Origin: Pantoea cypripedii
GTDB lineage: Bacteria > Pseudomonadota > Gammaproteobacteria > Enterobacterales > Enterobacteriaceae
NCBI RefSeq assembly: GCF_002095535.1
Contig: NZ_MLJI01000001.1
Span: 567,604-631,603, forward strand
Direction of reading: 5' to 3'
Length of the DNA: 64,000 nt
Part shown: positions 1-64,000 of the stretch, in pieces
Numbering within the stretch: position 1 is the first letter of the stretch
Layout of the letters: the number at the start of each line of letters is the position of its first letter
Made by a program: the position numbers and the translations under genes
Notes under the pieces: generated by a model
What the model saw: only the letters and a program-made list of their open reading frames with translations
The model's database searches: none
What the model was told of the DNA's origin: nothing

Positions 1-1
1 T

Positions 2-376
2 TGCCTGTCGCAGGCGCTTAACAGCCTGAGTATGGGGGGCGATATGGCGACGGCACTGGGAACCCGCGTGGCGCGTACCCAGCTGCTTGGGCTGCTGGCG
101 ATAGCGCTGCTGTGCGGCGCGGCAACGGCAGCGGTCGGGCCGATCGCTTTTCTCGGTTTAATGACGCCGCATCTGGCACGCTGGCTGGTGGGCAATGACC
201 ATCGCTGGTTGCTACCTGCCACCGCGCTGCTGACGCCGATCCTGTTATTAGCCGCAGATATTATTGGTCGCCTGCTGGTACCTGGTGAGCTGCGGGTGTC
301 CATCGTCACCGCGATGCTTGGCGCGCCAATGTTGATCGTGCTAGTACGACGCAAATTAGGGCGAGGTGCGGTATGA
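2..376 (+). CDS. fepD: Ferric enterobactin ABC permease FepD, C-terminal fragment
   Basis: The gene enters from the left edge already open in frame, so only about the last 124 codons are present and the start is outside the window. The fragment carries the hydrophobic helices of a FecCD/BtuC-type inner-membrane permease, including the conserved segment GPIAFLGLMTPHLARWLVG. With FepG it should form the channel that carries Fe-enterobactin from the periplasmic binding protein FepB into the cytoplasm, powered by FepC. Its stop overlaps the fepG start by 4 bp (ATGA), which suggests translational coupling. The symbol rests mainly on the fepG-fepC-entF-fes-fepA context, since FecCD permeases are hard to tell apart from a fragment. 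Confidence 0.88.
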   Translation, partial: CLSQALNSLSMGGDMATALGTRVARTQLLGLLAIALLCGAATAAVGPIAFLGLMTPHLARWLVGNDHRWLLPATALLTPILLLAADIIGRLLVPGELRVSIVTAMLGAPMLIVLVRRKLGRGAV

Positions 377-1344
377 CGCGGCGCGCACTGATGAATTCGC
401 TCTGGCTGCTGCTGGGCTGCGGACTGCTGGCTTTTCTGGCGCTGACGCGTGGCGCACTGCCGATCAGCGGTGAACAGGTGTGGCAGGTGCTGCTGGGTGA
501 GGGTGCCAGCAACGTAAAACTGATTCTGCTGGAATGGCGCTTGCCGCGTGTGCTGATGGCGTTGCTGATTGGCGCAGCGCTCGGCATCAGCGGCGCGATT
601 TTCCAGTCGCTGCTGCGTAACCCGCTCGGCAGCCCTGATATTTTGGGTTTTAACACCGGAGCCTATAGCGGTGTGCTGGTGGCGCTGGTGCTGTTTAATC
701 AAAATGCCTCGGCAATGACCCTTGCCGCGCTGCTGGGCGGCATTATCACCGCAGCGCTGGTGTATCTGTTTGCCTGGCGTAATGGCGTAGAAACCTTTCG
801 TTTGATTATTGTCGGCATCAGCGTGCGTGCCTTGCTGATGGCGCTCAACAGCTGGCTGATTATCAGCGCGTCGCTCGAATCTGCGGTCAGCGCCGGTTTA
901 TGGAGTGCCGGGTCGCTCAACGGCATCACCTGGGCGAAGACACCGCCGGTGATTGCCGTGTTATTGCTGAGTCTGCTGCTGGTGGCGCTGCTGGCACGCC
1001 GGATGCGTCTGCTGGAGATGGGGGATGACACCGCCTGTGCGCTTGGCGTACCGGTGGAGCGCAGCCGCCTGTGGTTAATGCTGCTTGGTGTGGTGCTGAC
1101 CGCAGCCTCGACTGCACTGGTCGGACCGATTTCGTTTATTGCCTTGCTGGCACCGCAGATAGCCCGTCGTCTCGGCGGCGGTATGCCGCTGACCGCGCTG
1201 TGCGGTGCGTTGCTATTGATCGCTGCGGATTTTGCCGCGCAGCATCTGTTCCTGCCTTATCAATTGCCGGTTGGCGTGATTACCGTCAGCCTCGGTGGAC
1301 TTTATCTGATTGCTTTACTGGTGCGGGAGGCGCGACGCCAATGA
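373..1344 (+). CDS. fepG: Ferric enterobactin ABC permease FepG
   Basis: This 323-residue FecCD-family permease is close to the usual FepG length of about 330. It has a hydrophobic N-terminus, multiple membrane helices and the family segment around LRNPLGSPDILGFNTGA near residues 80-96. It pairs with FepD as the membrane half of the Fe-enterobactin importer. The ATG overlaps the fepD stop by 4 bp, and its own TGA overlaps the fepC ATG in the same way, so fepD-fepG-fepC reads as one tightly coupled operon. No promoter is visible inside the window; iron control presumably acts upstream of fepD. Confidence 0.93.
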   Translation: MTRRALMNSLWLLLGCGLLAFLALTRGALPISGEQVWQVLLGEGASNVKLILLEWRLPRVLMALLIGAALGISGAIFQSLLRNPLGSPDILGFNTGAYSGVLVALVLFNQNASAMTLAALLGGIITAALVYLFAWRNGVETFRLIIVGISVRALLMALNSWLIISASLESAVSAGLWSAGSLNGITWAKTPPVIAVLLLSLLLVALLARRMRLLEMGDDTACALGVPVERSRLWLMLLGVVLTAASTALVGPISFIALLAPQIARRLGGGMPLTALCGALLLIAADFAAQHLFLPYQLPVGVITVSLGGLYLIALLVREARRQ

Positions 1345-2141
1345 CCGAAATTCCTTCACGTCTCTATGGCGAAGGGCTGACGCTGGGCTACGACAAAAAA
1401 GTGGTGGCGGAGAATTTGTCGGTGGCGATCCCGGAAGGGGAGCTGACGGTGATTATCGGCCCCAATGCCTGCGGCAAATCGACCCTGCTACGCACCCTGA
1501 GTCGCCTTAATCCTCCGCTGAAAGGCCAGGTTTTTCTTGATGGTGAAGCCATCAATCGTTATCCCACGAAAGAAGTGGCGCGCCGTCTCGGCCTGTTGCC
1601 GCAAAGTTCCAACGCCCCGGCGGGGATCAGCGTTACTGAGCTGGTAGCGCGTGGTCGCTATCCGCATCAGCAGCTGTTTGGCCGCTGGCGTGCCGAAGAT
1701 GAAGCGGCGGTGCAGCAGGCGATGCTGGCGACCGGCGTGGCTGATCTGGCGCAGCAGCAGGTGGATACGCTCTCCGGTGGGCAGCGTCAGCGAGTGTGGA
1801 TTGCCATGGTGCTGGCACAGCAGACGCCGTTACTGCTGCTGGATGAACCGACCACCTGGCTGGATATCACCCATCAGATTGAACTGCTGGAGTTGATGCA
1901 GGATCTTAATCAGCAGCACGGGCGTTCGCTGGTGGTGGTGCTGCATGACCTCAATCATGCCTGTCGGTATGCCACGCACCTGATTGCGATGCGCCATGGG
2001 CGGATTATTGCCGAAGGGAAACCGGCAGAGATCGTCACCCCGGCGCTGATTGAGCAGGTCTATGGCTTGCGCTGCGTGATTGTGGAAGATCCGGTGGCAC
2101 ATACGCCGATGATCGTGCCGCTGGGACGACCAGGCAAATAA
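1341..2141 (+). CDS. fepC: Ferric enterobactin ABC transporter ATPase FepC
   Basis: This is a 266-residue cytoplasmic ATPase of the iron-siderophore ABC class. Visible motifs are Walker A GPNACGKST (residues 40-48), the signature LSGGQ (144-148), Walker B LLLLDEP (164-170) and the switch His at 202. It hydrolyses ATP to drive import through FepD-FepG. I chose the ATG that overlaps the fepG stop by 4 bp; an upstream in-frame extension exists, but it runs through fepG and lacks family similarity. The gene converges on entF, with a palindromic repeat (2154-2224) between the two stop codons. There is no fepE between entF and fepC, unlike in E. coli. Confidence 0.95.
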   Translation: MTEIPSRLYGEGLTLGYDKKVVAENLSVAIPEGELTVIIGPNACGKSTLLRTLSRLNPPLKGQVFLDGEAINRYPTKEVARRLGLLPQSSNAPAGISVTELVARGRYPHQQLFGRWRAEDEAAVQQAMLATGVADLAQQQVDTLSGGQRQRVWIAMVLAQQTPLLLLDEPTTWLDITHQIELLELMQDLNQQHGRSLVVVLHDLNHACRYATHLIAMRHGRIIAEGKPAEIVTPALIEQVYGLRCVIVEDPVAHTPMIVPLGRPGK

Positions 2142-2153
2142 CAGCACAGACGT

Positions 2154-2224
2154 GTAGCGGCGCGATTTATCGCGCGGTTCCGTGCATGATGCCGGAAAAA
2201 CCGCGCAATAAATTGCGCCGTTAC
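2154..2224. repeat. Dispersed inverted repeat, copy 1 of 5
   Basis: An imperfect palindrome opens with gtagcggcgcgatttatcgc and closes with its near reverse complement ending in cgttac; the short middle is not conserved. It fills the gap between the convergent 3' ends of fepC and entF. The same element recurs at 39794-39865, 46888-46945, 51492-51561 and 55496-55560. RNA from either strand would fold into a long GC-rich hairpin, so it may act as a two-way terminator or 3'-end protector (inference). Confidence 0.85.
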
Positions 2225-2242
2225 CAGAAGGTGCGATCAGGA

Positions 2243-5200
2243 TCAGAATTCGCTCAGCAGTCGCTGCAACAAGGGACCAATCTGCTCGAACATCTGCGGT
2301 GAAATGATATCTACGTGGGCGCAATCCATCGGCCACACTGCCAGTTCACCGACATAGGGTGCCCAGGCGCGTCGCGCGTCCTGCCCCGGTTGCTGCGTTT
2401 GCTCCGCAAGGAACAGGGTTGCGCGTCCGGTAAAGCGGGCGCTGCGCGCGGTCGCCAGCAGGCGAACCGAGCTGGCGTAGTTTGCTTCGATGGTATCGAA
2501 CATCGCCTGCATCTCTTCACCCGCCTGATGACGTTGCGCAGCAATAAACTGCTCACGCTCACGGTTCACTTCTTCCAGCACTGCCGGGTCCAGCACGTTC
2601 TCACCGCGTTTTTCGTCCCAGTTCTGCGTCTCCGGCGGCCAGGTATCGAGCAGGCCAAGGAACGCCACCTCTTCTCCGGCAGCTGTCAGCCGTGCGGCAA
2701 TGCCCTGCGCCAGGGTGCCACCCAGCGAATAGCCAATGAAGTAATAAGGGCCGTGCGGCTGCACCTCACGCAAGGTACGCAGATGGGCGTCACAAACCTC
2801 ATCCAGATGCGCGCTCTGATTCAGCGGGCTATCGGTATCCGGTGACTGAATACCCATCAGCGACCAGCGTGGATCCAGATAGCGTTGCAGGATGCTGAAC
2901 TGCCAGGCAAAACCGGAGGCCGGGTGGAAGCAGAACAGCGTGGGTCCATTACCCTGGCGTAACGGCAGCACCGCTTCGAAACCGGCCTGTTGGTGAGATT
3001 GTTCATCACTCAGCAGGGCCGCCAGTTTTTCGACGGTGGAAGCAACCATGATCTGGCCCACAGACACCGGCTGTTGCAGCTCCCGACGCAACTGTGCAGC
3101 AAGACGCATCGCCAGCAGAGAATGGCCGCCAAGGGCAAAGAAATCATCCTGCGCGCTGATGCTATCGCGCGCCAGCAACTGGCAAAACGCCGCTGCCAGC
3201 TGGCTTTCCAGCCCTGGATGAGGTGCGCGTCCGGTGCTGGCCATGGCGGCCTGCGGTAGCGGTAAGGCTTTGCGATCCAGCTTGCCATTGCTGCTGAGCG
3301 GGAAGGCTTCCAGCTGCACAATCGACACCGGCACCATATGGGCGGGCAATTGCTGCGCCAGCGCATGACGTAGCGTTTCGCCATCAACCGCATGATCGGC
3401 AATCACATAACCGACCAGCTGGCGGGCATCGCCCTGCGCCGCAGCGCCACCCAGCACCACCGCGTGCGTGACGGCCTGCTCGATGCCTGGTTGGGCGCAT
3501 AGCACATGATCGATTTCATTGAGTTCGATGCGCTGACCACGAATTTTTAACTGATCGTCGCTGCGGCCAAGATATTCCACCGCGCCATTTTCCAGCCAGC
3601 GTGCCACATCGCCGGTGCGATACATTCGTTCGCCGTTGCCTGCCGGATCGGCGACAAAACGGCTGGCGGTGAGGTCAGGGCGTCCCAGATAGCCATGCGC
3701 CAGCTGGATTCCGGTCAGATAGAGATCGCCAGCGACACCCGGCGGCACCGGTTGCAGGCGGGCATCGAGAATGCGCAGGCCGGTGTTCCACACCGGATAA
3801 CCGATCGGCACGCTGGCACCTGTAACGGCGGCCAGCGCCTCGCCAAACGCCGGATACCAGCTGACATCCACCGCCGCTTCCGTCGGGCCATATAAATTGT
3901 GCAGCGGCACCTGGGTCAACAGTTCCCACTCGCGCGACAGATCGGTTGGCAACGCTTCGCCGCTACAGAAGACGCGGCGCAGGCTGGTGCAGCTGCTGAT
4001 AGCTGCATCGTCCTGCAAGGCCGCGACAAAGGCCGCCAGCATGGAGGGGACAAAGTGGGTGGTGGTCACCTTATGTTGCGCGAACAACTGTTGCAGCGCT
4101 TCCGGATCGCGATGGGCTTCCGGCGGAGCCATCACCAACTGCGCGCCAACCAGCAGCGGCCAGAAGAATTCCCACACCGAAACGTCAAAGCTGCTCGGGG
4201 TTTTCTGGAGCACCACATCATCAGCTTGCAGCGGGTAGTGATCCTGCATCCACAACAGGCGGTTGACGATGGCTTCATGGCCGACCAGTACCCCTTTGGG
4301 ACGCCCGGTGGAACCCGAGGTATAGATGATATAAGCCCCGTCCTGCGGCTGCGGCGCGCTGATGGGAGCAGGGGCATTCAGCTCAGAGGAGAGCGTATCG
4401 AAATGCAACTGGCTGACTGGCGCAATGGCCGCAAAACGCGCAGAGAGCGAGGCCGAGGTCATCAGGGTTTTGGGGGCCGCGTCTTCCAGCATCAGTTGCA
4501 GACGGTCGTCGGGATAACCGGTATCGAGTGGCAGATAAGCGGCACCCAGTGTCACAATCGCCTGTAACGCCAGCGACAGTTGCACCGAGCGCGGCAGTGC
4601 CACCGCCACGATGTCACCGCGTTGTACGCCAGCGGCGCTTAACTGCTGCGCCAGCGCAAAGACCTGCTGCTGCATCTGGCGATAGCTCAACTGATGCTGC
4701 GCATCGGCCAGCGCCGGAGCATCCGGGGTGCGCGCGGCCTGCCGGGCCAGCAGTGATGCCAGCGTTTCCGCCGGGAGCGGATGCGCGGTGTGGTTGATGT
4801 CTGCCAGCTGGCGATGTTCTTCAGCCGTCAGTAGATCCAGCTCACCGCACGGGCGCTGCGGATCTGCCGCCAGTTGTGCCAGTAACAAGGCGAAACGACG
4901 GCTATGGCGTTGCAGGGTGGGCAGATTGTAGCGTGCCGCATTCGCCAGCAGCTCCAGCGTCAGTTCACCCTGCTCGCTGATGTAGATGGCAATTTCCAGA
5001 TCGCGCACCGGGCCGGATGCCAGCTGATGGGTAATCCCCTCGACACCGGCGAAATCCAGCTGGTAGTCAAACATCTTCAGGTTGATCACCGGGCCGTAAA
5101 GCGGATCGCCATCACCGAGACGCCCGAGATCGCGCATCACCTGTTCGGCATCGTAACGCTGGTGGCGGCGCATCTTTTTCACTTCACCGGCCAACTGATT

Positions 5201-6160
5201 CGCCAGCGTAGCCAGCGGTTGTGCCGGATCGTAGTGGATCGCCATCGGCAGCACGTTGATCACCGGGCCGGTGGCGCACAGTGCCGCCGAACCGATACGA
5301 CGCATAAAGATAAAGCCAGCGGAGAAGTCGTTTTGCCCGCTCAGACGGGCCAGCCACAGCCCCACCAGTGCGAAGGCGAGATCGGCGGCGCTATGCTGAG
5401 GATGCTGGCTCACCAGCTGCTGGAAGGTGGCGCGATCCAGCGTCAGGCTGTGACGCAGCAGATCGGTACTGGCGCTTTGTCCTGCCAGTGGCTGGGGTGA
5501 GAGCGACGCAGGTGCAGGCAGGCTGGCACCTTTTTCACGCCAGAACTGGCTGTCACGCGTGAAGGAAGTGGATTGCTGATAGCGCTGATACTCTTCCACT
5601 ACCTCGCTAAAGGGGATAAAGGGCGTTGGCTCCGCTTGCTGTTGCTGCGCCCAGGCGCTGTACAGATTGGCGATGCGGCGCGTCAGAGCGGTAAAACTGA
5701 ACCCATCCACCACCAGATGGTGATAACGCTGATACCAGAACCAGTGCTGCTCACCCAGCCGGAACAGGCAATGATGATACAGCGGCGCACCGCTCAGCAC
5801 GCGCAAATCGCCGTTCATATCGGCGCGCATCAGGGCGCGGGCTTTGCCTGCCGGGTCAGCTTCTGTGCGCAGATCGATGATCTGCGGCTGGCTAAAGTTC
5901 TGCGCCTGCGGCCATTGCAGCGCTTCGCCGTCCACTTCGCCAAACGCCATATTTAGCGTATCGGCTTCCTGCATACCCGCAATAATCGCTTTGCACAGCA
6001 GGGCGCTATCGATATCACCCTGCAATTCAATAAAGTGCGCGACCGCATAGGCGTTGTGATGGCGGGACAACTGATCGGCAATCCAGATGCCGGGCTGGGC
6101 CGCCACCAGCGGCAGGGTTTGCTGTTCGGTGAGATGTCGGTTCATCAGGGATTCAGACAT
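2243..6160 (-). CDS. entF: Enterobactin synthase component F (EntF), NRPS
   Basis: This 1305-residue single-module nonribosomal peptide synthetase activates L-serine, joins it to 2,3-dihydroxybenzoate and cyclises three units to enterobactin. Domain order is condensation (HHLVVDG, residues 147-153), adenylation (core YTSGSTGRPKG, 613-623; LYGPTEAAVDVSW near 755-767; YRTGD near 846-850), carrier (LGGHSL, 1009-1014, with phosphopantetheine Ser1013) and thioesterase (GYSLGG, 1142-1147, Ser1144; candidate catalytic His in CAHVD near 1288). It is full length against about 1293 in E. coli. Its start lies within the end of ybdZ (8 bp overlap), so it should be translated together with its MbtH-like partner. 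The other synthesis genes (entCEBA, entD) are not in the window. Confidence 0.97.
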   Translation of the reverse strand: MSESLMNRHLTEQQTLPLVAAQPGIWIADQLSRHHNAYAVAHFIELQGDIDSALLCKAIIAGMQEADTLNMAFGEVDGEALQWPQAQNFSQPQIIDLRTEADPAGKARALMRADMNGDLRVLSGAPLYHHCLFRLGEQHWFWYQRYHHLVVDGFSFTALTRRIANLYSAWAQQQQAEPTPFIPFSEVVEEYQRYQQSTSFTRDSQFWREKGASLPAPASLSPQPLAGQSASTDLLRHSLTLDRATFQQLVSQHPQHSAADLAFALVGLWLARLSGQNDFSAGFIFMRRIGSAALCATGPVINVLPMAIHYDPAQPLATLANQLAGEVKKMRRHQRYDAEQVMRDLGRLGDGDPLYGPVINLKMFDYQLDFAGVEGITHQLASGPVRDLEIAIYISEQGELTLELLANAARYNLPTLQRHSRRFALLLAQLAADPQRPCGELDLLTAEEHRQLADINHTAHPLPAETLASLLARQAARTPDAPALADAQHQLSYRQMQQQVFALAQQLSAAGVQRGDIVAVALPRSVQLSLALQAIVTLGAAYLPLDTGYPDDRLQLMLEDAAPKTLMTSASLSARFAAIAPVSQLHFDTLSSELNAPAPISAPQPQDGAYIIYTSGSTGRPKGVLVGHEAIVNRLLWMQDHYPLQADDVVLQKTPSSFDVSVWEFFWPLLVGAQLVMAPPEAHRDPEALQQLFAQHKVTTTHFVPSMLAAFVAALQDDAAISSCTSLRRVFCSGEALPTDLSREWELLTQVPLHNLYGPTEAAVDVSWYPAFGEALAAVTGASVPIGYPVWNTGLRILDARLQPVPPGVAGDLYLTGIQLAHGYLGRPDLTASRFVADPAGNGERMYRTGDVARWLENGAVEYLGRSDDQLKIRGQRIELNEIDHVLCAQPGIEQAVTHAVVLGGAAAQGDARQLVGYVIADHAVDGETLRHALAQQLPAHMVPVSIVQLEAFPLSSNGKLDRKALPLPQAAMASTGRAPHPGLESQLAAAFCQLLARDSISAQDDFFALGGHSLLAMRLAAQLRRELQQPVSVGQIMVASTVEKLAALLSDEQSHQQAGFEAVLPLRQGNGPTLFCFHPASGFAWQFSILQRYLDPRWSLMGIQSPDTDSPLNQSAHLDEVCDAHLRTLREVQPHGPYYFIGYSLGGTLAQGIAARLTAAGEEVAFLGLLDTWPPETQNWDEKRGENVLDPAVLEEVNREREQFIAAQRHQAGEEMQAMFDTIEANYASSVRLLATARSARFTGRATLFLAEQTQQPGQDARRAWAPYVGELAVWPMDCAHVDIISPQMFEQIGPLLQRLLSEF

Positions 6161-6374
6161 TGTCGCTCCGGTTGGTGTCCTGCGTCAGCGGCCGGATATC
6201 CTGCCAGTTTTGTTCCAGCCAGCTCAGACAAGCGGGTTGCGGCTGTGGGCCAAACACCGTTTGCCAGCCAGAGGGGAGGGCGCTGAACGCGGGCCATAAA
6301 CTGTATTGTTGCTGCGGATTGCGCAGCACCAGACAATCCTGCTGCGGATCGTCAAAGGGATTGCGATGTTCCAT
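6153..6374 (-). CDS. ybdZ: MbtH-like protein YbdZ
   Basis: This 73-residue protein belongs to the MbtH family, small chaperone-like partners that bind and activate NRPS adenylation domains, here that of EntF. The sequence shows the family hallmarks NPFDDP near the N-terminus, the SLWP segment and a conserved W-rich C-terminal half. I took the ATG at 6374 because it has a good AGGAG site about 6 nt upstream and gives the usual family length; a longer in-frame extension has no such support. It starts 16 bp after the fes stop and overlaps entF by 8 bp, giving the transcription order fes-ybdZ-entF. Confidence 0.93.
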   Translation of the reverse strand: MEHRNPFDDPQQDCLVLRNPQQQYSLWPAFSALPSGWQTVFGPQPQPACLSWLEQNWQDIRPLTQDTNRSDNV

Positions 6375-6390
6375 GTCGGCTCCTGCTTGT

Positions 6391-7608
6391 TTAATGCGGG
6401 GTCGGATTGCGCCACAGTGCCTGCAGGCCATCCAGCAGACCGCCACGCCAGCACAGCGCATCGTGTCCGCCTTCTACCGGCTGGTAATCCACCTGATAAC
6501 CCGCCGCCTGCAACAACTGCTGCAATTGCTGATTAGCCTGCAAAATCAGCCCTTCACGTTTGCCTGCTTCCAGCCAGAAACGCAGTGGCTGACGCGGTGC
6601 CAGACCCTGTTCCAGCTGCTGGATCAGCCAGCCGTGCGCATTACCGCGCTCCGGCCACCAGAAGGAACCGGACAGACTGATGGCATTGCCAAACTGCTGC
6701 GGCCAGTGCAACGCGGCGAAAACCGAGGCGAGGCCGCCAAAACTTTGCCCGGCCACCACGGTGCTGTCAGCGTTCTGCCGATAAGGTGCCCACTGCGCCA
6801 CCTGAGGGAGTAACTCTTCCTGTAAGGCTTGCCAGAACAGGGCATTGCACGGCAACTCACGGCTACGATGTTCGCGGTCGATGATGTCAATAAACAGATA
6901 CACCGCCGCAGGCAGCGCGCCCTGGTCGGTAAGTTGTTGCAGCGGACCGGCAATCGGCATGCTGTGCGCCCAGAATTGCCCATCGAGCAAAATGGCCAGT
7001 GGTCGCTGCCGGGGTTCAGCTGCGCCGGTGCAGTACAGCCAGACGGAACGGCTGTTGCCCAATAAGGCGCTGTCCCAGCGATATTGCTGTAAGGCGATTT
7101 CAGGGGCACGACCTTCATCAATGGCGCGCCATACCTGTTGATTGGGGGCTTGTGGCAGATGCAAGGGAGAAACCCCCATACCGCGTCCACCAGACCAGCC
7201 ACGCAGGGCATTGAGCGGATCGGCCTGGGCGGTGGGGAATTTATCGCGCCACCAGTTGCGCAGGGCATACATGTCGGCATCCCCGGCGAAATCGGTCGCT
7301 TGTTTATCCGGCATCAGGCAGTAGCTACCACGCCAGTTAGCTGGCAAGCGAGTCTGCCAGTACCAGACATCGGTATGGGCGACACGTACCAGGGATTGCG
7401 GGGGGCGGTGCTGGTGGTGATCGGTCACGCCGGTAATGTTGATCCACACCCGCTGCGTGCGCGACTGCGTTTCATTGCCCTGCGGATCGCGCCAGAAGAA
7501 AGTGACCTGACATGCGCCATCCACTTCTCCCTCGACATACGGGATGCCTTTACGTTGCTGCTCCTGCCACCAGGCTTCACTGCCGGTTATCTCGTTTAGC
7601 CAGGTCAT
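6391..7608 (-). CDS. fes: Enterochelin esterase Fes
   Basis: This 405-residue cytoplasmic esterase hydrolyses imported Fe-enterobactin so that iron can be released. It has an N-terminal enterochelin-esterase domain (ITGVTDHHQ and WRGSYC segments) and a C-terminal alpha/beta-hydrolase domain with the nucleophile elbow GQSFGG and a catalytic His in GGHDALCW. I chose the ATG at 7608: it aligns with the known N-terminus (GSEAWW follows closely) and leaves a leader of about 45-50 nt from the predicted promoter. An in-frame GTG at 7647 would leave almost no leader and lacks a ribosome site. It is the first gene of fes-ybdZ-entF, divergent from fepA. Confidence 0.95.
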   Translation of the reverse strand: MTWLNEITGSEAWWQEQQRKGIPYVEGEVDGACQVTFFWRDPQGNETQSRTQRVWINITGVTDHHQHRPPQSLVRVAHTDVWYWQTRLPANWRGSYCLMPDKQATDFAGDADMYALRNWWRDKFPTAQADPLNALRGWSGGRGMGVSPLHLPQAPNQQVWRAIDEGRAPEIALQQYRWDSALLGNSRSVWLYCTGAAEPRQRPLAILLDGQFWAHSMPIAGPLQQLTDQGALPAAVYLFIDIIDREHRSRELPCNALFWQALQEELLPQVAQWAPYRQNADSTVVAGQSFGGLASVFAALHWPQQFGNAISLSGSFWWPERGNAHGWLIQQLEQGLAPRQPLRFWLEAGKREGLILQANQQLQQLLQAAGYQVDYQPVEGGHDALCWRGGLLDGLQALWRNPTPH

Positions 7609-7657
7609 AGGTGCTGCCAGTCGCCGTTTACTCAAGGATCTTTTCACAAAGGTTACA

Positions 7658-7696
7658 GATAATACTATTGATAATTATTTGCATTTGCAATAGGGT
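7658..7696. promoter_or_regulatory. Divergent fes/fepA promoters with a Fur box
   Basis: On the minus strand TTGCAA (7685-7690) and TAGTAT (7662-7667) are 17 bp apart and form a good sigma-70 promoter for fes. On the plus strand TTGATA (7668-7673) and a weak TAGGGT (7691-7696), also 17 bp apart, could serve fepA. A Fur-like site at 7667-7685 matches 15 of 19 positions of the consensus by my count and sits in the fes spacer; a second GATAAT-rich unit begins at 7658. One Fur dimer array could therefore silence both genes when iron is plentiful. The fepA leader would be about 160 nt. Confidence 0.75.
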
Positions 7697-7862
7697 GTTT
7701 CCGCTCATAAATGAGCACGCTCGTTCCGCCTGTCACCTTTCTCATAAAGGAAGGGATGCGCGACGGATGGCACTGCCAGGTTTGGGACAGGGCGACGATA
7801 AAGGATTGTGACTTTCTCACCGGCGCGCCAGTTACGTTTGCTGGCAATCCAGGAACGAAAAA

Positions 7863-10115
7863 ATGAAAAAATATTCGCGTTTATCATTAGCCATTCTGAT
7901 TGAACTGGGGCTTCTCTCCGGTACCACCTGGGCAGCAGAAACCTCCAGCAGCACGACTACCAGCACAGACGCCGCTTCCGTGGATGGGGGCACCATGATG
8001 GTGACCGCCCAGCAGCAGACATTGCAGGCCCCCGGCGTTTCCACCATTACCGCCGATGAAATCAAAAAACATCCGCCAGCGCGCGATGTGTCTGAAATCA
8101 TTCGCACCATGCCGGGTGTTAACCTGACCGGTAACTCCACCAGCGGCCAGCGCGGCAACAATCGTCAGATTGATATCCGTGGTATGGGCCCGGAAAACAC
8201 CCTGATCATGGTCGATGGTATGCCGATCACCAGCCGTAACTCGGTACGCCTTGGCTGGCGTGGCGAGCGTGATACGCGTGGTGATACCAACTGGGTACCG
8301 CCAGAGTTGATCGACCATATCGATGTGATCCGTGGTCCGGCCGCGGTGCGCTACGGCAACGGCGCGGCGGGTGGCGTGGTTAACATCATCACCAAGAAAT
8401 ACACCGATCAGAAGTGGCACGGTTCCTGGAACACCTATTTCAACGTTCCGCAGCACAAGGATGAAGGCGCAACCAAACGCACCAACTTCAGCCTGCAAGG
8501 ACCGCTGGGCGATGACTTCAACTTTCGGTTGTACGGTGGCTTAGCCAAAACTCAGGCGGATGCCTACGATATCAACGAAGGCCATGCCGCAGACCGTACC
8601 GGGACTTATGCGGGCAGCTATCCGGCAGGGCGCGAAGGCTCCGTCAACAAAGATATCAATGCGTTACTGAGCTGGGCGTTTGCGCCGATGCAAACCCTGG
8701 AATTGCAGGCAGGCTACAGCCGTCAGGGCAACCTGTATGCCGGTGATACGCAGAACACCAACACCAGCACGCTGGTGAAAAGTATGTACGGTGACGAGAC
8801 CAACCGCCTGTATCGCCAGAACATCTCGCTGAAATGGACCGGTGCCTGGGACAACGGTGTCAGCACCAGTACCTGGGGACGCTACGAGAAAACCCGTAAC
8901 ACCCGTATCAACGAAGGTCTGGCGGGCGGGACCGAGGGGATCTTCTCCAACAGCGGCTTTAACACCATCCAGCTCGACGACATTATGCTGCACAGTGAAG
9001 TCAGCATTCCGTTTGAATGGTTGATTAACCAGACCGCAACGCTGGGTACTGAGTGGAATCAGCAGCGCATGAAGGATCCTTCTTCGACCACCCAGTCTGC
9101 CAGCTACGGTAGCGTGCCGGGCATCTCGAATACCGGACGCAGCCCGTATTCTCAGGCTGAAATCTTCTCGCTGTTTGCTGAAGACAACATGGAGCTGACA
9201 GACAGCACCATGCTGACGCCGAGTCTGCGTTTCGATCATCACTCGATTGTTGGCAACAACTGGAGTCCGTCACTGAACCTGTCGCAAGGGCTGGGTGATG
9301 ACTTCACGCTGAAGATGGGGATTGGTCGTGCCTATAAAGCGCCGAGCCTGTATCAGACCAACCCGAACTATCTGTTGTACAGCAACGGTCAGGGTTGTGC
9401 TGACGCGTCCAGCGCCTGTTATTTGCAGGGTAATAAAGACCTGAAAGCAGAAAACAGTATCAACAAAGAGATTGGTCTGGAGTGGAAACACGAAGGCTAT
9501 CAGGCCGGTCTGACCTGGTTCCGCAACGATTATCGCAACAAAATCGAAGCGGGTATGGTCTCAACCGGTACTGCCTCTAACGGCACCACCAACATCTACA
9601 AGTGGGAAAACGTACCGAAAGCGGTGGTTGAAGGGCTGGAAGGCACCATCAACATCCCGTTCTCTGACACCGTAACGTGGAATAACAATTACACGTATAT
9701 GCTGCAGAGTAAGAACAAAGAGACCGGCGACCGTTTGTCGATTATCCCGCAATATACCCTGAACTCGACGCTGAGCTGGCAGGCAACAGAGGATCTGTCG
9801 CTGCAAACCACCTTTACCTGGTATGGCAAGCAAGTGCCTAAGAAGTATGACTATCATGGCAACCCGGTTACTGGCAGCGCCACCGATCAGGTTAGCCCAT
9901 ACTCCATTATCGGCATGAGCGGCACCTACGATATTAACAAGTATGTTAGCGTCACCCTGGGTATCGACAACCTGACTGACAAGCGTCACTGGCGTCAGGG
10001 TAATGCCCAGACCACCGGCAACGCGACGACCGGCGCGTATTTGTATGGTGCCGGTGCGAACACCTACAACGATTCAGGCCGTACTTACTACATGAGCCTC
10101 AACACCCAATTCTAA
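7863..10115 (+). CDS. fepA: TonB-dependent ferric enterobactin receptor FepA
   Basis: This 750-residue outer-membrane receptor (E. coli FepA is about 746) takes up Fe-enterobactin using TonB energy. It starts with a signal peptide ending near TTWAAE, then a TonB box TMMVTA (44-49), a plug domain with the conserved NRQIDIRGMGPENTL segment, and a 22-strand barrel ending in the terminal Phe (LNTQF) recognised for outer-membrane insertion. The loop segment with paired Cys (QGCADASSACYLQG) is also present. It diverges from fes over a Fur site. Its TAA overlaps the pmrB stop by 4 bp on the other strand, so there is no room for a terminator between the two genes. Confidence 0.96.
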   Translation: MKKYSRLSLAILIELGLLSGTTWAAETSSSTTTSTDAASVDGGTMMVTAQQQTLQAPGVSTITADEIKKHPPARDVSEIIRTMPGVNLTGNSTSGQRGNNRQIDIRGMGPENTLIMVDGMPITSRNSVRLGWRGERDTRGDTNWVPPELIDHIDVIRGPAAVRYGNGAAGGVVNIITKKYTDQKWHGSWNTYFNVPQHKDEGATKRTNFSLQGPLGDDFNFRLYGGLAKTQADAYDINEGHAADRTGTYAGSYPAGREGSVNKDINALLSWAFAPMQTLELQAGYSRQGNLYAGDTQNTNTSTLVKSMYGDETNRLYRQNISLKWTGAWDNGVSTSTWGRYEKTRNTRINEGLAGGTEGIFSNSGFNTIQLDDIMLHSEVSIPFEWLINQTATLGTEWNQQRMKDPSSTTQSASYGSVPGISNTGRSPYSQAEIFSLFAEDNMELTDSTMLTPSLRFDHHSIVGNNWSPSLNLSQGLGDDFTLKMGIGRAYKAPSLYQTNPNYLLYSNGQGCADASSACYLQGNKDLKAENSINKEIGLEWKHEGYQAGLTWFRNDYRNKIEAGMVSTGTASNGTTNIYKWENVPKAVVEGLEGTINIPFSDTVTWNNNYTYMLQSKNKETGDRLSIIPQYTLNSTLSWQATEDLSLQTTFTWYGKQVPKKYDYHGNPVTGSATDQVSPYSIIGMSGTYDINKYVSVTLGIDNLTDKRHWRQGNAQTTGNATTGAYLYGAGANTYNDSGRTYYMSLNTQF

Positions 10116-11170
10116 TTGAGATGATGAGGCAAACGGCAGCGGGCAATCAGTCCGCTGCCGTCTTTCCGGTTAACCAGTTCCAGGCTGCCGTGATGCATCT
10201 GCACAATGCGCAGCACAATATTCAGACCCAGACCGCTGCCACCATAGCGTTGATCGCGACGGCGGAACGCCTTAGTCAGTTCCTCTGCCGCACTGGCTTC
10301 AATGCCCGGTCCCTGATCCCATACTTCAACGATGACCTGCTGTTCTTCTTCACGTAACAACACCTGCACTTCACTGCCTTCCGGGCTGTAGCGCGAGGCA
10401 TTTTCCAGCAGATTACGCAGCATCAGACGCAGCAAAACTGCCTCACCCTGTTGCGGTACATCCGCGCCCTGCGGCCAGAACAATTGCTGCTGACGCTGCG
10501 CGTAAAGTTCGGCCATCTCCGGCTGCAATGGTTGCATGATGTCCTGTTGCCAGTGCAACTGCTGATAGTGACCGCCAGCCAGCGCCTGGCCAGCACGCGA
10601 CAGCATCAGTAATTGTTCAACGGTGTGCATTAGCTGGTCGATACGTTCCACCAGCATGGCGCTTTGCGGCACGTTTTGCTGTTGCAGCAGCTCCAGATGC
10701 AGACGCAGTCCGGCCAGTGGCGTGCGTAATTCGTGGGCGGCATCTGCGGTGAACAGGCGTTCCTGTTGCAGCGTATGATCGAGACGCGACAGGAGCTGAT
10801 TGATCGAGGTGGTCACTGCCACGATTTCTTCCATCTCGGAATAGAGCGGCAGCGGGGACAGATTATCGGCGGAGCGATGGGCGAGGCTGCTTTGCAACGA
10901 CTTCAGCGGGCGGATAATCCAGTTGATGGCCCAGAAGGAGAACAGCAACGTCAGGCACACCATCACCAGCGACGGCAACAGCAGTGAGGCAATGGCTTCG
11001 CGGATTTCGTTTTCGACGTGATCGTTACGTGCTTTGGCGGTGAGCGTTTCGTTCACCAGAAAACCGATCTGCTCGCGACTTTCGTGCCACAGCCAGACGG
11101 CGCTCATGATCTGGCAGGTGAGCAGAATCAGCGCCAGCATGATCAGCAAGCGCTGACGCATGCTATTCAT
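10112..11170 (-). CDS. pmrB: Sensor histidine kinase PmrB/BasS
   Basis: This 352-residue inner-membrane kinase has TM1 near residues 7-27, a short periplasmic loop, TM2 near 61-86, then HAMP. The H-box is AADAAHELRTP-like (TADAAHELRTP, with phospho-His 147); N-box NLLENASRYSPEG and G-boxes DQGPGIEA and GGSGLGLN follow. The loop carries two ExxE motifs, ESRE (30-33) and EIRE (55-58), the type of residues reported for Fe(III) sensing in Salmonella PmrB. It should phosphorylate PmrA and control lipid A modification genes. The start overlaps the pmrA stop (ATGA). The assignment over other small kinases rests on the loop and on the clearly PmrA-like partner. Confidence 0.85.
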   Translation of the reverse strand: MNSMRQRLLIMLALILLTCQIMSAVWLWHESREQIGFLVNETLTAKARNDHVENEIREAIASLLLPSLVMVCLTLLFSFWAINWIIRPLKSLQSSLAHRSADNLSPLPLYSEMEEIVAVTTSINQLLSRLDHTLQQERLFTADAAHELRTPLAGLRLHLELLQQQNVPQSAMLVERIDQLMHTVEQLLMLSRAGQALAGGHYQQLHWQQDIMQPLQPEMAELYAQRQQQLFWPQGADVPQQGEAVLLRLMLRNLLENASRYSPEGSEVQVLLREEEQQVIVEVWDQGPGIEASAAEELTKAFRRRDQRYGGSGLGLNIVLRIVQMHHGSLELVNRKDGSGLIARCRLPHHLN

Positions 11171-11829
11171 TCACGTTCTTCCAGCCGATAACCGACGCCA
11201 CGCACGGTCTTGATACGATCTTTACCGAGTTTGCGGCGCAGATTGTGAATATGGACTTCCAGCGTATTGGAACCGGGATCATCGTTCCAGCTGTAGAGAT
11301 CCTGTTGCAGGGTTTCGCGGTGCACATTCTGCCCGACGCGCATCAGCAAACGGGTCAGCAGCGCGAACTCTTTCGGCGTGATTTCCAGCGGCTGGTTCTC
11401 CAGCAGCACCTGCTGAGAACTGAGGTTGAGGGTGAGATCACCCTGCTGCAACAGGTTGTCGCTATGGCCCTGATAGCGGCGAATCAATGCCCGCACGCGT
11501 GCCTGCAGTTCCACCAGCGCAAAAGGCTTCACCAGATAGTCATCGGCACCGGCATCCAGCCCATCCACCCGATCTTCCAGCGCATCACGCGCTGTGAGAA
11601 TCAGTACCGGTACGGCGATGCCATCGCGACGCCACTGACGCAGTAGCGCAGCACCGTCACGATCGGGCAGACCGAGATCCAGTACGATCAGGCTGTACTG
11701 ACCACTGCGCAGCAACGCGTTGCTTTCTGCGGCGCTGGCGGCGCAGTCAACGGCGTAACCCTGGGCGCTCAATGCCTGGGCCAGGCCCGATTGCAGCAGC
11801 GCATCATCCTCAACGATTAACAGTTTCAT
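11167..11829 (-). CDS. pmrA: Response regulator PmrA/BasR
   Basis: This 220-residue OmpR/PhoB-type regulator has receiver phospho-acceptor Asp51 (VLDLGLPDRDG), the acidic pair EDD at 7-9, the LTARD and KPF signatures, and a C-terminal winged helix with NTLEVHIHNLRRKLG and IKTVRGVGYRL. These C-terminal blocks are those of BasR/PmrA. It acts as a DNA-binding activator of genes for lipid A and polymyxin resistance. Its ATG overlaps the dacB TGA by one base (TGATG), and its stop overlaps the pmrB start, so dacB-pmrA-pmrB appears to be one coupled operon. I see no separate promoter for pmrA within dacB. Confidence 0.88.
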   Translation of the reverse strand: MKLLIVEDDALLQSGLAQALSAQGYAVDCAASAAESNALLRSGQYSLIVLDLGLPDRDGAALLRQWRRDGIAVPVLILTARDALEDRVDGLDAGADDYLVKPFALVELQARVRALIRRYQGHSDNLLQQGDLTLNLSSQQVLLENQPLEITPKEFALLTRLLMRVGQNVHRETLQQDLYSWNDDPGSNTLEVHIHNLRRKLGKDRIKTVRGVGYRLEERE

Positions 11830-13262
11830 CAGTTGTTCTGGTAAATGTCCTTGTAGAGGCGGCTTTCAAAACGCACCAGCGGAATGCGGCGTGTCTTCTG
11901 GTCTTCCGGCGGAACAGCATAACCGGACAGATACTGGACAAAGGCAACGCGCGCGCCGCTGGCAGTGGTGATGAATCCTGCCAGATTATAGACGCCCTGC
12001 AGCGAACCGGTCTTCGCCGATACCTTACCATCAACGCCCGCTTCATGCAGACCACCACGATATTGTAGCGTGCCATCGTAGCCCGCCAGCGGCAGCATGG
12101 AGATGTAGTTCAGCGTTGAATCATTTTTGGCGATATATTGCAGCACCTGCATCATGGTACTGGGCGCGACCAAATCATGACGTGACAGGCCTGAACCGTC
12201 TACCTGAATGGTGTTGCCGAGATCAATACCGGCTTTTTCGCGCAGAATGCGGCGCACCGCATCAGAACCGGCGCGGAAGGTGCCCGGCACGTTGAAGTAA
12301 TGATGGCCAATGGTACGGAATACGGTATCGGCAATCATATTGTCCGATTTCTTCAGCATGGTGTGCAGCAAATCGTGCAACGGTGCGGATTGCGTGGAGG
12401 CCAGCACGGTACCCGGCGACGTGACCTGCGTCTGACGCACCAGATGGCCGCTGTAGTCGATATCCGCAGCGCGCAGTTCATCCTTCAGGATCTCGCCCGC
12501 CCAGGCTGCGCCATCCTGCACGGCAAAGGCCAGTGGCAGCGGTTCTGCCCGCTGACGCATGCAGCCGGTCAGGGTGTAGCGATTCAGTTCGCCTGGCACC
12601 ACATCCAGCTCGCAATATTGCCCTTCGCCGCTGTTAGGGCCGAGGGTACGTACCTGGCTGAACATATGCGCCGGGTAATAGGAAGCGATGCGCACAAAGG
12701 CGGTGTCGCCCGGCTTGCTGGCGCTGTAGAGCGAAACGGAGAAACAGTTTTTATCGACGATGGCCGCCCCTGGCGGTGCGCTGAAGCATTGCGTCAGATC
12801 GTTCCATGGCCAGCCCGGTGCCATATCGTGGCTGGCGAAGACCGAGGTATCGATCACCAGGTTGCCTTTAATATGGGTGATGCCCTGCTTTTTCAGCGTG
12901 GCGACCATGTTGCGCAGATCCTGACGGCTTAATGTCGGATCACCGGCAAAGCGTGCCACCAGATCCCCATTCAGGGTGCCATCGCTGACTGCGCCTTTGG
13001 TTTCCAGCGTGGTCTGGAAACGGAAGTCAGGCCCCAGTTCCAGCAACGCCGCCAGCGCGGTCACGACCTTCATGGTACTGGCGGGTAACGCCATTTGTTT
13101 GCCATGAAAATCGATTATCGGGGTTGATGCGCCCACTTTTTGTACCATCAGCGCCAGGTTTGCGCCGTCTGGTAAATACTGCATGTATTCCTCAACGGGG
13201 GCTGCTTGTGCCTGCAGCATAAACGCACAGGTTAATCCGGTAACAAGTCGTGAAAATCGCAT
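11829..13262 (-). CDS. dacB: D-alanyl-D-alanine carboxypeptidase/endopeptidase DacB (PBP4)
   Basis: This 477-residue periplasmic penicillin-binding protein 4 is exactly the E. coli length. It trims and cleaves peptidoglycan cross-links. A signal peptide (MRFSRLVTGLTCAFMLQAQA) is followed by the active-site SxxK motif S62-T-M-K65, SDN in KKSDNM, and KTG in SAKTGSL. The start at 13262 was chosen because it begins the signal peptide; an upstream in-frame extension reads through the greA leader and has no homology. It diverges from greA and leads the pmrAB genes on the same transcript, an arrangement absent from E. coli, where basRS is elsewhere. Confidence 0.96.
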   Translation of the reverse strand: MRFSRLVTGLTCAFMLQAQAAPVEEYMQYLPDGANLALMVQKVGASTPIIDFHGKQMALPASTMKVVTALAALLELGPDFRFQTTLETKGAVSDGTLNGDLVARFAGDPTLSRQDLRNMVATLKKQGITHIKGNLVIDTSVFASHDMAPGWPWNDLTQCFSAPPGAAIVDKNCFSVSLYSASKPGDTAFVRIASYYPAHMFSQVRTLGPNSGEGQYCELDVVPGELNRYTLTGCMRQRAEPLPLAFAVQDGAAWAGEILKDELRAADIDYSGHLVRQTQVTSPGTVLASTQSAPLHDLLHTMLKKSDNMIADTVFRTIGHHYFNVPGTFRAGSDAVRRILREKAGIDLGNTIQVDGSGLSRHDLVAPSTMMQVLQYIAKNDSTLNYISMLPLAGYDGTLQYRGGLHEAGVDGKVSAKTGSLQGVYNLAGFITTASGARVAFVQYLSGYAVPPEDQKTRRIPLVRFESRLYKDIYQNN

Positions 13263-13376
13263 AATCTCGCGGTAACTGACGGGTGAAGGCGACAATACTA
13301 CGTCCCCGGACGGTGCAAAGTAAACGATGACCCACAGGGAACTCTGGGGTAAAATACGTATCAAAATGCAAAACCC

Positions 13377-13412
13377 ATCCTGACCCGGAAACCTTTCCGG
13401 GTCAGGATTCTT
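13377..13412 (+). terminator. Leader hairpin upstream of greA (GraL-like attenuator)
   Basis: A strong stem with arms atcctgacccgg and ccgggtcaggat (13377-13408) is followed by tcttttg. It lies about 100 nt before the greA ATG and downstream of an A/T-rich promoter-like stretch around 13350. In E. coli the greA leader contains a terminator that yields the small RNA array GraL; this hairpin has the same place and form. The T-run is modest, so partial read-through into greA is expected. Confidence 0.6.
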
Positions 13413-13509
13413 TTGCTTGTGAAAATGAGGTAACGCGCCGCAGAAGCTGTTTTCTGCTGTCACCGGTCAGGATGACGCTGTTAACCAGGAAAGATGACGA
13501 GGAGCCAAA

Positions 13510-13986
13510 ATGAAACAGATTCCGATGACTTTAAAAGGCGCTGAAAAGCTGCGCGAAGAGCTGAACGAACTGAAAACCGTTAAGCGTCCGCGCATCATCG
13601 CCTCTATCGCCGAAGCCCGTGAGCACGGCGATTTGAAAGAGAATGCCGAATACCATGCTGCCCGCGAAGAACAAGGGTTCTGCGAGGGACGTATTCAGGA
13701 GATCGAAGCGAAACTCTCCAATGCGCAAGTGATTGATGTGACTCAGATGCCGAAAACCGGTCGCGTCATTTTTGGTGCTACCGTGCAGGTGCTGAACATC
13801 GATACTGATGAAGAATCGACCTACCGTATCGTGGGCGATGACGAAGCCGACTTTAAACAAAATCTGATTTCAGTGAACTCGCCGATGGCGCGTGGTCTGG
13901 TCGGGAAAGAAGCGGATGACGTCGCGATCATCAAAACACCGGGCGGGGATGTGGAATATGAGATCCTGAAGGTGGAATACATCTAA
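13510..13986 (+). CDS. greA: Transcript cleavage factor GreA
   Basis: This 158-residue protein is full length. It enters the secondary channel of RNA polymerase and stimulates cleavage of backtracked RNA, rescuing stalled complexes. The N-terminal coiled coil runs roughly over residues 8-75, with the acidic tip in [16 protein letters not shown], which carries the conserved Asp-Glu pair needed for cleavage. The C-terminal FKBP-like domain includes [17 protein letters not shown]. The start follows an AGGAG site (ggagccaaaATG). A bidirectional terminator follows at 14034-14058. Confidence 0.98.
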
Positions 13987-14033
13987 TATATTGCTACGCT
14001 TTGAAATGCGTTGCTGCATATTGTAAAGAAAGG

Positions 14034-14058
14034 AAAAAGGCCGCATAGCGGCCTTTTA
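14034..14058. terminator. Bidirectional intrinsic terminator between greA and yhbY
   Basis: The hairpin aaggccgcatagcggcctt is flanked by A-run and T-run on its two sides, so it can end transcription of both greA (+) and the convergent yhbY (-). Confidence 0.85.
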
Positions 14059-14093
14059 TCCCATGGCGGAGCATGGCACCTTCTCTGCCCGCC

Positions 14094-14387
14094 TTAACGA
14101 GGCAGAGAAATCTTGCTCTCTTTTGCAGGGCGATACAGCACCAGCGTTTTGCCGATGACCTGTACGTTGCAAGCTTTGGTTTCGCGGACGATAGCGTCAA
14201 CGATCAGGAGCTTAGTTTCACGATCTTCCGAGGCAATTTTTACCTTGATCAATTCGTGATGCTCTAGCGCCTGTTCGATTTCGGCGAGCACGCCTTCAGT
14301 CAGGCCATTACCACCCAGCATAACAACGGGTTTAAGCGGGTGGGCAAGGCCTTTCAGGTGCTGTTTTTGTTTGGTACTCAGATTCAT
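14094..14387 (-). CDS. yhbY: RNA-binding CRM-domain protein YhbY
   Basis: This 97-residue protein is a single CRM domain, which binds RNA and associates with pre-50S ribosomal particles. The diagnostic GxxG loop appears as LGGNGLTEGV in the first half, and the C-terminus is NVQVIGKTLVLYRP. The ATG at 14387 gives the exact E. coli length; an in-frame upstream extension to 14459 overlaps the promoter region of rlmE and is not supported. It diverges from rlmE, and both products act on the large ribosomal subunit. Confidence 0.95.
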   Translation of the reverse strand: MNLSTKQKQHLKGLAHPLKPVVMLGGNGLTEGVLAEIEQALEHHELIKVKIASEDRETKLLIVDAIVRETKACNVQVIGKTLVLYRPAKESKISLPR

Positions 14388-14513
14388 CGTATTTTTTTGC
14401 TTACTTAGGGATTGAAAACGGTTCATTCTACCGCCATCTCGGGTATATCGCCAAATCAACGCAACCCATGCGTGCTGATTTATCGCTACGATGACGATTT
14501 AACTGGAAAAATT

Positions 14514-15143
14514 ATGACGGGTAAAAAGCGTTCGGCCAGTTCCAGTCGCTGGCTTCAGGAACACTTTAGCGATAAATATGTGCAACAGGCACAGAAAAAA
14601 GGGTTGCGTTCGCGCGCCTGGTTTAAACTTGAGGAAATACAGCAGGGTGACAAGCTGTTCAAACCCGGTATGACAGTGGTCGATCTGGGAGCTGCACCCG
14701 GTGGCTGGTCGCAATATGTGGTACAACTGATTGGCTCGAATGGCCGTATCATTGCCTGTGACCTGCTGCCGATGGACCCGATTGTCGGTGTTGATTTTCT
14801 GCAAGGCGATTTTCGTGACGAAGCAGTGCTGAAGACGCTACTGGAACGCGTTGGTGACGAAAAAGTGCAGGTAGTTATGTCGGACATGGCGCCGAACATG
14901 AGTGGTACACCTGCAGTTGATATTCCGCGTTCGATGTATTTGGTAGAATTGGCGCTGGAAATGTGTCGGGATATCCTGGCCCCAGGCGGCAGTTTTGTGG
15001 TGAAAGTGTTTCAGGGAGATGGCTTCGATGAATACCTGCGGGAAATTCGCTCCCTGTTTACGAAAGTGAAAATTCGTAAGCCGGATGCTTCGCGATCACG
15101 TTCGCGCGAAGTGTACATTGTGGCGACAGGGCGCAAACTATAA
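14514..15143 (+). CDS. rlmE: 23S rRNA 2'-O-methyltransferase RlmE (RrmJ/FtsJ)
   Basis: This 209-residue heat-shock methyltransferase modifies U2552 of 23S rRNA in the A-loop, a late step in 50S assembly. The SAM-binding motif [14 protein letters not shown] lies near residues 50-63, [10 protein letters not shown] carries the conserved Asp near 124, and VVKVFQG the Lys near 164, which belong to the K-D-K-E catalytic tetrad. I chose the ATG at 14514, which gives [10 protein letters not shown] and the standard length. It is followed by ftsH on the same strand after 165 bp, as in other enterobacteria. Confidence 0.97.
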
Positions 15144-15308
15144 CCCGATTTACCGGAATCAAAGCAAGGCGAGCAATGCGTTTACACCGATGAGAATTCT
15201 GACTTTCAGGGTAAACAAGCAAAATCATCAGCGCCGCGATTCCAGGTATGAAGGATATATAGTACCCTACGCTGTCTGTTAACACCGTTGTAATATGAGG
15301 TTAATCCC

Positions 15309-17246
15309 TTGAGTGACATGGCGAAAAACCTGATTCTCTGGTTAGTCATCGCGGTCGTGCTGATGTCAGTATTCCAGAGCTTTGGGCCCAGCGAGTCGAA
15401 TGGCCGTAGGGTTGATTATTCAACCTTCCTGTCGGAAGTGAACCAGGATCAGGTCCGCGAGGCACGTATTAACGGGCGTGAGATTAACGTTACCAAAAAA
15501 GACAGTAATAAATACACGACCTATATTCCTGTCAACGATCCCAAGTTACTCGATAACCTGTTGACCAAAAACGTCAAAGTGGTTGGCGAACCGCCGGAAG
15601 AACCGAGCCTGCTGGCTTCGATCTTCATCTCCTGGTTCCCGATGCTGCTGCTGATTGGCGTGTGGATCTTCTTTATGCGTCAGATGCAAGGTGGCGGCGG
15701 GAAGGGCGCGATGTCCTTCGGTAAGAGCAAGGCCCGCATGCTGACGGAAGATCAGATCAAAACCACTTTTGCTGATGTGGCCGGTTGTGATGAGGCCAAA
15801 GAAGAAGTGGGTGAGTTGGTCGAGTATCTGCGTGAACCGAGCCGTTTCCAGAAACTGGGCGGTAAAATTCCCAAGGGCGTCCTGATGGTGGGTCCGCCGG
15901 GTACCGGTAAAACGCTGCTGGCGAAAGCTATCGCCGGTGAAGCAAAAGTGCCTTTCTTTACTATCTCCGGTTCTGACTTCGTTGAAATGTTCGTGGGTGT
16001 TGGTGCATCTCGTGTGCGTGACATGTTCGAACAAGCGAAAAAGGCGGCACCGTGCATCATCTTTATCGATGAAATCGATGCGGTGGGTCGTCAGCGTGGT
16101 GCCGGTTTAGGCGGTGGTCACGACGAACGTGAACAAACGCTGAACCAGATGCTGGTTGAGATGGATGGTTTTGAAGGCAACGAAGGCATTATCGTTATCG
16201 CGGCAACGAACCGTCCTGACGTGCTTGACCCGGCGCTGCTGCGTCCAGGCCGTTTTGACCGCCAGGTCGTGGTTGGCCTGCCAGATGTTCGTGGTCGTGA
16301 GCAGATTCTGAAAGTGCATATGCGTCGTGTGCCGCTGGCAACCGACATCGATGCCGCCATCATCGCACGTGGTACGCCGGGCTTCTCCGGTGCTGACCTG
16401 GCGAACCTGGTGAACGAAGCAGCGTTGTTTGCTGCACGCTCCAACAAGCGTGTGGTATCGATGGTTGAGTTCGAGAAAGCGAAAGACAAAATCATGATGG
16501 GTGCGGAACGTCGCTCCATGGTGATGACGGAAGCGCAGAAAGAATCCACCGCCTATCACGAAGCGGGCCATGCGATTATTGGTCGTCTGGTGCCGGAACA
16601 CGATCCGGTTCATAAAGTGACCATCATCCCGCGCGGCCGCGCACTGGGTGTCACCTTCTTCCTGCCGGAAGGCGATGCGATTAGCGCCAGCCGTCAGAAG
16701 CTGGAAAGCCAGATTTCTACGCTGTATGGCGGTCGCCTGGCGGAAGAAATCATCTATGGTGTTGAGCACGTTTCAACGGGTGCATCTAACGACATCAAAG
16801 TGGCGACTAACCTGGCGCGTAACATGGTGACCCAATGGGGCTTCTCCGAAAAACTCGGTCCGCTGCTGTATGCAGAGGAAGAGGGTGAGGTGTTCCTCGG
16901 TCGTTCTGTCGCGAAAGCCAAGCACATGTCTGATGAAACGGCGCGTATCATCGACCAGGAAGTAAAACACCTGATCGACAGCAACTATCAGCGTGCACGC
17001 CGTATTCTGGGTGAAAACATGGACATCCTTCACGCGATGAAAGACGCGCTGATGAAGTATGAAACCATCGACGCACCGCAGATTGATGACCTGATGGCGC
17101 GTCGCGAAGTGCGTCCGCCAGCTGGCTGGGAAGATCCAGGCAGCAACTCTTCTGACAATAACGGTACGCCGAAGGCGCCACGTCCGGTTGATGAACCGCG
17201 TACGCCAAATCCGGGCAACACCATGTCAGAACAGCTCGACAAGTAA
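15309..17246 (+). CDS. ftsH: ATP-dependent inner-membrane zinc metalloprotease FtsH
   Basis: This membrane-anchored AAA+ protease degrades LpxC, sigma-32, SecY and other proteins. There are two N-terminal membrane helices (about residues 7-25 and 98-120) around a periplasmic domain. Walker A GPPGTGKT lies near residue 200, the second region of homology is in [20 protein letters not shown], zinc motif HEAGH sits near 420, and the tail is acidic and proline-rich. I used the TTG at 15309 (645 residues) because an AGG site lies 8 nt upstream; an ATG three codons later is an alternative with poor spacing. A terminator follows before folP. Confidence 0.97.
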
Positions 17247-17265
17247 GAGGCACCAACCTCAATAC

Positions 17266-17291
17266 AAACCCCGGCCGGTCCGGGGTTTTTT
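17266..17291 (+). terminator. Intrinsic terminator between ftsH and folP
   Basis: The stem accccggccggtccggggt is followed by a run of six T. It lies 20 bp after the ftsH stop; folP begins 41 bp further on, so folP-glmM either has its own promoter or depends on read-through. Confidence 0.85.
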
Positions 17292-17331
17292 ACATCCCGC
17301 AGTTCAGTAATTCCTCAAGGAGACTCTCACC

Positions 17332-18165
17332 ATGAAGTTGTACGCCCGTGATTCCCATCTCGATCTGTCGTTTCCCCATGTGATGGGTATTTTGAATGTC
17401 ACGCCGGACTCCTTCTCCGATGGTGGTAAGCATAACTCACTGGTGGATGCGTTAACGCATACCAATGAGATGGTCAACGCGGGGGCGACCATCATTGATG
17501 TGGGTGGCGAATCGACGCGCCCTGGTGCGGATGAGGTCAGTGTTGAAGAAGAACTGGAACGTGTGATTCCGGTCGTGGAAGCCATCGCCCAACGTTTCGA
17601 AGTGTGGATTTCGGTCGATACTTCTAAAGCCGAAGTCATCCGTGAATCTGCGCGAGTGGGCGCTCACATCATTAACGATATTCGTTCGCTGGCGGAACCC
17701 GGTGCGTTGCAGGCGGCGGCGGAGACCGGGCTGCCGGTGTGCCTGATGCATATGCAGGGCGAACCGCGCACCATGCAGCAGGCTCCGCAGTATCAAAATA
17801 TCGTCGGCGAAGTGGACGCTTACTTCACCGAACAGATTGCACGCTGCGTGGCGGCGGGGATCAAAAAAGACAATCTGCTGCTCGACCCCGGCTTTGGTTT
17901 CGGTAAGAATCTCAACCACAACTATGAACTGCTGGCTGAACTTAGTCATTTCCACCATTTCGGTTTGCCGCTGTTAGTGGGGATGTCGCGTAAGTCTATG
18001 ATTGGCCAGCTGTTAAATGTCGGTCCGGCGCAGCGTCTGACTGGCAGCCTGACATGCGCGGTGATTGCCGCCATGCAGGGCGCACAGATTATTCGCGTGC
18101 ATGACGTGAAAGAAACCGTTGAGGCGATGCGCGTTGTGGAAGCAACACGCAGAGCAAAAGGATAA
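17332..18165 (+). CDS. folP: Dihydropteroate synthase FolP
   Basis: This 277-residue TIM-barrel enzyme joins p-aminobenzoate to dihydropterin pyrophosphate in folate synthesis and is the sulfonamide target. Signatures are GILNVTPDSFSDGG near residues 17-30, GATIIDVGGESTRPGA near 47-62, DPGFGFGKN in the middle, and the terminal RVHDV. It ends 6 bp before glmM, so the two form an operon, as in E. coli. It is slightly shorter at the C-terminus than the E. coli protein (about 282). The start has an AGGAG site (aaggagactctcaccATG). Confidence 0.97.
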   Translation: MKLYARDSHLDLSFPHVMGILNVTPDSFSDGGKHNSLVDALTHTNEMVNAGATIIDVGGESTRPGADEVSVEEELERVIPVVEAIAQRFEVWISVDTSKAEVIRESARVGAHIINDIRSLAEPGALQAAAETGLPVCLMHMQGEPRTMQQAPQYQNIVGEVDAYFTEQIARCVAAGIKKDNLLLDPGFGFGKNLNHNYELLAELSHFHHFGLPLLVGMSRKSMIGQLLNVGPAQRLTGSLTCAVIAAMQGAQIIRVHDVKETVEAMRVVEATRRAKG

Positions 18166-18171
18166 AAAGGC

Positions 18172-19506
18172 ATGAGTGATCGTAAATATTTCGGTACGGA
18201 TGGTATTCGCGGCAAAGTGGGTGAAGCGCCGATCACCCCTGATTTCGTACTGAAGCTGGGTTGGGCGGCAGGTAAAGTGCTGGCGCGTCACGGTTCGAGA
18301 AAGGTACTGATTGGTAAAGACACGCGTATTTCAGGTTATATGCTGGAATCGGCACTGGAAGCCGGACTGGCGGCGGCTGGCCTGTCTGCCGCGTTTACCG
18401 GACCGATGCCCACACCGGCCATTGCCTATCTGACGCGCACTTTCCGCGCGGAGGCCGGGATTGTGATTTCAGCCTCACATAACCCGTTCGACGATAACGG
18501 CATCAAATTTTTCTCTGCTGAAGGCACCAAGTTGCCAGACGAAGTGGAAGAAGCCATTGAGCTGGAGATGGAAAAGCCGATTACCTGCGTTGAATCGGCA
18601 GAATTGGGTCGTGCCAGCCGGATTGTCGATGCGGCCGGTCGTTACATCGAATTCTGTAAAGGCACCTTCCCCAGTGAGCTAAGCCTGAATGGGTTAAAAA
18701 TTGTGGTGGATTGCGCCAATGGGGCGACTTACCACATTGCACCTAATGTGCTGCGTGAGCTGGGTGCGACGGTGATTGCTATCGCGACCCAACCTGATGG
18801 CATGAACATCAATAAAGAATGTGGTGCCACCGACCTGCGTATGTTGCAGCAGCGCGTGCTGGCTGAGAAGGCGGACCTGGGTCTGGCCTACGATGGTGAC
18901 GGCGACCGCATCATGATGGTTGACCACCTTGGCAATAAGGTCGATGGCGACCAGATCCTTTACATCATCGCCCGTGAAGGTTTACGCCAGGGGCAGCTGC
19001 GCGGTGGCGTAGTGGGTACGCTGATGAGCAATATGGGTCTTGAGCTGGCGCTTAAACAACTCGGTATTCCGTTTGTGCGCGCCAAAGTCGGTGACCGCTA
19101 TGTGCTGGAGAAGATGCAGGAGAAAGGCTGGCGACTCGGCGCAGAAAATTCCGGTCATGTGATTTTGCTGGATAAAACCACTACGGGTGACGGTATCGTT
19201 GCAAGTTTGCAAGTGCTCACTGCTATTGTGCAAAACCATATGAGTCTGCACGATTTGTGCAGCGGTATGAAGATGCTGCCGCAGGTGCTGGTGAACGTGC
19301 GCTTTAGCGGCGACAGCGATCCTTTGCAGACCGATGCCGTCAAGGCGGCCAGCGCTGAAGTAGAAAAAATCCTCGCCGGGCGTGGGCGGGTATTGTTGCG
19401 TAAATCCGGCACTGAGCCACTGATTCGCGTGATGGTCGAGGGTGAGGATGAAGCGCAGGTCACCGCGCTGGCGCATCAAATTGCCGACGCTGTGAAGGCC
19501 GTTTAA
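18172..19506 (+). CDS. glmM: Phosphoglucosamine mutase GlmM
   Basis: This 444-residue enzyme interconverts glucosamine-6-phosphate and glucosamine-1-phosphate for UDP-GlcNAc, feeding peptidoglycan and lipopolysaccharide synthesis. The active phosphoserine loop [14 protein letters not shown] lies near residue 102, the metal loop DGDGDR near 240, and the phosphate-binding [12 protein letters not shown] near the C-terminus. All domains of the phosphohexomutase fold are represented. It is cotranscribed with folP (6 bp gap). Confidence 0.98.
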
Positions 19507-19601
19507 TCAGGCCACAGGCGGCAGGATTTTTCGCTTTCCGCCTGTAAAATCACCGTGATGGCGCTTTTTTCCGCAATCAGTTAGGTTCGTGAAAATTGCG
19601 C

Positions 19602-19630
19602 TTGCAGAGGTATGCGCCTTTGGTTAGTAT
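19602..19630 (+). promoter_or_regulatory. Sigma-70 promoter for secG
   Basis: TTGCAG (19602-19607) and TAGTAT (19625-19630) are separated by exactly 17 bp. The start of transcription would be near 19637, leaving a leader of about 90 nt before secG. The rest of the 218-bp glmM-secG gap shows only a weak stem near 19515-19545. Confidence 0.6.
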
Positions 19631-19724
19631 TCACACCCGCTTCTGGTGGGTGATGACGAGACTCCCCATCGATACTGGTTGAAGCTTTAACTGTGCGGTT
19701 TACGCGCAAGGAAACAGGTTGATT

Positions 19725-20057
19725 ATGTACGAAGCTCTTTTGGTAGTTTTCCTTATTGTGGCACTGGGCCTTGTGGGTCTGATCATGCTGCAACAAGGTA
19801 AAGGCGCTGATATGGGAGCATCATTTGGTGCAGGCGCTTCTGCGACGCTGTTTGGTTCTACCGGGTCTGGTAACTTTATGACTCGCATGACCGCAGTACT
19901 GGCGACGCTGTTCTTCATCATCAGCCTGATTCTGGGTAACCTGAACACGAATAAAACTTCCAAAGGAAGCGAGTGGGAAAATCTGACTGCGCCGGCGAAA
20001 TCTGAACAGACTCAGCCAGCGAAACCGGCAACCCCGGGTAACGATATCCCGCAGTAA
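19725..20057 (+). CDS. secG: Protein translocase subunit SecG
   Basis: This 110-residue inner-membrane protein is part of the SecYEG channel and aids SecA-driven export. It has two membrane helices, about residues 2-22 and 53-73, joined by the glycine-rich loop GADMGASFGAGASATLFG, with an alanine/proline-rich tail. I chose the ATG at 19725 (standard length and N-terminus MYEALLVV); a TTG two codons upstream is closer to the AAGGA site and could also be used. A leucine tRNA follows 48 bp downstream and may be cotranscribed. Confidence 0.97.
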   Translation: MYEALLVVFLIVALGLVGLIMLQQGKGADMGASFGAGASATLFGSTGSGNFMTRMTAVLATLFFIISLILGNLNTNKTSKGSEWENLTAPAKSEQTQPAKPATPGNDIPQ

Positions 20058-20104
20058 GATCGTCAGCTTGCAATGCGACATAATATTGTCGCTGTCAGTG
20101 AAGT

Positions 20105-20191
20105 GCCGAGGTGGTGGAATTGGTAGACACGCTACCTTGAGGTGGTAGTGCCCGATTGGGCTTACGGGTTCAAGTCCCGTCCTCGGTACCA
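20105..20191 (+). tRNA. leuU: tRNA-Leu (anticodon GAG)
   Basis: The gene is 87 nt including an encoded CCA. The acceptor arms gccgagg and cctcggt pair fully, the long variable arm typical of class II leucine tRNAs is present, and the TpsiC loop is ttcaagt. The anticodon GAG lies at 20139-20141 in the loop ttgaggt, reading CUC/CUU. Its place after secG matches leuU of E. coli. Confidence 0.96.
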
Positions 20192-20205
20192 AATCTCAGT
20201 ATGAC

Positions 20206-20234
20206 TTGCAATTTTCGCAAGTTTGGCGTACTAT
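20206..20234 (+). promoter_or_regulatory. Sigma-70 promoter for initiator tRNA and the rimP-nusA-infB operon
   Basis: TTGCAA (20206-20211) and TACTAT (20229-20234) are 17 bp apart, and the tRNA begins 16 nt after the -10 element. In E. coli the metY promoter drives the nusA-infB operon, so this promoter probably has the same role. Confidence 0.7.
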
Positions 20235-20250
20235 TCGCCACGTTTTCGGA

Positions 20251-20327
<77 letters not shown>

Positions 20328-20452
20328 CTTTCCCTTAGAGTTCTTTTTCAAATATACTGTATGCATCGACGGACGCATTCCACAGTAAGTTTTGAAAAAA
20401 ATTCTTCTGGATTGTGCTCCGAGCCGCATCGCGGCATACAGGGTCCAGTCAC

Positions 20453-20480
20453 AAAAAGCCCCGATCTTTCGGGGTTTTTT
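20453..20480 (+). terminator. Intrinsic terminator between metY and rimP
   Basis: The stem agccccgatctttcggggtt has an A-run before it and six T after it. It would end many initiator tRNA transcripts, with read-through feeding the nusA operon. Confidence 0.85.
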
Positions 20481-20501
20481 GTTATCAGGAAATCGCAACA
20501 C

Positions 20502-20523
20502 TGGGCTATAAGGCCCTTTTTTT
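20502..20523 (+). terminator. Second terminator-like hairpin just before rimP
   Basis: The short stem tgggctataaggccc is followed by seven T and ends 17 nt before the rimP start. Together with the hairpin at 20453-20480 it makes a tandem attenuator. NusA and the antitermination state of the polymerase could set how much of rimP-nusA-infB is made (inference). Confidence 0.65.
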
Positions 20524-20540
20524 ATGTCTTGGGGGTGGGC

Positions 20541-20993
20541 TTGTCCACATTAGAGCAAAAATTGACAGAGTTGATCTCTGCTCCAGTAGAAGCGCTTGGC
20601 TACGAATTGGTCGGTATCGAGTTTATTCGTGGTCGCACATCAACCTTGCGCATCTATATTGATAGTGAAGAGGGTATCAATGTTGATGATTGCGCCGATG
20701 TCAGCCACCAGGTCAGCGCTGTGATGGATGTGGAAGATCCCATCACGGTGGCTTACAACCTTGAAGTTTCCTCACCGGGTCTTGACCGTCCTCTTTTTAC
20801 CGCTGAACATTATGCACGTTTCGCCGGTGACGAGGTGAGTCTGGTACTGCGTATGGCCGTGCAGAACCGCCGTAAATGGCAGGGCATCATCAAGTCTGTC
20901 GAAGGCGAGATGATCACGGTAACCGTTGAGGGCAACGATGAAGTGTTCGCGCTGAGCAACATTCAGAAAGCGAACCTGGTCCCCCACTTTTAA
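20541..20993 (+). CDS. rimP: Ribosome maturation factor RimP
   Basis: This 150-residue protein assists assembly of the 30S subunit. The N-terminal domain includes [20 protein letters not shown] and the motif [14 protein letters not shown]; the C-terminal SH3-like domain ends in [11 protein letters not shown]. The start is a TTG at 20541 after a GGGGGTGG site, giving the same length and N-terminus (STLEQKL) as the E. coli protein. It is the first protein gene of the metY-rimP-nusA-infB-rbfA-truB operon. Confidence 0.96.
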
Positions 20994-21017
20994 AAGTCCG
21001 GATTGAGGCTAACCAGG

Positions 21018-22505
21018 ATGAACAAAGAGATCTTAGCTGTAGTAGAAGCCGTTTCTAACGAAAAAGCCCTGCCGCGCGAGAAAATCTTCGAAGCGCTGGA
21101 GAGCGCTTTGGCCACTGCGACCAAGAAGAAGTATGAGCAGGAAATCGACGTGCGCGTCAGCATTGACCGCAAAAGCGGCGATTTCGATACTTTCCGTCGC
21201 TGGCAGATTGTTGAAGAAGTCACGCAGCCAACTCGCGAGATCACGCTGGACGCAGCCCGCTTCGAAGATGAAGCATTCAATCTGGGCGAATATGTTGAAG
21301 ATCAGATTGAATCGGTCACCTTTGACCGTATCACTACCCAGACGGCGAAGCAGGTTATCGTACAGAAAGTACGTGAAGCTGAACGCGCAATGGTGGTGGA
21401 TCAGTTCCGTGAGCAGGAAGGCGAAATCATCACTGGCGTGGTGAAGAAAGTGAATCGCGATAACATCTCGCTGGATCTCGGCAGCAATGCTGAAGCGGTG
21501 ATTGTGCGTGAAGATATGCTGCCGCGTGAAAACTTCCGCCCAGGTGACCGTATTCGCGGCGTGCTGTATGCCGTGCGTCCGGAAGCGCGTGGTGCGCAGC
21601 TGTTCGTCACCCGTTCCAAGCCGGAAATGCTGATCGAACTGTTCCGCATTGAAGTACCGGAAATTGGCGAAGAAGTTATCGAGATCAAAGCGGCAGCGCG
21701 TGATCCGGGTTCTCGTGCCAAAATCGCAGTGAAAACCAATGACAAACGTATCGATCCAGTGGGTGCCTGCGTAGGTATGCGCGGTGCACGCGTTCAGGCG
21801 GTTTCCAGTGAACTGGGCGGCGAGCGTATCGATATCGTGCTGTGGGACGATAACCCGGCACAGTTTGTAATTAACGCCATGGCTCCGGCTGATGTGGCGT
21901 CAATCGTGGTGGATGAAGACAATCACACCATGGATATCGCCGTTGAAGCTGGCAATCTGGCTCAGGCGATCGGCCGTAACGGCCAAAACGTGCGTCTGGC
22001 TTCCCAGTTGAGTGGTTGGGAACTGAACGTAATGACCGTCGATGACCTGCAGGCTAAACATCAGGCCGAGGCCCATGCGGCCATCGATATGTTCACCAAA
22101 CATCTCGACATCGACGAAGACTTCGCCACCGTACTGGTGGAAGAGGGCTTCTCTTCTTTGGAAGAGCTGGCATATGTACCGATCAACGAGCTGCTGGAAG
22201 TTGATGGCCTTGATGAAGACACGGTAGAAGCCCTGCGTGAACGAGCAAAAAATGCGTTAACTACCCTGGCACTGGCGAAAGAAGAGAGCCTTGGTAATCA
22301 GGAACCTGCTGAAGATCTTCTGAATCTCGACGGTCTGGATCGTGCTCTGGCTTACCGCCTGGCGGCAAAAGGCGTTTGTACGCTGGAAGATCTTGCCGAG
22401 CAAGGTGTCGACGATCTGACAGATATCGAAGGGCTGGATGATGAGAAGGCCGGCGCGCTGATCATGGCCGCGCGAAATATCTGCTGGTTCGGCGATGACG
22501 CATAA
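21018..22505 (+). CDS. nusA: Transcription termination/antitermination factor NusA
   Basis: This 495-residue protein is the standard length. It binds RNA polymerase and RNA and modulates pausing, termination and antitermination. Domains in order are the N-terminal polymerase-binding domain (1-130), S1 (about 135-200), KH1 ([12 protein letters not shown] near 250-261), KH2 ([13 protein letters not shown] near 318-330) and two acidic C-terminal AR repeats (about 360-420 and 435-495). I chose the ATG at 21018, with GAGG 9 nt upstream. It is in one operon with rimP (24 bp gap) and infB (17 bp gap). Confidence 0.98.
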
Positions 22506-22522
22506 TTACAGGAAGGAACAGC

Positions 22523-25216
22523 ATGACAGATGTAACCGTAAAATCGCTGGCCGCCGAAATTCAGACTCCGGTAGATCGCCTGGTACAGCAATTTGCTGAT
22601 GCGGGGATCCGTAAGTCTGAAGACGACGCGGTGAGCCAGCAAGAGAAAGAGACCTTACTTTCCCACCTGAATCGTGAACATGGTCAGGCAGGTTCAGGTA
22701 AACTGACGCTGCAACGCAAAACACGCAGCACCTTGAATATTCCAGGCACCGGGGGTAAAAGTAAATCGGTGCAAATCGAAGTCCGCAAAAAGCGCACCTA
22801 TGTGAAGGGTGATGCAGAAGCTGAGCAACAGGCTCAGGCTGAAGCAGAAGCCGAGGCGCAGCGTGAAGCGGAAGAGAAGGCGCGTCGCGAGGCGGAAGAA
22901 CAAGCCCGTCGCGAAGCTGAACAAAAAGCGCAACGTGAAGCCGAAGAAAAAGCCAAGCGCGAAGCCGCTGACAAGGCGAAGCGTGAAGCAGCGGAAAATG
23001 AGAAAGTGACTAATCAACCAACCGACGAAATGACCAAGGCTACGCAGTCTGACAAAGCCCGTCGTGAAGCTGAAGCCGCAGAACTGAAGCGTAAAGCTGA
23101 AGAAGAAGCGCGCCGTAAACTCGAAGAGAACGCGCGCCGTGTGGCCGAAGAAGCCCGCCGTCTGGCAGAAGAAAAATCTGCTGAGTGGGAAAAACCCGAC
23201 GAAGAAGACACCAGTGACTATCACGTCACCACCTCAACCCATGCCCGCCAGGCAGAAGATGAGAACGATCGTGAAGTTGAAGGTGGTCGCAGCCGCACGC
23301 GTACCACTAAAGCTGCACGCCCGGCCAAAAAAGGCAACAAGCATTCTGAAGCCAAAACCGACCGTGAAGAAGCGCGCGCCGCTGTTCGTGGTGGTAAAGG
23401 CGGTAAGCATCGCAAACCTAGCTCCCTACAGCAGGGCTTTAACAAGCCAGCTCAGGCAGTGAACCGTGATGTTATCATCGGTGAAACCATCACCGTTTCC
23501 GAACTGGCCAACAAAATGGCGGTGAAAGGTTCTCTGGTCATCAAAGCGATGATGAAGATGGGTGCAATGGCAACCATCAACCAGGTTATCGATCAGGAAA
23601 CGGCTCAGCTGGTAGCGGAAGAAATGGGTCACAAAGTGATCCTGCGCCGTGAGAATGAGCTGGAAGAAGCGGTGATGGACGATCGTGATACCGATGCTGC
23701 GCAGGAAAGCCGCGCACCGGTTGTGACCATCATGGGTCACGTTGACCACGGTAAAACCTCACTGCTGGATTACATCCGTTCAACCAAAGTCGCTTCTGGC
23801 GAGGCTGGCGGTATTACTCAGCATATCGGCGCATACCACGTTGAAACCGATAACGGCATGATCACCTTCCTGGATACCCCGGGCCACGCCGCGTTTACCG
23901 CGATGCGTGCACGTGGTGCGCAGGCTACGGATATCGTTATCCTGGTGGTAGCGGCAGATGATGGCGTGATGCCACAGACTATCGAAGCAATCCAGCATGC
24001 TAAAGCCGCGAAAGTGCCGGTTGTTGTTGCTGTGAACAAAATCGATAAACCGGAAGCCGATCCCGATCGCGTTAAGAACGAGCTGACTCAGTACGGTATC
24101 ATTCCGGAAGAGTGGGGCGGCGAAAACATGTTCGTCAACGTTTCTGCGAAAGCAGGTACCGGTATCGACGATCTGCTGAATGCCATTCTGCTGCAGGCGG
24201 AAGTGCTGGAACTGACCGCTATCCGTGAAGGTATGGCAAGCGGCGTGGTGATTGAATCGTTCCTCGATAAAGGTCGTGGTCCGGTTGCTACCGTTCTGGT
24301 GCGTGAAGGTACGCTGAACAAAGGCGACATCGTGCTGTGCGGCTTTGAATATGGCCGTGTGCGTGCGATGCGTGACGAGCTGGGCCGTGAAGTTCTGGCT
24401 GCAGGTCCGTCTATTCCAGTCGAGATCCTTGGCCTGTCCGGTGTTCCGGCTGCGGGTGATGAAGCCACTGTGGTACGTGACGAGAAGAAAGCGCGTGAAG
24501 TCGCACTGTATCGTCAGGGTAAATTCCGCGAAGTGAAACTGGCGCGTCAGCAGAAGTCGAAGCTGGAGAACATGTTCGCCAACATGACCGAAGGCGAAGT
24601 TTCCGAGCTGAACATCGTACTGAAATCCGACGTACAGGGTTCTGTGGAAGCGATCTCCGACTCCCTGCTGAAACTCTCCACCGACGAAGTGAAGGTGAAG
24701 ATTATCGGTTCGGGTGTGGGTGGTATCACCGAAACCGACGCCACGCTGGCAGCGGCTTCCAACGCGATTATCCTTGGCTTCAACGTGCGTGCTGATGCGT
24801 CTGCGCGTCGCGTGATCGAAGCGGAAAGCGTGGATCTGCGTTACTACTCCGTCATCTATAACCTGATCGACGAAGTGAAAGCAGCGATGAGCGGCATGCT
24901 GGCTCCGGAATACAAACAGCAGATCATTGGTCTGGCTGAAGTCCGTGATGTGTTCAAGTCACCGAAATTCGGCGCTATCGCAGGCTGTATGGTCACCGAA
25001 GGCAACATCAAACGTCACAACCCGATCCGCGTTCTGCGCGACAACGTTGTTATCTATGAAGGCGAGCTGGAATCTCTGCGCCGCTTCAAAGACGATGTCA
25101 ACGAAGTGCGTAACGGCATGGAATGTGGTATCGGCGTGAAGAACTACAACGACGTTCGTGTTGGCGATATGATCGAAGTCTTTGAAGTGATTGAAGTTAA
25201 ACGCACCATCGATTGA
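22523..25216 (+). CDS. infB: Translation initiation factor IF-2
   Basis: This 897-residue GTPase places initiator tRNA on the 30S subunit. It has an N-terminal IF2-associated domain (1-50), a long charged Ala/Glu/Arg-rich linker (about 95-320), then the G domain with P-loop GHVDHGKT near residue 405, DTPGH and NKID, and C-terminal domains II-IV. As in E. coli, shorter forms are likely from internal starts: a GTG at codon 162 (23006) and an ATG at codon 170 (23030) lie where IF2-2 and IF2-3 begin. It makes sense beside initiator tRNA in the same operon. Confidence 0.98.
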
Positions 25217-25240
25217 TCATCATCTGATGTGTTGCAATTT

Positions 25241-25259
25241 GGGAGGCCATTGGCCTCCC
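25241..25259 (+). other. Hairpin between infB and rbfA
   Basis: A perfect stem gggaggccattggcctccc sits 24 bp after the infB stop and 22 bp before the rbfA ATG. No T-run follows, so it is more likely an mRNA processing or stability element than a terminator. Confidence 0.6.
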
Positions 25260-25281
25260 GAATTATTTGGGAGAAATAATC

Positions 25282-25689
25282 ATGGCGAAAGAATTTGGTC
25301 GCCCGCAGCGCGTTTCTCAGGAGCTGCAGAAAGAGATTGCCATTATTCTGCAACGCGAAATTAAAGATCCGCGCCTCGGTATGATGGTGACGGTCTCTGG
25401 CGTTGAAGTGTCACGCGATCTGGCTTATGCCAAAGTGTTTGTCACTTTTCTGAATGATAAAGATGAAGAAGCGGTGAAAAACGGTCTGAAGGCGCTGAAA
25501 GAAGCTTCAGGCTATATCCGTACTTTGCTGGGTAAAGCGATGCGTCTGCGCATTGTGCCTGAGCTGACCTTCTTCTATGACAACTCGTTGATCGAAGGTA
25601 TGCGCATGTCAAACCTGGTCACCAATGTTGTCAAAAATGATGCTGAACGCCGTGGCGATCATGCAGCGGACGACGACAAGGAGGATTGA
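25282..25689 (+). CDS. rbfA: Ribosome-binding factor A
   Basis: This 135-residue KH-like protein binds 16S rRNA and helps mature the 30S subunit, notably in the cold. The family blocks [20 protein letters not shown], a KVFVTF strand and [16 protein letters not shown] region are seen, with an acidic tail (ADDDKED). I chose the ATG at 25282 ([10 protein letters not shown]) preceded by GGGAGA; the longer frame from 25267 is unlikely. Its TGA overlaps the truB ATG by one base. Confidence 0.97.
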
Positions 25690-26645
25690 TGAGTCGTCCT
25701 CGTCGTCGCGGTCGCGATGTGCATGGTGTATTGCTGCTGGATAAGCATCAGGGCGCGTCTTCCAATGACGTGCTGCAAAAAGTAAAACGCATCTTCAATG
25801 CGAACAAAGCGGGTCACACCGGTGCGCTGGATCCTCTGGCGACGGGCATGTTGCCCATTTGCCTCGGCGAAGCGACCAAGTTCTCGCAATATCTGCTGGA
25901 TTCAGACAAGCGTTACCGCGTGATCGCCCGCCTCGGCGAGCGTACCGATACCTCCGATGCTGACGGCAACGTGGTCGAAACGCGTGCGGTGACCTTTACT
26001 CAGGCGGAACTGGATGCGGCGCTGGAAAGTTTTCGTGGCGACACCCAACAGGTGCCAACCATGTTTTCGGCGCTGAAGCATCAGGGACGCCCGTTGTATG
26101 AGTACGCGCGTCAGGGAATCACCGTCGAGCGCGAACCCCGTCCCATCACCGTGTATGAACTGCTGTTCATTCGCTGGGAAGGGGACGAGCTGGAGCTGGA
26201 GATTCACTGCTCCAAAGGCACCTATATTCGTACCATCATTGACGATTTGGGTGAAAAGTTGGGCTGTGGTGCGCATGTGACCATGCTGCGTCGCTTGCAG
26301 GTTTCCCGCTATCCGGCAGAAAAAATGGTGACGCTTGAGCAGTTGCAGGCTTTGCTGGAACAGGCGAATGCCGCAGAAATTCCACCGGCTGATTTGCTTG
26401 ACCCTCTGCTGCTACCGATGGATAGCCCGGCGGCGGATTTCCCGGAAGTGAATCTGCCCGATGCTATCGCGGTTTACTTCAAGCTGGGGCAACCGGTAGA
26501 GGCCGCTGACGTACCTGCTGCTGGCCTGGTGCGTGTCACTGAAGGTGAGGCGCGCAAGTTTATTGGTATGGCCGAGATTGATGACCGGCAGCGCGTTGCC
26601 CCGCGCCGCCTGGTGGTGGAGTTTCAGGAATCTATCCCTAAATAA
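25689..26645 (+). CDS. truB: tRNA pseudouridine-55 synthase TruB
   Basis: This 318-residue enzyme makes pseudouridine 55 in the TpsiC loop of tRNAs. The catalytic Asp lies in [15 protein letters not shown] near residue 48, with [10 protein letters not shown] and CSKGTYIRT as further motifs and a C-terminal PUA-like region. The start overlaps the rbfA stop (TGATG). The C-terminus (EFQESIPK) differs from the shorter E. coli ending, and the TAA stop at 26643-26645 lies in the terminal repeat of an ERIC element, so insertion of that element probably reset the 3' end. Confidence 0.96.
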
Positions 26646-26747
26646 TTCAAGTTGCAGGAAGGCGGCAAACGAGTGAATCCCCAGGAGCTTACATCAGTAA
26701 GTGACTGGGGTGAATGAGCGCAGCCAACGCGCCTGCAGCTTGAATTA
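26643..26747. repeat. ERIC (enterobacterial repetitive intergenic consensus) element 1
   Basis: The ends are taattcaagttgcag (26643-26657) and its near-perfect reverse complement (26733-26747). The core at 26673-26694 equals the classic ERIC1R primer site, and the part around 26696-26715 resembles the ERIC2 site. It lies between truB and the rpsO promoter, and its left end provides the truB stop codon. Confidence 0.93.
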
Positions 26748-26758
26748 TGACGGGGCAT

Positions 26759-26787
26759 TTGCGTTGCTGTCAGACCGAGAGTAGAAT
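26759..26787 (+). promoter_or_regulatory. Sigma-70 promoter for rpsO
   Basis: TTGCGT (26759-26764) and TAGAAT (26782-26787) are 17 bp apart, directly after the ERIC element. Transcription would start near 26794, leaving a leader of about 65 nt in which ribosomal protein S15 could bind its own mRNA, as known in E. coli. Confidence 0.65.
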
Positions 26788-26858
26788 AGCGCGGCTTTAA
26801 AGCGGGCTGCTGAATTAGAGATCGGCACCCATACATTCATTAATTACTGGAGTTTATT

Positions 26859-27128
26859 ATGTCTCTAAGCGTAGAAGCTAAAGCAGAGATCGTTGCCAAA
26901 TACGGTCGTGGCACCAACGACAGCGGTTCAACTGAAGTTCAGGTTGCTCTGCTGACTGCTCAGATTAACCACCTGCAGGGTCACTTCTCTGAGCACAAAA
27001 AAGACCACCACAGCCGTCGCGGTCTGCTGCGCATGGTATCCCAGCGTCGTAAGCTGCTGGACTACCTGAAGCGTAAAGATGTAGCACGCTACACCAGCCT
27101 GATCGAAAACCTGGGTCTGCGTCGCTAA
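26859..27128 (+). CDS. rpsO: 30S ribosomal protein S15
   Basis: This 89-residue primary 16S rRNA-binding protein is standard length. The signature [20 protein letters not shown] and the C-terminal helix region [12 protein letters not shown] are intact, ending in LGLRR. It has its own promoter and a terminator (27211-27239), with pnp following on partial read-through, as in E. coli. The ATG is preceded by TGGAG. Confidence 0.98.
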
Positions 27129-27210
27129 GTCTGAAGAATCTGATCAAGGGCGTAGCGCAGACAGTATGCAAAAAAACGCATCTGACGATCAGATTTGTGC
27201 GAGTTTCGCG

Positions 27211-27239
27211 AAAAGGGGGCCTTTACGGCCCCTTTTTTC
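27211..27239 (+). terminator. Intrinsic terminator after rpsO
   Basis: The stem gggggcctttacggcccc is followed by six T. It separates rpsO from pnp inside the 309-bp gap 27129-27437; the rest of that gap holds the pnp leader. Confidence 0.88.
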
Positions 27240-27306
27240 GAGCAATCGGCAGCAATCCGGTCCAAACTCATGTATTGTTGCTGAGAGTGATCTTCGCTTG
27301 CAGAGG

Positions 27307-27367
27307 TTCGCGCGGCTAATGAGAGGCTTTACCGCAAGGGCGGTTAAAGGTTGTCATTAGTCGCGAG
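27307..27367 (+). promoter_or_regulatory. Long stem in the pnp leader (RNase III processing site)
   Basis: Arms cgcgcggctaatga and tcattagtcgcg pair at the base, and an inner stem around accgc/gcggt closes the loop. The stem sits 70 nt before the pnp start. In E. coli, RNase III cuts the corresponding duplex and polynucleotide phosphorylase then represses its own mRNA. Conservation of the structure suggests the same autoregulation here. Confidence 0.75.
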
Positions 27368-27437
27368 GATGCAGCTGAAGATCGGTAATCCCCGGCGGGC
27401 CTGAGATGGGTCTGCCCCGACGTTAAGGACTTTTATT

Positions 27438-29576
27438 TTGCTGAACCCGATCGTACGCAAATTCCAATATGGTCAGCATACCGTCACGCTGGAAACCGGC
27501 ATGATGGCACGCCAGGCCACTGCCGCTGTGATGGTGAGCATGGACGACACCGCGGTTTTCGTAACCGTTGTTGGCCAGAAAAAAGCGAAAGCTGGTCAGG
27601 ATTTCTTCCCGCTGACCGTTAACTACCAGGAGCGTACCTACGCTGCTGGCCGTATCCCGGGTAGCTTCTTCCGTCGTGAAGGCCGTCCGAGCGAAGGCGA
27701 AACCCTGATCGCGCGTCTGATTGACCGCCCGGTTCGCCCGCTGTTCCCGGAAGGCTTCGTGAACGAAGTTCAGGTTATCGCTACCGTTGTTTCCGTTAAC
27801 CCGCAGGTTAACCCGGACATCGTGGCAATGATCGGTGCCTCTGCTGCACTGTCACTGTCCGGTATCCCGTTCAATGGCCCGATTGGCGCGGCACGTGTTG
27901 GCTACATCAACGATCAGTACGTCCTGAACCCAACTGCTGACGAAGTCAAACAATCTCGTCTGGATCTGGTTGTTGCCGGTACCCAGAACGCGGTGCTGAT
28001 GGTTGAATCAGAAGCTGACATCCTGACTGAAGATCAGATGCTGGGCGCAGTGGTATTCGGCCACGACCAGCAACAGGTTGTTATTGAGAACATCAATGCA
28101 CTGGTGGCTGAAGCTGGCAAACCGCGTTGGGACTGGCAGCCAGAAGCGGCTAATGATGCCCTGATTGCACGCGTTGCTGCCCTGGCAGAAGCACGTATCA
28201 GCGATGCTTACCGCATCACCGACAAGCAGGAGCGTTATACTCAGGTTGGCGTCATCAAAGATGAAACCATCGCTGCACTGCTGGCTGAAGATGAAACTCT
28301 GGATAGCGCTGAAATCGGCGATATCGTGCACAGCCTTGAGAAGAATGTTGTTCGTACCCGTATTCTGAACGGTGAACCGCGTATCGATGGCCGTGAAAAA
28401 GACATGATCCGTGGTCTGGACGTGCGTACTGGCGTGCTGCCGCGTACCCACGGTTCAGCTCTGTTCACCCGTGGTGAAACTCAGGCGTTGGTTGCTGCGA
28501 CCCTGGGTACTGCACGTGATGCGCAGAACCTGGACGAGCTGATGGGTGAGCGCACCGACAGCTTCCTGTTCCACTATAACTTCCCTCCGTACTCGGTGGG
28601 TGAGACTGGTATGGTCGGTTCGCCGAAGCGTCGTGAAATTGGTCACGGTCGTCTGGCGAAACGCGGCGTGCTGGCAGTGATGCCGAAACAGGAAGATTTC
28701 CCGTACACCGTACGTGTGGTATCTGAAATCACTGAATCAAACGGTTCTTCTTCTATGGCTTCCGTCTGCGGTGCTTCTCTGGCACTGATGGATGCAGGCG
28801 TACCGATCAAAGCGGCCGTTGCCGGTATCGCGATGGGTCTGGTGAAAGAAGACGAGAAATTTGTTGTTCTGTCTGACATCCTGGGTGACGAAGATCACCT
28901 CGGCGACATGGACTTCAAAGTAGCCGGTAGCCGTGAAGGTATTACCGCGCTGCAGATGGACATCAAAATTGAAGGGATCACCCGCGAGATCATGCAGGTT
29001 GCTCTGAACCAGGCTAAGGGTGCGCGTCTGCATATCCTGAGCGTGATGGAGCAGGCAATCAGCACGCCGCGTCAGGAGATCTCTGAGTTCGCACCGCGCA
29101 TTTACACCATCAAGATCAATTCTGACAAGATCAAAGATGTTATCGGTAAAGGCGGTTCTGTCATCCGTGCGCTGACTGAAGAAACCGGCACCACCATCGA
29201 AATCGAAGATGATGGCACTGTGAAGATCGCAGCGACCGATGGTCTGAAAGCGAAAGAAGCAATCCGTCGTATCGAAGAGATCACCGCAGAAATCGAAGTG
29301 GGCCGTATTTACACTGGTAAAGTGACCCGTATCGTTGATTTCGGTGCCTTCGTTGCGATTGGCGGCGGCAAAGAAGGTCTGGTTCATATTTCACAAATCG
29401 CTGATAAGCGCGTTGAGAAAGTGACCGACTACCTGCAGATGGGCCAGGAAGTTCCGGTTAAAGTACTGGAAGTGGACCGTCAGGGCCGTGTGCGTCTGAG
29501 CATCAAAGAAGCGACAGAGCAGAAACCGCAGGCGGAAGAAATTACCGCTGCGACTGATGCACCTGAAGCAGAATAA
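27438..29576 (+). CDS. pnp: Polynucleotide phosphorylase
   Basis: This 712-residue enzyme degrades RNA 3' to 5' with phosphate and is a core of the RNA degradosome. It has two RNase PH domains (about 1-130 and 310-540) joined by a helical domain, then KH ([16 protein letters not shown] near 560-576) and S1 ([21 protein letters not shown] near 625-645, read in two parts) domains. The start is TTG at 27438 after AAGGAC, giving MLNPIVRKF, as in E. coli. ERIC elements lie on both sides of the rpsO-pnp pair. Confidence 0.98.
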
Positions 29577-29591
29577 GTATTTCCTGATTAA

Positions 29592-29616
29592 CCACTCCCT
29601 GCCTGGCAGGGAGTGG
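29592..29616 (+). terminator. Hairpin after pnp
   Basis: A perfect stem ccactccctg/cagggagtgg follows the pnp stop by 15 bp. The T content after it is low (tgtttg), so it may be a weak terminator or a stability hairpin. Confidence 0.6.
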
Positions 29617-29623
29617 TGTTTGT

Positions 29624-29748
29624 ATACCGCAGGTAATTCGGGTTGCAGGAAAGCGGCGGCGAGTGCATCCCCAGGGGCTTACATCAGGTAAGCGACCAGG
29701 GCGAATAAGTACAGCCAACGTACCAGCAATCTGAAGTATTACGGGTAT
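29624..29748. repeat. ERIC element 2
   Basis: This 125-bp element is more diverged than the one at 26643. It begins atacc...taattcgggttgcag and ends ctgaagtattacgggtat, and the core around 29665-29700 still resembles the ERIC consensus. It lies between pnp and nlpI and ends 80 bp before the nlpI start. Confidence 0.85.
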
Positions 29749-29828
29749 CATCGCGAGGGCGGGAACCCTTGTGCATAGCAGGCGGATGACAGGATGGTTA
29801 TCCCAATGTTTGTATTCGGGAGTGGGAA

Positions 29829-30713
29829 ATGAAGCCTTTTTTGCGCTGGTGTTTTGTTGCGACAGCTTTGACGCTGGCAGGATGCAGCAACTCCAATTGG
29901 CGTAAGAACGAAGTTCTGGCAGTACCTTTGCAGCCCACACTGCAGCAGGAAGTGATTTTGGCGCGAATGGAACAAATTCTTGCCAGTCGTGCCCTGACCG
30001 ATGATGAACGCGCACAGCTATTATATGAGCGTGGAGTGTTGTATGATAGCTTAGGTCTGAGAGCATTAGCGCGGAACGATTTTTCGCAAGCGCTGTCTAT
30101 CAGACCGGATATGCCCGAGGTGTTTAACTATCTCGGCATATATTTAACGCAGGCAGGCAATTTTGATGCTGCCTATGAAGCGTTTGATTCTGTACTTGAG
30201 CTTGATCCAACTTACAATTATGCGCATTTAAACCGTGGTATCGCCCTCTATTACGGCGGTCGATACAAGTTAGCGCAAGATGATCTGCTGGCGTTTTATC
30301 AAGACGATCCTAATGATCCATTCCGCAGTCTGTGGCTCTACCTCGTTGAACACGAGATGGATGCCAGCAAGGCCAAAGTAACGCTTAAACAACGTTACGA
30401 CAAAGCGGTCCGGGACCAATGGGGATGGAATATTGTCGAGTTCTACCTGGGCGACATCAGTGAAAAAACATTGATGGAACGTCTCAAGGCGGACGCAACG
30501 GATAACACCTCGCTCGCTGAACATCTCAGTGAAACCAACTTCTATTTAGGTAAGTACTACCTAAGTCTGGGGGAGAAGGACGACGCGAAAGCGTTGTTCA
30601 AACTGGCGGTGGCCAACAACGTCAACAACTTTGTTGAACACCGATACGCATTGTTGGAACTGGCGCAACTCGGCCAGGCACAAGACGATTTATCAGAATC
30701 TGACCAGCAATAG
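29829..30713 (+). CDS. nlpI: Lipoprotein NlpI
   Basis: This 294-residue outer-membrane lipoprotein is the exact E. coli length. It is an adaptor that brings the Prc protease to the endopeptidase MepS and scaffolds peptidoglycan hydrolases. The lipobox LAGC places the lipidated Cys at 19. The rest is TPR-like helix pairs, clearest over residues 62-95, 96-129 and 130-163 (for example [20 protein letters not shown]). It lies in the conserved pnp-nlpI-deaD order. Confidence 0.97.
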
Positions 30714-30818
30714 CTGACGAACTTTTATTGCCTGAATTACCCGTTAAGTCATCATCTTCCGGGATGAGGGCTTTTCTGTTCGTCGAAACTTCTAATTTGA
30801 GCCGGTTCACACTTTTCG

Positions 30819-30875
30819 ATGAAAATGACTGAAAATTTTCATGACGAGTTATGTAGACTGGCCGCCGCAATCTAA
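30819..30875 (+). CDS. yrbN: Small leader peptide YrbN upstream of deaD
   Basis: An 18-codon reading frame starts [12 protein letters not shown] and stops 16 nt before the deaD ATG. The N-terminal residues match, from memory, the E. coli small protein YrbN, which sits at the same place and whose translation is tied to deaD. The version here seems shorter than the 26 residues I recall for E. coli. A second in-frame ATG is at codon 3. The ribosome site is weak. The start and position make a chance open frame unlikely, but expression is not proven. Confidence 0.7.
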
Positions 30876-30891
30876 GAGGCACGTGTACTAC

Positions 30892-32826
30892 ATGACTGAT
30901 ATTCAAACCACTTTTGCTGATCTGGGCCTTAACGAATCCATCCTGTCTGCTCTTAACGACATGGGTTACGTCAAGCCGTCACCGATCCAGGCCGAGTGCA
31001 TTCCGCACCTGCTGGCTGGCCGTGACGTGCTGGGTATGGCACAGACCGGTAGTGGTAAAACTGCAGCGTTCTCTCTGCCGCTGCTGAACAACATTGACCC
31101 GTCGCTGAAGGCACCGCAGATTCTGGTGCTGGCACCCACCCGCGAACTGGCGGTGCAGGTAGCTGAAGCAGCGACTGAATTCTCTAAACATATGCGTGGC
31201 GTAAACGTATTGGCCCTGTACGGCGGCCAGCGTTATGACGTGCAGCTGCGCGCACTGCGTCAGGGCCCACAAATTGTGGTGGGCACCCCGGGTCGTCTGC
31301 TCGACCACCTGAAACGCGGTACGCTTGATCTGTCTAACCTGCGTGGTCTGGTGCTGGACGAAGCCGACGAAATGCTGCGCATGGGCTTTATTGAAGACGT
31401 TGAAACCATCATGGCGCAGATCCCGGAAGGTCATCAGACCGCTCTGTTCTCTGCCACCATGCCGGAAGCGATTCGTCGTATCACCAAGCGTTTCATGAAA
31501 GATCCGCAGGAAGTGCGCATTCAGTCCAGCGTTACGACTCGCCCGGACATCTCTCAGTCTTACTGGACCGCTTATGGCCGTAAAACTGACGCGCTGGTGC
31601 GTTTCCTCGAAGCAGAAGACTTCGATGCTGCGATCATCTTTGTGCGTACCAAAAACGCAACGCTGGAAGTGGCTGAAGCGCTGGAGCGCAGCGGTTACAA
31701 CAGCGCAGCACTGAACGGTGACATGAACCAGGCTCTGCGTGAGCAGACGCTGGAGCGCCTGAAAGATGGTCGTCTGGACATCCTGATCGCGACCGACGTT
31801 GCGGCACGTGGTCTGGACGTTGAGCGTATCAGCCTGGTTGTTAACTACGACATCCCGATGGACGCAGAATCTTACGTTCACCGTATCGGCCGTACCGGTC
31901 GTGCGGGCCGTGCAGGCCGTGCGCTGCTGTTCGTTGAGAACCGCGAGCGTCGTCTGCTGCGCAACATTGAACGCACCATGAAGCTGACCATTCCGGAAGT
32001 TGAACTGCCGAATGCCGAGCTGCTCGGTGAGCGTCGTCTGGCTAAATTTGCTGCGAAAGTACAGCAGCAGCTGGAAAGCAGCGATCTGGACATGTACCGC
32101 GCGCTGCTCAGCAAAATGCAGCCGGAAGAAGAGCTGGATATGGAAACCCTGGCTGCTGCACTGCTGAAAATGGCACAGGGCGAACGTCCGCTGATTCTGC
32201 CAGCAGATGCACCGCGTCCGCAGCGTCGTGAATTCCGCGATCGTGATGATCGTCGTGACAGCCGTGATTCACGTGACTCACGCGGTCCGCGTGAAAGCCG
32301 TGATGGCGACCGTCCGCGTCGTGAGCGTCGTGACGTTGGCGAAATGCAGCTGTACCGCATTGAAGTGGGCCGTGATGATGGCGTTGAAGTTCGTCATATC
32401 GTGGGCGCGATTGCTAACGAAGGCGATATCAGCAGCCGTTACATCGGTAACATCAAGCTGTTTGGTACTCACTCCACCATCGAACTGCCGAAAGGCATGC
32501 CGGGTGAAGTTCTGCAGCATTTCACCCGCACGCGTATTCTCAACAAGCCGATGAATATGCAGTTGCTGGGCGATGCACAGCCGCACGAGCGTGGTGAGCG
32601 CAGTGGCGAACGTCGTAGCGGCGGTCGTGATTTCGGTGGTGAGCGTCGTGGCAACCGTGAAGGCGGTGCTGCTGGTGCACGTGGTGAAGGTCGTGAAGGC
32701 GGTCGTCGCTTCTCTTCTGAGCGTCGTGAAGGTGGCCGTGAAGGCGGACGCTTCAGCCGTGAAGGTGGCCGTGGCCCGCGTCGCGAAGAAGCAGGTGCTG
32801 CTGCACCGCGTCGTCGTGACATCTAA
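30892..32826 (+). CDS. deaD: ATP-dependent RNA helicase DeaD (CsdA)
   Basis: This 644-residue DEAD-box helicase unwinds RNA in cold-stage ribosome assembly and mRNA decay. The Q motif is followed by AQTGSGKT near residue 50, PTRELA, TPGRLLD, the DEAD box (VLDEADEM) near 155, SAT, and [11 protein letters not shown] near 330. A C-terminal RNA-binding domain ([21 protein letters not shown] near 485) leads into an Arg/Gly-rich tail with repeated GERR/GGR units. I chose the ATG at 30892, 16 nt after the yrbN stop. A strong bidirectional terminator follows. Confidence 0.97.
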
Positions 32827-32844
32827 GTCGCAAAGCTAAAAAGT

Positions 32845-32875
32845 AAAATGGGACGCCTCGGCGTCCCATTTTTTT
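32845..32875. terminator. Bidirectional terminator after deaD
   Basis: The stem atgggacgcc/ggcgtcccat has AAAA before it and seven T after it. It ends deaD (+) and can also serve the convergent SDR gene (-). Confidence 0.9.
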
Positions 32876-32894
32876 ATCCAGCGTAAGCTAAAGT

Positions 32895-33641
32895 TTACAC
32901 CCCGCCAGCGATCAGCACCCGTTCACCGCTGACATAGGCTGATTCTTCCGATGCCAGAAACAGCGCAACCTGCGCGACATCTTCCGGCAAACCAAAACGT
33001 CCCAGCGGTGTTGCCGCAATTAACTGTGCTTTTAGCTCCGGATGCATCTTCTTCGCGGCCAGTAAGCCTTCGGTCAGGATGATGCCAGGTGCCAGCGCAT
33101 TAACGCGGATATTGCGGGGACCCAGTTCTCGTGCCAGTCCCTGGGTGAGGGTATCAATCGCGCCTTTGGTCGCTGCCCACAGCACCGAGCCTGGGGTGCT
33201 GCGCTGGCTATTTAGCGCGCTGAGGTTAATGATGCAACCGCCTCGCGTGGGGAAATGCCGGGCTGCCTGCTGGCAAACCAGCAACGTACCCAGCAGATTG
33301 ACATTCAATTGCTGCTGTATCTCAACAACATTTAGCGCCACAAAATCGCCGTGATGAAAAATGCCTGCATTGTTGACCACAATATCCGGTGCGCCAAATT
33401 GCTCAATACAGGTAGCGAACAGCCGTGCCACATCATCTTCACGCGAGATATCGGCCTGAACGGCGATAGCATCGCAGCCCAGCCCGCGAATATCGGTAAC
33501 GATATCAGCAGCGCCAACTTCATCCTGACGATAATTCACCACAACCCGGGCGCCGGCCGCCGCGAAAGTCATGGCGATAGCAGCACCGATGCCTTTCGAA
33601 GCGCCCGTCACCAGCGCAATTTTGCCTTCAAGTGCTTTCAT
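32895..33641 (-). CDS. SDR-fold protein lacking catalytic Ser and Tyr
   Basis: This 248-residue protein has the short-chain dehydrogenase fold: NAD(P)-binding TGASKGIG (12-19), NNAG (90-93), and the PG segment after the active site. Aligned with FabG, however, the catalytic Ser position is Ala142 and the catalytic Tyr is Trp155 (WAATKG in place of YxxxK); Lys159 remains. It is therefore unlikely to reduce or oxidise a substrate in the usual way; it may be a binding or regulatory protein, or use other residues. I chose the ATG at 33641. It diverges from an AraC-type regulator that probably controls it. I cannot assign a substrate. Confidence 0.8.
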   Translation of the reverse strand: MKALEGKIALVTGASKGIGAAIAMTFAAAGARVVVNYRQDEVGAADIVTDIRGLGCDAIAVQADISREDDVARLFATCIEQFGAPDIVVNNAGIFHHGDFVALNVVEIQQQLNVNLLGTLLVCQQAARHFPTRGGCIINLSALNSQRSTPGSVLWAATKGAIDTLTQGLARELGPRNIRVNALAPGIILTEGLLAAKKMHPELKAQLIAATPLGRFGLPEDVAQVALFLASEESAYVSGERVLIAGGV

Positions 33642-33824
33642 CGTGTCTCTCCACCTGAGGTTTCGGGGAAGCATAAGAATGCGCTGTCCATACAATTAGC
33701 AGGTAGTGCAATCCTGCAAGCTTTTTGCACGATCCTGCAAATCTCAGCACTAGAGGCCAGGCGCTACGTCAACGCCAGGTTAGAATAAAGACTCAATGAT
33801 CCCTCATTGCGGAGCGCTCAACGC

Positions 33825-34739
33825 ATGATTCATCAGGAACAGTGGCAGCAACTGGTTGCCATGATTGCCCGCCACGCCCCAGACGATGGACGTCATCTTA
33901 GCGCCATCGATTTTCTCTCTTTTGGTCGCAGCTCCAGGCCAACCAGCCTGTCACACGTGGCCACCTGGGCCAGTTTCGCGTTGGTGGCACAGGGGCAGAA
34001 ATCGCTTCGTATGGGTGAGGATGTGATGCATTACGGCGCGGGAGATTTGCTGCTGGTGACGCTGGATATGGCGGTGCAATCCTGCGTGGTCACGGCGACA
34101 CCGGAGAAACCCAATCTGGGTGTGGGCATCACCATCAATGAAACACGTCTGATGCGCTATCTGGAACATTTCCCGATGCATTTGGTGGGTGCCGCAGCGA
34201 CCAATGAGCGCGGTATCACGGTACACAAGGTGGCTCCTCCGCTGGTGGATGCGGTGATTCGTCTGGTCGAGTTACTGGATCAGCCGCAGGATATTGCTGC
34301 GCTGGCGCCGTTGATTGAACAGGAAATTTTCTATCGACTGCTCACTGGCCCGGAAGGACCCCGCATTCTGAATATGGCGCTGGCAGAACGTCCGGGCAAC
34401 AAAGTGGCGCGAGCGGCACGCTGGCTGCGGGAAAATTTTCATCAGCCCCTGAAGATGGATCAACTGGCAAGCAACGTAGGCATGAGTATTTCGTCCCTGC
34501 ATCACCACTTTAAAGCGGTTACCGCCATGACGCCGATGCAGTATCAAAAGCAATTACGCCTCAACGAAGCGCGCCGCCTGATGTTGATGGAAAAGCTGGA
34601 CGCCGGAACGGCAGGGTATCGGGTGGGGTATCAGAGCGCTTCACAATTCAGCCGCGAATACAGCCGTTTTTATGGTCAGTCGCCGGGACGTGATGTGCGG
34701 CAGAATGCGGTGGGGGCCGAAGCCTGGCCACCGCAATAA
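33825..34739 (+). CDS. AraC-family transcriptional regulator
   Basis: This 304-residue regulator has an N-terminal AraC_N-type sensing domain (about 15-180) and a C-terminal pair of helix-turn-helix units (about 205-300), with SISSLHHHFKAVTAMTPMQYQ and the second motif VGYQSASQFSREYSRFYGQSP. I used the ATG at 33825 because GGAG lies 10 nt upstream; a TTG at 33807 is also in frame. It diverges from the SDR gene, the usual arrangement for a regulator and its target. In E. coli the same interval between deaD and yhbW holds mtr, so the pair is an accessory replacement. The inducer is unknown. Confidence 0.85.
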   Translation: MIHQEQWQQLVAMIARHAPDDGRHLSAIDFLSFGRSSRPTSLSHVATWASFALVAQGQKSLRMGEDVMHYGAGDLLLVTLDMAVQSCVVTATPEKPNLGVGITINETRLMRYLEHFPMHLVGAAATNERGITVHKVAPPLVDAVIRLVELLDQPQDIAALAPLIEQEIFYRLLTGPEGPRILNMALAERPGNKVARAARWLRENFHQPLKMDQLASNVGMSISSLHHHFKAVTAMTPMQYQKQLRLNEARRLMLMEKLDAGTAGYRVGYQSASQFSREYSRFYGQSPGRDVRQNAVGAEAWPPQ

Positions 34740-34744
34740 CCCGG

Positions 34745-35755
34745 TTACAGCGAGCGGGCGGCTTCCATCGCCAGTGCAAACGAGCGCAAACGCGCCTGCG
34801 GATCGTAAATCTGGCCATTCACCATGATTTCATCCGCCTGGGTTTCACGCAGCAAGGCCGCAAGGCCATGGCGCACTTTATCGCTATCACCCACGATCGA
34901 CATGCTCAGCGCCTGCTGGACACCATATTGTTCTGACGGCGACCACAGGTTATCCATGTTCTCCACCGGTGCCGGTAGCGGGCCGGGCTTGCCGCGACGC
35001 AGGTTGATAAACTGCTGCTGCATCGAGGTGAACAGGAAACGGGCATCGCGTTCGCTGTCGGCGGCAACCACGTTCACACATACCATGGCGTAAGGTTTTG
35101 CCAGACGCGCTGATGGCTGGAATTTCTCACGATACACATGCAGCGCCTGGAACAGCAGGTCAGGGGCGAAGTGTGAGGCAAAGGCGAACGGTAAGCCCAG
35201 TTGAGCTGCCAGCTGCGCGCTGTAGAGGCTGGAACCCAGCAGCCATACCGGAATTTTCGAGCACAGGCCCGGTACTGGCTGCACCGGCGGACATTCACCG
35301 ACTTCGGCGTCAAACCAGTTAATCAGCTCGGCAACATCGTCCGGGAAGCTATCAGCCTGCGCGCCGGAAAGATGGCGACGCAGCGCCAGCATGGTGCGCT
35401 GATCGGAACCCGGCGCACGGCCCAGACCGAGATCAATACGTCCCGGATAGAGTGATTCCAGGGTGCCAAACTGCTCTGCAATCACCAGGGGTGAATGGTT
35501 GGGCAGCATAATGCCGCCTGAACCGAGGCGCAGGGTTTCGGTGTTGGCAGCCAGATAACCAATCAGCACCGAGGTGGCTGCACTGGCAATGCCGGTCATG
35601 TTGTGGTGTTCAGCTAACCAATAGCGGTAAAAGCCGAGGGCTTCAGCCTGACGGGCCAGGGCCAGCGAATTGTGGAACGCATCACGCGGCGTTGCGCCCT
35701 GTGGAATGGGGGCCAGGTCCAGCACGGACAGGCGAACAGTTTTTTTCTCAGACAT
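34745..35755 (-). CDS. yhbW: Luciferase-like flavin monooxygenase YhbW
   Basis: This 336-residue protein belongs to the bacterial luciferase-like family that uses reduced flavin. Recognisable blocks are YWLAEHHNM near residue 45, [20 protein letters not shown] near 80-98, [13 protein letters not shown] near 105-117 and [14 protein letters not shown] in the middle. The N-terminus [18 protein letters not shown] matches YhbW; an upstream in-frame stretch was not used. Its substrate is unknown. It lies downstream of ubiU-ubiV on the same strand, with a hairpin between. Confidence 0.93.
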
Positions 35756-35773
35756 GGGCACTCCAGAATAAGT

Positions 35774-35804
35774 ATGGCGCAGGTGTTCATTAAGCCTGCG
35801 CCAT
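35774..35804 (-). other. Hairpin between ubiV and yhbW
   Basis: A stem with arms atggcgcagg and cctgcgccat is found in the 118-bp gap. No T-run follows on the minus strand, so it may be a processing or stability element that separates ubiUV from yhbW. Confidence 0.5.
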
Positions 35805-35873
35805 CCAGTATTACGCATCAGTACCCATATTAAAACTGCTAATAAGGGCAGGAATATAGCCGGAACGTGCCTT

Positions 35874-36758
35874 TCAGCGGCCGCTATCCAGCGCCATTCC
35901 TGCCAGGCGTCGCCAGTAACCATTGCTGTCACTGCCGCGGGCCACCATCAGCGGCGCTTCACCCGCTTCGTTGGCGCGGAAGCGATCCACATCCTCCAGC
36001 GTGCTGTCGTCCTGCGGCGATAAACGGACGATTTCGACCCAGTTATGCATGCCGACCAGATCATTGCCAAGGTTGTAGCAGTAGCCACTCATGGTTTGGA
36101 TACCATTCAGCACAAACACCTGCTGGCCTTCCTGGGACAATACGCGTCGTCCGTTGGGATAGTCGATGCAACAGGTCTGACAATCGTCTTTGGCGCGATT
36201 TTCCGAGCGCGCGGTGAAGCAGCGCGCGGACAAGGCCAGCGGCAGATAGCCGTAACCCAGCACTTCTACCTCAAAGCGATCGCGGATGCCTGCGGCATCG
36301 CACTGCTGCAACAGCTGAATCAGCCAGTCGCGTGACATCTCAACCGGCATACACCAGCGCGTCATGCCTTCTTTCAGCAACAGCTGCAAGGTTTGCGCGT
36401 TGTAGACGTTAAGCGTCGGGCCAGCGACGAAGGGTAACTGGCGTTCGGCCGCCATATTCACCGTACCGATGTCGTTGGCTTCAATCAGAAACTCGCCGTT
36501 TTCCACATAGCGGCGCAGTTCTTTCAGTTCCGATGGCGATTGCAGCAGCGCCAGCGTGCTAATCACCACCTGTTTGCCGTGCCGGGCCAGTGCGCGGCCC
36601 ATTTCCATCCATTGGGCGAAAGGCGTGGCGCGGCGTTTGCTGCACACCGCCTCACCCAGATAGACGATTTCTGCGCTGGATTGCGCGGCAAGCTGATAAA
36701 AGTTTTCCAGTTTGTCGCTGGGCCAGTACCACAGTACCGGGCCGATTGCGTATTTCAT
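35874..36758 (-). CDS. ubiV: Anaerobic ubiquinone hydroxylation protein UbiV
   Basis: This 294-residue U32-family protein works with UbiU to hydroxylate the ubiquinone ring without oxygen, with UbiT as accessory. The [4Fe-4S] cysteines known in E. coli UbiV are all at the same places: Cys39 (GEAVCSKRR), Cys180, Cys193 and Cys197. An extra Cys196 lies next to the last. It follows ubiU by 9 bp, so the two are one operon. The function follows from the E. coli system. Confidence 0.95.
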
Positions 36759-36767
36759 GCTGACTCC

Positions 36768-37763
36768 TTACTGCCAGTCGCGATGGTAAGCACCGAGCGT
36801 GGTCTGGCTACCTTCAGAAAGTTCACCCAGCGCCTGCATCCAGGGTTCCTGGACGGCGTATTGCTCTGGCGCGGCCATACAACGGTCAATCGCCTGACGC
36901 CACACTTTCGCCACCTGCGCCACATAGGCCGGGCTGCGCTGGCGGCCCTCAATCTTCACTGATGCCACACCGGCACGCAGCAGTTCCGGCAGCAGCGACA
37001 GGGTGTTGAGGCTGGTGGGTTCTTCCAGCACGTGATAACGCTGGTTATCGACCTCGTAGCGTCCTTTACACAGGGTGGGATAACCGGCACTTTCCTCCGG
37101 TCCATAGCGGTCAATCAGTACCTCATTCAGGCGTGATTCCATGCCCTGCGGCGTCTGTTGCCAGCGCACGAATTTGGCGGGTGAACAGGCTCCGGCGCTG
37201 TTCGGTGATTCTCCGGTCAGCCATGAGGAGAGGTAGCAGCGGCCTTCGGCCATGATGCACAGGCTACCGAAAGCGAACACTTCCAGCGGTACCGGTGTTT
37301 CACGCGCCAGCTGCTTTACCTGATGCAGCGACAGTACGCGCGGCAGCACCACGCGATGCAGCTGAAAATGACGGTGATAAAAGCGGATCGCTTCCAGATT
37401 GGTGGCCGACGCCTGTACTGAAAGGTGGCGTTCAACCTGCGGATAGTGCTTTGCCGCATATTCCAGCGTGGCGATATCGGCGAGAATCAGCGCGTCAGCA
37501 CCATTTTGCGCCGCGATATCAATCGCCTGTTGCCAGCGATTCATGCCGTCAGGATGGGCAAAGGTGTTAATCGCGACGTGCAGCTTGCGCCGATGCTGGT
37601 GCACAAAGCGCGCCGCTTCGGCCAGTTTTTTGTCGGTAAAATTAAGACCAGCAAAGTGGCGGGCATTGGTATCGTCTTTCAGGCCGACGTAGACGGCGTC
37701 GGCGCCATGCTCCACCGCCGATTTCAGCGCGGGTAAATTCCCCGCCGGGCACAGCAGTTCCAT
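36768..37763 (-). CDS. ubiU: Anaerobic ubiquinone hydroxylation protein UbiU
   Basis: This 331-residue protein is the exact E. coli length and partners UbiV in O2-independent ubiquinone synthesis. Cluster ligands Cys169, Cys176, Cys193 and Cys232 are all conserved (LCIMAEGRCYLSS and AGACSP blocks). The start at 37763 gives MELLCPAGNLPALK, typical of the U32 family; the upstream extension was rejected. It diverges from ubiT over about 200 bp. That gap holds a TTGAT half site (37825-37829) but no full FNR site I would defend. Confidence 0.95.
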   Translation of the reverse strand: MELLCPAGNLPALKSAVEHGADAVYVGLKDDTNARHFAGLNFTDKKLAEAARFVHQHRRKLHVAINTFAHPDGMNRWQQAIDIAAQNGADALILADIATLEYAAKHYPQVERHLSVQASATNLEAIRFYHRHFQLHRVVLPRVLSLHQVKQLARETPVPLEVFAFGSLCIMAEGRCYLSSWLTGESPNSAGACSPAKFVRWQQTPQGMESRLNEVLIDRYGPEESAGYPTLCKGRYEVDNQRYHVLEEPTSLNTLSLLPELLRAGVASVKIEGRQRSPAYVAQVAKVWRQAIDRCMAAPEQYAVQEPWMQALGELSEGSQTTLGAYHRDWQ

Positions 37764-37965
37764 ACATTTTCCTCCCCCGGGTTCTGGACGGCGTTGAGTG
37801 TAGGTAAGCACTCGTCACAGAATGTTGATTTAAGGCAGTGAAACGGCCAATGGTGATGCAGATTGAAGATTTTTCGCACAACCAGAGTGCGAATTCCTTG
37901 ATCTCAGTGGAGGCGAAGCCAAACGGATGTGGCAGAATAGGTAAAATTTTCTGAAGGGAGTGCAG

Positions 37966-38493
37966 ATGGTGTTTACTCGCTTACGCGGTCTGATTGTTGA
38001 AAAAGGGCCAGAATTCTTAGCCTTACCGGTGTCATTAACCCCTTTCGCGCTGAAAAAAGCCGTTTTGCAACAACTCCTAAACTGGCAATTTCGCCATGCT
38101 TTGGCTGAGGGTGAGTTAGACTTTCTGGAAGGGCGCTCCCTGGGAATCGAAATCAGCGACATCAATTTGCGCTGGATGACCACGTTACAGGCCGGGCGTC
38201 TGACTGTTTCGCGCGACACCGAAGCTGATGTCTGGTTTCGCGGCGAAGCCAACGATCTGTTGCTGGTGGCAGCACGCAAAGCGGACCCCGATATGTTGTT
38301 CTTTCAACGCCGTCTGGTGATTGAAGGTGACACGGAGCTGGGGCTGGAGGTGAAGAACCTGATGGATGCCATTGAACTGGATGCCATGCCCACGCCATTG
38401 CGAACGGGATTGCAGCAGCTGGCTGCTTTTGTTGAGGCTGGACTGAAACAGGACGCGAAGGCCACTGAGTCGCGCGCGGGGATCTCATGTTGA
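37966..38493 (+). CDS. ubiT: Ubiquinone biosynthesis accessory factor UbiT
   Basis: This 175-residue SCP2-domain protein probably binds lipid intermediates for the anaerobic ubiquinone pathway, as UbiJ does aerobically. Family blocks are VSLTPFALKKAVLQQLLNWQ near residue 25, and DPDMLFFQRRLVIEGDTELG and KNLMDAIELD further on. The ATG at 37966 has a strong GAAGGGAG site; a GTG two codons earlier overlaps that site. It overlaps yhbS by 7 bp and diverges from ubiU. Confidence 0.94.
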   Translation: MVFTRLRGLIVEKGPEFLALPVSLTPFALKKAVLQQLLNWQFRHALAEGELDFLEGRSLGIEISDINLRWMTTLQAGRLTVSRDTEADVWFRGEANDLLLVAARKADPDMLFFQRRLVIEGDTELGLEVKNLMDAIELDAMPTPLRTGLQQLAAFVEAGLKQDAKATESRAGISC

Positions 38494-38993
38494 TTCGTAC
38501 TGAAATTGGCGTCGATGCGGCCAGCATCGACAGTCTGTTAAAGCGCTGTTTTACCAGCGCCGCCGAAGCGGAACTGGTACAGCAGTTGCGTGAAGATGGT
38601 TTGCTGACCCTTGGCGTGGTGGCGACCGATGATGAAGGTCAGGTTTTGGGGTATGCCGCGTTCAGCCCGGTGACGTTGCAGGGCGAAGACCGTAACTGGG
38701 TCGCTCTGGCACCGTTGGCGGTGGATGAGACGGTACGCAAACAGGGCATCGGTAAACAGCTGGTGTATGAAGGGCTGGATGCGCTGAACGAATTTGGTTA
38801 CAGCGCGGTGGTGGTGCTGGGCGATCCGGCTTACTACCATGACTTCGGCTTTGAACCGGCAGCGCGTCACGGGCTACATTGCCGCTGGCCTGGCTCGGAA
38901 GCCGCATTTCAGGTGTATAAACTGGCTGATGACGCGTTCGCAGGGGCGGAAGGGCAGATCGAGTTCGCTGCACCCTTCAATCGTTTTGCGTAA
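38487..38993 (+). CDS. yhbS: GNAT N-acetyltransferase YhbS
   Basis: This 168-residue GCN5-type acetyltransferase is close to E. coli YhbS (167). The acetyl-CoA binding block [21 protein letters not shown] with the R/QxxGxG-like RKQGIGK is near residues 72-92, and [14 protein letters not shown] near 112-125. Its substrate here is not known. It overlaps ubiT at its start and the convergent yhbQ by 17 bp at its end. Confidence 0.92.
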
Positions 38994-39264
38994 ACCAGTT
39001 GTTCAGGCTGGGCGGCTGTTGCGCCACCAGTTGCAGTTTCTGTGCCCGGCTTAACTGCTTCACCTGATACTCAAGCCGTGATGCGGCAGACCGATCGCCC
39101 GCATCACAATGAAATACCAGCGTCAGTGGACCTTTTCCGCGCAATGATCGCGCTCCACGTCCCTGCTGATGCTGCTGTAAACGCCGGTTCACGTCTGTGG
39201 TGATGCCGGTGTAGAGTTGGCCTGCGGCGGTTTGCAGCATATACAGCTGCCAGCCCTGCTCCAT
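38977..39264 (-). CDS. yhbQ: GIY-YIG domain protein YhbQ
   Basis: This 95-residue protein is a stand-alone GIY-YIG nuclease-like domain of the UPF0213 type. The motif is seen as LYMLQT followed by LYTGIT, then the conserved Arg in NRRLQQH and a Glu in SRLEYQVK. It may act on damaged or replicating DNA; its role is not settled. Its 3' end overlaps yhbS by 17 bp on the opposite strand. Confidence 0.92.
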
Positions 39265-39269
39265 GATGA

Positions 39270-39865
<596 letters not shown>

Positions 39866-39886
39866 GGGTTGTGCAGGCTTAATCTA

Positions 39887-40411
39887 TCAGGCCGTAGTGT
39901 TGAGAATCCGCAGGGATTCGCGGTTAAAGGCGGGCAGATCATCCGGGGTGCGGCTGGTGACCAGTTTGTCATCATCCACCACCACTTCTTTGTCGTAGAA
40001 GTCCGCACCGGCGTTGCGCAGATCAATGGCGATGGCTTTCACGCAGGTCATTTTGCGCCCGCGTACGCCATTGGCACTGATCAATAACTGCGGCCCGTGA
40101 CAGATGGCAAATACCGGTTTGCCACTGGCGACAAACGCTTTGGTGAAGTTGACGAAACGATCGTCACCGCGCAGCGTATCGGGTGAATGTCCGCCCGGCA
40201 GCAGCAGGGCATCGAACTCTGCCGCGTCCACGTGATCAATATCCTTATCGATTTTTACCTCGGCTTTGCCTTTTTTGCCTTTGACAGTTTTACCGGCTTT
40301 CATCTCGATGGTGACCACTTCATGGCCCGCTTTGGTGTAAGCCTCCGCCGGTGAGGTAAATTCTGAGTCTTCAAATTCATCGGTAATCAATACCGCAATT
40401 TTCTTGCTCAT
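39887..40411 (-). CDS. yhbO: DJ-1/PfpI family protein YhbO
   Basis: This 174-residue protein belongs to the DJ-1/PfpI superfamily, linked in E. coli to stress survival and reported to act as a protein deglycase. The nucleophile Cys104 sits in the elbow AICHGPQ, with Glu15 in DEFEDSE and LLLPGGHSPD near residues 70-78. The E. coli protein is 172 residues. It diverges from yraQ over 183 bp. Confidence 0.95.
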   Translation of the reverse strand: MSKKIAVLITDEFEDSEFTSPAEAYTKAGHEVVTIEMKAGKTVKGKKGKAEVKIDKDIDHVDAAEFDALLLPGGHSPDTLRGDDRFVNFTKAFVASGKPVFAICHGPQLLISANGVRGRKMTCVKAIAIDLRNAGADFYDKEVVVDDDKLVTSRTPDDLPAFNRESLRILNTTA

Positions 40412-40594
40412 CTTTCTCCTCCTTGTCGTACCTGGGTGTCAGATCAAGTGTGGTTGCCCACCTGCAAAACGCAAGCAGGTCAAATTTAGAGCGTTTAAGC
40501 ATGGAAAAATTCCTTCACCTGATAAACACTCAGGTTAATCCGTCGTGCCGTCCGGTGCGATTTTCGTTATTCAGGTTGAATACGGGACTCTGCC

Positions 40595-41632
40595 ATGAAT
40601 CAACTCACTTCTGTCGCTCCGGCAACGCGTTTTGCCTGGTGGAAACCGCTGTTGTTTCTGCTGGTGGTGGTCATTGGACTCTGGTACGTCAAATGGCAGC
40701 CGTACTACGGCAAAGCCTTCACAGCGGCGGAAACGCATTCCATTGGTAAATCGATTCTGGCGGGCGCTGATGCCTCACCCTGGCGTGCCGCGCTGGATTA
40801 CGCGATGGTTTATTTTCTGGCGGTGTGGAAAGCGGCAGTGCTGGGCGTGCTGCTGGGATCGCTGGTACAGGTACTGATCCCGCGCAACTGGCTGCTACGG
40901 CTGATGGGGCAAAACCGCTTCGGCTCAGCGCTGGTGGGCACCGGCCTCGGGCTGCCTGGGATGATGTGTAGCTGTTGTGCAGCACCGGTTGCCGCCGGGC
41001 TGCGTCAGTCGCAGGTGTCCAGCGGGGCGGCGATGGCCTTCTGGCTGGCAAATCCGGTGCTGAATCCGGCCACGTTGATCTTTATGGGATTTGTACTTGG
41101 CTGGCAGTTTGCCGCCATCCGGCTGGTGGCAGGGGTCATCATGGTGCTGGGCATTGCCTGGCTGGTGCAGCGCAGCGTGCCAGAGCGCATCACCTCCCCG
41201 GTGGCCATTCAGGACACCGGGCCGGAAGAGTCTTTCCTGCAACGCTGGCTGCGCGTGCTGTGGCGACTGTTCTGGAACACCATTCCGTTGTATATCGTGG
41301 CGGTGCTGCTGCTGGGGGCAGCGCGTGTCTGGTTGTTCCCACACGCCGATGGTGCCGTGGGCAATACCTTGTTTTGGGTGGTGGTGATGGCGCTGGCGGG
41401 ATGTCTGTTTGTGATCCCGACGGCAGCCGAGATCCCGATCGTTCAAACCATGATGCTGGCGGGAATGGGCATCGCGCCAGCCCTGGCGCTGTTGCTGACA
41501 TTGCCCGCCGTTAGCGTACCTTCGTTACTGATGTTGCACCGGGCTTTTCCGGCCCGCGCCTTGTGGATAGCCCTGCTGGGTGTGGCCGTCAGTGGGATGC
41601 TGGTCGGGGTGCTCGCCCTGGGGCTGGCGTAA
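40595..41632 (+). CDS. yraQ: Permease YraQ (DUF318/ArsP-like)
   Basis: This 345-residue inner-membrane protein is a permease of the ArsP_1/DUF318 family with about eight membrane helices. The family signature GMMCSCCAAPVAAG near residues 122-135 has paired cysteines, and the second half repeats the pattern with VIPTAAEIPIVQT. The substrate is unknown; relatives export methylated arsenicals. Its last 108 bp overlap the convergent nrdG. Position next to yhbO matches E. coli, although yraR is missing. Confidence 0.92.
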   Translation: MNQLTSVAPATRFAWWKPLLFLLVVVIGLWYVKWQPYYGKAFTAAETHSIGKSILAGADASPWRAALDYAMVYFLAVWKAAVLGVLLGSLVQVLIPRNWLLRLMGQNRFGSALVGTGLGLPGMMCSCCAAPVAAGLRQSQVSSGAAMAFWLANPVLNPATLIFMGFVLGWQFAAIRLVAGVIMVLGIAWLVQRSVPERITSPVAIQDTGPEESFLQRWLRVLWRLFWNTIPLYIVAVLLLGAARVWLFPHADGAVGNTLFWVVVMALAGCLFVIPTAAEIPIVQTMMLAGMGIAPALALLLTLPAVSVPSLLMLHRAFPARALWIALLGVAVSGMLVGVLALGLA

Positions 41633-42091
41633 ATACCAGATTTTCTGATTGCGGCTGCCGCGCCACAGCAGCCGCGCATCTTTCTCTTCTTCGATAAAAC
41701 GCCCGTCGATTAGCACGTCGATTTCCGCGATCACCTCGCGCTGGGCATCACTCAGCTCCGCCAGCTGATAGCCGGTCCACAACCAGATATCCTTATCCGG
41801 ACATTCGCGCCGTACGCGTTTCACCAGGCGACGTATATGCGGCACGTTATGCGGATGCAGCGGATCGCCGCCGCTTAGCGACAATCCCTGACGCGGAATG
41901 CGACGATCCTGCAAATCGGCGATCAATTTTTCTTCCATCGCCAGCGTAAACGGCACACCGGAATCGAGTCGCCAGGTGCTCTGGTTGTAGCAGCCACGGC
42001 ACTGGTGCTCGCAACCGGCGACAAACAGCGTGCAGCGCGTACCCGGCCCGTTAACGATATCGACGTCATAATAGCGATGGATATGCATCAT
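41525..42091 (-). CDS. nrdG: Anaerobic ribonucleotide reductase activating protein NrdG, C-terminally extended
   Basis: This radical SAM activase makes the glycyl radical on NrdD. The cluster motif CxxxCxxC is at Cys27, Cys31 and Cys34, and the GGE-like motif is LSGGDPLHP. Residues 1-155 align with the whole E. coli protein (154), which ends in an LR. Here no stop follows; the frame runs on for 33 more residues rich in Gln, His, Gly and Pro, antisense to the end of yraQ. The start overlaps the nrdD stop by 4 bp (ATGA). The extension is odd and may be recent. Confidence 0.93.
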   Translation of the reverse strand: MMHIHRYYDVDIVNGPGTRCTLFVAGCEHQCRGCYNQSTWRLDSGVPFTLAMEEKLIADLQDRRIPRQGLSLSGGDPLHPHNVPHIRRLVKRVRRECPDKDIWLWTGYQLAELSDAQREVIAEIDVLIDGRFIEEEKDARLLWRGSRNQKIWYLRQPQGEHPDQHPTDGHTQQGYPQGAGRKSPVQHQ

Positions 42092-44226
42092 CCCAGTTGC
42101 CCCGTATCCAGGTGTTTAACCCGACGCTGCACCTCTTCCTGCTTACCGGCGTTAAACGGACGCGCATCCGGGCTGCCGAGATAGCCACACACGCGCCGCG
42201 TTACCGAGACGCGTGCCGGGTCGTGATTACCGCAGCTGGGGCAGGTAAAGCCTTTGCTGGTGCAGCTGAATTCGCCACTAAAACCACATTCATAGCATTC
42301 ATCAATCGGCGTATTGGTGCCGTAATAGGGCACGCGGTCGTAGCTGTAATCCCAGACATCTTCCAGCGCTTTGAGGTTGTGCTGGATATTGGGATATTCG
42401 CCGTAACAGATAAAACCGCCGCTGGCGATAGGTGGGTAGGGGGCTTCAAAATCAATTTTGTCGTACGGATTAACCTTCTTCTCGACATCAAGATGGAAGC
42501 TGTTGGTGTAATACCCTTTGTCGGTGACGCCGGGCACCACGCCAAATTCGGCGGCATCGAGGCGGCAGAAACGGTCGCACAGATTCTCGCTCGGTGTGCT
42601 GTACAGGCTAAAACCGTAGCCGGTTTCGGCTTTCCATGCATCGACGGCCTGGCGCAGATGCTCAACAATCTCCACCCCTTTGGCGCGCAGATAATCAGCA
42701 TCATAGGGATGTACCTCGTTGCCGCTTAGGGCATTGAGGGTTTCATGCAGGCCGATATAACCGAGAGAGATGGAGGCGCGACCATTGCGGAAAATTGGTC
42801 CGATATCGTCATCCGCGTTGAGACGCACGCCACAGGCACCTTCCATATAAAGAATCGGTGCGACGCGCGCTTTGGTTTTTTCCAGCCGGGCGATACGCGT
42901 CATCAGCGCACGTTTAGCCAGCGCCAGACGCTCATCCAGCAGCGACCAGAAACGTGCTTCATCACCCTGCGCTTCCAGTGCAATGCGCGGCAGGTTAAGG
43001 CTGATGACCCCGAGATTATTGCGCCCTTCATGAATCAGCTGGCCATTTTCCTTGTACACGCCCAGGAAGCTGCGGCAGCCCATCGGCGTTTTAAACGATC
43101 CGGTGACTTTCACCACTTGATCATAATTCAGGATATCCGGGTACATGCGCTTGCTGGCGCACTCCAGCGCCAGTTGTTTGATGTCGTAGTTCACATCACC
43201 CACGCGGCGGTTGATGCCTTCGCGGATGGCAAACACCAGTTTCGGGAATACCGCGGTTTTATGGTTTTTGCCCAGTCCGGCTATGCGATTGCGCAGGATC
43301 GATTGCTGTATCAGGCGCGCGGCCCAGTCGGTACCGAGACCAAAACCAAAGGTCACAAACGGCGTTTGTCCGTTAGCGGTATGCAGCGTGTTGACCTCAT
43401 ATTCCAGCGACTGAAAGGCGTCGTAGCACTCTTTTTCAGTACGCGCGCGGGCATAAGCCTCGGCATCGTCGATCTGCCACTCCAGTGCGACGGCCCGGTG
43501 TTTTTCCAGGCTCAGGGTGACAAAGGGGGCCAGCACCTCGTCAATACGGTTGATGGTGGTGCCGCCGTAAATATGGCTGGCGACCTGGGCAATGATCTGG
43601 GCGGTGACGGCGGTGGCGGTGGCGATCGATTTTGGCGGTTCGATCTCTGCATTGCCCATTTTGAAGCCGTTGGTCAGCATGCCGCGCAGATCGATCAACA
43701 TGCAGTTAAACATCGGAAAGAAGGGCGAATAATCGAGATCGTGGTAGTGGATCTCGCCGCGCTCATGCGCCAGCACCACATCACGCGGCAGGATTTGCTG
43801 CTGTGCGTAGTGTTTAGCCACGATGCCCGCCAGCAAATCGCGCTGGGTAGGGATCACTTTGCTGTCTTTGTTGGCGTTTTCATTCAGCAGGGCGGCGTTG
43901 GTTTGTTCCACCAGGCCACGAATCGCGTGATGCAGTTTCCCGCGCTGCTCGCGTGCCAGATCGCGATCGTGACGATATTCAATATAGGCGCGCGCCAGTT
44001 GGGGCCAGGGGCCGCTCATCAGCGTCTCTTCAACTGCGCACTGAATGTCGCGAATATCCACTTCGTCGCGGCTAGCCAGCTGCTGGCCCACCTCGGTCGC
44101 CACCTGCGCGCACCAGGCGCTATCGTTCACCTGGGCAGCGCGTGCTGCCGCCTGCACCGCACTGGCAATGCGCTGTTCATCAAAAGGCACTTTGCAGCCA
44201 TCACGCTTAATCACTACCGTTGCCAT
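42088..44226 (-). CDS. nrdD: Anaerobic ribonucleoside-triphosphate reductase NrdD
   Basis: This 712-residue class III reductase makes deoxynucleotides without oxygen. An ATP-cone domain (about 1-100, starting VIKRDGCKVPF) precedes the catalytic barrel. The C-terminal zinc site has two Cys pairs (ECYECGF and CPSCGNH), and the radical Gly681 lies in RVCGYLG. All features and the length match E. coli. It forms an operon with nrdG. Two NrdR-like boxes lie just upstream of the start, so it is likely repressed when ATP/dATP sensing signals plenty. Confidence 0.98.
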   Translation of the reverse strand: MATVVIKRDGCKVPFDEQRIASAVQAAARAAQVNDSAWCAQVATEVGQQLASRDEVDIRDIQCAVEETLMSGPWPQLARAYIEYRHDRDLAREQRGKLHHAIRGLVEQTNAALLNENANKDSKVIPTQRDLLAGIVAKHYAQQQILPRDVVLAHERGEIHYHDLDYSPFFPMFNCMLIDLRGMLTNGFKMGNAEIEPPKSIATATAVTAQIIAQVASHIYGGTTINRIDEVLAPFVTLSLEKHRAVALEWQIDDAEAYARARTEKECYDAFQSLEYEVNTLHTANGQTPFVTFGFGLGTDWAARLIQQSILRNRIAGLGKNHKTAVFPKLVFAIREGINRRVGDVNYDIKQLALECASKRMYPDILNYDQVVKVTGSFKTPMGCRSFLGVYKENGQLIHEGRNNLGVISLNLPRIALEAQGDEARFWSLLDERLALAKRALMTRIARLEKTKARVAPILYMEGACGVRLNADDDIGPIFRNGRASISLGYIGLHETLNALSGNEVHPYDADYLRAKGVEIVEHLRQAVDAWKAETGYGFSLYSTPSENLCDRFCRLDAAEFGVVPGVTDKGYYTNSFHLDVEKKVNPYDKIDFEAPYPPIASGGFICYGEYPNIQHNLKALEDVWDYSYDRVPYYGTNTPIDECYECGFSGEFSCTSKGFTCPSCGNHDPARVSVTRRVCGYLGSPDARPFNAGKQEEVQRRVKHLDTGQLG

Positions 44227-44238
44227 TTAGCCTCCATG

Positions 44239-44286
44239 AAACTACATGTTGTGGTTTTATTGAAGTGTAATATCTACATATGGTGT
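44239..44286 (-). promoter_or_regulatory. Pair of NrdR-like boxes upstream of nrdD
   Basis: Two similar 16-bp partial palindromes occur at 44239-44254 (core ctacatgttg) and 44271-44286 (core ctacatatgg). Each matches 8 of 10 core positions of the NrdR box CwAtATaTwG, and they are 32 bp apart, about three helical turns, as is typical for NrdR box pairs. The first lies only 13 bp from the nrdD start codon. Confidence 0.65.
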
Positions 44287-44494
44287 TTGCGCGGAAATTA
44301 ATTAGGCCGTTATTGACCAGGCGCAAGGAAGTTCCTGCAAAGCATGAAAGGCGTGCATTCTGCCATCTGACTAAACTGAAAAAGTTTTAACACGCCCATA
44401 CTTCTGGTTTGCCTGGCTTGATTTGCGTCGCGAAGCAGATTTAATGGGCTTTTTGCCGGTTTTGGTCCGTCAATTTTCCACAAGGATGCCCCTC

Positions 44495-46879
44495 ATGCCT
44501 CTGCCCCGAACGCTGCTCGCCTGTTGTTTATCAATGAGTTTTTCTGCTTTCGCGACACCGGCGGGTGACCTGCCGCTTATGCCCTGGCCGCAACAGGTTG
44601 AACAGCCGCACAGCGGCGGAGCGTATCAGCTGACACCACAGCTCACGCTGCAAATCTCGGGCGATCATCTGGAGGGGGCGGAGGTGCGTTGGCTGGCGCG
44701 CATCGCACGGCAAACCGGCTGGCCGTTGTTGCCGTCTGGCGATGCAGACGAAAAGGCCACCATTCGCATCCAGATTGCGGATGCAGTTGATCCACTCCCC
44801 CAGCCGGACAGCGATGAAAGCTATCATCTGGTGGTCAACAGTGACGGCGTGTTGCTGGAGGCCAGGACTCGCTTTGGCGCGATGCGCGGCATGGAGACGT
44901 TGTTGCAGCTGATTGAAAACAGCGAAAGTGGCACGGTGATCCCCTACGTCACCATCGATGATCAGCCGCGTTTTGCATGGCGCGGCTTGCTGATCGATTC
45001 TGCCCGTCACTTTATGCCGGTGGAGACCCTCAAACGTCAGATTGATGGCATCGCGGCGGCGCGTATGAATGTTTTCCACTGGCATCTGACCGACGATCAG
45101 GGCTGGCGCTTTGCCTCCAGCCATTATCCCCAATTGCAGGAGAAAGCCAGCGATGGTCGCTACTACACGCAGCAGGAAATGCGTGATGTGGTGCAATACG
45201 CCACGCAACGCGGTATCCGCGTGGTGCCGGAAATCGATCTGCCCGGCCATGCATCGGCCATGGCGGTGGCGATGCCGGAGTTGATGAGCGCGCCAGGACC
45301 CTATGCGATGGAGCGCGGCTGGGGGGTGTTTAAGCCGTTGCTCGATCCGAGTAATGAAGAAGTCTTCAACTTTATTAATACGCTGGTGGGGGAGGTGGCG
45401 GCGATCTTTCCGGATCCTTACCTGCATATTGGTGGCGATGAAGTTGATCCCACGCAGTGGAATGATTCCCCAAAAATTCAGCAGTTTATGCGCGATCATG
45501 GCCTGAAAGACGCCCATGCCTTACAGGCGTGGTTTAATCAGCGGGTGGAAAAAATCCTCGAAGCCCATCAGCGGCAGATGGTGGGCTGGGACGAAATCTA
45601 TCATCCCGATCTGCCGCATAGCATTCTGATCCAGTCATGGCAGGGGCAGGATGCGCTGGGCGAGGTGGTGAAAAATGGCTATCGCGGCATCCTCTCAACC
45701 GGTTTCTATCTCGACCAGCCACAGCCTGCGGCTTATCACTACCGCAACGAACCTTTCCCCCAGGGGTTGAATGGGCAGGATCAGCTGCAACCGGGTGAAC
45801 AGGCGCAGAGCTGGCAATTCACCCTGCCGCGCCTGAAGGGCAGCCCGGTGCAGGGCAGCTTCACCCTGATTGACGGCAAAGGAGGCTGGCGCGGGTTTAT
45901 CGACTTCAGCGGCAAAGCACGGCGCATGGTCAGCCAGGTTGACTGGCTGTCCCCTGGGCAGGTGACGTTCCGTGTCGATAGCTGGATGGGAGAAGTACAG
46001 CCGGTGGTGACGCTGACGGAAAACAACCTGACCGGTTATATGCTGGTGGGTAACGTGCGTTATCCCACCGAGGGGAGCCTCCTGGCGCAGATGCCAGCGG
46101 GTATCGCTCCGTCACTGCCGACAACCCAGCAACTGAGCGACAATCTGTTGGGCGGCGAAGCGGCGCTGTGGGCAGAAAACGTCAACAGCCAGATTATTGA
46201 TACCAAACTGTGGCCGCGTACTTTTGTCGTGGCCGAGCGGCTGTGGTCAGCCGCTGACGTGAACGACAGCGACAATATGTACCAGCGTCTGCGTGCTATC
46301 GATCGCTGGAGCACCGTGTCGGTAGGGTTGCAACAATACCGGCAGGCGGAGGTGCAGATGATGCGTCTGGCCAACAGTACCGATATCACCCCGCTGCGCG
46401 TGCTGAGCGAAGTGCTGGAACCGGCGCAATATTACACGCGCCAGCATCTGAAATTCCAGGCGGGGCACTACAACTATTTTGAACCACTGAACCGGCTGGC
46501 TGACGTGCTACCTGCGGAGAGTGAAGCGATACGTTTGCTGGATAAACAGGTTGATGCGTTGATTACCAACCGCGAAAACCATCAGGCCGCCAACGCCATT
46601 CGCCAGCAGTTACAACGCTGGCTGAGCAATTGCGACCGGGTAATGCCGCTGACGCTGCATAACTATCAGCTGCATGCGTTACAACCGCAGGTGCAGCAGG
46701 TGGCTGAGCTGAGTCGTATGGGGCTGGATTTAGTGGCGACGTTGCAGCGTAATCAGGCGTATGGTGCAGGCGAAGTGGCGCAGATGCAGGCAAAACTGGA
46801 TGCGGCTGCACAGGTGCAGGATGAAACGGTGCTGGCTATGGTGCGACCACTGGAGAAACTACTGCGTTCTTTCAAATAA
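44495..46879 (+). CDS. Exported GH20 beta-N-acetylhexosaminidase with an inserted domain
   Basis: This 794-residue enzyme removes terminal N-acetylhexosamines, probably from chitin-type or cell-wall oligosaccharides. A signal peptide (MPLPRTLLACCLSMSFSAFA) is followed by a GH20b N-domain (about 25-150) and the catalytic barrel. The acid/base pair is Asp315-Glu316 in HIGGDEVDP; FHWHLTDDQGWR and EIDLPGHASAM are also seen. About 130 residues (near 45750-46143) are inserted between strands of the barrel before GGEAALWAEN. The ATG at 44495 has AAGGA 8 nt upstream. It occupies the site where E. coli carries treBCR and mgtA. Confidence 0.9.
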   Translation: MPLPRTLLACCLSMSFSAFATPAGDLPLMPWPQQVEQPHSGGAYQLTPQLTLQISGDHLEGAEVRWLARIARQTGWPLLPSGDADEKATIRIQIADAVDPLPQPDSDESYHLVVNSDGVLLEARTRFGAMRGMETLLQLIENSESGTVIPYVTIDDQPRFAWRGLLIDSARHFMPVETLKRQIDGIAAARMNVFHWHLTDDQGWRFASSHYPQLQEKASDGRYYTQQEMRDVVQYATQRGIRVVPEIDLPGHASAMAVAMPELMSAPGPYAMERGWGVFKPLLDPSNEEVFNFINTLVGEVAAIFPDPYLHIGGDEVDPTQWNDSPKIQQFMRDHGLKDAHALQAWFNQRVEKILEAHQRQMVGWDEIYHPDLPHSILIQSWQGQDALGEVVKNGYRGILSTGFYLDQPQPAAYHYRNEPFPQGLNGQDQLQPGEQAQSWQFTLPRLKGSPVQGSFTLIDGKGGWRGFIDFSGKARRMVSQVDWLSPGQVTFRVDSWMGEVQPVVTLTENNLTGYMLVGNVRYPTEGSLLAQMPAGIAPSLPTTQQLSDNLLGGEAALWAENVNSQIIDTKLWPRTFVVAERLWSAADVNDSDNMYQRLRAIDRWSTVSVGLQQYRQAEVQMMRLANSTDITPLRVLSEVLEPAQYYTRQHLKFQAGHYNYFEPLNRLADVLPAESEAIRLLDKQVDALITNRENHQAANAIRQQLQRWLSNCDRVMPLTLHNYQLHALQPQVQQVAELSRMGLDLVATLQRNQAYGAGEVAQMQAKLDAAAQVQDETVLAMVRPLEKLLRSFK

Positions 46880-46887
46880 TCACGGAC

Positions 46888-46945
46888 GTAGCGGCGCGAT
46901 TTATCGCGCGGATTTTTCTGGCATCGCGCGAAATCGCGCCGCTAC
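46888..46945. repeat. Dispersed inverted repeat, copy 3 of 5 (short form)
   Basis: This is the shortest copy. The 5' arm is the same as in the others; the 3' arm is slightly shortened (gcgcgaaatcgcgccgctac). It lies between the convergent hexosaminidase and ridA genes, 8 bp after one stop and 6 bp from the other. Confidence 0.87.
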
Positions 46946-46951
46946 GTGGGA

Positions 46952-47338
46952 TCAACGACGAATCGCGATCGCTTCGATCTCAATCTTCACGTCTTTCGGC
47001 AGACGTGCCACTTCTACGCAGGAGCGTGCCGGGAAGCTGGCGTTATGCTCGGTGAAAAAGGCTTCATAGGTGGCGTTGACGGTGGCGAAATCGTTCAGAT
47101 CTTTCACGAACACCGTGGTTTTTACGATATCGCCCACTTTCAGGCCAGCGGCTTCAACAATCGCCTTCACGTTTTCCAGCGACTGACGCGCCTGAGCGGA
47201 AACATCTTCTGCTACGGCACCGGTTTGCGGATCCACCGGAATCTGGCCGGAGGTGATGATCATGCTGCCGAGATCCACGCCCTGTACATACGGACCAATC
47301 GCTGCCGGTGCTTTTTCAGTACTGATTTCGCGAGACAT
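46952..47338 (-). CDS. ridA: 2-iminobutanoate/2-iminopropanoate deaminase RidA
   Basis: This 128-residue trimeric enzyme hydrolyses reactive enamine/imine intermediates made by threonine dehydratase and similar enzymes. Conserved blocks are APAAIGPYVQ, the IITSGQIPVDP segment, and PARSCVEVARLPKDVKIEIE, which carries the carboxylate-binding Arg near 105. The length is exactly that of E. coli. It is next to pyrI, as in E. coli. Confidence 0.97.
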   Translation of the reverse strand: MSREISTEKAPAAIGPYVQGVDLGSMIITSGQIPVDPQTGAVAEDVSAQARQSLENVKAIVEAAGLKVGDIVKTTVFVKDLNDFATVNATYEAFFTEHNASFPARSCVEVARLPKDVKIEIEAIAIRR

Positions 47339-47419
47339 TGTTTCTCCTTAAGAAAGTGCGCCGCCAGCCGCTGCCAGCGACGTGAAAATATCGACCCATT
47401 ATAGGGACGATGCCGACGA

Positions 47420-47884
47420 TTACCAGTGACCGAGCACCACGTGATGCGCGAACTCTTTCTCGCAATATTTGCACTTCAGATGCACTTCGTTATCGCGCTT
47501 TTTCACCGCAAAACTGGAGAACACCGGCTCGCTGCGGCTGATGCAGTTGCCGTTCGGGCAGGTGAGCACGCGCTCGATACGATCCGGTAACGTCGGGGCG
47601 ATCTTCGCCACCACTTCATACTCGTCGATGCGGTTGACGGTGGCATGCGGCGCATACACCGCCAGCTGGTTGATTTGATCGTCGGTCAGGAAGGTGTTTT
47701 CGATCTTGATCAGATCCTTACGTCCCATTTCACCGGAAGGCAGATTCAAACCAATGGTGATGCGCTGATCGGTTTCCGTCAGGCGAAACAGCGACAGTAA
47801 CTTAAAGCCAACCTGTGCCGGGATATGGTCAATCACCGTGCCGCGTTTGATGGCTTCAACCTGCAATTTGTTATCGTGTGTCAT
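47420..47884 (-). CDS. pyrI: Aspartate carbamoyltransferase regulatory chain PyrI
   Basis: This 154-residue subunit gives aspartate transcarbamoylase its CTP inhibition and ATP activation. The N-terminal allosteric domain ([17 protein letters not shown]) is followed by a zinc domain with Cys residues in CPNGNC and CKYC near residues 110-142. It follows pyrB by 13 bp, so the two subunits are cotranscribed. Confidence 0.97.
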
Positions 47885-47897
47885 GCTGTTTTCCTCC

Positions 47898-48833
47898 TTA
47901 CAGGGCCAGGTCGCGATTCAGGACCAGCGCCAGCAGCGCCTGGCGGGCGAAGATGCCGTTACCCGCCTGCTGGAAATACCAGGCGTGTGGCGTGCTATCG
48001 ACGTCGGTGGTGATCTCATCAATGCGGGGCAGCGGATGCAGCACCTTCATATTGTCGCGTGCCCCTACCAGGTCGCTGGCGCGCAGAATGAACTGGGCCT
48101 TAACGTTGGCGTATTCCGACGGGTCGAGACGCTCTTTCTGCACGCGTGTCATATACAGGATATCCAGCTGCGGCAGCACTTCTTCGATGCTGTCATGACG
48201 TGACCAGCTGATGTTGCGTTCATCCAGCATATCGGTGATGTAAGACGGCATCGCCAGCGCATCAGGGGCGATAAAGAAGAAGCGGTTGCCGTCGAATTTT
48301 GCCAGCGCCTGAGTCAGGGAATGCACGGTACGGCCATATTTCAGGTCACCGACCATCGCCACATTCAGGTTATCCAGACGGCTCTGGGTTTCGCGAATGG
48401 TAAACAGGTCGAGCAGGGTTTGGGTCGGATGCTGGTTGGCACCGTCACCGGCATTAAGAATCGGCACGCCGCCGGAAAACTCGGTCGCAAGGCGAGCGGC
48501 CCCTTCCTGCGGATGGCGCATCACGATGGCATCAACATAGGTGCCAATCACCGAGATGGTATCGGCAAGCGTTTCACCTTTCTTACCGAGCGAAGTGTTG
48601 CTGCCGTCAGCAAAACCCACCACCGAGGCACCGAGGCGATGGATGGCGGTTTCGAACGACAGGCGGGTACGCGTCGAGGCTTCAAAGAAGCAGCTGGCAA
48701 TCACGTTGTGCTTCAGCAGCTCTGGCTGTGGATGCGCTTTCAGCTGTGCAGCGGTATGCAGTACCAGCTCCAGCTCGTCGCGGCTGAGATCGTTAATAGA
48801 AATAATGTGCTTACGATATAGCGGGTTGGCCAT
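47898..48833 (-). CDS. pyrB: Aspartate carbamoyltransferase catalytic chain PyrB
   Basis: This 311-residue enzyme catalyses the committed step of pyrimidine synthesis, joining carbamoyl phosphate and aspartate. The phosphate-binding motif STRTR is near residues 53-57, with the [12 protein letters not shown] block near 134-145 and the LPR loop near 265. It is the same length as in E. coli. Expression should be set by the upstream pyrL leader and attenuator. Confidence 0.98.
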
Positions 48834-48865
48834 AGCTCTCTCCTCTGCGCTGCCGGATGACGGAC

Positions 48866-48897
48866 AAAAAAAGCCCCTGCTTAAGGGGCTTTTTTTG
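48866..48897 (-). terminator. pyrBI attenuator
   Basis: On the minus strand the stem agcccc/ggggct is flanked by seven A and seven T, a strong intrinsic terminator 33 bp before pyrB. The pyrL reading frame ends inside it. In E. coli, low UTP slows polymerase so that ribosomes on the leader block this hairpin and allow pyrBI expression. Confidence 0.93.
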
Positions 48898-48982
48898 CGA
48901 TCGATTGATGACGGAAAGAAACAGATGCGCCGCCAGCTTTCTGGCGTAATGGAGCGTCAAATTGTGCGCTGCGCTGTTGCAT
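48881..48982 (-). CDS. pyrL: pyrBI operon leader peptide PyrL
   Basis: A 33-codon frame starts at an ATG with a strong GGGAGGA site and stops with TAA inside the attenuator loop. The coding stretch contains a T-rich run (tgtttctttcc on the mRNA-like strand) that could act as the UTP-sensitive pause. E. coli PyrL has 44 residues and a different sequence; the place, ribosome site and overlap with the terminator identify it. Its N-terminus is [10 protein letters not shown]. Confidence 0.85.
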
Positions 48983-49007
48983 GCTTCCTCCCGGCAAATT
49001 GTGGCGC

Positions 49008-49035
49008 ATTATACGCATTCACTGATTTGCATCAA
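49008..49035 (-). promoter_or_regulatory. Sigma-70 promoter for pyrL-pyrB-pyrI
   Basis: On the minus strand TTGATG (49030-49035) and a perfect TATAAT (49008-49013) are 16 bp apart, about 25 bp upstream of the pyrL start. Confidence 0.8.
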
Positions 49036-49075
49036 GCAAAAATCGCGGCGAGGTAAACGTTTGCCCTGGCGGCTG

Positions 49076-50083
49076 TTACGGCTGCCCCAGCGTGGCGACC
49101 ATCACCGCTTTGATGGTGTGCATACGGTTCTCTGCCTGATCAAATACGATGCTGTGCTCCGACTCAAACACGTCATTGCTGACTTCCATGCCGTCTTGCA
49201 GACCGTACTGCTCGGCCATCTGGTGTCCGAGGGTGGTTTGATCGTCGTGGAAGGCGGGCAGGCAGTGCAGGAATTTAACCTGCGGATTGCCGGTGAGCGC
49301 CAGCATCGCGCTGTTGACCTGATACGGGCGCAGCAGGGCGATACGATCGGCCCATACCGATTTGGCTTCGCCCATCGATACCCATACGTCAGTGTAGATG
49401 AAATCGGCACCCTGCACGCCTTCGGCGATATCTTCCGTCAGGGTAATTTTGCCACCGGTTTTCTGTGCCGCCACACGGCACTGCTCCACCAGTTGTTCTT
49501 CCGGCCAGCAGCCTTTCGGTGCCACCAGACGCAGATCCAGCCCGACCAGCGCTGCCGCTTCCAGCATGCTGTTGCCCATGTTGTTGCGGGCGTCACCGAC
49601 GTACACCAGCGTCATTTCGCTCAGGGATTTTTGCGGCAGATGTTCCTGCATGGTGAGGAGATCCGCCAGCAGCTGCGTCGGATGGAACTCGGTGGTCAGC
49701 CCGTTCCATACCGGCACGCCAGCATATTCGGCAAGGGTTTCCACCAGCGCCTGGCCGTAGCCACGGTACTGGATGCCGTCATACATGCGTCCCAGCACGC
49801 GCGCGGTATCTTTCATCGACTCTTTATGGCCGATCTGGCTGCCGCTCGGGCCGAGGTAAGTGACGTTAGCACCCTGGTCGTAAGCGGCAACTTCGAAAGA
49901 GCAACGGGTACGGGTCGAGTCTTTTTCGAAGATGAGCGCGATGTTTTTACCTTTCAGGTACTGCGTTTCGCTGGCGTTTTTCTTTGCGTGTTTTAATTCA
50001 CCGGCAAGACTTAACAGGTAATCAATTTCTGCTGGGGTGAAATCCAGCAATCTCAGGAAATGACGTTGATTCAGCTGACTCAT
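49076..50083 (-). CDS. argI: Ornithine carbamoyltransferase
   Basis: This 335-residue enzyme forms citrulline from ornithine and carbamoyl phosphate in arginine synthesis. The carbamoyl phosphate site STRTRCSFE lies near residues 56-64, [11 protein letters not shown] near 134, and the ornithine site HCLPAFHD near 273. Its place beside pyrB and rraB matches argI of E. coli; species with one copy often call it argF. Two ARG boxes cover the promoter, so arginine repression through ArgR is expected. Confidence 0.97.
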
Positions 50084-50107
50084 ACAGCTCTCCGTGTGAT
50101 CATCATA

Positions 50108-50146
50108 AATGAATTAAAATTCAATCTAACCGTATGAATATGCATT
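50108..50146 (-). promoter_or_regulatory. Tandem ARG boxes (ArgR operator)
   Basis: Box 1 (50108-50125) has the perfect palindromic core tgaattaaaattca. Box 2 (50129-50146) is weaker, with halves cgtat and atgca. They are 3 bp apart, the standard spacing for an ArgR hexamer. They overlap a plausible promoter on the minus strand (TTGAAA then TTAGAT). Confidence 0.82.
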
Positions 50147-50247
50147 TTCAACCCCGACGTTAAGAAACTTTGTGTTTTGAGTAGTGGCGCGCGAGGCAGT
50201 GTGGGAAAATAATTGCATTCATTGCCGAACATTTTGAGGACATCACC

Positions 50248-50670
50248 ATGGCATACGAAGCATTGCTGGAAGAACAACGCGAAGAGACGCGGTTGATCAT
50301 TGATGAATTACTGGAAGATGGCAGCGATCCGGATGCGCTCTACACCATCGAGCATCATCTCTCCTGCAACAATTTTGACTCGCTGGAAAAAGCAGCGGTT
50401 GATGCCTTCAAGCTGGGCTACGAAGTCACCGAGCCGGAGGAACTGGAGCTGGAAGATGGCAGCACGGTGATGTGTGTCGATATTCTGAGCGAAGCGGCGT
50501 TGAAACCCGAGCTGATCGATGCGCAGGTTGAGCAACTGGTGAACCTGGCGGGTAAATACAACGTCGATTACGACGGCTGGGGAACCTATTTTGAAGACCC
50601 GGATGCTGAAGACGAAGATGACGACGGCGACTTTATCGACGATGAAGACGACAACGGTGTGCGTCACTAA
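50248..50670 (+). CDS. rraB: Ribonuclease E inhibitor RraB
   Basis: This 140-residue acidic protein binds RNase E and changes degradosome activity. Blocks [20 protein letters not shown] near residues 8-27, [12 protein letters not shown] and [15 protein letters not shown] match the family, and the C-terminus is a run of Asp/Glu ending in NGVRH. E. coli RraB is 138 residues. It diverges from argI. Confidence 0.96.
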
Positions 50671-50677
50671 GGCTTAA

Positions 50678-50697
50678 CGGGCGGCGCAGGCCGCCCG
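50678..50697 (+). other. Hairpin between rraB and miaE
   Basis: The palindrome cgggcggcgcaggccgcccg follows the rraB stop by 7 bp. No T-run follows. It could be a weak terminator or a stability element in an rraB-miaE transcript. Confidence 0.5.
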
Positions 50698-50728
50698 AAC
50701 TCAATTCCCCGCAAGACAAAGACAACCG

Positions 50729-51490
50729 ATGAATTACGCCCCGCTGTTAGAACCTATCCATCAGTTTCTGCATTGCCGCACGCCGCAGGCGTGGATTGAT
50801 GAAGCGCGCAAACCAGAAAATCTGACGTTGCTGCTGACCGATCATATGGTATGCGAGTTGAAAGCGGCACAAACCGCCGTCTGGCTGATTCGCAAATATG
50901 TCGCGGATAAGCCCAGTGGTGACGCCATTCTGGCGTGGCTACAGCCTTATGAAGATTTCATCTTTGGTGAAAATCACGACAGCAACTTTATCAACGCCCA
51001 TAAGAATCTGACCAAAAGTATCATCGTGCGTAATGAACTGCCGTGGGCGGATGATTTGGTGGAAAAGATGGTGCTGCTGATCAAAGAAGAGCTGCATCAT
51101 TTTTATCAGGTATGGGAAATCATGCAGGCGCGCGATCTGCCGTATCGCAAAATCACCGCCAGCCGCTACGCGAAGGGATTGCTGCGTGAAGTCACCACAC
51201 ATGAACCGGATACGCTGGTGGATAAGCTGATTTGTGGCGCTTACATTGAAGCGCGTTCCTGCGAACGTTTTGCCAGCCTGGCACCGTATCTGGATGAGCA
51301 ACTGGAGAAATTCTACATTTCCCTGCTGCGTTCAGAAGCACGTCATTACCAGGATTATCTGGCGCTGGCGGCGCAGATATCGCCGAAGGATATCGCACCA
51401 CGCGTACGCGCCATTGGTGAGGCAGAAGGGCGGTTAATCAGCGAACCGGATACGGAGCTGCGTTTTCATAGCGGTGTACCGACCTTCTGA
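50729..51490 (+). CDS. miaE: tRNA-(ms2io6A) hydroxylase MiaE
   Basis: This 253-residue non-haem diiron enzyme hydroxylates ms2i6A37 in tRNAs that read UNN codons. Ligand motifs of the ferritin-like fold are visible: EELHHFYQVWE near residue 115, EARSCERFAS near 170 and EARHYQDY near 203. E. coli lacks the gene; Salmonella carries it in the same region beside rraB. It converges on yjgM, with a dispersed repeat just after its stop. Confidence 0.93.
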   Translation: MNYAPLLEPIHQFLHCRTPQAWIDEARKPENLTLLLTDHMVCELKAAQTAVWLIRKYVADKPSGDAILAWLQPYEDFIFGENHDSNFINAHKNLTKSIIVRNELPWADDLVEKMVLLIKEELHHFYQVWEIMQARDLPYRKITASRYAKGLLREVTTHEPDTLVDKLICGAYIEARSCERFASLAPYLDEQLEKFYISLLRSEARHYQDYLALAAQISPKDIAPRVRAIGEAEGRLISEPDTELRFHSGVPTF

Positions 51491-51491
51491 C

Positions 51492-51561
51492 GTAGCGGCG
51501 CGATTTATCGCGCAATGTTTTTGGCGCGTGTACAAACCCGCGCGATAAATCGCGCGGCTAC
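51492..51561. repeat. Dispersed inverted repeat, copy 4 of 5
   Basis: The 5' arm starts 2 bp after the miaE stop. The 3' arm supplies the TAG stop (51558-51560) of yjgM on the minus strand. It lies between two convergent genes like copies 1-3. Confidence 0.9.
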
Positions 51562-52067
51562 AGGGTCCGTAGCATCCGTACTTCGCAATCCACATGCCCG
51601 GTGCAGCCCAGCGCTTCTTCAATCAGCGTAAAACCGAGCGATTCATATAACTTAATGGCACGCGTCAGGCTGCCGGTGGTTTCCAGATAACAGCGGCGAA
51701 ACCCCTGCTGGCGCGCATAATCCATCGCGCGCAGTGCCAGATCACGCGCCAGGCCAAAGCCGCGCACTTCCGGCATAAAGTACATCTTTTGCAATTCACA
51801 AATATCTGGCGCACTGCATGCCAGTGGTGCCACGCCGCCCCCGCCCAGCACCTTGCCCTGATGCTCGACAATCCAGTAGGCGCTGTTCGTTTCGCTATAC
51901 AACTCAAACAAACGATCCAGGTTGGGATCGGACACGGTATAGCCTTTGTCTGCGGTCAGACCGAACTCGGCAGACACCGCGCGAATCACCTGCGCAATCA
52001 GCGGATTATCGGCAGCAGTAATCGGGCGCACCTGAAGATTCAGTGGGGTGACGGTGGTCATTATCAT
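51558..52067 (-). CDS. yjgM: GNAT N-acetyltransferase YjgM
   Basis: This 169-residue GCN5-type acetyltransferase has GGGGVAPL and [21 protein letters not shown] (acetyl-CoA loop R-G-x-G-x-A near 98-104) and the C-terminal [15 protein letters not shown]. The last block closely matches E. coli YjgM. Two starts two codons apart (52067 and 52061) both fit the ggatga site. The stop codon is inside a dispersed repeat. The substrate is not known from the sequence. Confidence 0.92.
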
Positions 52068-52077
52068 CTCATCCGAT

Positions 52078-52104
52078 ATAAAAAAGCCGGGCAGTGCCCG
52101 GCTT
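52078..52104 (-). terminator. Intrinsic terminator after valS
   Basis: On the minus strand the stem agccgggcactgcccggct is followed by six T. It ends the pepA-holC-valS transcript before yjgM. Confidence 0.9.
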
Positions 52105-52129
52105 CGGTTAAGCAGTTGGCCTGAAACGC

Positions 52130-54985
52130 TTACAATGCCGCAATCACGCCCTGCTGTTCAATCAGTTTTGCTTTCGATTGTTCCAGCTCTGCTGCACGCT
52201 CGCGCTCCTTCGCCACCACCGCTTCCGGTGCGCGGGCGACAAAGCCTTCGTTCGCCAGCTTGGTCTGGATCTTCTCGATCTCAACATCAAGCTTGGTCAG
52301 CTCTTTAGCCAGACGATCCAGCTCCGCGTCTTTGTTGACCAGATCCGCCATCGGGATCAGCAGCTCCGCGCCTTCAACGATCTTGGTCACCGATACCGGG
52401 CCTTTCTCGCCCGCAGGCAGAATGGTCAGGCTTTCCAGGCGCGCCAGACGCGACAGGAAGTTGCGGTTCTCTTCCACGCGACGCAGCGCCGCAGGGGAGC
52501 AATCACGCAGCAGCACATCCAGCGGCTTGCTCAGTGCGATGTTCATTTCGGCACGGATATTACGTACCGCGACAATCGCCTGCTTCATCCACTCGATATC
52601 CGCTTTGGCCACGGCATCTTCTTTCGCCGCATCGTACTGCGGGAACGGTTGCAGCATGATGGTATCGTCGCTGATATTTTTCAGGCCTTTGACACGCTGC
52701 CAGATGGTTTCGGTGATAAACGGAATAATCGGGTGCGCCAGGCGCAGCAACGCTTCCAGCACGGTGACCAGCGTATTACGCGTGCCGCGCAGTTCCGCTT
52801 CGCTGCCGCTGTTCATCACTGGCTTGGTCAGCTCCAGATACCAGTCACAGAACTGGTTCCAGGTGAAGTCGTACAGCAGGTTCGCCGCGATATCGAAACG
52901 ATAGCTGTCCAGCGCTTCACGATAGGCTTTCACCGTGCTGTTGAACTCGGTCAGGATCCAGCGATCCGCCAGCGACAGCTTCATTTCGCCGCCGTTCTGA
53001 CCACAATCCTGATCTTCGGTGTTCATCAGCACAAAGCGGCTGGCGTTCCACAGCTTGTTACAGAAGTTGCGGTAGCCTTCCAGGCGCTTCATATCCCAGT
53101 TGATGTCGCGGCCGGTTGACGCCAGTGCCGCCAGGGTAAAGCGCAGGGCGTCGGTGCCTGATGGCACGATCCCGTCCGGGAACTGCTTCTCGGTGCGTTT
53201 ACGGATTTTATCCGCCAGCTGCGGCTGCATCATGTTGCCGGTACGTTTTTCCAGCAGATCTTCCAGCGAAATGCCGTCAACCATATCCAGCGGATCGATG
53301 ACGTTACCTTTCGACTTGGACATCTTCTGTCCTTCTTCGTCGCGGATCAGGCCGGTGATATACACGGTCTTGAACGGCACCTGCGGTTTGCCGTCTTCAT
53401 CTTTCATGAAGTGCATGGTCAGCATGATCATGCGGGCAATCCAGAAGAAGATGATGTCGAAGCCACTCACCAGCACGCTGGTCGGGTGGAAGGTACGCAG
53501 CGCTTCGGTGTTCTCCGGCCAGCCGAGGGTCGAGAAGGTCCACAGGCCGGAAGAGAACCAGGTATCCAGCACGTCTTCGTCCTGGCGCAGCGCGATGTCG
53601 GCAGCCAGATTATTTTCCTGACGAACTTCCTCTTCGGTGCGACCTACGTACACGTTGCCGTGGTTGTCGTACCAGGCCGGGATGCGATGACCCCACCACA
53701 GCTGACGGGAAATACACCAGTCCTGAATATCACGCATCCAGGAGAAATACATGTTTTCGTACTGCTTCGGCACAAACTGGATGTCGCCGTTTTCCACTGC
53801 TTCCACCGCGACTTTCGCCAGCGGGGCAGTGCGCACGTACCATTGGTCGGTCAGCATGGGCTCGATCACCACACCACCACGGTCGCCGTAAGGAACGGTC
53901 AGATCGTGAGGTTTGACCTCATCCAGCAGGCCGAGTGCGTCAACCGCAGCCACCATCGCTTTACGCGCGGCAAAACGTTCCATGTTCTGGAACTGCGCCG
54001 GGATTTCGTTGCTGTACACATCGGTTTCTTCACCGTTGGTGTCCAGCACTTCGGCGGTGACACGGATATCGCCATCGAAAGTCAGGATGTTGATCATCGG
54101 CAGCGCGTGACGACGACCGACTTCGTAGTCGTTAAAGTCGTGCGCCGGGGTGATCTTCACGCAACCGGTGCCTTTTTCCATATCGGCGTGATCATCACCG
54201 ACGATCGGAATGCGACGGTTGACCAGCGGCAGGATCAGTTCTTTGCCGATCAGATCTTTGTAGCGCGGATCTTCCGGGTTCACTGCCACACCGGTATCGC
54301 CCAGCAGGGTTTCCGGACGGGTGGTGGCGACCACCAGATAATCTTTACCTTCCGCGGTTTTGGCACCATCGGCCAGCGGATAGCGGATATGCCACATGGA
54401 ACCTTTGGTTTCACGGTTCTCCACTTCAAGGTCAGAAATGGCGGTACGCAGTTTCGGATCCCAGTTCACCAGGCGCTTGCCACGGTAAATCAGGTTCTCT
54501 TTGTACAGGCGTACAAACACTTCTTTCACGGCATTGGAAAGCCCTTCATCCATGGTGAAGCGCTCGCGCTCCCAGTCAACCGAGTTGCCGAGGCGACGCA
54601 TCTGACGGGAGATATTGCCGCCAGATTCCGCTTTCCACTGCCAGATTTTGTCGATAAAGGCGTCGCGACCGTAATCCTGACGCGTTTTGCCTTCTTCAGC
54701 CGCGATTTTGCGCTCAACCACCATCTGGGTAGCGATACCCGCGTGGTCAGTACCGGCCTGCCACAGGGTGTTTTTACCCTGCATACGCTGGTAGCGAATC
54801 ATGGTGTCCATGATGGTCTGCTGGAAGGCGTGACCCATATGCAAGCTGCCGGTGACGTTCGGCGGCGGGATCATGATGCAAAAGCTTTCCTGGCTGGTAT
54901 CGCCATTGGGTTTAAAGTAGCCCTGCTGTTCCCAGTGCTCGTAGAGCGGCTGCTCGATATCTTGCGGGTTATATGTCTTTTCCAT
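52130..54985 (-). CDS. valS: Valine-tRNA ligase
   Basis: This 951-residue class I synthetase is exactly the E. coli length. The HIGH-type motif is in [15 protein letters not shown] near residues 41-55, the CP1 editing domain spans about 200-350, KMSKS is in [10 protein letters not shown] near 553, and a C-terminal coiled coil (about 885-951) binds tRNA. It starts 5 bp after holC, so pepA, holC and valS form one operon, as in E. coli. Confidence 0.99.
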
Positions 54986-54990
54986 TTCTG

Positions 54991-55449
54991 CTATGTCGTT
55001 TGCGGCTGTGGTGGTGTCGCCGTATTCAATTGGAAACCAACGCTGCGATACGCTTTGTAGCGGTCACGCGCCAGTTGTTTCTGGGATTCTTCGTAAGGTA
55101 CGAAGTCTATCACTTCATGGAAAGCAGTAGCAAAATCTGCAAACTGCGGCAGCAGGCTGATCAGCAAATCGCGTGGCGAGCTGCCACGACGTTGCGGCCA
55201 CGCCAGTTCAACCGGTGCGCCATAACGCGGCCCTTCACCGGCCAGGTTATGCGGCACAAAGGCGTTGGCCGGGCGCTGCCATAATGCTTCATCCAGACGA
55301 TTCGCCTGCTGTTCATCGTTGCAGGCAATCAGGATGCGTTTGCCGTCACGCCAGCGTGCTTCGGCCAGATCGCACACCAGCGCTTCGATGGCGCTCAGGC
55401 CGTCGCTGGCAGTATCGGACTCCATCACATAAAAGGTGGCGTTTTTCAT
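54991..55449 (-). CDS. holC: DNA polymerase III chi subunit HolC
   Basis: This 152-residue protein is part of the clamp-loader complex and links it to single-strand binding protein. The family pattern is seen in ATFYVM at the start, [20 protein letters not shown] near residues 38-57 and [10 protein letters not shown] near 64-73. The C-terminus ([10 protein letters not shown]) is slightly longer than in E. coli (147). It lies between pepA and valS; a dispersed repeat precedes it. Confidence 0.95.
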
Positions 55450-55495
55450 GGCGGGCTACATTCCATTAATGACATTGGGGCGCATTATGCGCCCT

Positions 55496-55560
55496 GTAGC
55501 GGCGCGATTCATCGCGCCTTTTTGTTCGAGGACAACATGCGCGATAAATCGCGCCGCTAC
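55496..55560. repeat. Dispersed inverted repeat, copy 5 of 5
   Basis: Arms gtagcggcgcgattcatcgc and gcgataaatcgcgccgctac enclose a 65-bp element. It starts 46 bp upstream of holC and ends 3 bp from the pepA stop. This is the only copy between genes on the same strand, so it may reduce read-through from pepA into holC-valS. Confidence 0.9.
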
Positions 55561-55563
55561 CAA

Positions 55564-57075
55564 TCAATCGTCGCCGTTCAGACCTGCACGATTCAGCAGG
55601 AACTGCGACAGCAGCGGCACCGGACGGCCGGTGGCACCTTTGGCTTTACCGGAACGCCAGGCGGTACCGGCGATATCCAGGTGGGCCCAGTTAAATTTGC
55701 GGGCAAAGCGTGCGAGGAAGCAGGCGGCAGTGATGGCACCACCAGGGCGGCCGCCAATGTTCGCCATATCGGCAAAATTGGATTCCAGCTGTTCCTGGTA
55801 CTCATCCGCCATCGGTAAACGCCAGGCGCGGTCGCCAGACTGTTCTGAAGCCCCGATCAGTTCGTGTGCCAGCGGATTATGGTTCGACATCAAACCACTG
55901 ACATGATGGCCCAGCGCAATTACGCAGGCACCGGTCAGGGTAGCGACGTCAATCACCACTTCCGGCTCGAAACGCTCAACGTAAGTCAGGGCATCACACA
56001 ACACCAGACGACCTTCGGCATCGGTGTTCAGCACTTCTACCGTCTGGCCTGACATGGTGGTCAACACATCACCCGGACGCATGGAACGGCCATCCGGCAT
56101 GTTTTCACAACCCGCCAGCACGCCGACCACGTTCAGCGGCAGATTCAGCTCCGCCACCATGCGCATCACGCCATAAACCGAGGCAGCGCCGCACATGTCG
56201 TACTTCATTTCATCCATGGCTTCGGCGGGTTTGATCGAGATACCGCCGGAATCGAAAGTCAGACCTTTACCGACAAGCACAATCGGACGTTCGTCCGGAT
56301 CGCTGCTGCCTTTGTATTCAATCACTGACATCAGCGATTCATTCTGCGAACCGGCACCGACGGCGAGATAGGCATTCATACCCAGCTCTTTCATCTGCTG
56401 TTCGCCAATCACGCGGGTGGTGACATTTTTGCTGAAGGCATCCGCCAGCTGGCGCGCCTGTGACGCCAGATAAGCGGCGTTACAAATATTTGGCGGCATA
56501 TTGCTGAGGTCTTTGGCGGCTTTCACGCCAGAGGCGACAGCCAGACCATGCTGAATAGCGCGTTCGCCGCTGGTCAGCTCACGACGCGTCGGCACGTTAA
56601 ACACCAGCTTACGCAGCGGGCGACGGGGTTCGACTTTGTTGCTTTTCAGCTGATCGAAGTTGTACAGCGCCTCTTTGGAGGTTTCGACTGCCTGACGCAC
56701 TTTCCAGTAGGTATTGCGGCCTTTAACGTGCAGCTCGGTCAGAAAGCATACCGCTTCCATCGAGCCGGTATCGTTCAGCGTGTTAATCGTTTTCTGAATA
56801 ACCTGCTTGTACTGACGCTCGTCCAGTTCGCGTTCTTTGCCGCAGCCGATCAGCAGGATGCGCTCGGAAAGAATATTTGGCACATGGTGCAGCAGCAGTG
56901 TCTGGCCCACTTTACCCTCAAGCTCACCGCGGCGCAGCAGGGCGCTGATGTAGCCGTCGCTGATCTTATCGAGCTGTTCGGCAATCGGTGACAGACGGCG
57001 CGGTTCGAAAACACCAACTACAATACAGGCGCTACGCTGTTTTTCCGGGCTACCGCTTTTTACACTGAACTCCAT
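55564..57075 (-). CDS. pepA: Leucyl aminopeptidase A (PepA/XerB)
   Basis: This 503-residue M17 aminopeptidase is the exact E. coli length. It cuts N-terminal residues from peptides and in E. coli also binds DNA in carAB control and in Xer recombination. The C-terminal metal site includes [15 protein letters not shown] near residue 270 and the signature NTDAEGRL near 352-359. The N-terminal domain is complete. It diverges from lptF over about 270 bp. Confidence 0.98.
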
Positions 57076-57344
57076 GCACTCTCCTGAATCTTAAAGACAA
57101 CGGCCGAAGCTGTCGTTAGAATGTAGCGCGCTCGTAACGCATTAAATTTGTTGCGACGCCATGACATTTAAACGCCGGCGGTCATAATGAGTTAGGGTGG
57201 CAATGTGTTGTTTTTTCACCACCCGGACGCGTTTGTCATACTATTTTAGCTGCGATGACGGCCATTGATGAAGAAAAATGGCTGATAAGCGTTGAAACTA
57301 GCGATTTTCCTGCAAAAAGACAAGTTATCACAGGCGTACTAAGC

Positions 57345-58445
57345 GTGATCATCATTAGATATCTGGTTCGGGAAACGCTCAAAAGCCAGCTGGCTATCCT
57401 GTTCATCCTGCTACTGATCTTCTTTTGTCAGAAGTTAGTGAGGATTCTGGGTGCCGCGGTGGATGGCGAAATCCCGACAAACCTGGTTCTGACATTGTTA
57501 GGACTTGGCGTGCCTGAAATGGCACAACTAATCCTGCCCCTAAGCCTGTTTCTGGCGATTTTAATGACCCTTGGGCGGCTGTACACCGAAAGTGAAATCA
57601 CGGTGATGCATGCCTGCGGCCTGGGTAAAAGCGTGCTGGTGAAAGCAGCTATGATCCTGATGCTGCTCACTTCCATCGTGGCAACCATCAACGTGGTATG
57701 GCTGGGTCCCTGGTCCTCGCGTTATCAGGATGAGGTGACGCAGAACGCGAAAGCCAACCCTGGTGCGGCGGCGCTGGCGGCAGGTCAATTCCAGACCTCC
57801 AGCGACGGCAATGCGGTGTTGTTCGTTGAAGACGTGAAGGGCAATCAGTTCGGCAACGTCTTCCTCGCGCAGCTGCGTCCGAAGGGCAATGCGCGTCCTT
57901 CCGTGGTGCTGGCCGACAGCGGCCATATGCAGCAACGTCCGGATGGCTCGCAGGTGGTGACGCTGGATAAAGGCACCCGCTTTGAAGGCACCGCGATGCT
58001 GCGGGATTTCCGCATTACCGACTTCGTCAATTATCAGGCGGTAGTGGGTTACAAAGAGGTGGTGCTGGATCCCAATGATTCCAGCCAGGCCGATATGCTC
58101 ACGCTGTGGCACAGCAAAGATCCTTCGTTTAACGCCGAGTTTAACTGGCGTCTGACGCTGGTGTTTGCGGTGCTGGTGATGGCGTTGATGGTGGTGCCGC
58201 TTAGCGTGGTGAACCCGCGCCAGGGCCGAGTGCTGTCGATGCTGCCCGCTATGCTGCTGTATCTGATCTTCTTCCTGCTACAAAGCTCGCTGCGGTCGAA
58301 TGCGGCAAAAGGCAAGTTCGATCCGGCGATTTGGATGTGGGTGGTTAACTTCGCGTATCTGGCGCTGGCGATCGGCCTGAACCTGTGGGATACGGTGCCG
58401 ATGCGCCGCATCCGCGCCCGTTTTAGCCGTGGAGGGTCAGTGTGA
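57345..58445 (+). CDS. lptF: LPS export ABC transporter permease LptF
   Basis: This 366-residue inner-membrane permease, with LptG and the ATPase LptB, extracts lipopolysaccharide and passes it to LptC-A-D. Three helices lie near residues 10-30, 55-75 and 100-120, followed by a periplasmic beta-jellyroll domain and three more helices near 270-355. The start is a GTG at 57345 (IIIRYLVRET), giving the exact E. coli length; the open frame continues 30 codons upstream without homology. It overlaps lptG at its TGA. Confidence 0.96.
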   Translation: MIIIRYLVRETLKSQLAILFILLLIFFCQKLVRILGAAVDGEIPTNLVLTLLGLGVPEMAQLILPLSLFLAILMTLGRLYTESEITVMHACGLGKSVLVKAAMILMLLTSIVATINVVWLGPWSSRYQDEVTQNAKANPGAAALAAGQFQTSSDGNAVLFVEDVKGNQFGNVFLAQLRPKGNARPSVVLADSGHMQQRPDGSQVVTLDKGTRFEGTAMLRDFRITDFVNYQAVVGYKEVVLDPNDSSQADMLTLWHSKDPSFNAEFNWRLTLVFAVLVMALMVVPLSVVNPRQGRVLSMLPAMLLYLIFFLLQSSLRSNAAKGKFDPAIWMWVVNFAYLALAIGLNLWDTVPMRRIRARFSRGGSV

Positions 58446-59521
58446 TGTTTAAGGTACTTGACCGCTATATCGGCAAAACCATCTTTAACACCATCATGAT
58501 GACGCTGTTCATGCTGGTGTCACTGTCGGGCATCATCAAGTTTGTTGATCAGCTGCGTAAAACCGGGCAGGGCGTGTACACCGCGCTGGATGCCGGTTAC
58601 TACACCCTGCTCAGCGTGCCGAAAGATATCGAGATTTTCTTCCCGATGGCAGCACTGCTCGGCGCGTTACTGGGTCTCGGAACCCTGGCGCAGCGTAGTG
58701 AGCTGGTGGTGATGCAGGCATCGGGTTTTACCCGCATGCAGGTGGCACTGGCGGTGATGAAAACGGCGATTCCGCTGGTGTTGCTGACCATGGCGATTGG
58801 TGAGTTTGTTGCGCCGCAGGGCGAACAGATGGCGCGTAACTACCGGGCCCAGCAGTTGTATGGTGGGGCGCTGGTCTCGACGCAAAATGGTCTGTGGGCG
58901 AAAGATGGTCGCAGCTTCATCTATATCGAACGCATCAAAGGCGATAACCAGATTGATGGTGTCAGCATCTACAACTTCAACGATCAACGTCGTCTGCTGA
59001 GCGTACGCTATGCGGCGACCGCCACCTGGGATAACGCGAAGAAGCTCTGGGTGCTGTCGCAGGTCGATGAGTCCGACCTGACAGATCCGAAGCAAATTAC
59101 CGGTTCGCAGAGCCTGAGCGGTGAATGGAAAACCAACCTGACGCCAGATAAGCTGGGTGTGGTGGCGCTGGATCCGGATGCGCTGTCGATTCGCGGCCTC
59201 TACAACTACAGCAAATACCTCAAGCAAAGCGGGCAGGAAGCCGGTCGTTATCAGCTGAATATGTGGAGTAAAATCTTCCAGCCACTTTCCGTGGCGGTGA
59301 TGATGCTGATGGCGCTGTCGTTTATCTTCGGCCCGTTACGTAGTGTGTCGATGGGGGTGCGCGTGGTAACGGGTATCAGCTTCGGCTTCCTGTTCTACGT
59401 GCTGGACCAGATTTTTGGCCCATTAAGCCTGGTGTATGGTATCCCGCCGATTCTCGGCGCGATTCTGCCGAGCGGCGCGTTCCTGCTAATCAGCCTGTTC
59501 CTGCTGTTTAAACGGCGCTGA
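58445..59521 (+). CDS. lptG: LPS export ABC transporter permease LptG
   Basis: This 358-residue partner of LptF has the same plan: three N-terminal helices, a periplasmic domain (about 130-265) and three C-terminal helices. Typical blocks are VLDRYIGKTIF at the start, GLGTLAQRSELVVMQASG near 80-97 and NMWSKIFQPLSVAVMMLMAL near 272-291. The ATG overlaps the lptF TGA by one base, with GGAGGG 8 nt upstream; a GTG one codon earlier is possible. A palindromic repeat follows its stop. Confidence 0.96.
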   Translation: MFKVLDRYIGKTIFNTIMMTLFMLVSLSGIIKFVDQLRKTGQGVYTALDAGYYTLLSVPKDIEIFFPMAALLGALLGLGTLAQRSELVVMQASGFTRMQVALAVMKTAIPLVLLTMAIGEFVAPQGEQMARNYRAQQLYGGALVSTQNGLWAKDGRSFIYIERIKGDNQIDGVSIYNFNDQRRLLSVRYAATATWDNAKKLWVLSQVDESDLTDPKQITGSQSLSGEWKTNLTPDKLGVVALDPDALSIRGLYNYSKYLKQSGQEAGRYQLNMWSKIFQPLSVAVMMLMALSFIFGPLRSVSMGVRVVTGISFGFLFYVLDQIFGPLSLVYGIPPILGAILPSGAFLLISLFLLFKRR

Positions 59522-59552
59522 TAGCGGCATCATCCGTAACCATTGTTGGCCT

Positions 59553-59604
59553 GGTCGGCATGAATGCCGACCCTACAAGCGTAGGGTGCGCATTCATGCG
59601 CACC
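59553..59604. repeat. Paired palindromic repeat between lptG and the DUF445 gene
   Basis: Two palindromes, ggtcggcatgaatgccgacc (59553-59572) and ggtgcgcattcatgcgcacc (59585-59604), are joined by ctac-aagc-gtag so that the unit also forms one larger inverted repeat. It is different in sequence from the five-copy family but likewise lies between convergent genes. Confidence 0.8.
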
Positions 59605-59621
59605 GGGTGGTTGACGTTCCG

Positions 59622-60908
59622 TTACGGGGAACGGCTTAAATGCTCAATCAACATTGGAAGCTGCGATAGCAGGTACAACACCAGCCCAATCGAACCGCCC
59701 ACCAGCGTGCCGTTGATGCGGATAAACTGCAAATCCCGGCCAATATTCAACTCAATCTGCTGCGACATCTCACGGGCATCCCAGCTTTTTACCGTATCGC
59801 TGATATGGCGCGTCAGAAACTGTGCAAACTCCGGTGCCACGCTGCGCGCGGCATCTTCCAGATGCTGATTCATTGAGGTACGCAGCGCCTGATCGGCTGC
59901 CAGCGTTTCCCCCAGCCACAACGCCGCCAGCCGGACCCGTTCCTGCACGCGTGAGTTATCGCTACTCAGATCTTCCTTCAGCCAGCCACGCAAATCCTGC
60001 CACAATTCACCGATATAACGGTTCAGCGACTCATCTTCCTTTAACCAGCTTTTGATGACATCGGCACGCTCCGCCATGTCCGGATCGTTTTTCAGCTTTG
60101 TAATCAACCGTTCCACCGCGCGGTTAAAACCAAGGCGAAATTCGTGCCCCTGATCGAGCGCCACTTCATCCAGAATCGAATCCACCGCGTTGGCCACCAA
60201 ATCGGCGCTGTGCTCACCGAGCCACTCAGTCGGCAGCATTTTGGCTTTAATCGGATGCTCACGTTTCAGCCAGCGAACAATTTGCGTGGCGATAAATTCC
60301 CGAGTGCCCGGTTTATGCAGCAGGCGCAGCAGTTGTTGTACCGCAGCATCCAGCAGTTCCTGATGACGATTGTTTTTGGTCAGGCTCTCCAGCAGCAGCG
60401 CGCTGGATTGCGTGAGATCCACTTTGTCGAGGGCGCGATGCACCGCCCGGCGCAGAAACTGCTGAATACGGGCATCGTCAGTAAGATCGAGAAAGCCGCG
60501 CATCACCTGCAACAGATGGCGGCCAATGCGATCGGCGTTACCCGGCGCATTCAGCCACTGCGCCAGCATTTGGGACGGATCATGACGCCGAATCAGCGCC
60601 AGCAGCGAATCGGTATCGAGGAATTTTTCCTGCACAAAACGCCCAAGGTTTTCGCCGATGCGGTCCTTATTGCGGGGGATGATCGCGGTATGGCGCGAAA
60701 TAAACGGCACCGGTACGCGGCGGAATAGCGCGACCACCGCAAACCAGTCAGCCAGTGCGCCCACCATCGCCGCTTCCGCAATCGCCTTCACGCCGCTCAC
60801 CCAGAAGTTGGGCGGTAGAAACAAGGTGATGACAAAAATCGCTGCGGCAATCAGTAACAACGACAATGCCAGACGCTTGCTCCGTTTGAGCTGTTGATGT
60901 TTATCCAT
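59622..60908 (-). CDS. yjiN: DUF445 family membrane protein (YjiN-like)
   Basis: This 428-residue protein has one membrane helix near residues 12-32 and a second near the C-terminus (about 402-420), with a long helical region between. Family blocks are [20 protein letters not shown] near 43-62 and [21 protein letters not shown] near 69-89. E. coli YjiN is about the same length. The function is not known. It follows yjgR by 10 bp on the same strand. Confidence 0.85.
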
Positions 60909-60918
60909 ATACCGCTCC

Positions 60919-62421
60919 CTAACGACGACGACCTCCCATCAGGCTGCCAAGCACGCCGCGAATAATTTGATTGGTAATTTGCCGTGTGGCGCTTTTCGCC
61001 ATGGTTTGTACCACGCCATCACGTTTGCCGCCCCGTGGGCCGGTGCTGCCAAACAGGATATCTTTGAGACCGCCGAGGATGCCATCATCGACCGATACAC
61101 TATTCCCTTTGGCCTCTGGTGCATTGCTTTGCTCAGTGGCGGCCTGAAAGCCTTTTTGCAGCATTTCAAAAGCCGACTCGCGATCGATTTCAGTATCGTA
61201 TTTGCCATACAGCGGTGAATGGTTGATCAGCCCGTTACGTTCATCGCTGCTGACCGGACCCATACGCGAACCCGGTGCAATCACCATCGCACGTTCGACT
61301 ATCGACGGGCTGCCTTTTTCATCCAGGAAAGAGATCAGCGCTTCGCCGGTGCCGAGCGCCTGAATAGCGTCGACGGTATTAAACGCCGGATTGGCGCGCA
61401 TGGTTTCGGCGGCGGTTTTCACCGCTTTCTGATCTTTAGGGATGAACGCGCGTAACGCATGCTGTACCCGGTTCCCCAGCTGGCCCAACACGCTGTCAGG
61501 AATATCGCCAGGGTTCTGCGTGACAAAATAGACGCCGACGCCTTTGGAGCGGATCAGGCGAATCACCTGTTCCACTTTTTCCAGCAGCACCGCAGGCGCG
61601 TCATTAAATAGCAGATGGGCTTCATCGAAGAAGAACACCATTTTCGGTTTATCGAGATCGCCCGCTTCCGGCAATTGTTCATACAACTCCGCCAGCAGCC
61701 ACAGCAGGCTGGTCGCGTAAAGTTTGGGCATCTGATAGAGCTTTTCAGCGGAGAGAATGTTGATAAAGCCGTTGCCCTGGTCGTCGCAGCGCATCCAGTC
61801 GCGGATATCCAGCATCGGTTCGCCAAAGAAATGTTCCGCACCTTGCTGTTCCAGCGCCAGCAGACCGCGCTGGATGGCACCGACCGATGCGCTGTTGATG
61901 TTGCCGTATTGCGTCTGGAAGGATTTGGCGTTGTCGCCAATATATTGCGTCATGGCGCGCAGGTCTTTGAAATCCAGCAGCAACAAGCCCTGATCGTCGG
62001 CAATGCGAAAGATGATTTGCAGCACGCCACTTTGCACCTCATTGAGGTTAAGCAAACGCGCCAGCAGCAGCGGGCCGAGATCGGACACCGTCGCGCGTAC
62101 CGGGTGGCCTTTCTCGCCAAAGATATCCCACAGCATCACCGGATTACGTTGTGCCTGCCAGTCGGTAACCCCGATCTTCGCCAGACGCGCCAGCAGCTTT
62201 TCTGAGCCTTCGCCCTCAGCGGCCACGCCCGTCAGATCGCCTTTCACATCGGCCATAAAGACCGGTACGCCAATCGAGGAGAACGACTCCGCCAGCTTTT
62301 GCAGCGTGACCGTTTTACCGGTACCGGTTGCACCGGTAATCAGGCCGTGGCGGTTGGCCATCTGCGGTAACAGATGGAGTTTCACTTCCGGGGTTTGTGC
62401 AATCAGCAGCGGGCTGGTCAT
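60919..62421 (-). CDS. yjgR: DUF853 ATPase YjgR
   Basis: This 500-residue protein is the exact E. coli length. It belongs to the HerA/VirD4-like P-loop ATPases of the DUF853 family. Walker A is GATGTGKT near residues 30-37, Walker [13 protein letters not shown] near 266-277, with [12 protein letters not shown] following. The C-terminus is rich in Gly and Arg (GGRRR). Its role is unknown. It is cotranscribed with the DUF445 gene. Confidence 0.93.
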
Positions 62422-62492
62422 GATTTTTCTCTTTCAGGCAAATGGTTATGCCTGAAAGAATAGCAAAGGTGCGCCAGCCGCTACGTAACAGA

Positions 62493-64000
62493 TTAGTGTT
62501 TTTCTACCGTATCGAAATACAGCAGGCTGACGCCGATCCCCTGTTGCACATGGTCGATATTGTTGCGCACCGCCACCTGCTGTGCCCCTTGCAAGGTGAT
62601 GACAAACGGTGAGTTTTGCTGCAATGACTGCTGCAATTCGGTGTAAAGCTGACGGCGTTTGGCGGCATCGCTTTCTCCGGCCGCAGCACGGGTTTTGGCG
62701 CTTAAGTCCGGGATTTCCCAGCCAACGCGCCAGGCCAGGGTTTTCGATCCGCCAGGGACGTTATAAGCAAAGGCGCTGGCGTTGGTATTGGGATCGACAT
62801 AATCCGCCCCCCAGTAGATAAAGATCGACTGGAAATCACGCCCACGCATTTTGCTCCACAGCTCCGATTCCGCCACCGGTTGCAGCTCAATTTGCAGATC
62901 CGCTTTGGCGAAGCTGGCCTGTAGCGCCTGGGCCACATCAATGTAAGGCGGCTGGTTGATCACCGTCAGGGTGAAGCGACTACCCGGCTTAATCCCCCCC
63001 TGTTGCAGGATCTGCTTTGCTTTCGCCACATCGTAATGGAAGGGCTGATTTTCCAGCGCGCCGTCGAAACCCTGCGGCAGGAAACTCTGATGAATACGGT
63101 ATTGGCCTTTCAGCAGTTGATCGGCAATGGCGTGATAATCCACCAACCAGCGTGCCGCCTGCCACAGGGCCGGGTTGCCCAGCGCAGGTTGTGCCTGGTT
63201 TTGCGTGTTGAAACCGAGGTAGTACACCAGGCTGGAGGGGAAGGCATCGATACGCAGATTTTTATCACTTTTCAGGGCGGCAATCTGATCGGGGCCGAGC
63301 TGGTAGGCGACATCGACATCCCCCTGCTGAATCAGCAGACGACGCGCACCGGCATCAGCCACGCCTTTCAGCAGGATACGATGCAGATGGGGCTGCGGCT
63401 GGGCCTGTGCGTTAGCGTTCAGCACCAGTGCCTGCTGCGGCACGTATTGCTGAATCACAAAGGCAGCGCTACCCGCGGAGTGGGTATGTAGCCAGCCGTT
63501 ACCGAGGTCGTTATTGCTGGCATGTTGCTGCACCGTTTTGCTGTCGACAATCGATGCCACCGGCGCGGTGAGCAGGCGCAGCGCCAGGTCCTGACCAATC
63601 GCCGCTGGCCACTGAATTTCCAGCTGGTGGTCGTTCAGCACCTTAAACTGTCCGGCGATATTGTCCGGCGTCCAGCCAAACTCCGCGAGGATAAACGAGG
63701 GCGCTTTGTTGAGTTGCACAGCGCGGGTGAGTGAGAACACCACATCCTGGGCGGTCACCGGATTGCCGCTGGAGAAATGCGCTCCCTGTTTCAGGTTGAA
63801 TACCAGGCTGTGCGCATTGCTGCCCGGTTGCCAGGAGGTGGCCAGCAGTGGCGCGAGTTTCTGTGGGGTATCGCGATCCGCCTCAACCAGCGTCTGATAC
63901 AGATTACGCTGGACGCTGTTGCTGATGGTTTCAAAGCTTTCGGCGGGGTCGAAGCTGATAATGCCGTCGAGCGGTACCGCCACAACCAGCGTGTCTTTGG
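62493..64000 (-). CDS. Family 5 ABC transporter solute-binding protein, N-terminus cut by the window
   Basis: At least 502 residues of a periplasmic SBP_bac_5 (peptide/opine/nickel type) protein are present; the signal peptide and start lie beyond the right edge. Blocks seen are DGIISFDPAESFETISNSVQ, LAPLLATSWQ and the typical TLVEAD early region, then VYYLGFNT in the centre and SIFIYWGADYVDPNTNA near the end. The ligand cannot be told from sequence; peptides are most likely. Its stop is 71 bp from the yjgR start region, and any permease genes would lie outside the window. Confidence 0.88.
   Translation of the reverse strand, partial: KDTLVVAVPLDGIISFDPAESFETISNSVQRNLYQTLVEADRDTPQKLAPLLATSWQPGSNAHSLVFNLKQGAHFSSGNPVTAQDVVFSLTRAVQLNKAPSFILAEFGWTPDNIAGQFKVLNDHQLEIQWPAAIGQDLALRLLTAPVASIVDSKTVQQHASNNDLGNGWLHTHSAGSAAFVIQQYVPQQALVLNANAQAQPQPHLHRILLKGVADAGARRLLIQQGDVDVAYQLGPDQIAALKSDKNLRIDAFPSSLVYYLGFNTQNQAQPALGNPALWQAARWLVDYHAIADQLLKGQYRIHQSFLPQGFDGALENQPFHYDVAKAKQILQQGGIKPGSRFTLTVINQPPYIDVAQALQASFAKADLQIELQPVAESELWSKMRGRDFQSIFIYWGADYVDPNTNASAFAYNVPGGSKTLAWRVGWEIPDLSAKTRAAAGESDAAKRRQLYTELQQSLQQNSPFVITLQGAQQVAVRNNIDHVQQGIGVSLLYFDTVEKH

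Follow-up and report, generated by a model that had tools for sequence, protein, structure and literature searches.

Five palindromic repeats in the window

The window, by which we mean the whole stretch of 64 kb that was analyzed, contains five copies of one palindromic repeat. The first-pass annotation had described five such copies, four of them between convergent genes and the fifth behind pepA. All five were confirmed at their positions, and the gene calls, which were made with a home-made dicodon finder, confirmed the arrangement of the neighboring genes. The copies (no strand assigned) and their flanks are:

Copy 1, 2154..2224: GTAG-outside REP dimer with arms at 2154-2175 (left) and 2203-2224 (right)
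Flanks of copy 1: enterobactin-type ABC transporter ATPase gene, 1341-2141 (+); entF-like NRPS gene, 2243-6160 (-)
Copy 2, 39794..39865: GTAG-outside REP dimer
Flanks of copy 2: YhbP-family gene, 39366-39797 (+); facing PfpI-family gene, 39887-40411 (-)
Copy 3, 46888..46945: GTAG-outside REP dimer whose spacer is shortened
Flanks of copy 3: glycosyl hydrolase 20 gene, 44579-46879 (+); Rid-family gene, 46952-47338 (-)
Copy 4, 51492..51561: GTAG-outside REP dimer
Flanks of copy 4: miaE, 50729-51490 (+); GNAT gene, 51558-52061 (-)
Copy 5, 55496..55560: GTAG-outside REP dimer, 3 bases after the pepA stop codon
Flanks of copy 5: pepA, 55564-57075 (-); holC-like gene, 54991-55449 (-), 46 bases further on

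The name pepA is based on a match to NF002072 above its cut-off and the designation holC-like on NF004345 at 259/281 bits. Searching the window with a 20-base arm pattern and at most 3 mismatches yielded 10 sites, corresponding to the two arms of the five copies, and no match was obtained in 100 dinucleotide shuffles of the window. In copy 1, 3 changes make the right arm a GCGCAAT variant. The YhbP-family gene ends on the TAG of the left GTAG of copy 2 (39795-39797), which serves as its stop codon; in the same way the GNAT gene uses the TAG of the right GTAG of copy 4 (51558-51560). Rfam at gathering score gave 7 matches in the window, none of them at the five copies.

The repeat unit is a single arm

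The long palindrome consists of two shorter foldbacks, i.e. two inverted units. The unit is the single arm with the form GTAG-CG-GCGCGAT-TT-ATCGCGC, a stem of 7 bp with a loop of 2 bases. The inverted pair is a GTAG-class REP dimer of the REPIN/BIME type. Within 1.2 Mb of the own genome 88 hairpins of this form carry the GTAG tag and seven other tags occur 0-1 times; in G305, a sister species with 94% identity, the corresponding numbers are 162 hairpins per 1.2 Mb and 0-4. The units in the 1.2 Mb of the own genome are arranged as 31 GTAG-outside dimers, 5 GTAG-inside dimers and 26 single arms.

The suggestion of compensating arms holds for changes inside a single arm, but not for changes between the two arms. 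Double stem changes fall within one base pair in 81 of 97 arms (15 of 31 if counted as distinct sequences), compared with an expectation of 1/13. Counts that draw on the loci of the species collection refer to 111 loci among the matches listed (three Omnitrophota loci and L118, L120, L127, L129, L144 and L148, outside the genus, were set aside). Of 166 dimers, 104 have differing arms. Compensation acts inside the arm rather than between the arms, because in 59 of these 104 dimers the pairing within the arms is whole and the pairing between the arms is broken, and only 4 show the reverse; both are broken in 20 and neither in 21. The whole copies in the window have folding energies between -37.9 and -48.4 kcal/mol, with z from -5.3 to -8.1. 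A lone arm folds no better than its shuffles (z -0.34).

Genome-wide distribution

A scan of the own genome with the arm profile, as the first-pass annotation had proposed, identified 490 arms, and the reversed pattern, used as control, identified 0. The genomic context was analyzed in positions 1-1,200,000 of contig C1, both in the own genome and in G305. All clusters (65 of 65 and 83 of 83, respectively) could be placed in gaps between predicted genes, with the mid-point within 12 bases. The 65 own clusters comprise 48 in convergent, 14 in tandem and 3 in divergent gaps, compared with 9.5, 35.2 and 20.3 expected from intergenic length. The copies lie about 11 bases past stop codons and occupy 29% of the convergent gaps. 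The position at gene 3' ends, mostly between convergent genes, thus extends beyond the window; this bias is strong, and it is already known for GTAG-class REPs.

A RAYT gene flanked by the repeat

The own genome encodes a REP-associated tyrosine transposase (RAYT) at C1:2636231-2636668. The gene is present as a single copy on the same contig as the five repeats and at a distance of 2.0 Mb from them. At this locus (L223, gene at 1453-1893) arms lie at 1287, 1328, 1919 and 1960, all with 0 mismatches, so that the gene has exact arms on both sides. The protein matches the RAYT model NF047646 with E 5.6e-17 in one search and 2.3e-18 in another, at 66.5 bits, compared with a curated cut-off of 80; such a cut-off decides on a name and does not describe the biology. 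With Pfam Y1_Tnp it reaches 12.4 bits (cut-off 23), and a search with this model at default settings misses these RAYTs. The protein is related to the solved TnpArep 4er8 (E 4.5e-5); its sequences PNHLHG and QYIEQNP align to PEHMHC and DYIYINP of 4er8, and we take them to be the HUH motif and the catalytic tyrosine motif.

A profile search with PF01797 had given no match in the own genome, and across the genus its matches were not linked with the repeat; none of 14 Y1_Tnp loci had an arm within 6 mismatches. A loose search revealed a weak open frame in G319 with GTAG hairpins in its flanks, and the search with NF047646 came next. The match of the loose search in the own genome, C1:908580, was taken as chance (E 0.11, three internal stops). 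As NF047646 found the RAYT after PF01797 had given none, the idea of a REP without transposase was dropped.

A match to the RAYT protein was present in 10 of 23 repeat-bearing genomes and in 1 of 38 other genomes of the genus (Fisher p 1e-4). The 13 repeat-bearing genomes without a match include G332 with 465 arms and G340 with 326 arms. Since such many-copy genomes exist, the repeat can outlive its RAYT. The RAYT locus was covered in 30 of the 56 genomes that matched; G340, G332 and G338 have a single dimer of the present family (family A) where relatives have the RAYT, which suggests that the gene was probably lost there. Among the loci of the genus, the type of REP flanking a RAYT varies together with the RAYT.

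Origin of the copies

We consider it very probable (about 0.93) that the five copies are inverted dimers of a GTAG-class REP that were spread by the RAYT encoded on the same contig. Against this reading count the RAYT scores below the curated cut-offs, the 13 repeat-bearing genomes without a RAYT match, and the 551 arms of this family in G305, whose RAYT is flanked by another REP family. By analogy with TnpAREP proteins of E. coli and other bacteria, the RAYT protein would bind the single-stranded hairpin, cut next to it aided by the GTAG tag, and move the repeat. Insertions in genes or promoters would mostly be purged by selection, and the remaining copies would gather about 11 bases past stop codons and between convergent genes. 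An effect on mRNA ends or termination would then be a secondary benefit, or tolerated, and not the reason for the repeat.

The first-pass annotation had called the repeat a mobile REP/MITE-like element. The first half of this designation agrees with the hundreds of copies, the GTAG tag, the RAYT flanked by the repeat, the differences in presence and absence between species and the lack of a target-site duplication. The inverted ends and the variable middle would also fit a classical MITE of an unrelated IS, with the arms as terminal inverted repeats. However, among 125 dimers no excess of target-site duplications of 2-9 bases over shuffles was found, the arms also occur as single units and inside-out, the conserved unit is the foldback of the arm itself, and a RAYT exists that has the repeat on both sides. 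The MITE part of the proposal is therefore not supported, and we regard this origin as very improbable.

Relation to known REP systems

E. coli REP/BIME elements share inverted REP pairs, the extragenic position and mosaics with the Pantoea repeat, and REPINs are described in general as inverted REP pairs that are dispersed as one unit, with a RAYT in the genome. The kind of repeat is already known; what is added here is a REP-RAYT system in Pantoea, which replaces a guess from five copies, and a clear example of REP families being exchanged in slots that stay fixed. Among the literature matches listed, none dealt with the REPs or RAYTs of Pantoea.

The closest description is that of the GTAG-class REPs by Di Nocera et al. 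2013 (PMC3733652), whose main text does not name Pantoea. Common to both are the GTAG tag, short-looped stems that mostly measure 6-9 bp, dimers of the head-head and tail-tail kind with distances of mostly 20-100 bp, and spacers with complementary ends. The same holds for the bias towards convergent and unidirectional gaps, the position near stop codons with the TAG of the tag used as stop, and the association with a RAYT that is missing in some species. The sections consulted do not mention a T tract behind the unit. The same source assigns long complex loops with inner pairing to the E. coli REP/BIME units, whereas the Pantoea stem is short and perfect.

As in the REPINs of Bertels and Rainey 2011 (PMC3116915), two inverted REPs form one dispersed unit, a RAYT is present in the genome and copies number in the hundreds; a difference is that spacers are less than 70% alike at 17 of 23 head-head slots shared by the own genome and G305. 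PMC8266576 describes Group 3 TnpAREP systems from S. maltophilia (Sm) and Marinomonas (Mb) with small perfect palindromes close to GTAG, and in Mb also with two bases between tag and stem, as in Pantoea. The RAYT gene of these systems is likewise flanked by REPs.

Terminator or protection of mRNA ends

It had been proposed that the repeat is kept as a two-way transcription stop or as a shield of RNA 3' ends. A scan with a terminator pattern, which covered positions 38500-57500 of the window and thus copies 2-5, scored each of these copies on one strand. The T tracts are:

Copy 1 right arm, 2196..2200 (-): AAAAA on the + strand, read from the sequence
Copy 2 right arm, 39836..39842 (-): scored terminator-like on the - strand
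Copy 3 left arm, 46913..46917 (+): scored terminator-like on the + strand
Copy 4 left arm, 51518..51522 (+): scored terminator-like on the + strand
Copy 5 left arm, 55519..55523 (+): terminator-like score; points away from pepA

If the repeats were kept mainly as bidirectional intrinsic terminators, one arm and its T tract would act on each strand and the pair would stop both converging transcripts. In accordance with this, at least 4 T within 8 bases follow 127 of 198 family A arms (own genome and G305), compared with 242 of 1633 random positions in convergent gaps. GTAG-inside dimers likewise carry the tract on their outer side (6 of 10 in the own genome, 13 of 26 in G305, 15 of 30 in the species collection). 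The proximity to stop codons and the occupancy of convergent gaps point in the same direction, and other terminators are somewhat rarer at repeat-bearing convergent gene ends, both in the own genome (22/90 vs 72/202) and in G305 (21/92 vs 68/204), with p 0.08 in each of the two genomes, which are not independent. A selected two-way terminator is nevertheless unproven, because single arms that lie in tandem gaps show no preference for the upstream gene (12 sense, 11 antisense). Moreover, the tract is weaker in other species, where it follows 49 of 104 dimer sides and 22 of 50 singles, only 8 of 26 own singles have one, and an arm scores on the strand in question at 29 of 90 repeat-bearing convergent gene ends (34 of 92 in G305). 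The folding of a lone arm like its shuffles and the direction of the good T tract at pepA also argue against termination, as does another REP family (family B) in the same slots, which has T tracts in 8 of 42 cases, near background. The tract could also be a recognition tail for the RAYT. The T tract is thus real, but the arms, folding and second family leave a selected stop unproven, and we regard this explanation as unlikely.

Protection of mRNA 3' ends has been proposed for REPs of E. coli. A hairpin that shields the ends from 3' exonucleases after termination further downstream would be in line with the very stable folds of the whole copies, with their position near stop codons and with the fact that other species have unrelated hairpin families at these gene ends. 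The folding energy, however, results from the palindromic structure, and the pepA slot lacks a REP in four near relatives (G340, G332, G322, G323). We regard this function as rather unlikely.

Different REP families in the same slots

At the same chromosomal locus as the own RAYT, G305 has a different RAYT and family B, and it nevertheless contains 551 family A arms. In gaps where family A is missing in G305, family B is found at the same gene end in 11 of 16 cases, compared with 5 of 820 REP-free gaps; some of the own copies at these 11 swaps are weak, and the count is 8 of 12 if only strict copies are admitted. The swapped slots include copies 1 and 5 of the window, the slot of copy 1 being occupied by family B in G305. 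Across the genus, where copy 5 could be read in 30 of 61 and copy 1 in 30 of 45 matching genomes, the pepA slot carries family A in the own genome, is empty in the four relatives mentioned above and carries family B in others.

Sharing of slots may only reflect that few intergenic gaps tolerate insertions, an explanation to which we give nearly an even chance. The slots are gene 3' ends, and the sequence of A, empty and B at pepA is what independent refilling would produce. On the other hand, the association persists within convergent gaps (7/9 vs 5/97, p 1e-6) and within tandem gaps (4/7 vs 0/569, p 8e-9), also when the own copies are restricted to strict ones (5 of 7 and 3 of 5), and mosaics exist with family B beside or inside family A. 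As a tentative and somewhat less favored reading, the gene-end slots could be fixed, with a new family taking over the old sites after replacement of the RAYT by an allele of different REP specificity, so that the positions would be older than the sequences. The new repeat might insert at existing GTAG tags, within or next to them, and the old copy might then be lost; alternatively, the old copy might be converted in place. Import of the swapped slots together with foreign flanks was not supported, since mean flank identity is 95.0% at the 11 swaps and 94.8% at 661 convergent and tandem gaps free of REPs.

The two sisters represent a natural experiment, with different RAYT alleles at one locus and different neighboring REPs. 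To this belong the relatives without RAYT that still retain copies by the hundreds, and the occurrence of different families at the same gene ends. It becomes testable what in the RAYT decides which REP moves, and whether REPs at gene ends serve a use or are simply tolerated. Copy 3 is present in G305 as the same element with a longer spacer.

Identity and distribution of the repeat unit

The five palindromic repeats which the first-pass annotation had located in the window (copies 1 to 5) were confirmed in its sequence, and they are part of a REP/RAYT system of known kind (RAYT, REP-associated tyrosine transposase). Literature searches found no published REP/RAYT system for Pantoea. Using a 20-base arm pattern with up to three mismatches, 10 matches were obtained in the window, corresponding to both arms of each copy, and none in 100 shuffles of the window. 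The repeat unit is the arm and not the long palindrome: each arm (GTAG-CG-GCGCGAT-TT-ATCGCGC) is self-folding. In a set of 518 arms (117 from our genome, 151 from the sister species G305 and 250 from loci of the species collection), 81 of the 97 arms with exactly two stem changes had both in one base pair, where 1 in 13 was expected; most of these arms came from one sub-family, and among distinct sequences the value was 15 of 31. The two arms were unequal in 104 of 166 dimers. In 59 of these the foldbacks of the arms were whole and the pairing between arms was broken, the reverse was seen in 4, both were broken in 20 and neither in 21. The compensating arms described initially are therefore found as compensation within the arm, but not between arms.

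Hairpins of this shape are specific in carrying the tag GTAG. Within 1.2 Mb of our genome 88 arm-shaped hairpins carried GTAG and seven other tags were found 0 to 1 times each; the corresponding numbers for G305 were 162 and 0 to 4. The arrangements in our genome comprised 31 dimers with GTAG outside, 5 with GTAG inside and 26 single arms. No target duplication was detected in 125 GTAG-outside dimers.

The 6.55 Mb genome consists of three contigs (window at C1:567604-631603) and contains 235 forward and 255 reverse matches to the 22-base arm at up to three mismatches; the reversed control gave no match at the same threshold. An exact arm was present at at least 120 loci of the species collection. 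Among the matches listed, 111 loci had Pantoea, Enterobacter or Erwinia in the record title and were kept for the collection-locus counts; nine with Omnitrophota, Chloroflexi or Bacteroidetes titles were excluded, and their arms may represent separate GTAG repeats with no relation to this family. These nine loci with an exact 22-base arm are L096, L099, L110, L118, L120, L127, L129, L144 and L148. The three examined (L096, L099 and L110) are single arms in DNA of 47% GC, directly upstream of an apparent ribosome-binding site and gene start. The arm was found in 2 of 295 family genomes at up to one mismatch, both from the genus of our genome, and in 23 of 61 genus genomes at up to two mismatches, with 1 to 842 arms each. 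The dimer is also located on large Pantoea plasmids (15 records, H1-H15), for example at 31 places of NC_014838.1, so the repeat is not confined to chromosomes. Three Klebsiella plasmids matched one arm region only.

The associated transposase

The first-pass annotation had suggested looking for a RAYT-type transposase, and such a gene was identified, bracketed by exact arms. The Pfam model Y1_Tnp gave no match in our genome; it matched 9 of 61 genus genomes, with no link to the repeat (e.g. separate genes at G328:C1:141860 and G300:C2:417893). The NCBIfam model NF047646 matched 12 of the 61, one weakly, and in our genome the match lies at C1:2636279-2636650 (E 5.6e-17). The protein of 146 residues is distantly related to TnpArep, for which a structure is solved (4er8, E 4.5e-5), and scores below curated cut-offs. 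On each side the gene is flanked by a GTAG-inside dimer, all four arms having 0 mismatches. With this protein as query, 11 of 61 genus genomes matched: 10 of 23 with the repeat, including G309 with a single arm, versus 1 of 38 without it (p 1e-4).

The RAYTs flanked by the window family, termed A (our genome, G322, G323 and G240), share 60-99% identity and are 45-55% identical to six others compared; G310, whose gene has an internal stop, was excluded from this comparison. As far as the loci extend, these six are flanked by other stems, e.g. GGTCGCCAT, GGTGCGCAT, GGTCGGCAT and GGGCGCCAT. In the alignment the A-flanked enzymes contain WQFNF or WQYNF and the others WQRSF or WQRGF at that position. 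The W and Q next to these differences reportedly serve the E. coli enzyme in using GTAG (PMC6006769); judged from the alignment, the residues beside them are candidate specificity residues. In G340, G332 and G338 the RAYT is absent and a single GTAG-inside A dimer stands at its locus, which would be the product expected of recombination between the two flanking dimers. Upstream of the G240 RAYT (L220, 104-1315) an A-type dimer occurs in a tandem array with a period of mostly 174 bases.

Placement and possible transcription termination

The bias for gene 3' ends and convergent gaps noted in the window held when tested against intergenic length.

Repeat clusters by gap type, observed (expected)
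Our genome, 1.2 Mb, 65 clusters: convergent 48 (9.5), tandem 14 (35.2), divergent 3 (20.3)
G305, 83 clusters: convergent 52 (18.5), tandem 29 (38.3), divergent 2 (26.2)
Collection loci picked by exact arm, 118 placed, 14 further clusters at edges: convergent 63 (13.1), tandem 51 (67.7), divergent 4 (37.2)

Convergent gaps were occupied to 29% in our genome and 30% in G305, tandem gaps of more than 150 bases to 4.6% and 10.2%. The median distance from a repeat to the nearest stop codon was 11-12 bases, and in 9 of 988 genes of our genome, two of them in the window, the TAG of the tag is the stop codon itself. Family A shares both the placement bias and this stop-codon use with GTAG REPs as described in PMC3733652.

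That the repeats are selected two-way terminators, as initially proposed, is unproven. Of 198 arms in our genome and G305, 127 are followed by a T tract, compared to 242 of 1633 random positions, and independent terminators tended to be fewer at repeat-occupied ends (p 0.08, a trend only). The T tract sits within GTAG-outside dimers and on the outer side of GTAG-inside dimers and thus belongs to the unit. It is weaker in loci of other species (49 of 104 GTAG-outside dimers, 15 of 30 GTAG-inside dimers, 22 of 50 singles); family B, a GGT REP family, has TGG at this position and a T tract in 8 of 42. Several results speak against selection as two-way terminators. Single arms in tandem gaps are oriented 12 sense and 11 antisense, about one third of the repeat-bearing convergent ends score as a terminator on their own strand, and window copies 2-5 do so on one strand each. 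At copy 5, in the pepA-holC gap, the T tract points away from pepA. A lone arm folds no better than shuffles, whereas whole copies fold better. Termination and 3'-end protection are therefore possible side effects. On the strand opposite pepA, Rfam RF02850 (Ysr276, antisense) matches window positions 56323-56517 with 195 bits, which may only reflect the gene because pepA is a conserved coding sequence.

Turnover of REP families at shared slots

The part worth following up is the turnover at slots. G305 is 94% identical to our genome over 378 kb, yet the RAYT it carries at the corresponding locus, where the flanks share 94% and 91% identity, is a different allele with 54% protein identity that is flanked by B. 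We compared 911 matched gaps of 987, keeping gaps without A in G305 and without B in our genome. B was present in G305 in 11 of 16 gaps with A in our genome versus 5 of 820 without (p 6e-18). The association was found within convergent gaps (7 of 9 versus 5 of 97) and within tandem gaps (4 of 7 versus 0 of 569). Some of the 11 A copies are degenerate; restricted to copies with up to two mismatches, the value was 8 of 12 versus 5 of 820 (p 1e-13). Window copies 1 and 5 are such swap sites, and the flanks at swap sites are as alike between both genomes as elsewhere. At three A sites G305 carries A with B beside or inside. Spacers were at least 70% alike in 6 of 23 pairs of shared GTAG-outside A dimers (random pairs: median 36%, 95th percentile 64%); the remaining 17 include some simple deletions or forms that lack a spacer.

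In the genus, the copy-5 slot is filled by A in our genome alone and by B in four genomes; elsewhere it has a different palindrome, plain stems or no insert. The copy-1 slot is occupied by A, with GTAG either outside or inside, by B in eight genomes, of which two have a single recognised arm, or by sequences of other kinds; A is common to our genome, G340 and G332 (shrunk) and is degenerate in G322 and G323. Four relatives are empty at the copy-5 slot, which favours refilling. Slot sharing could reflect targeting of old REPs, conversion in place or uneven tolerance of gaps. That REPs might arise by gene conversion was suggested long ago, in a title cited by PMC8266576. In another part of the genus (G348/L325, G347/L327, G315/L329, G320/L337 and G319/L339) the pepA-holC slot is occupied by a palindrome of about 130 bases of the CCCCCACAAGTGGGGG type.

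A larger dispersed intergenic repeat with the core GCGGCGACCGAGCAAAGGGG... is present in five copies in the first 1.2 Mb of C1, all on the + strand (core starts 49824, 90813, 268700, 342402 and 365276), some accompanied by A REPs and a GTT microsatellite.
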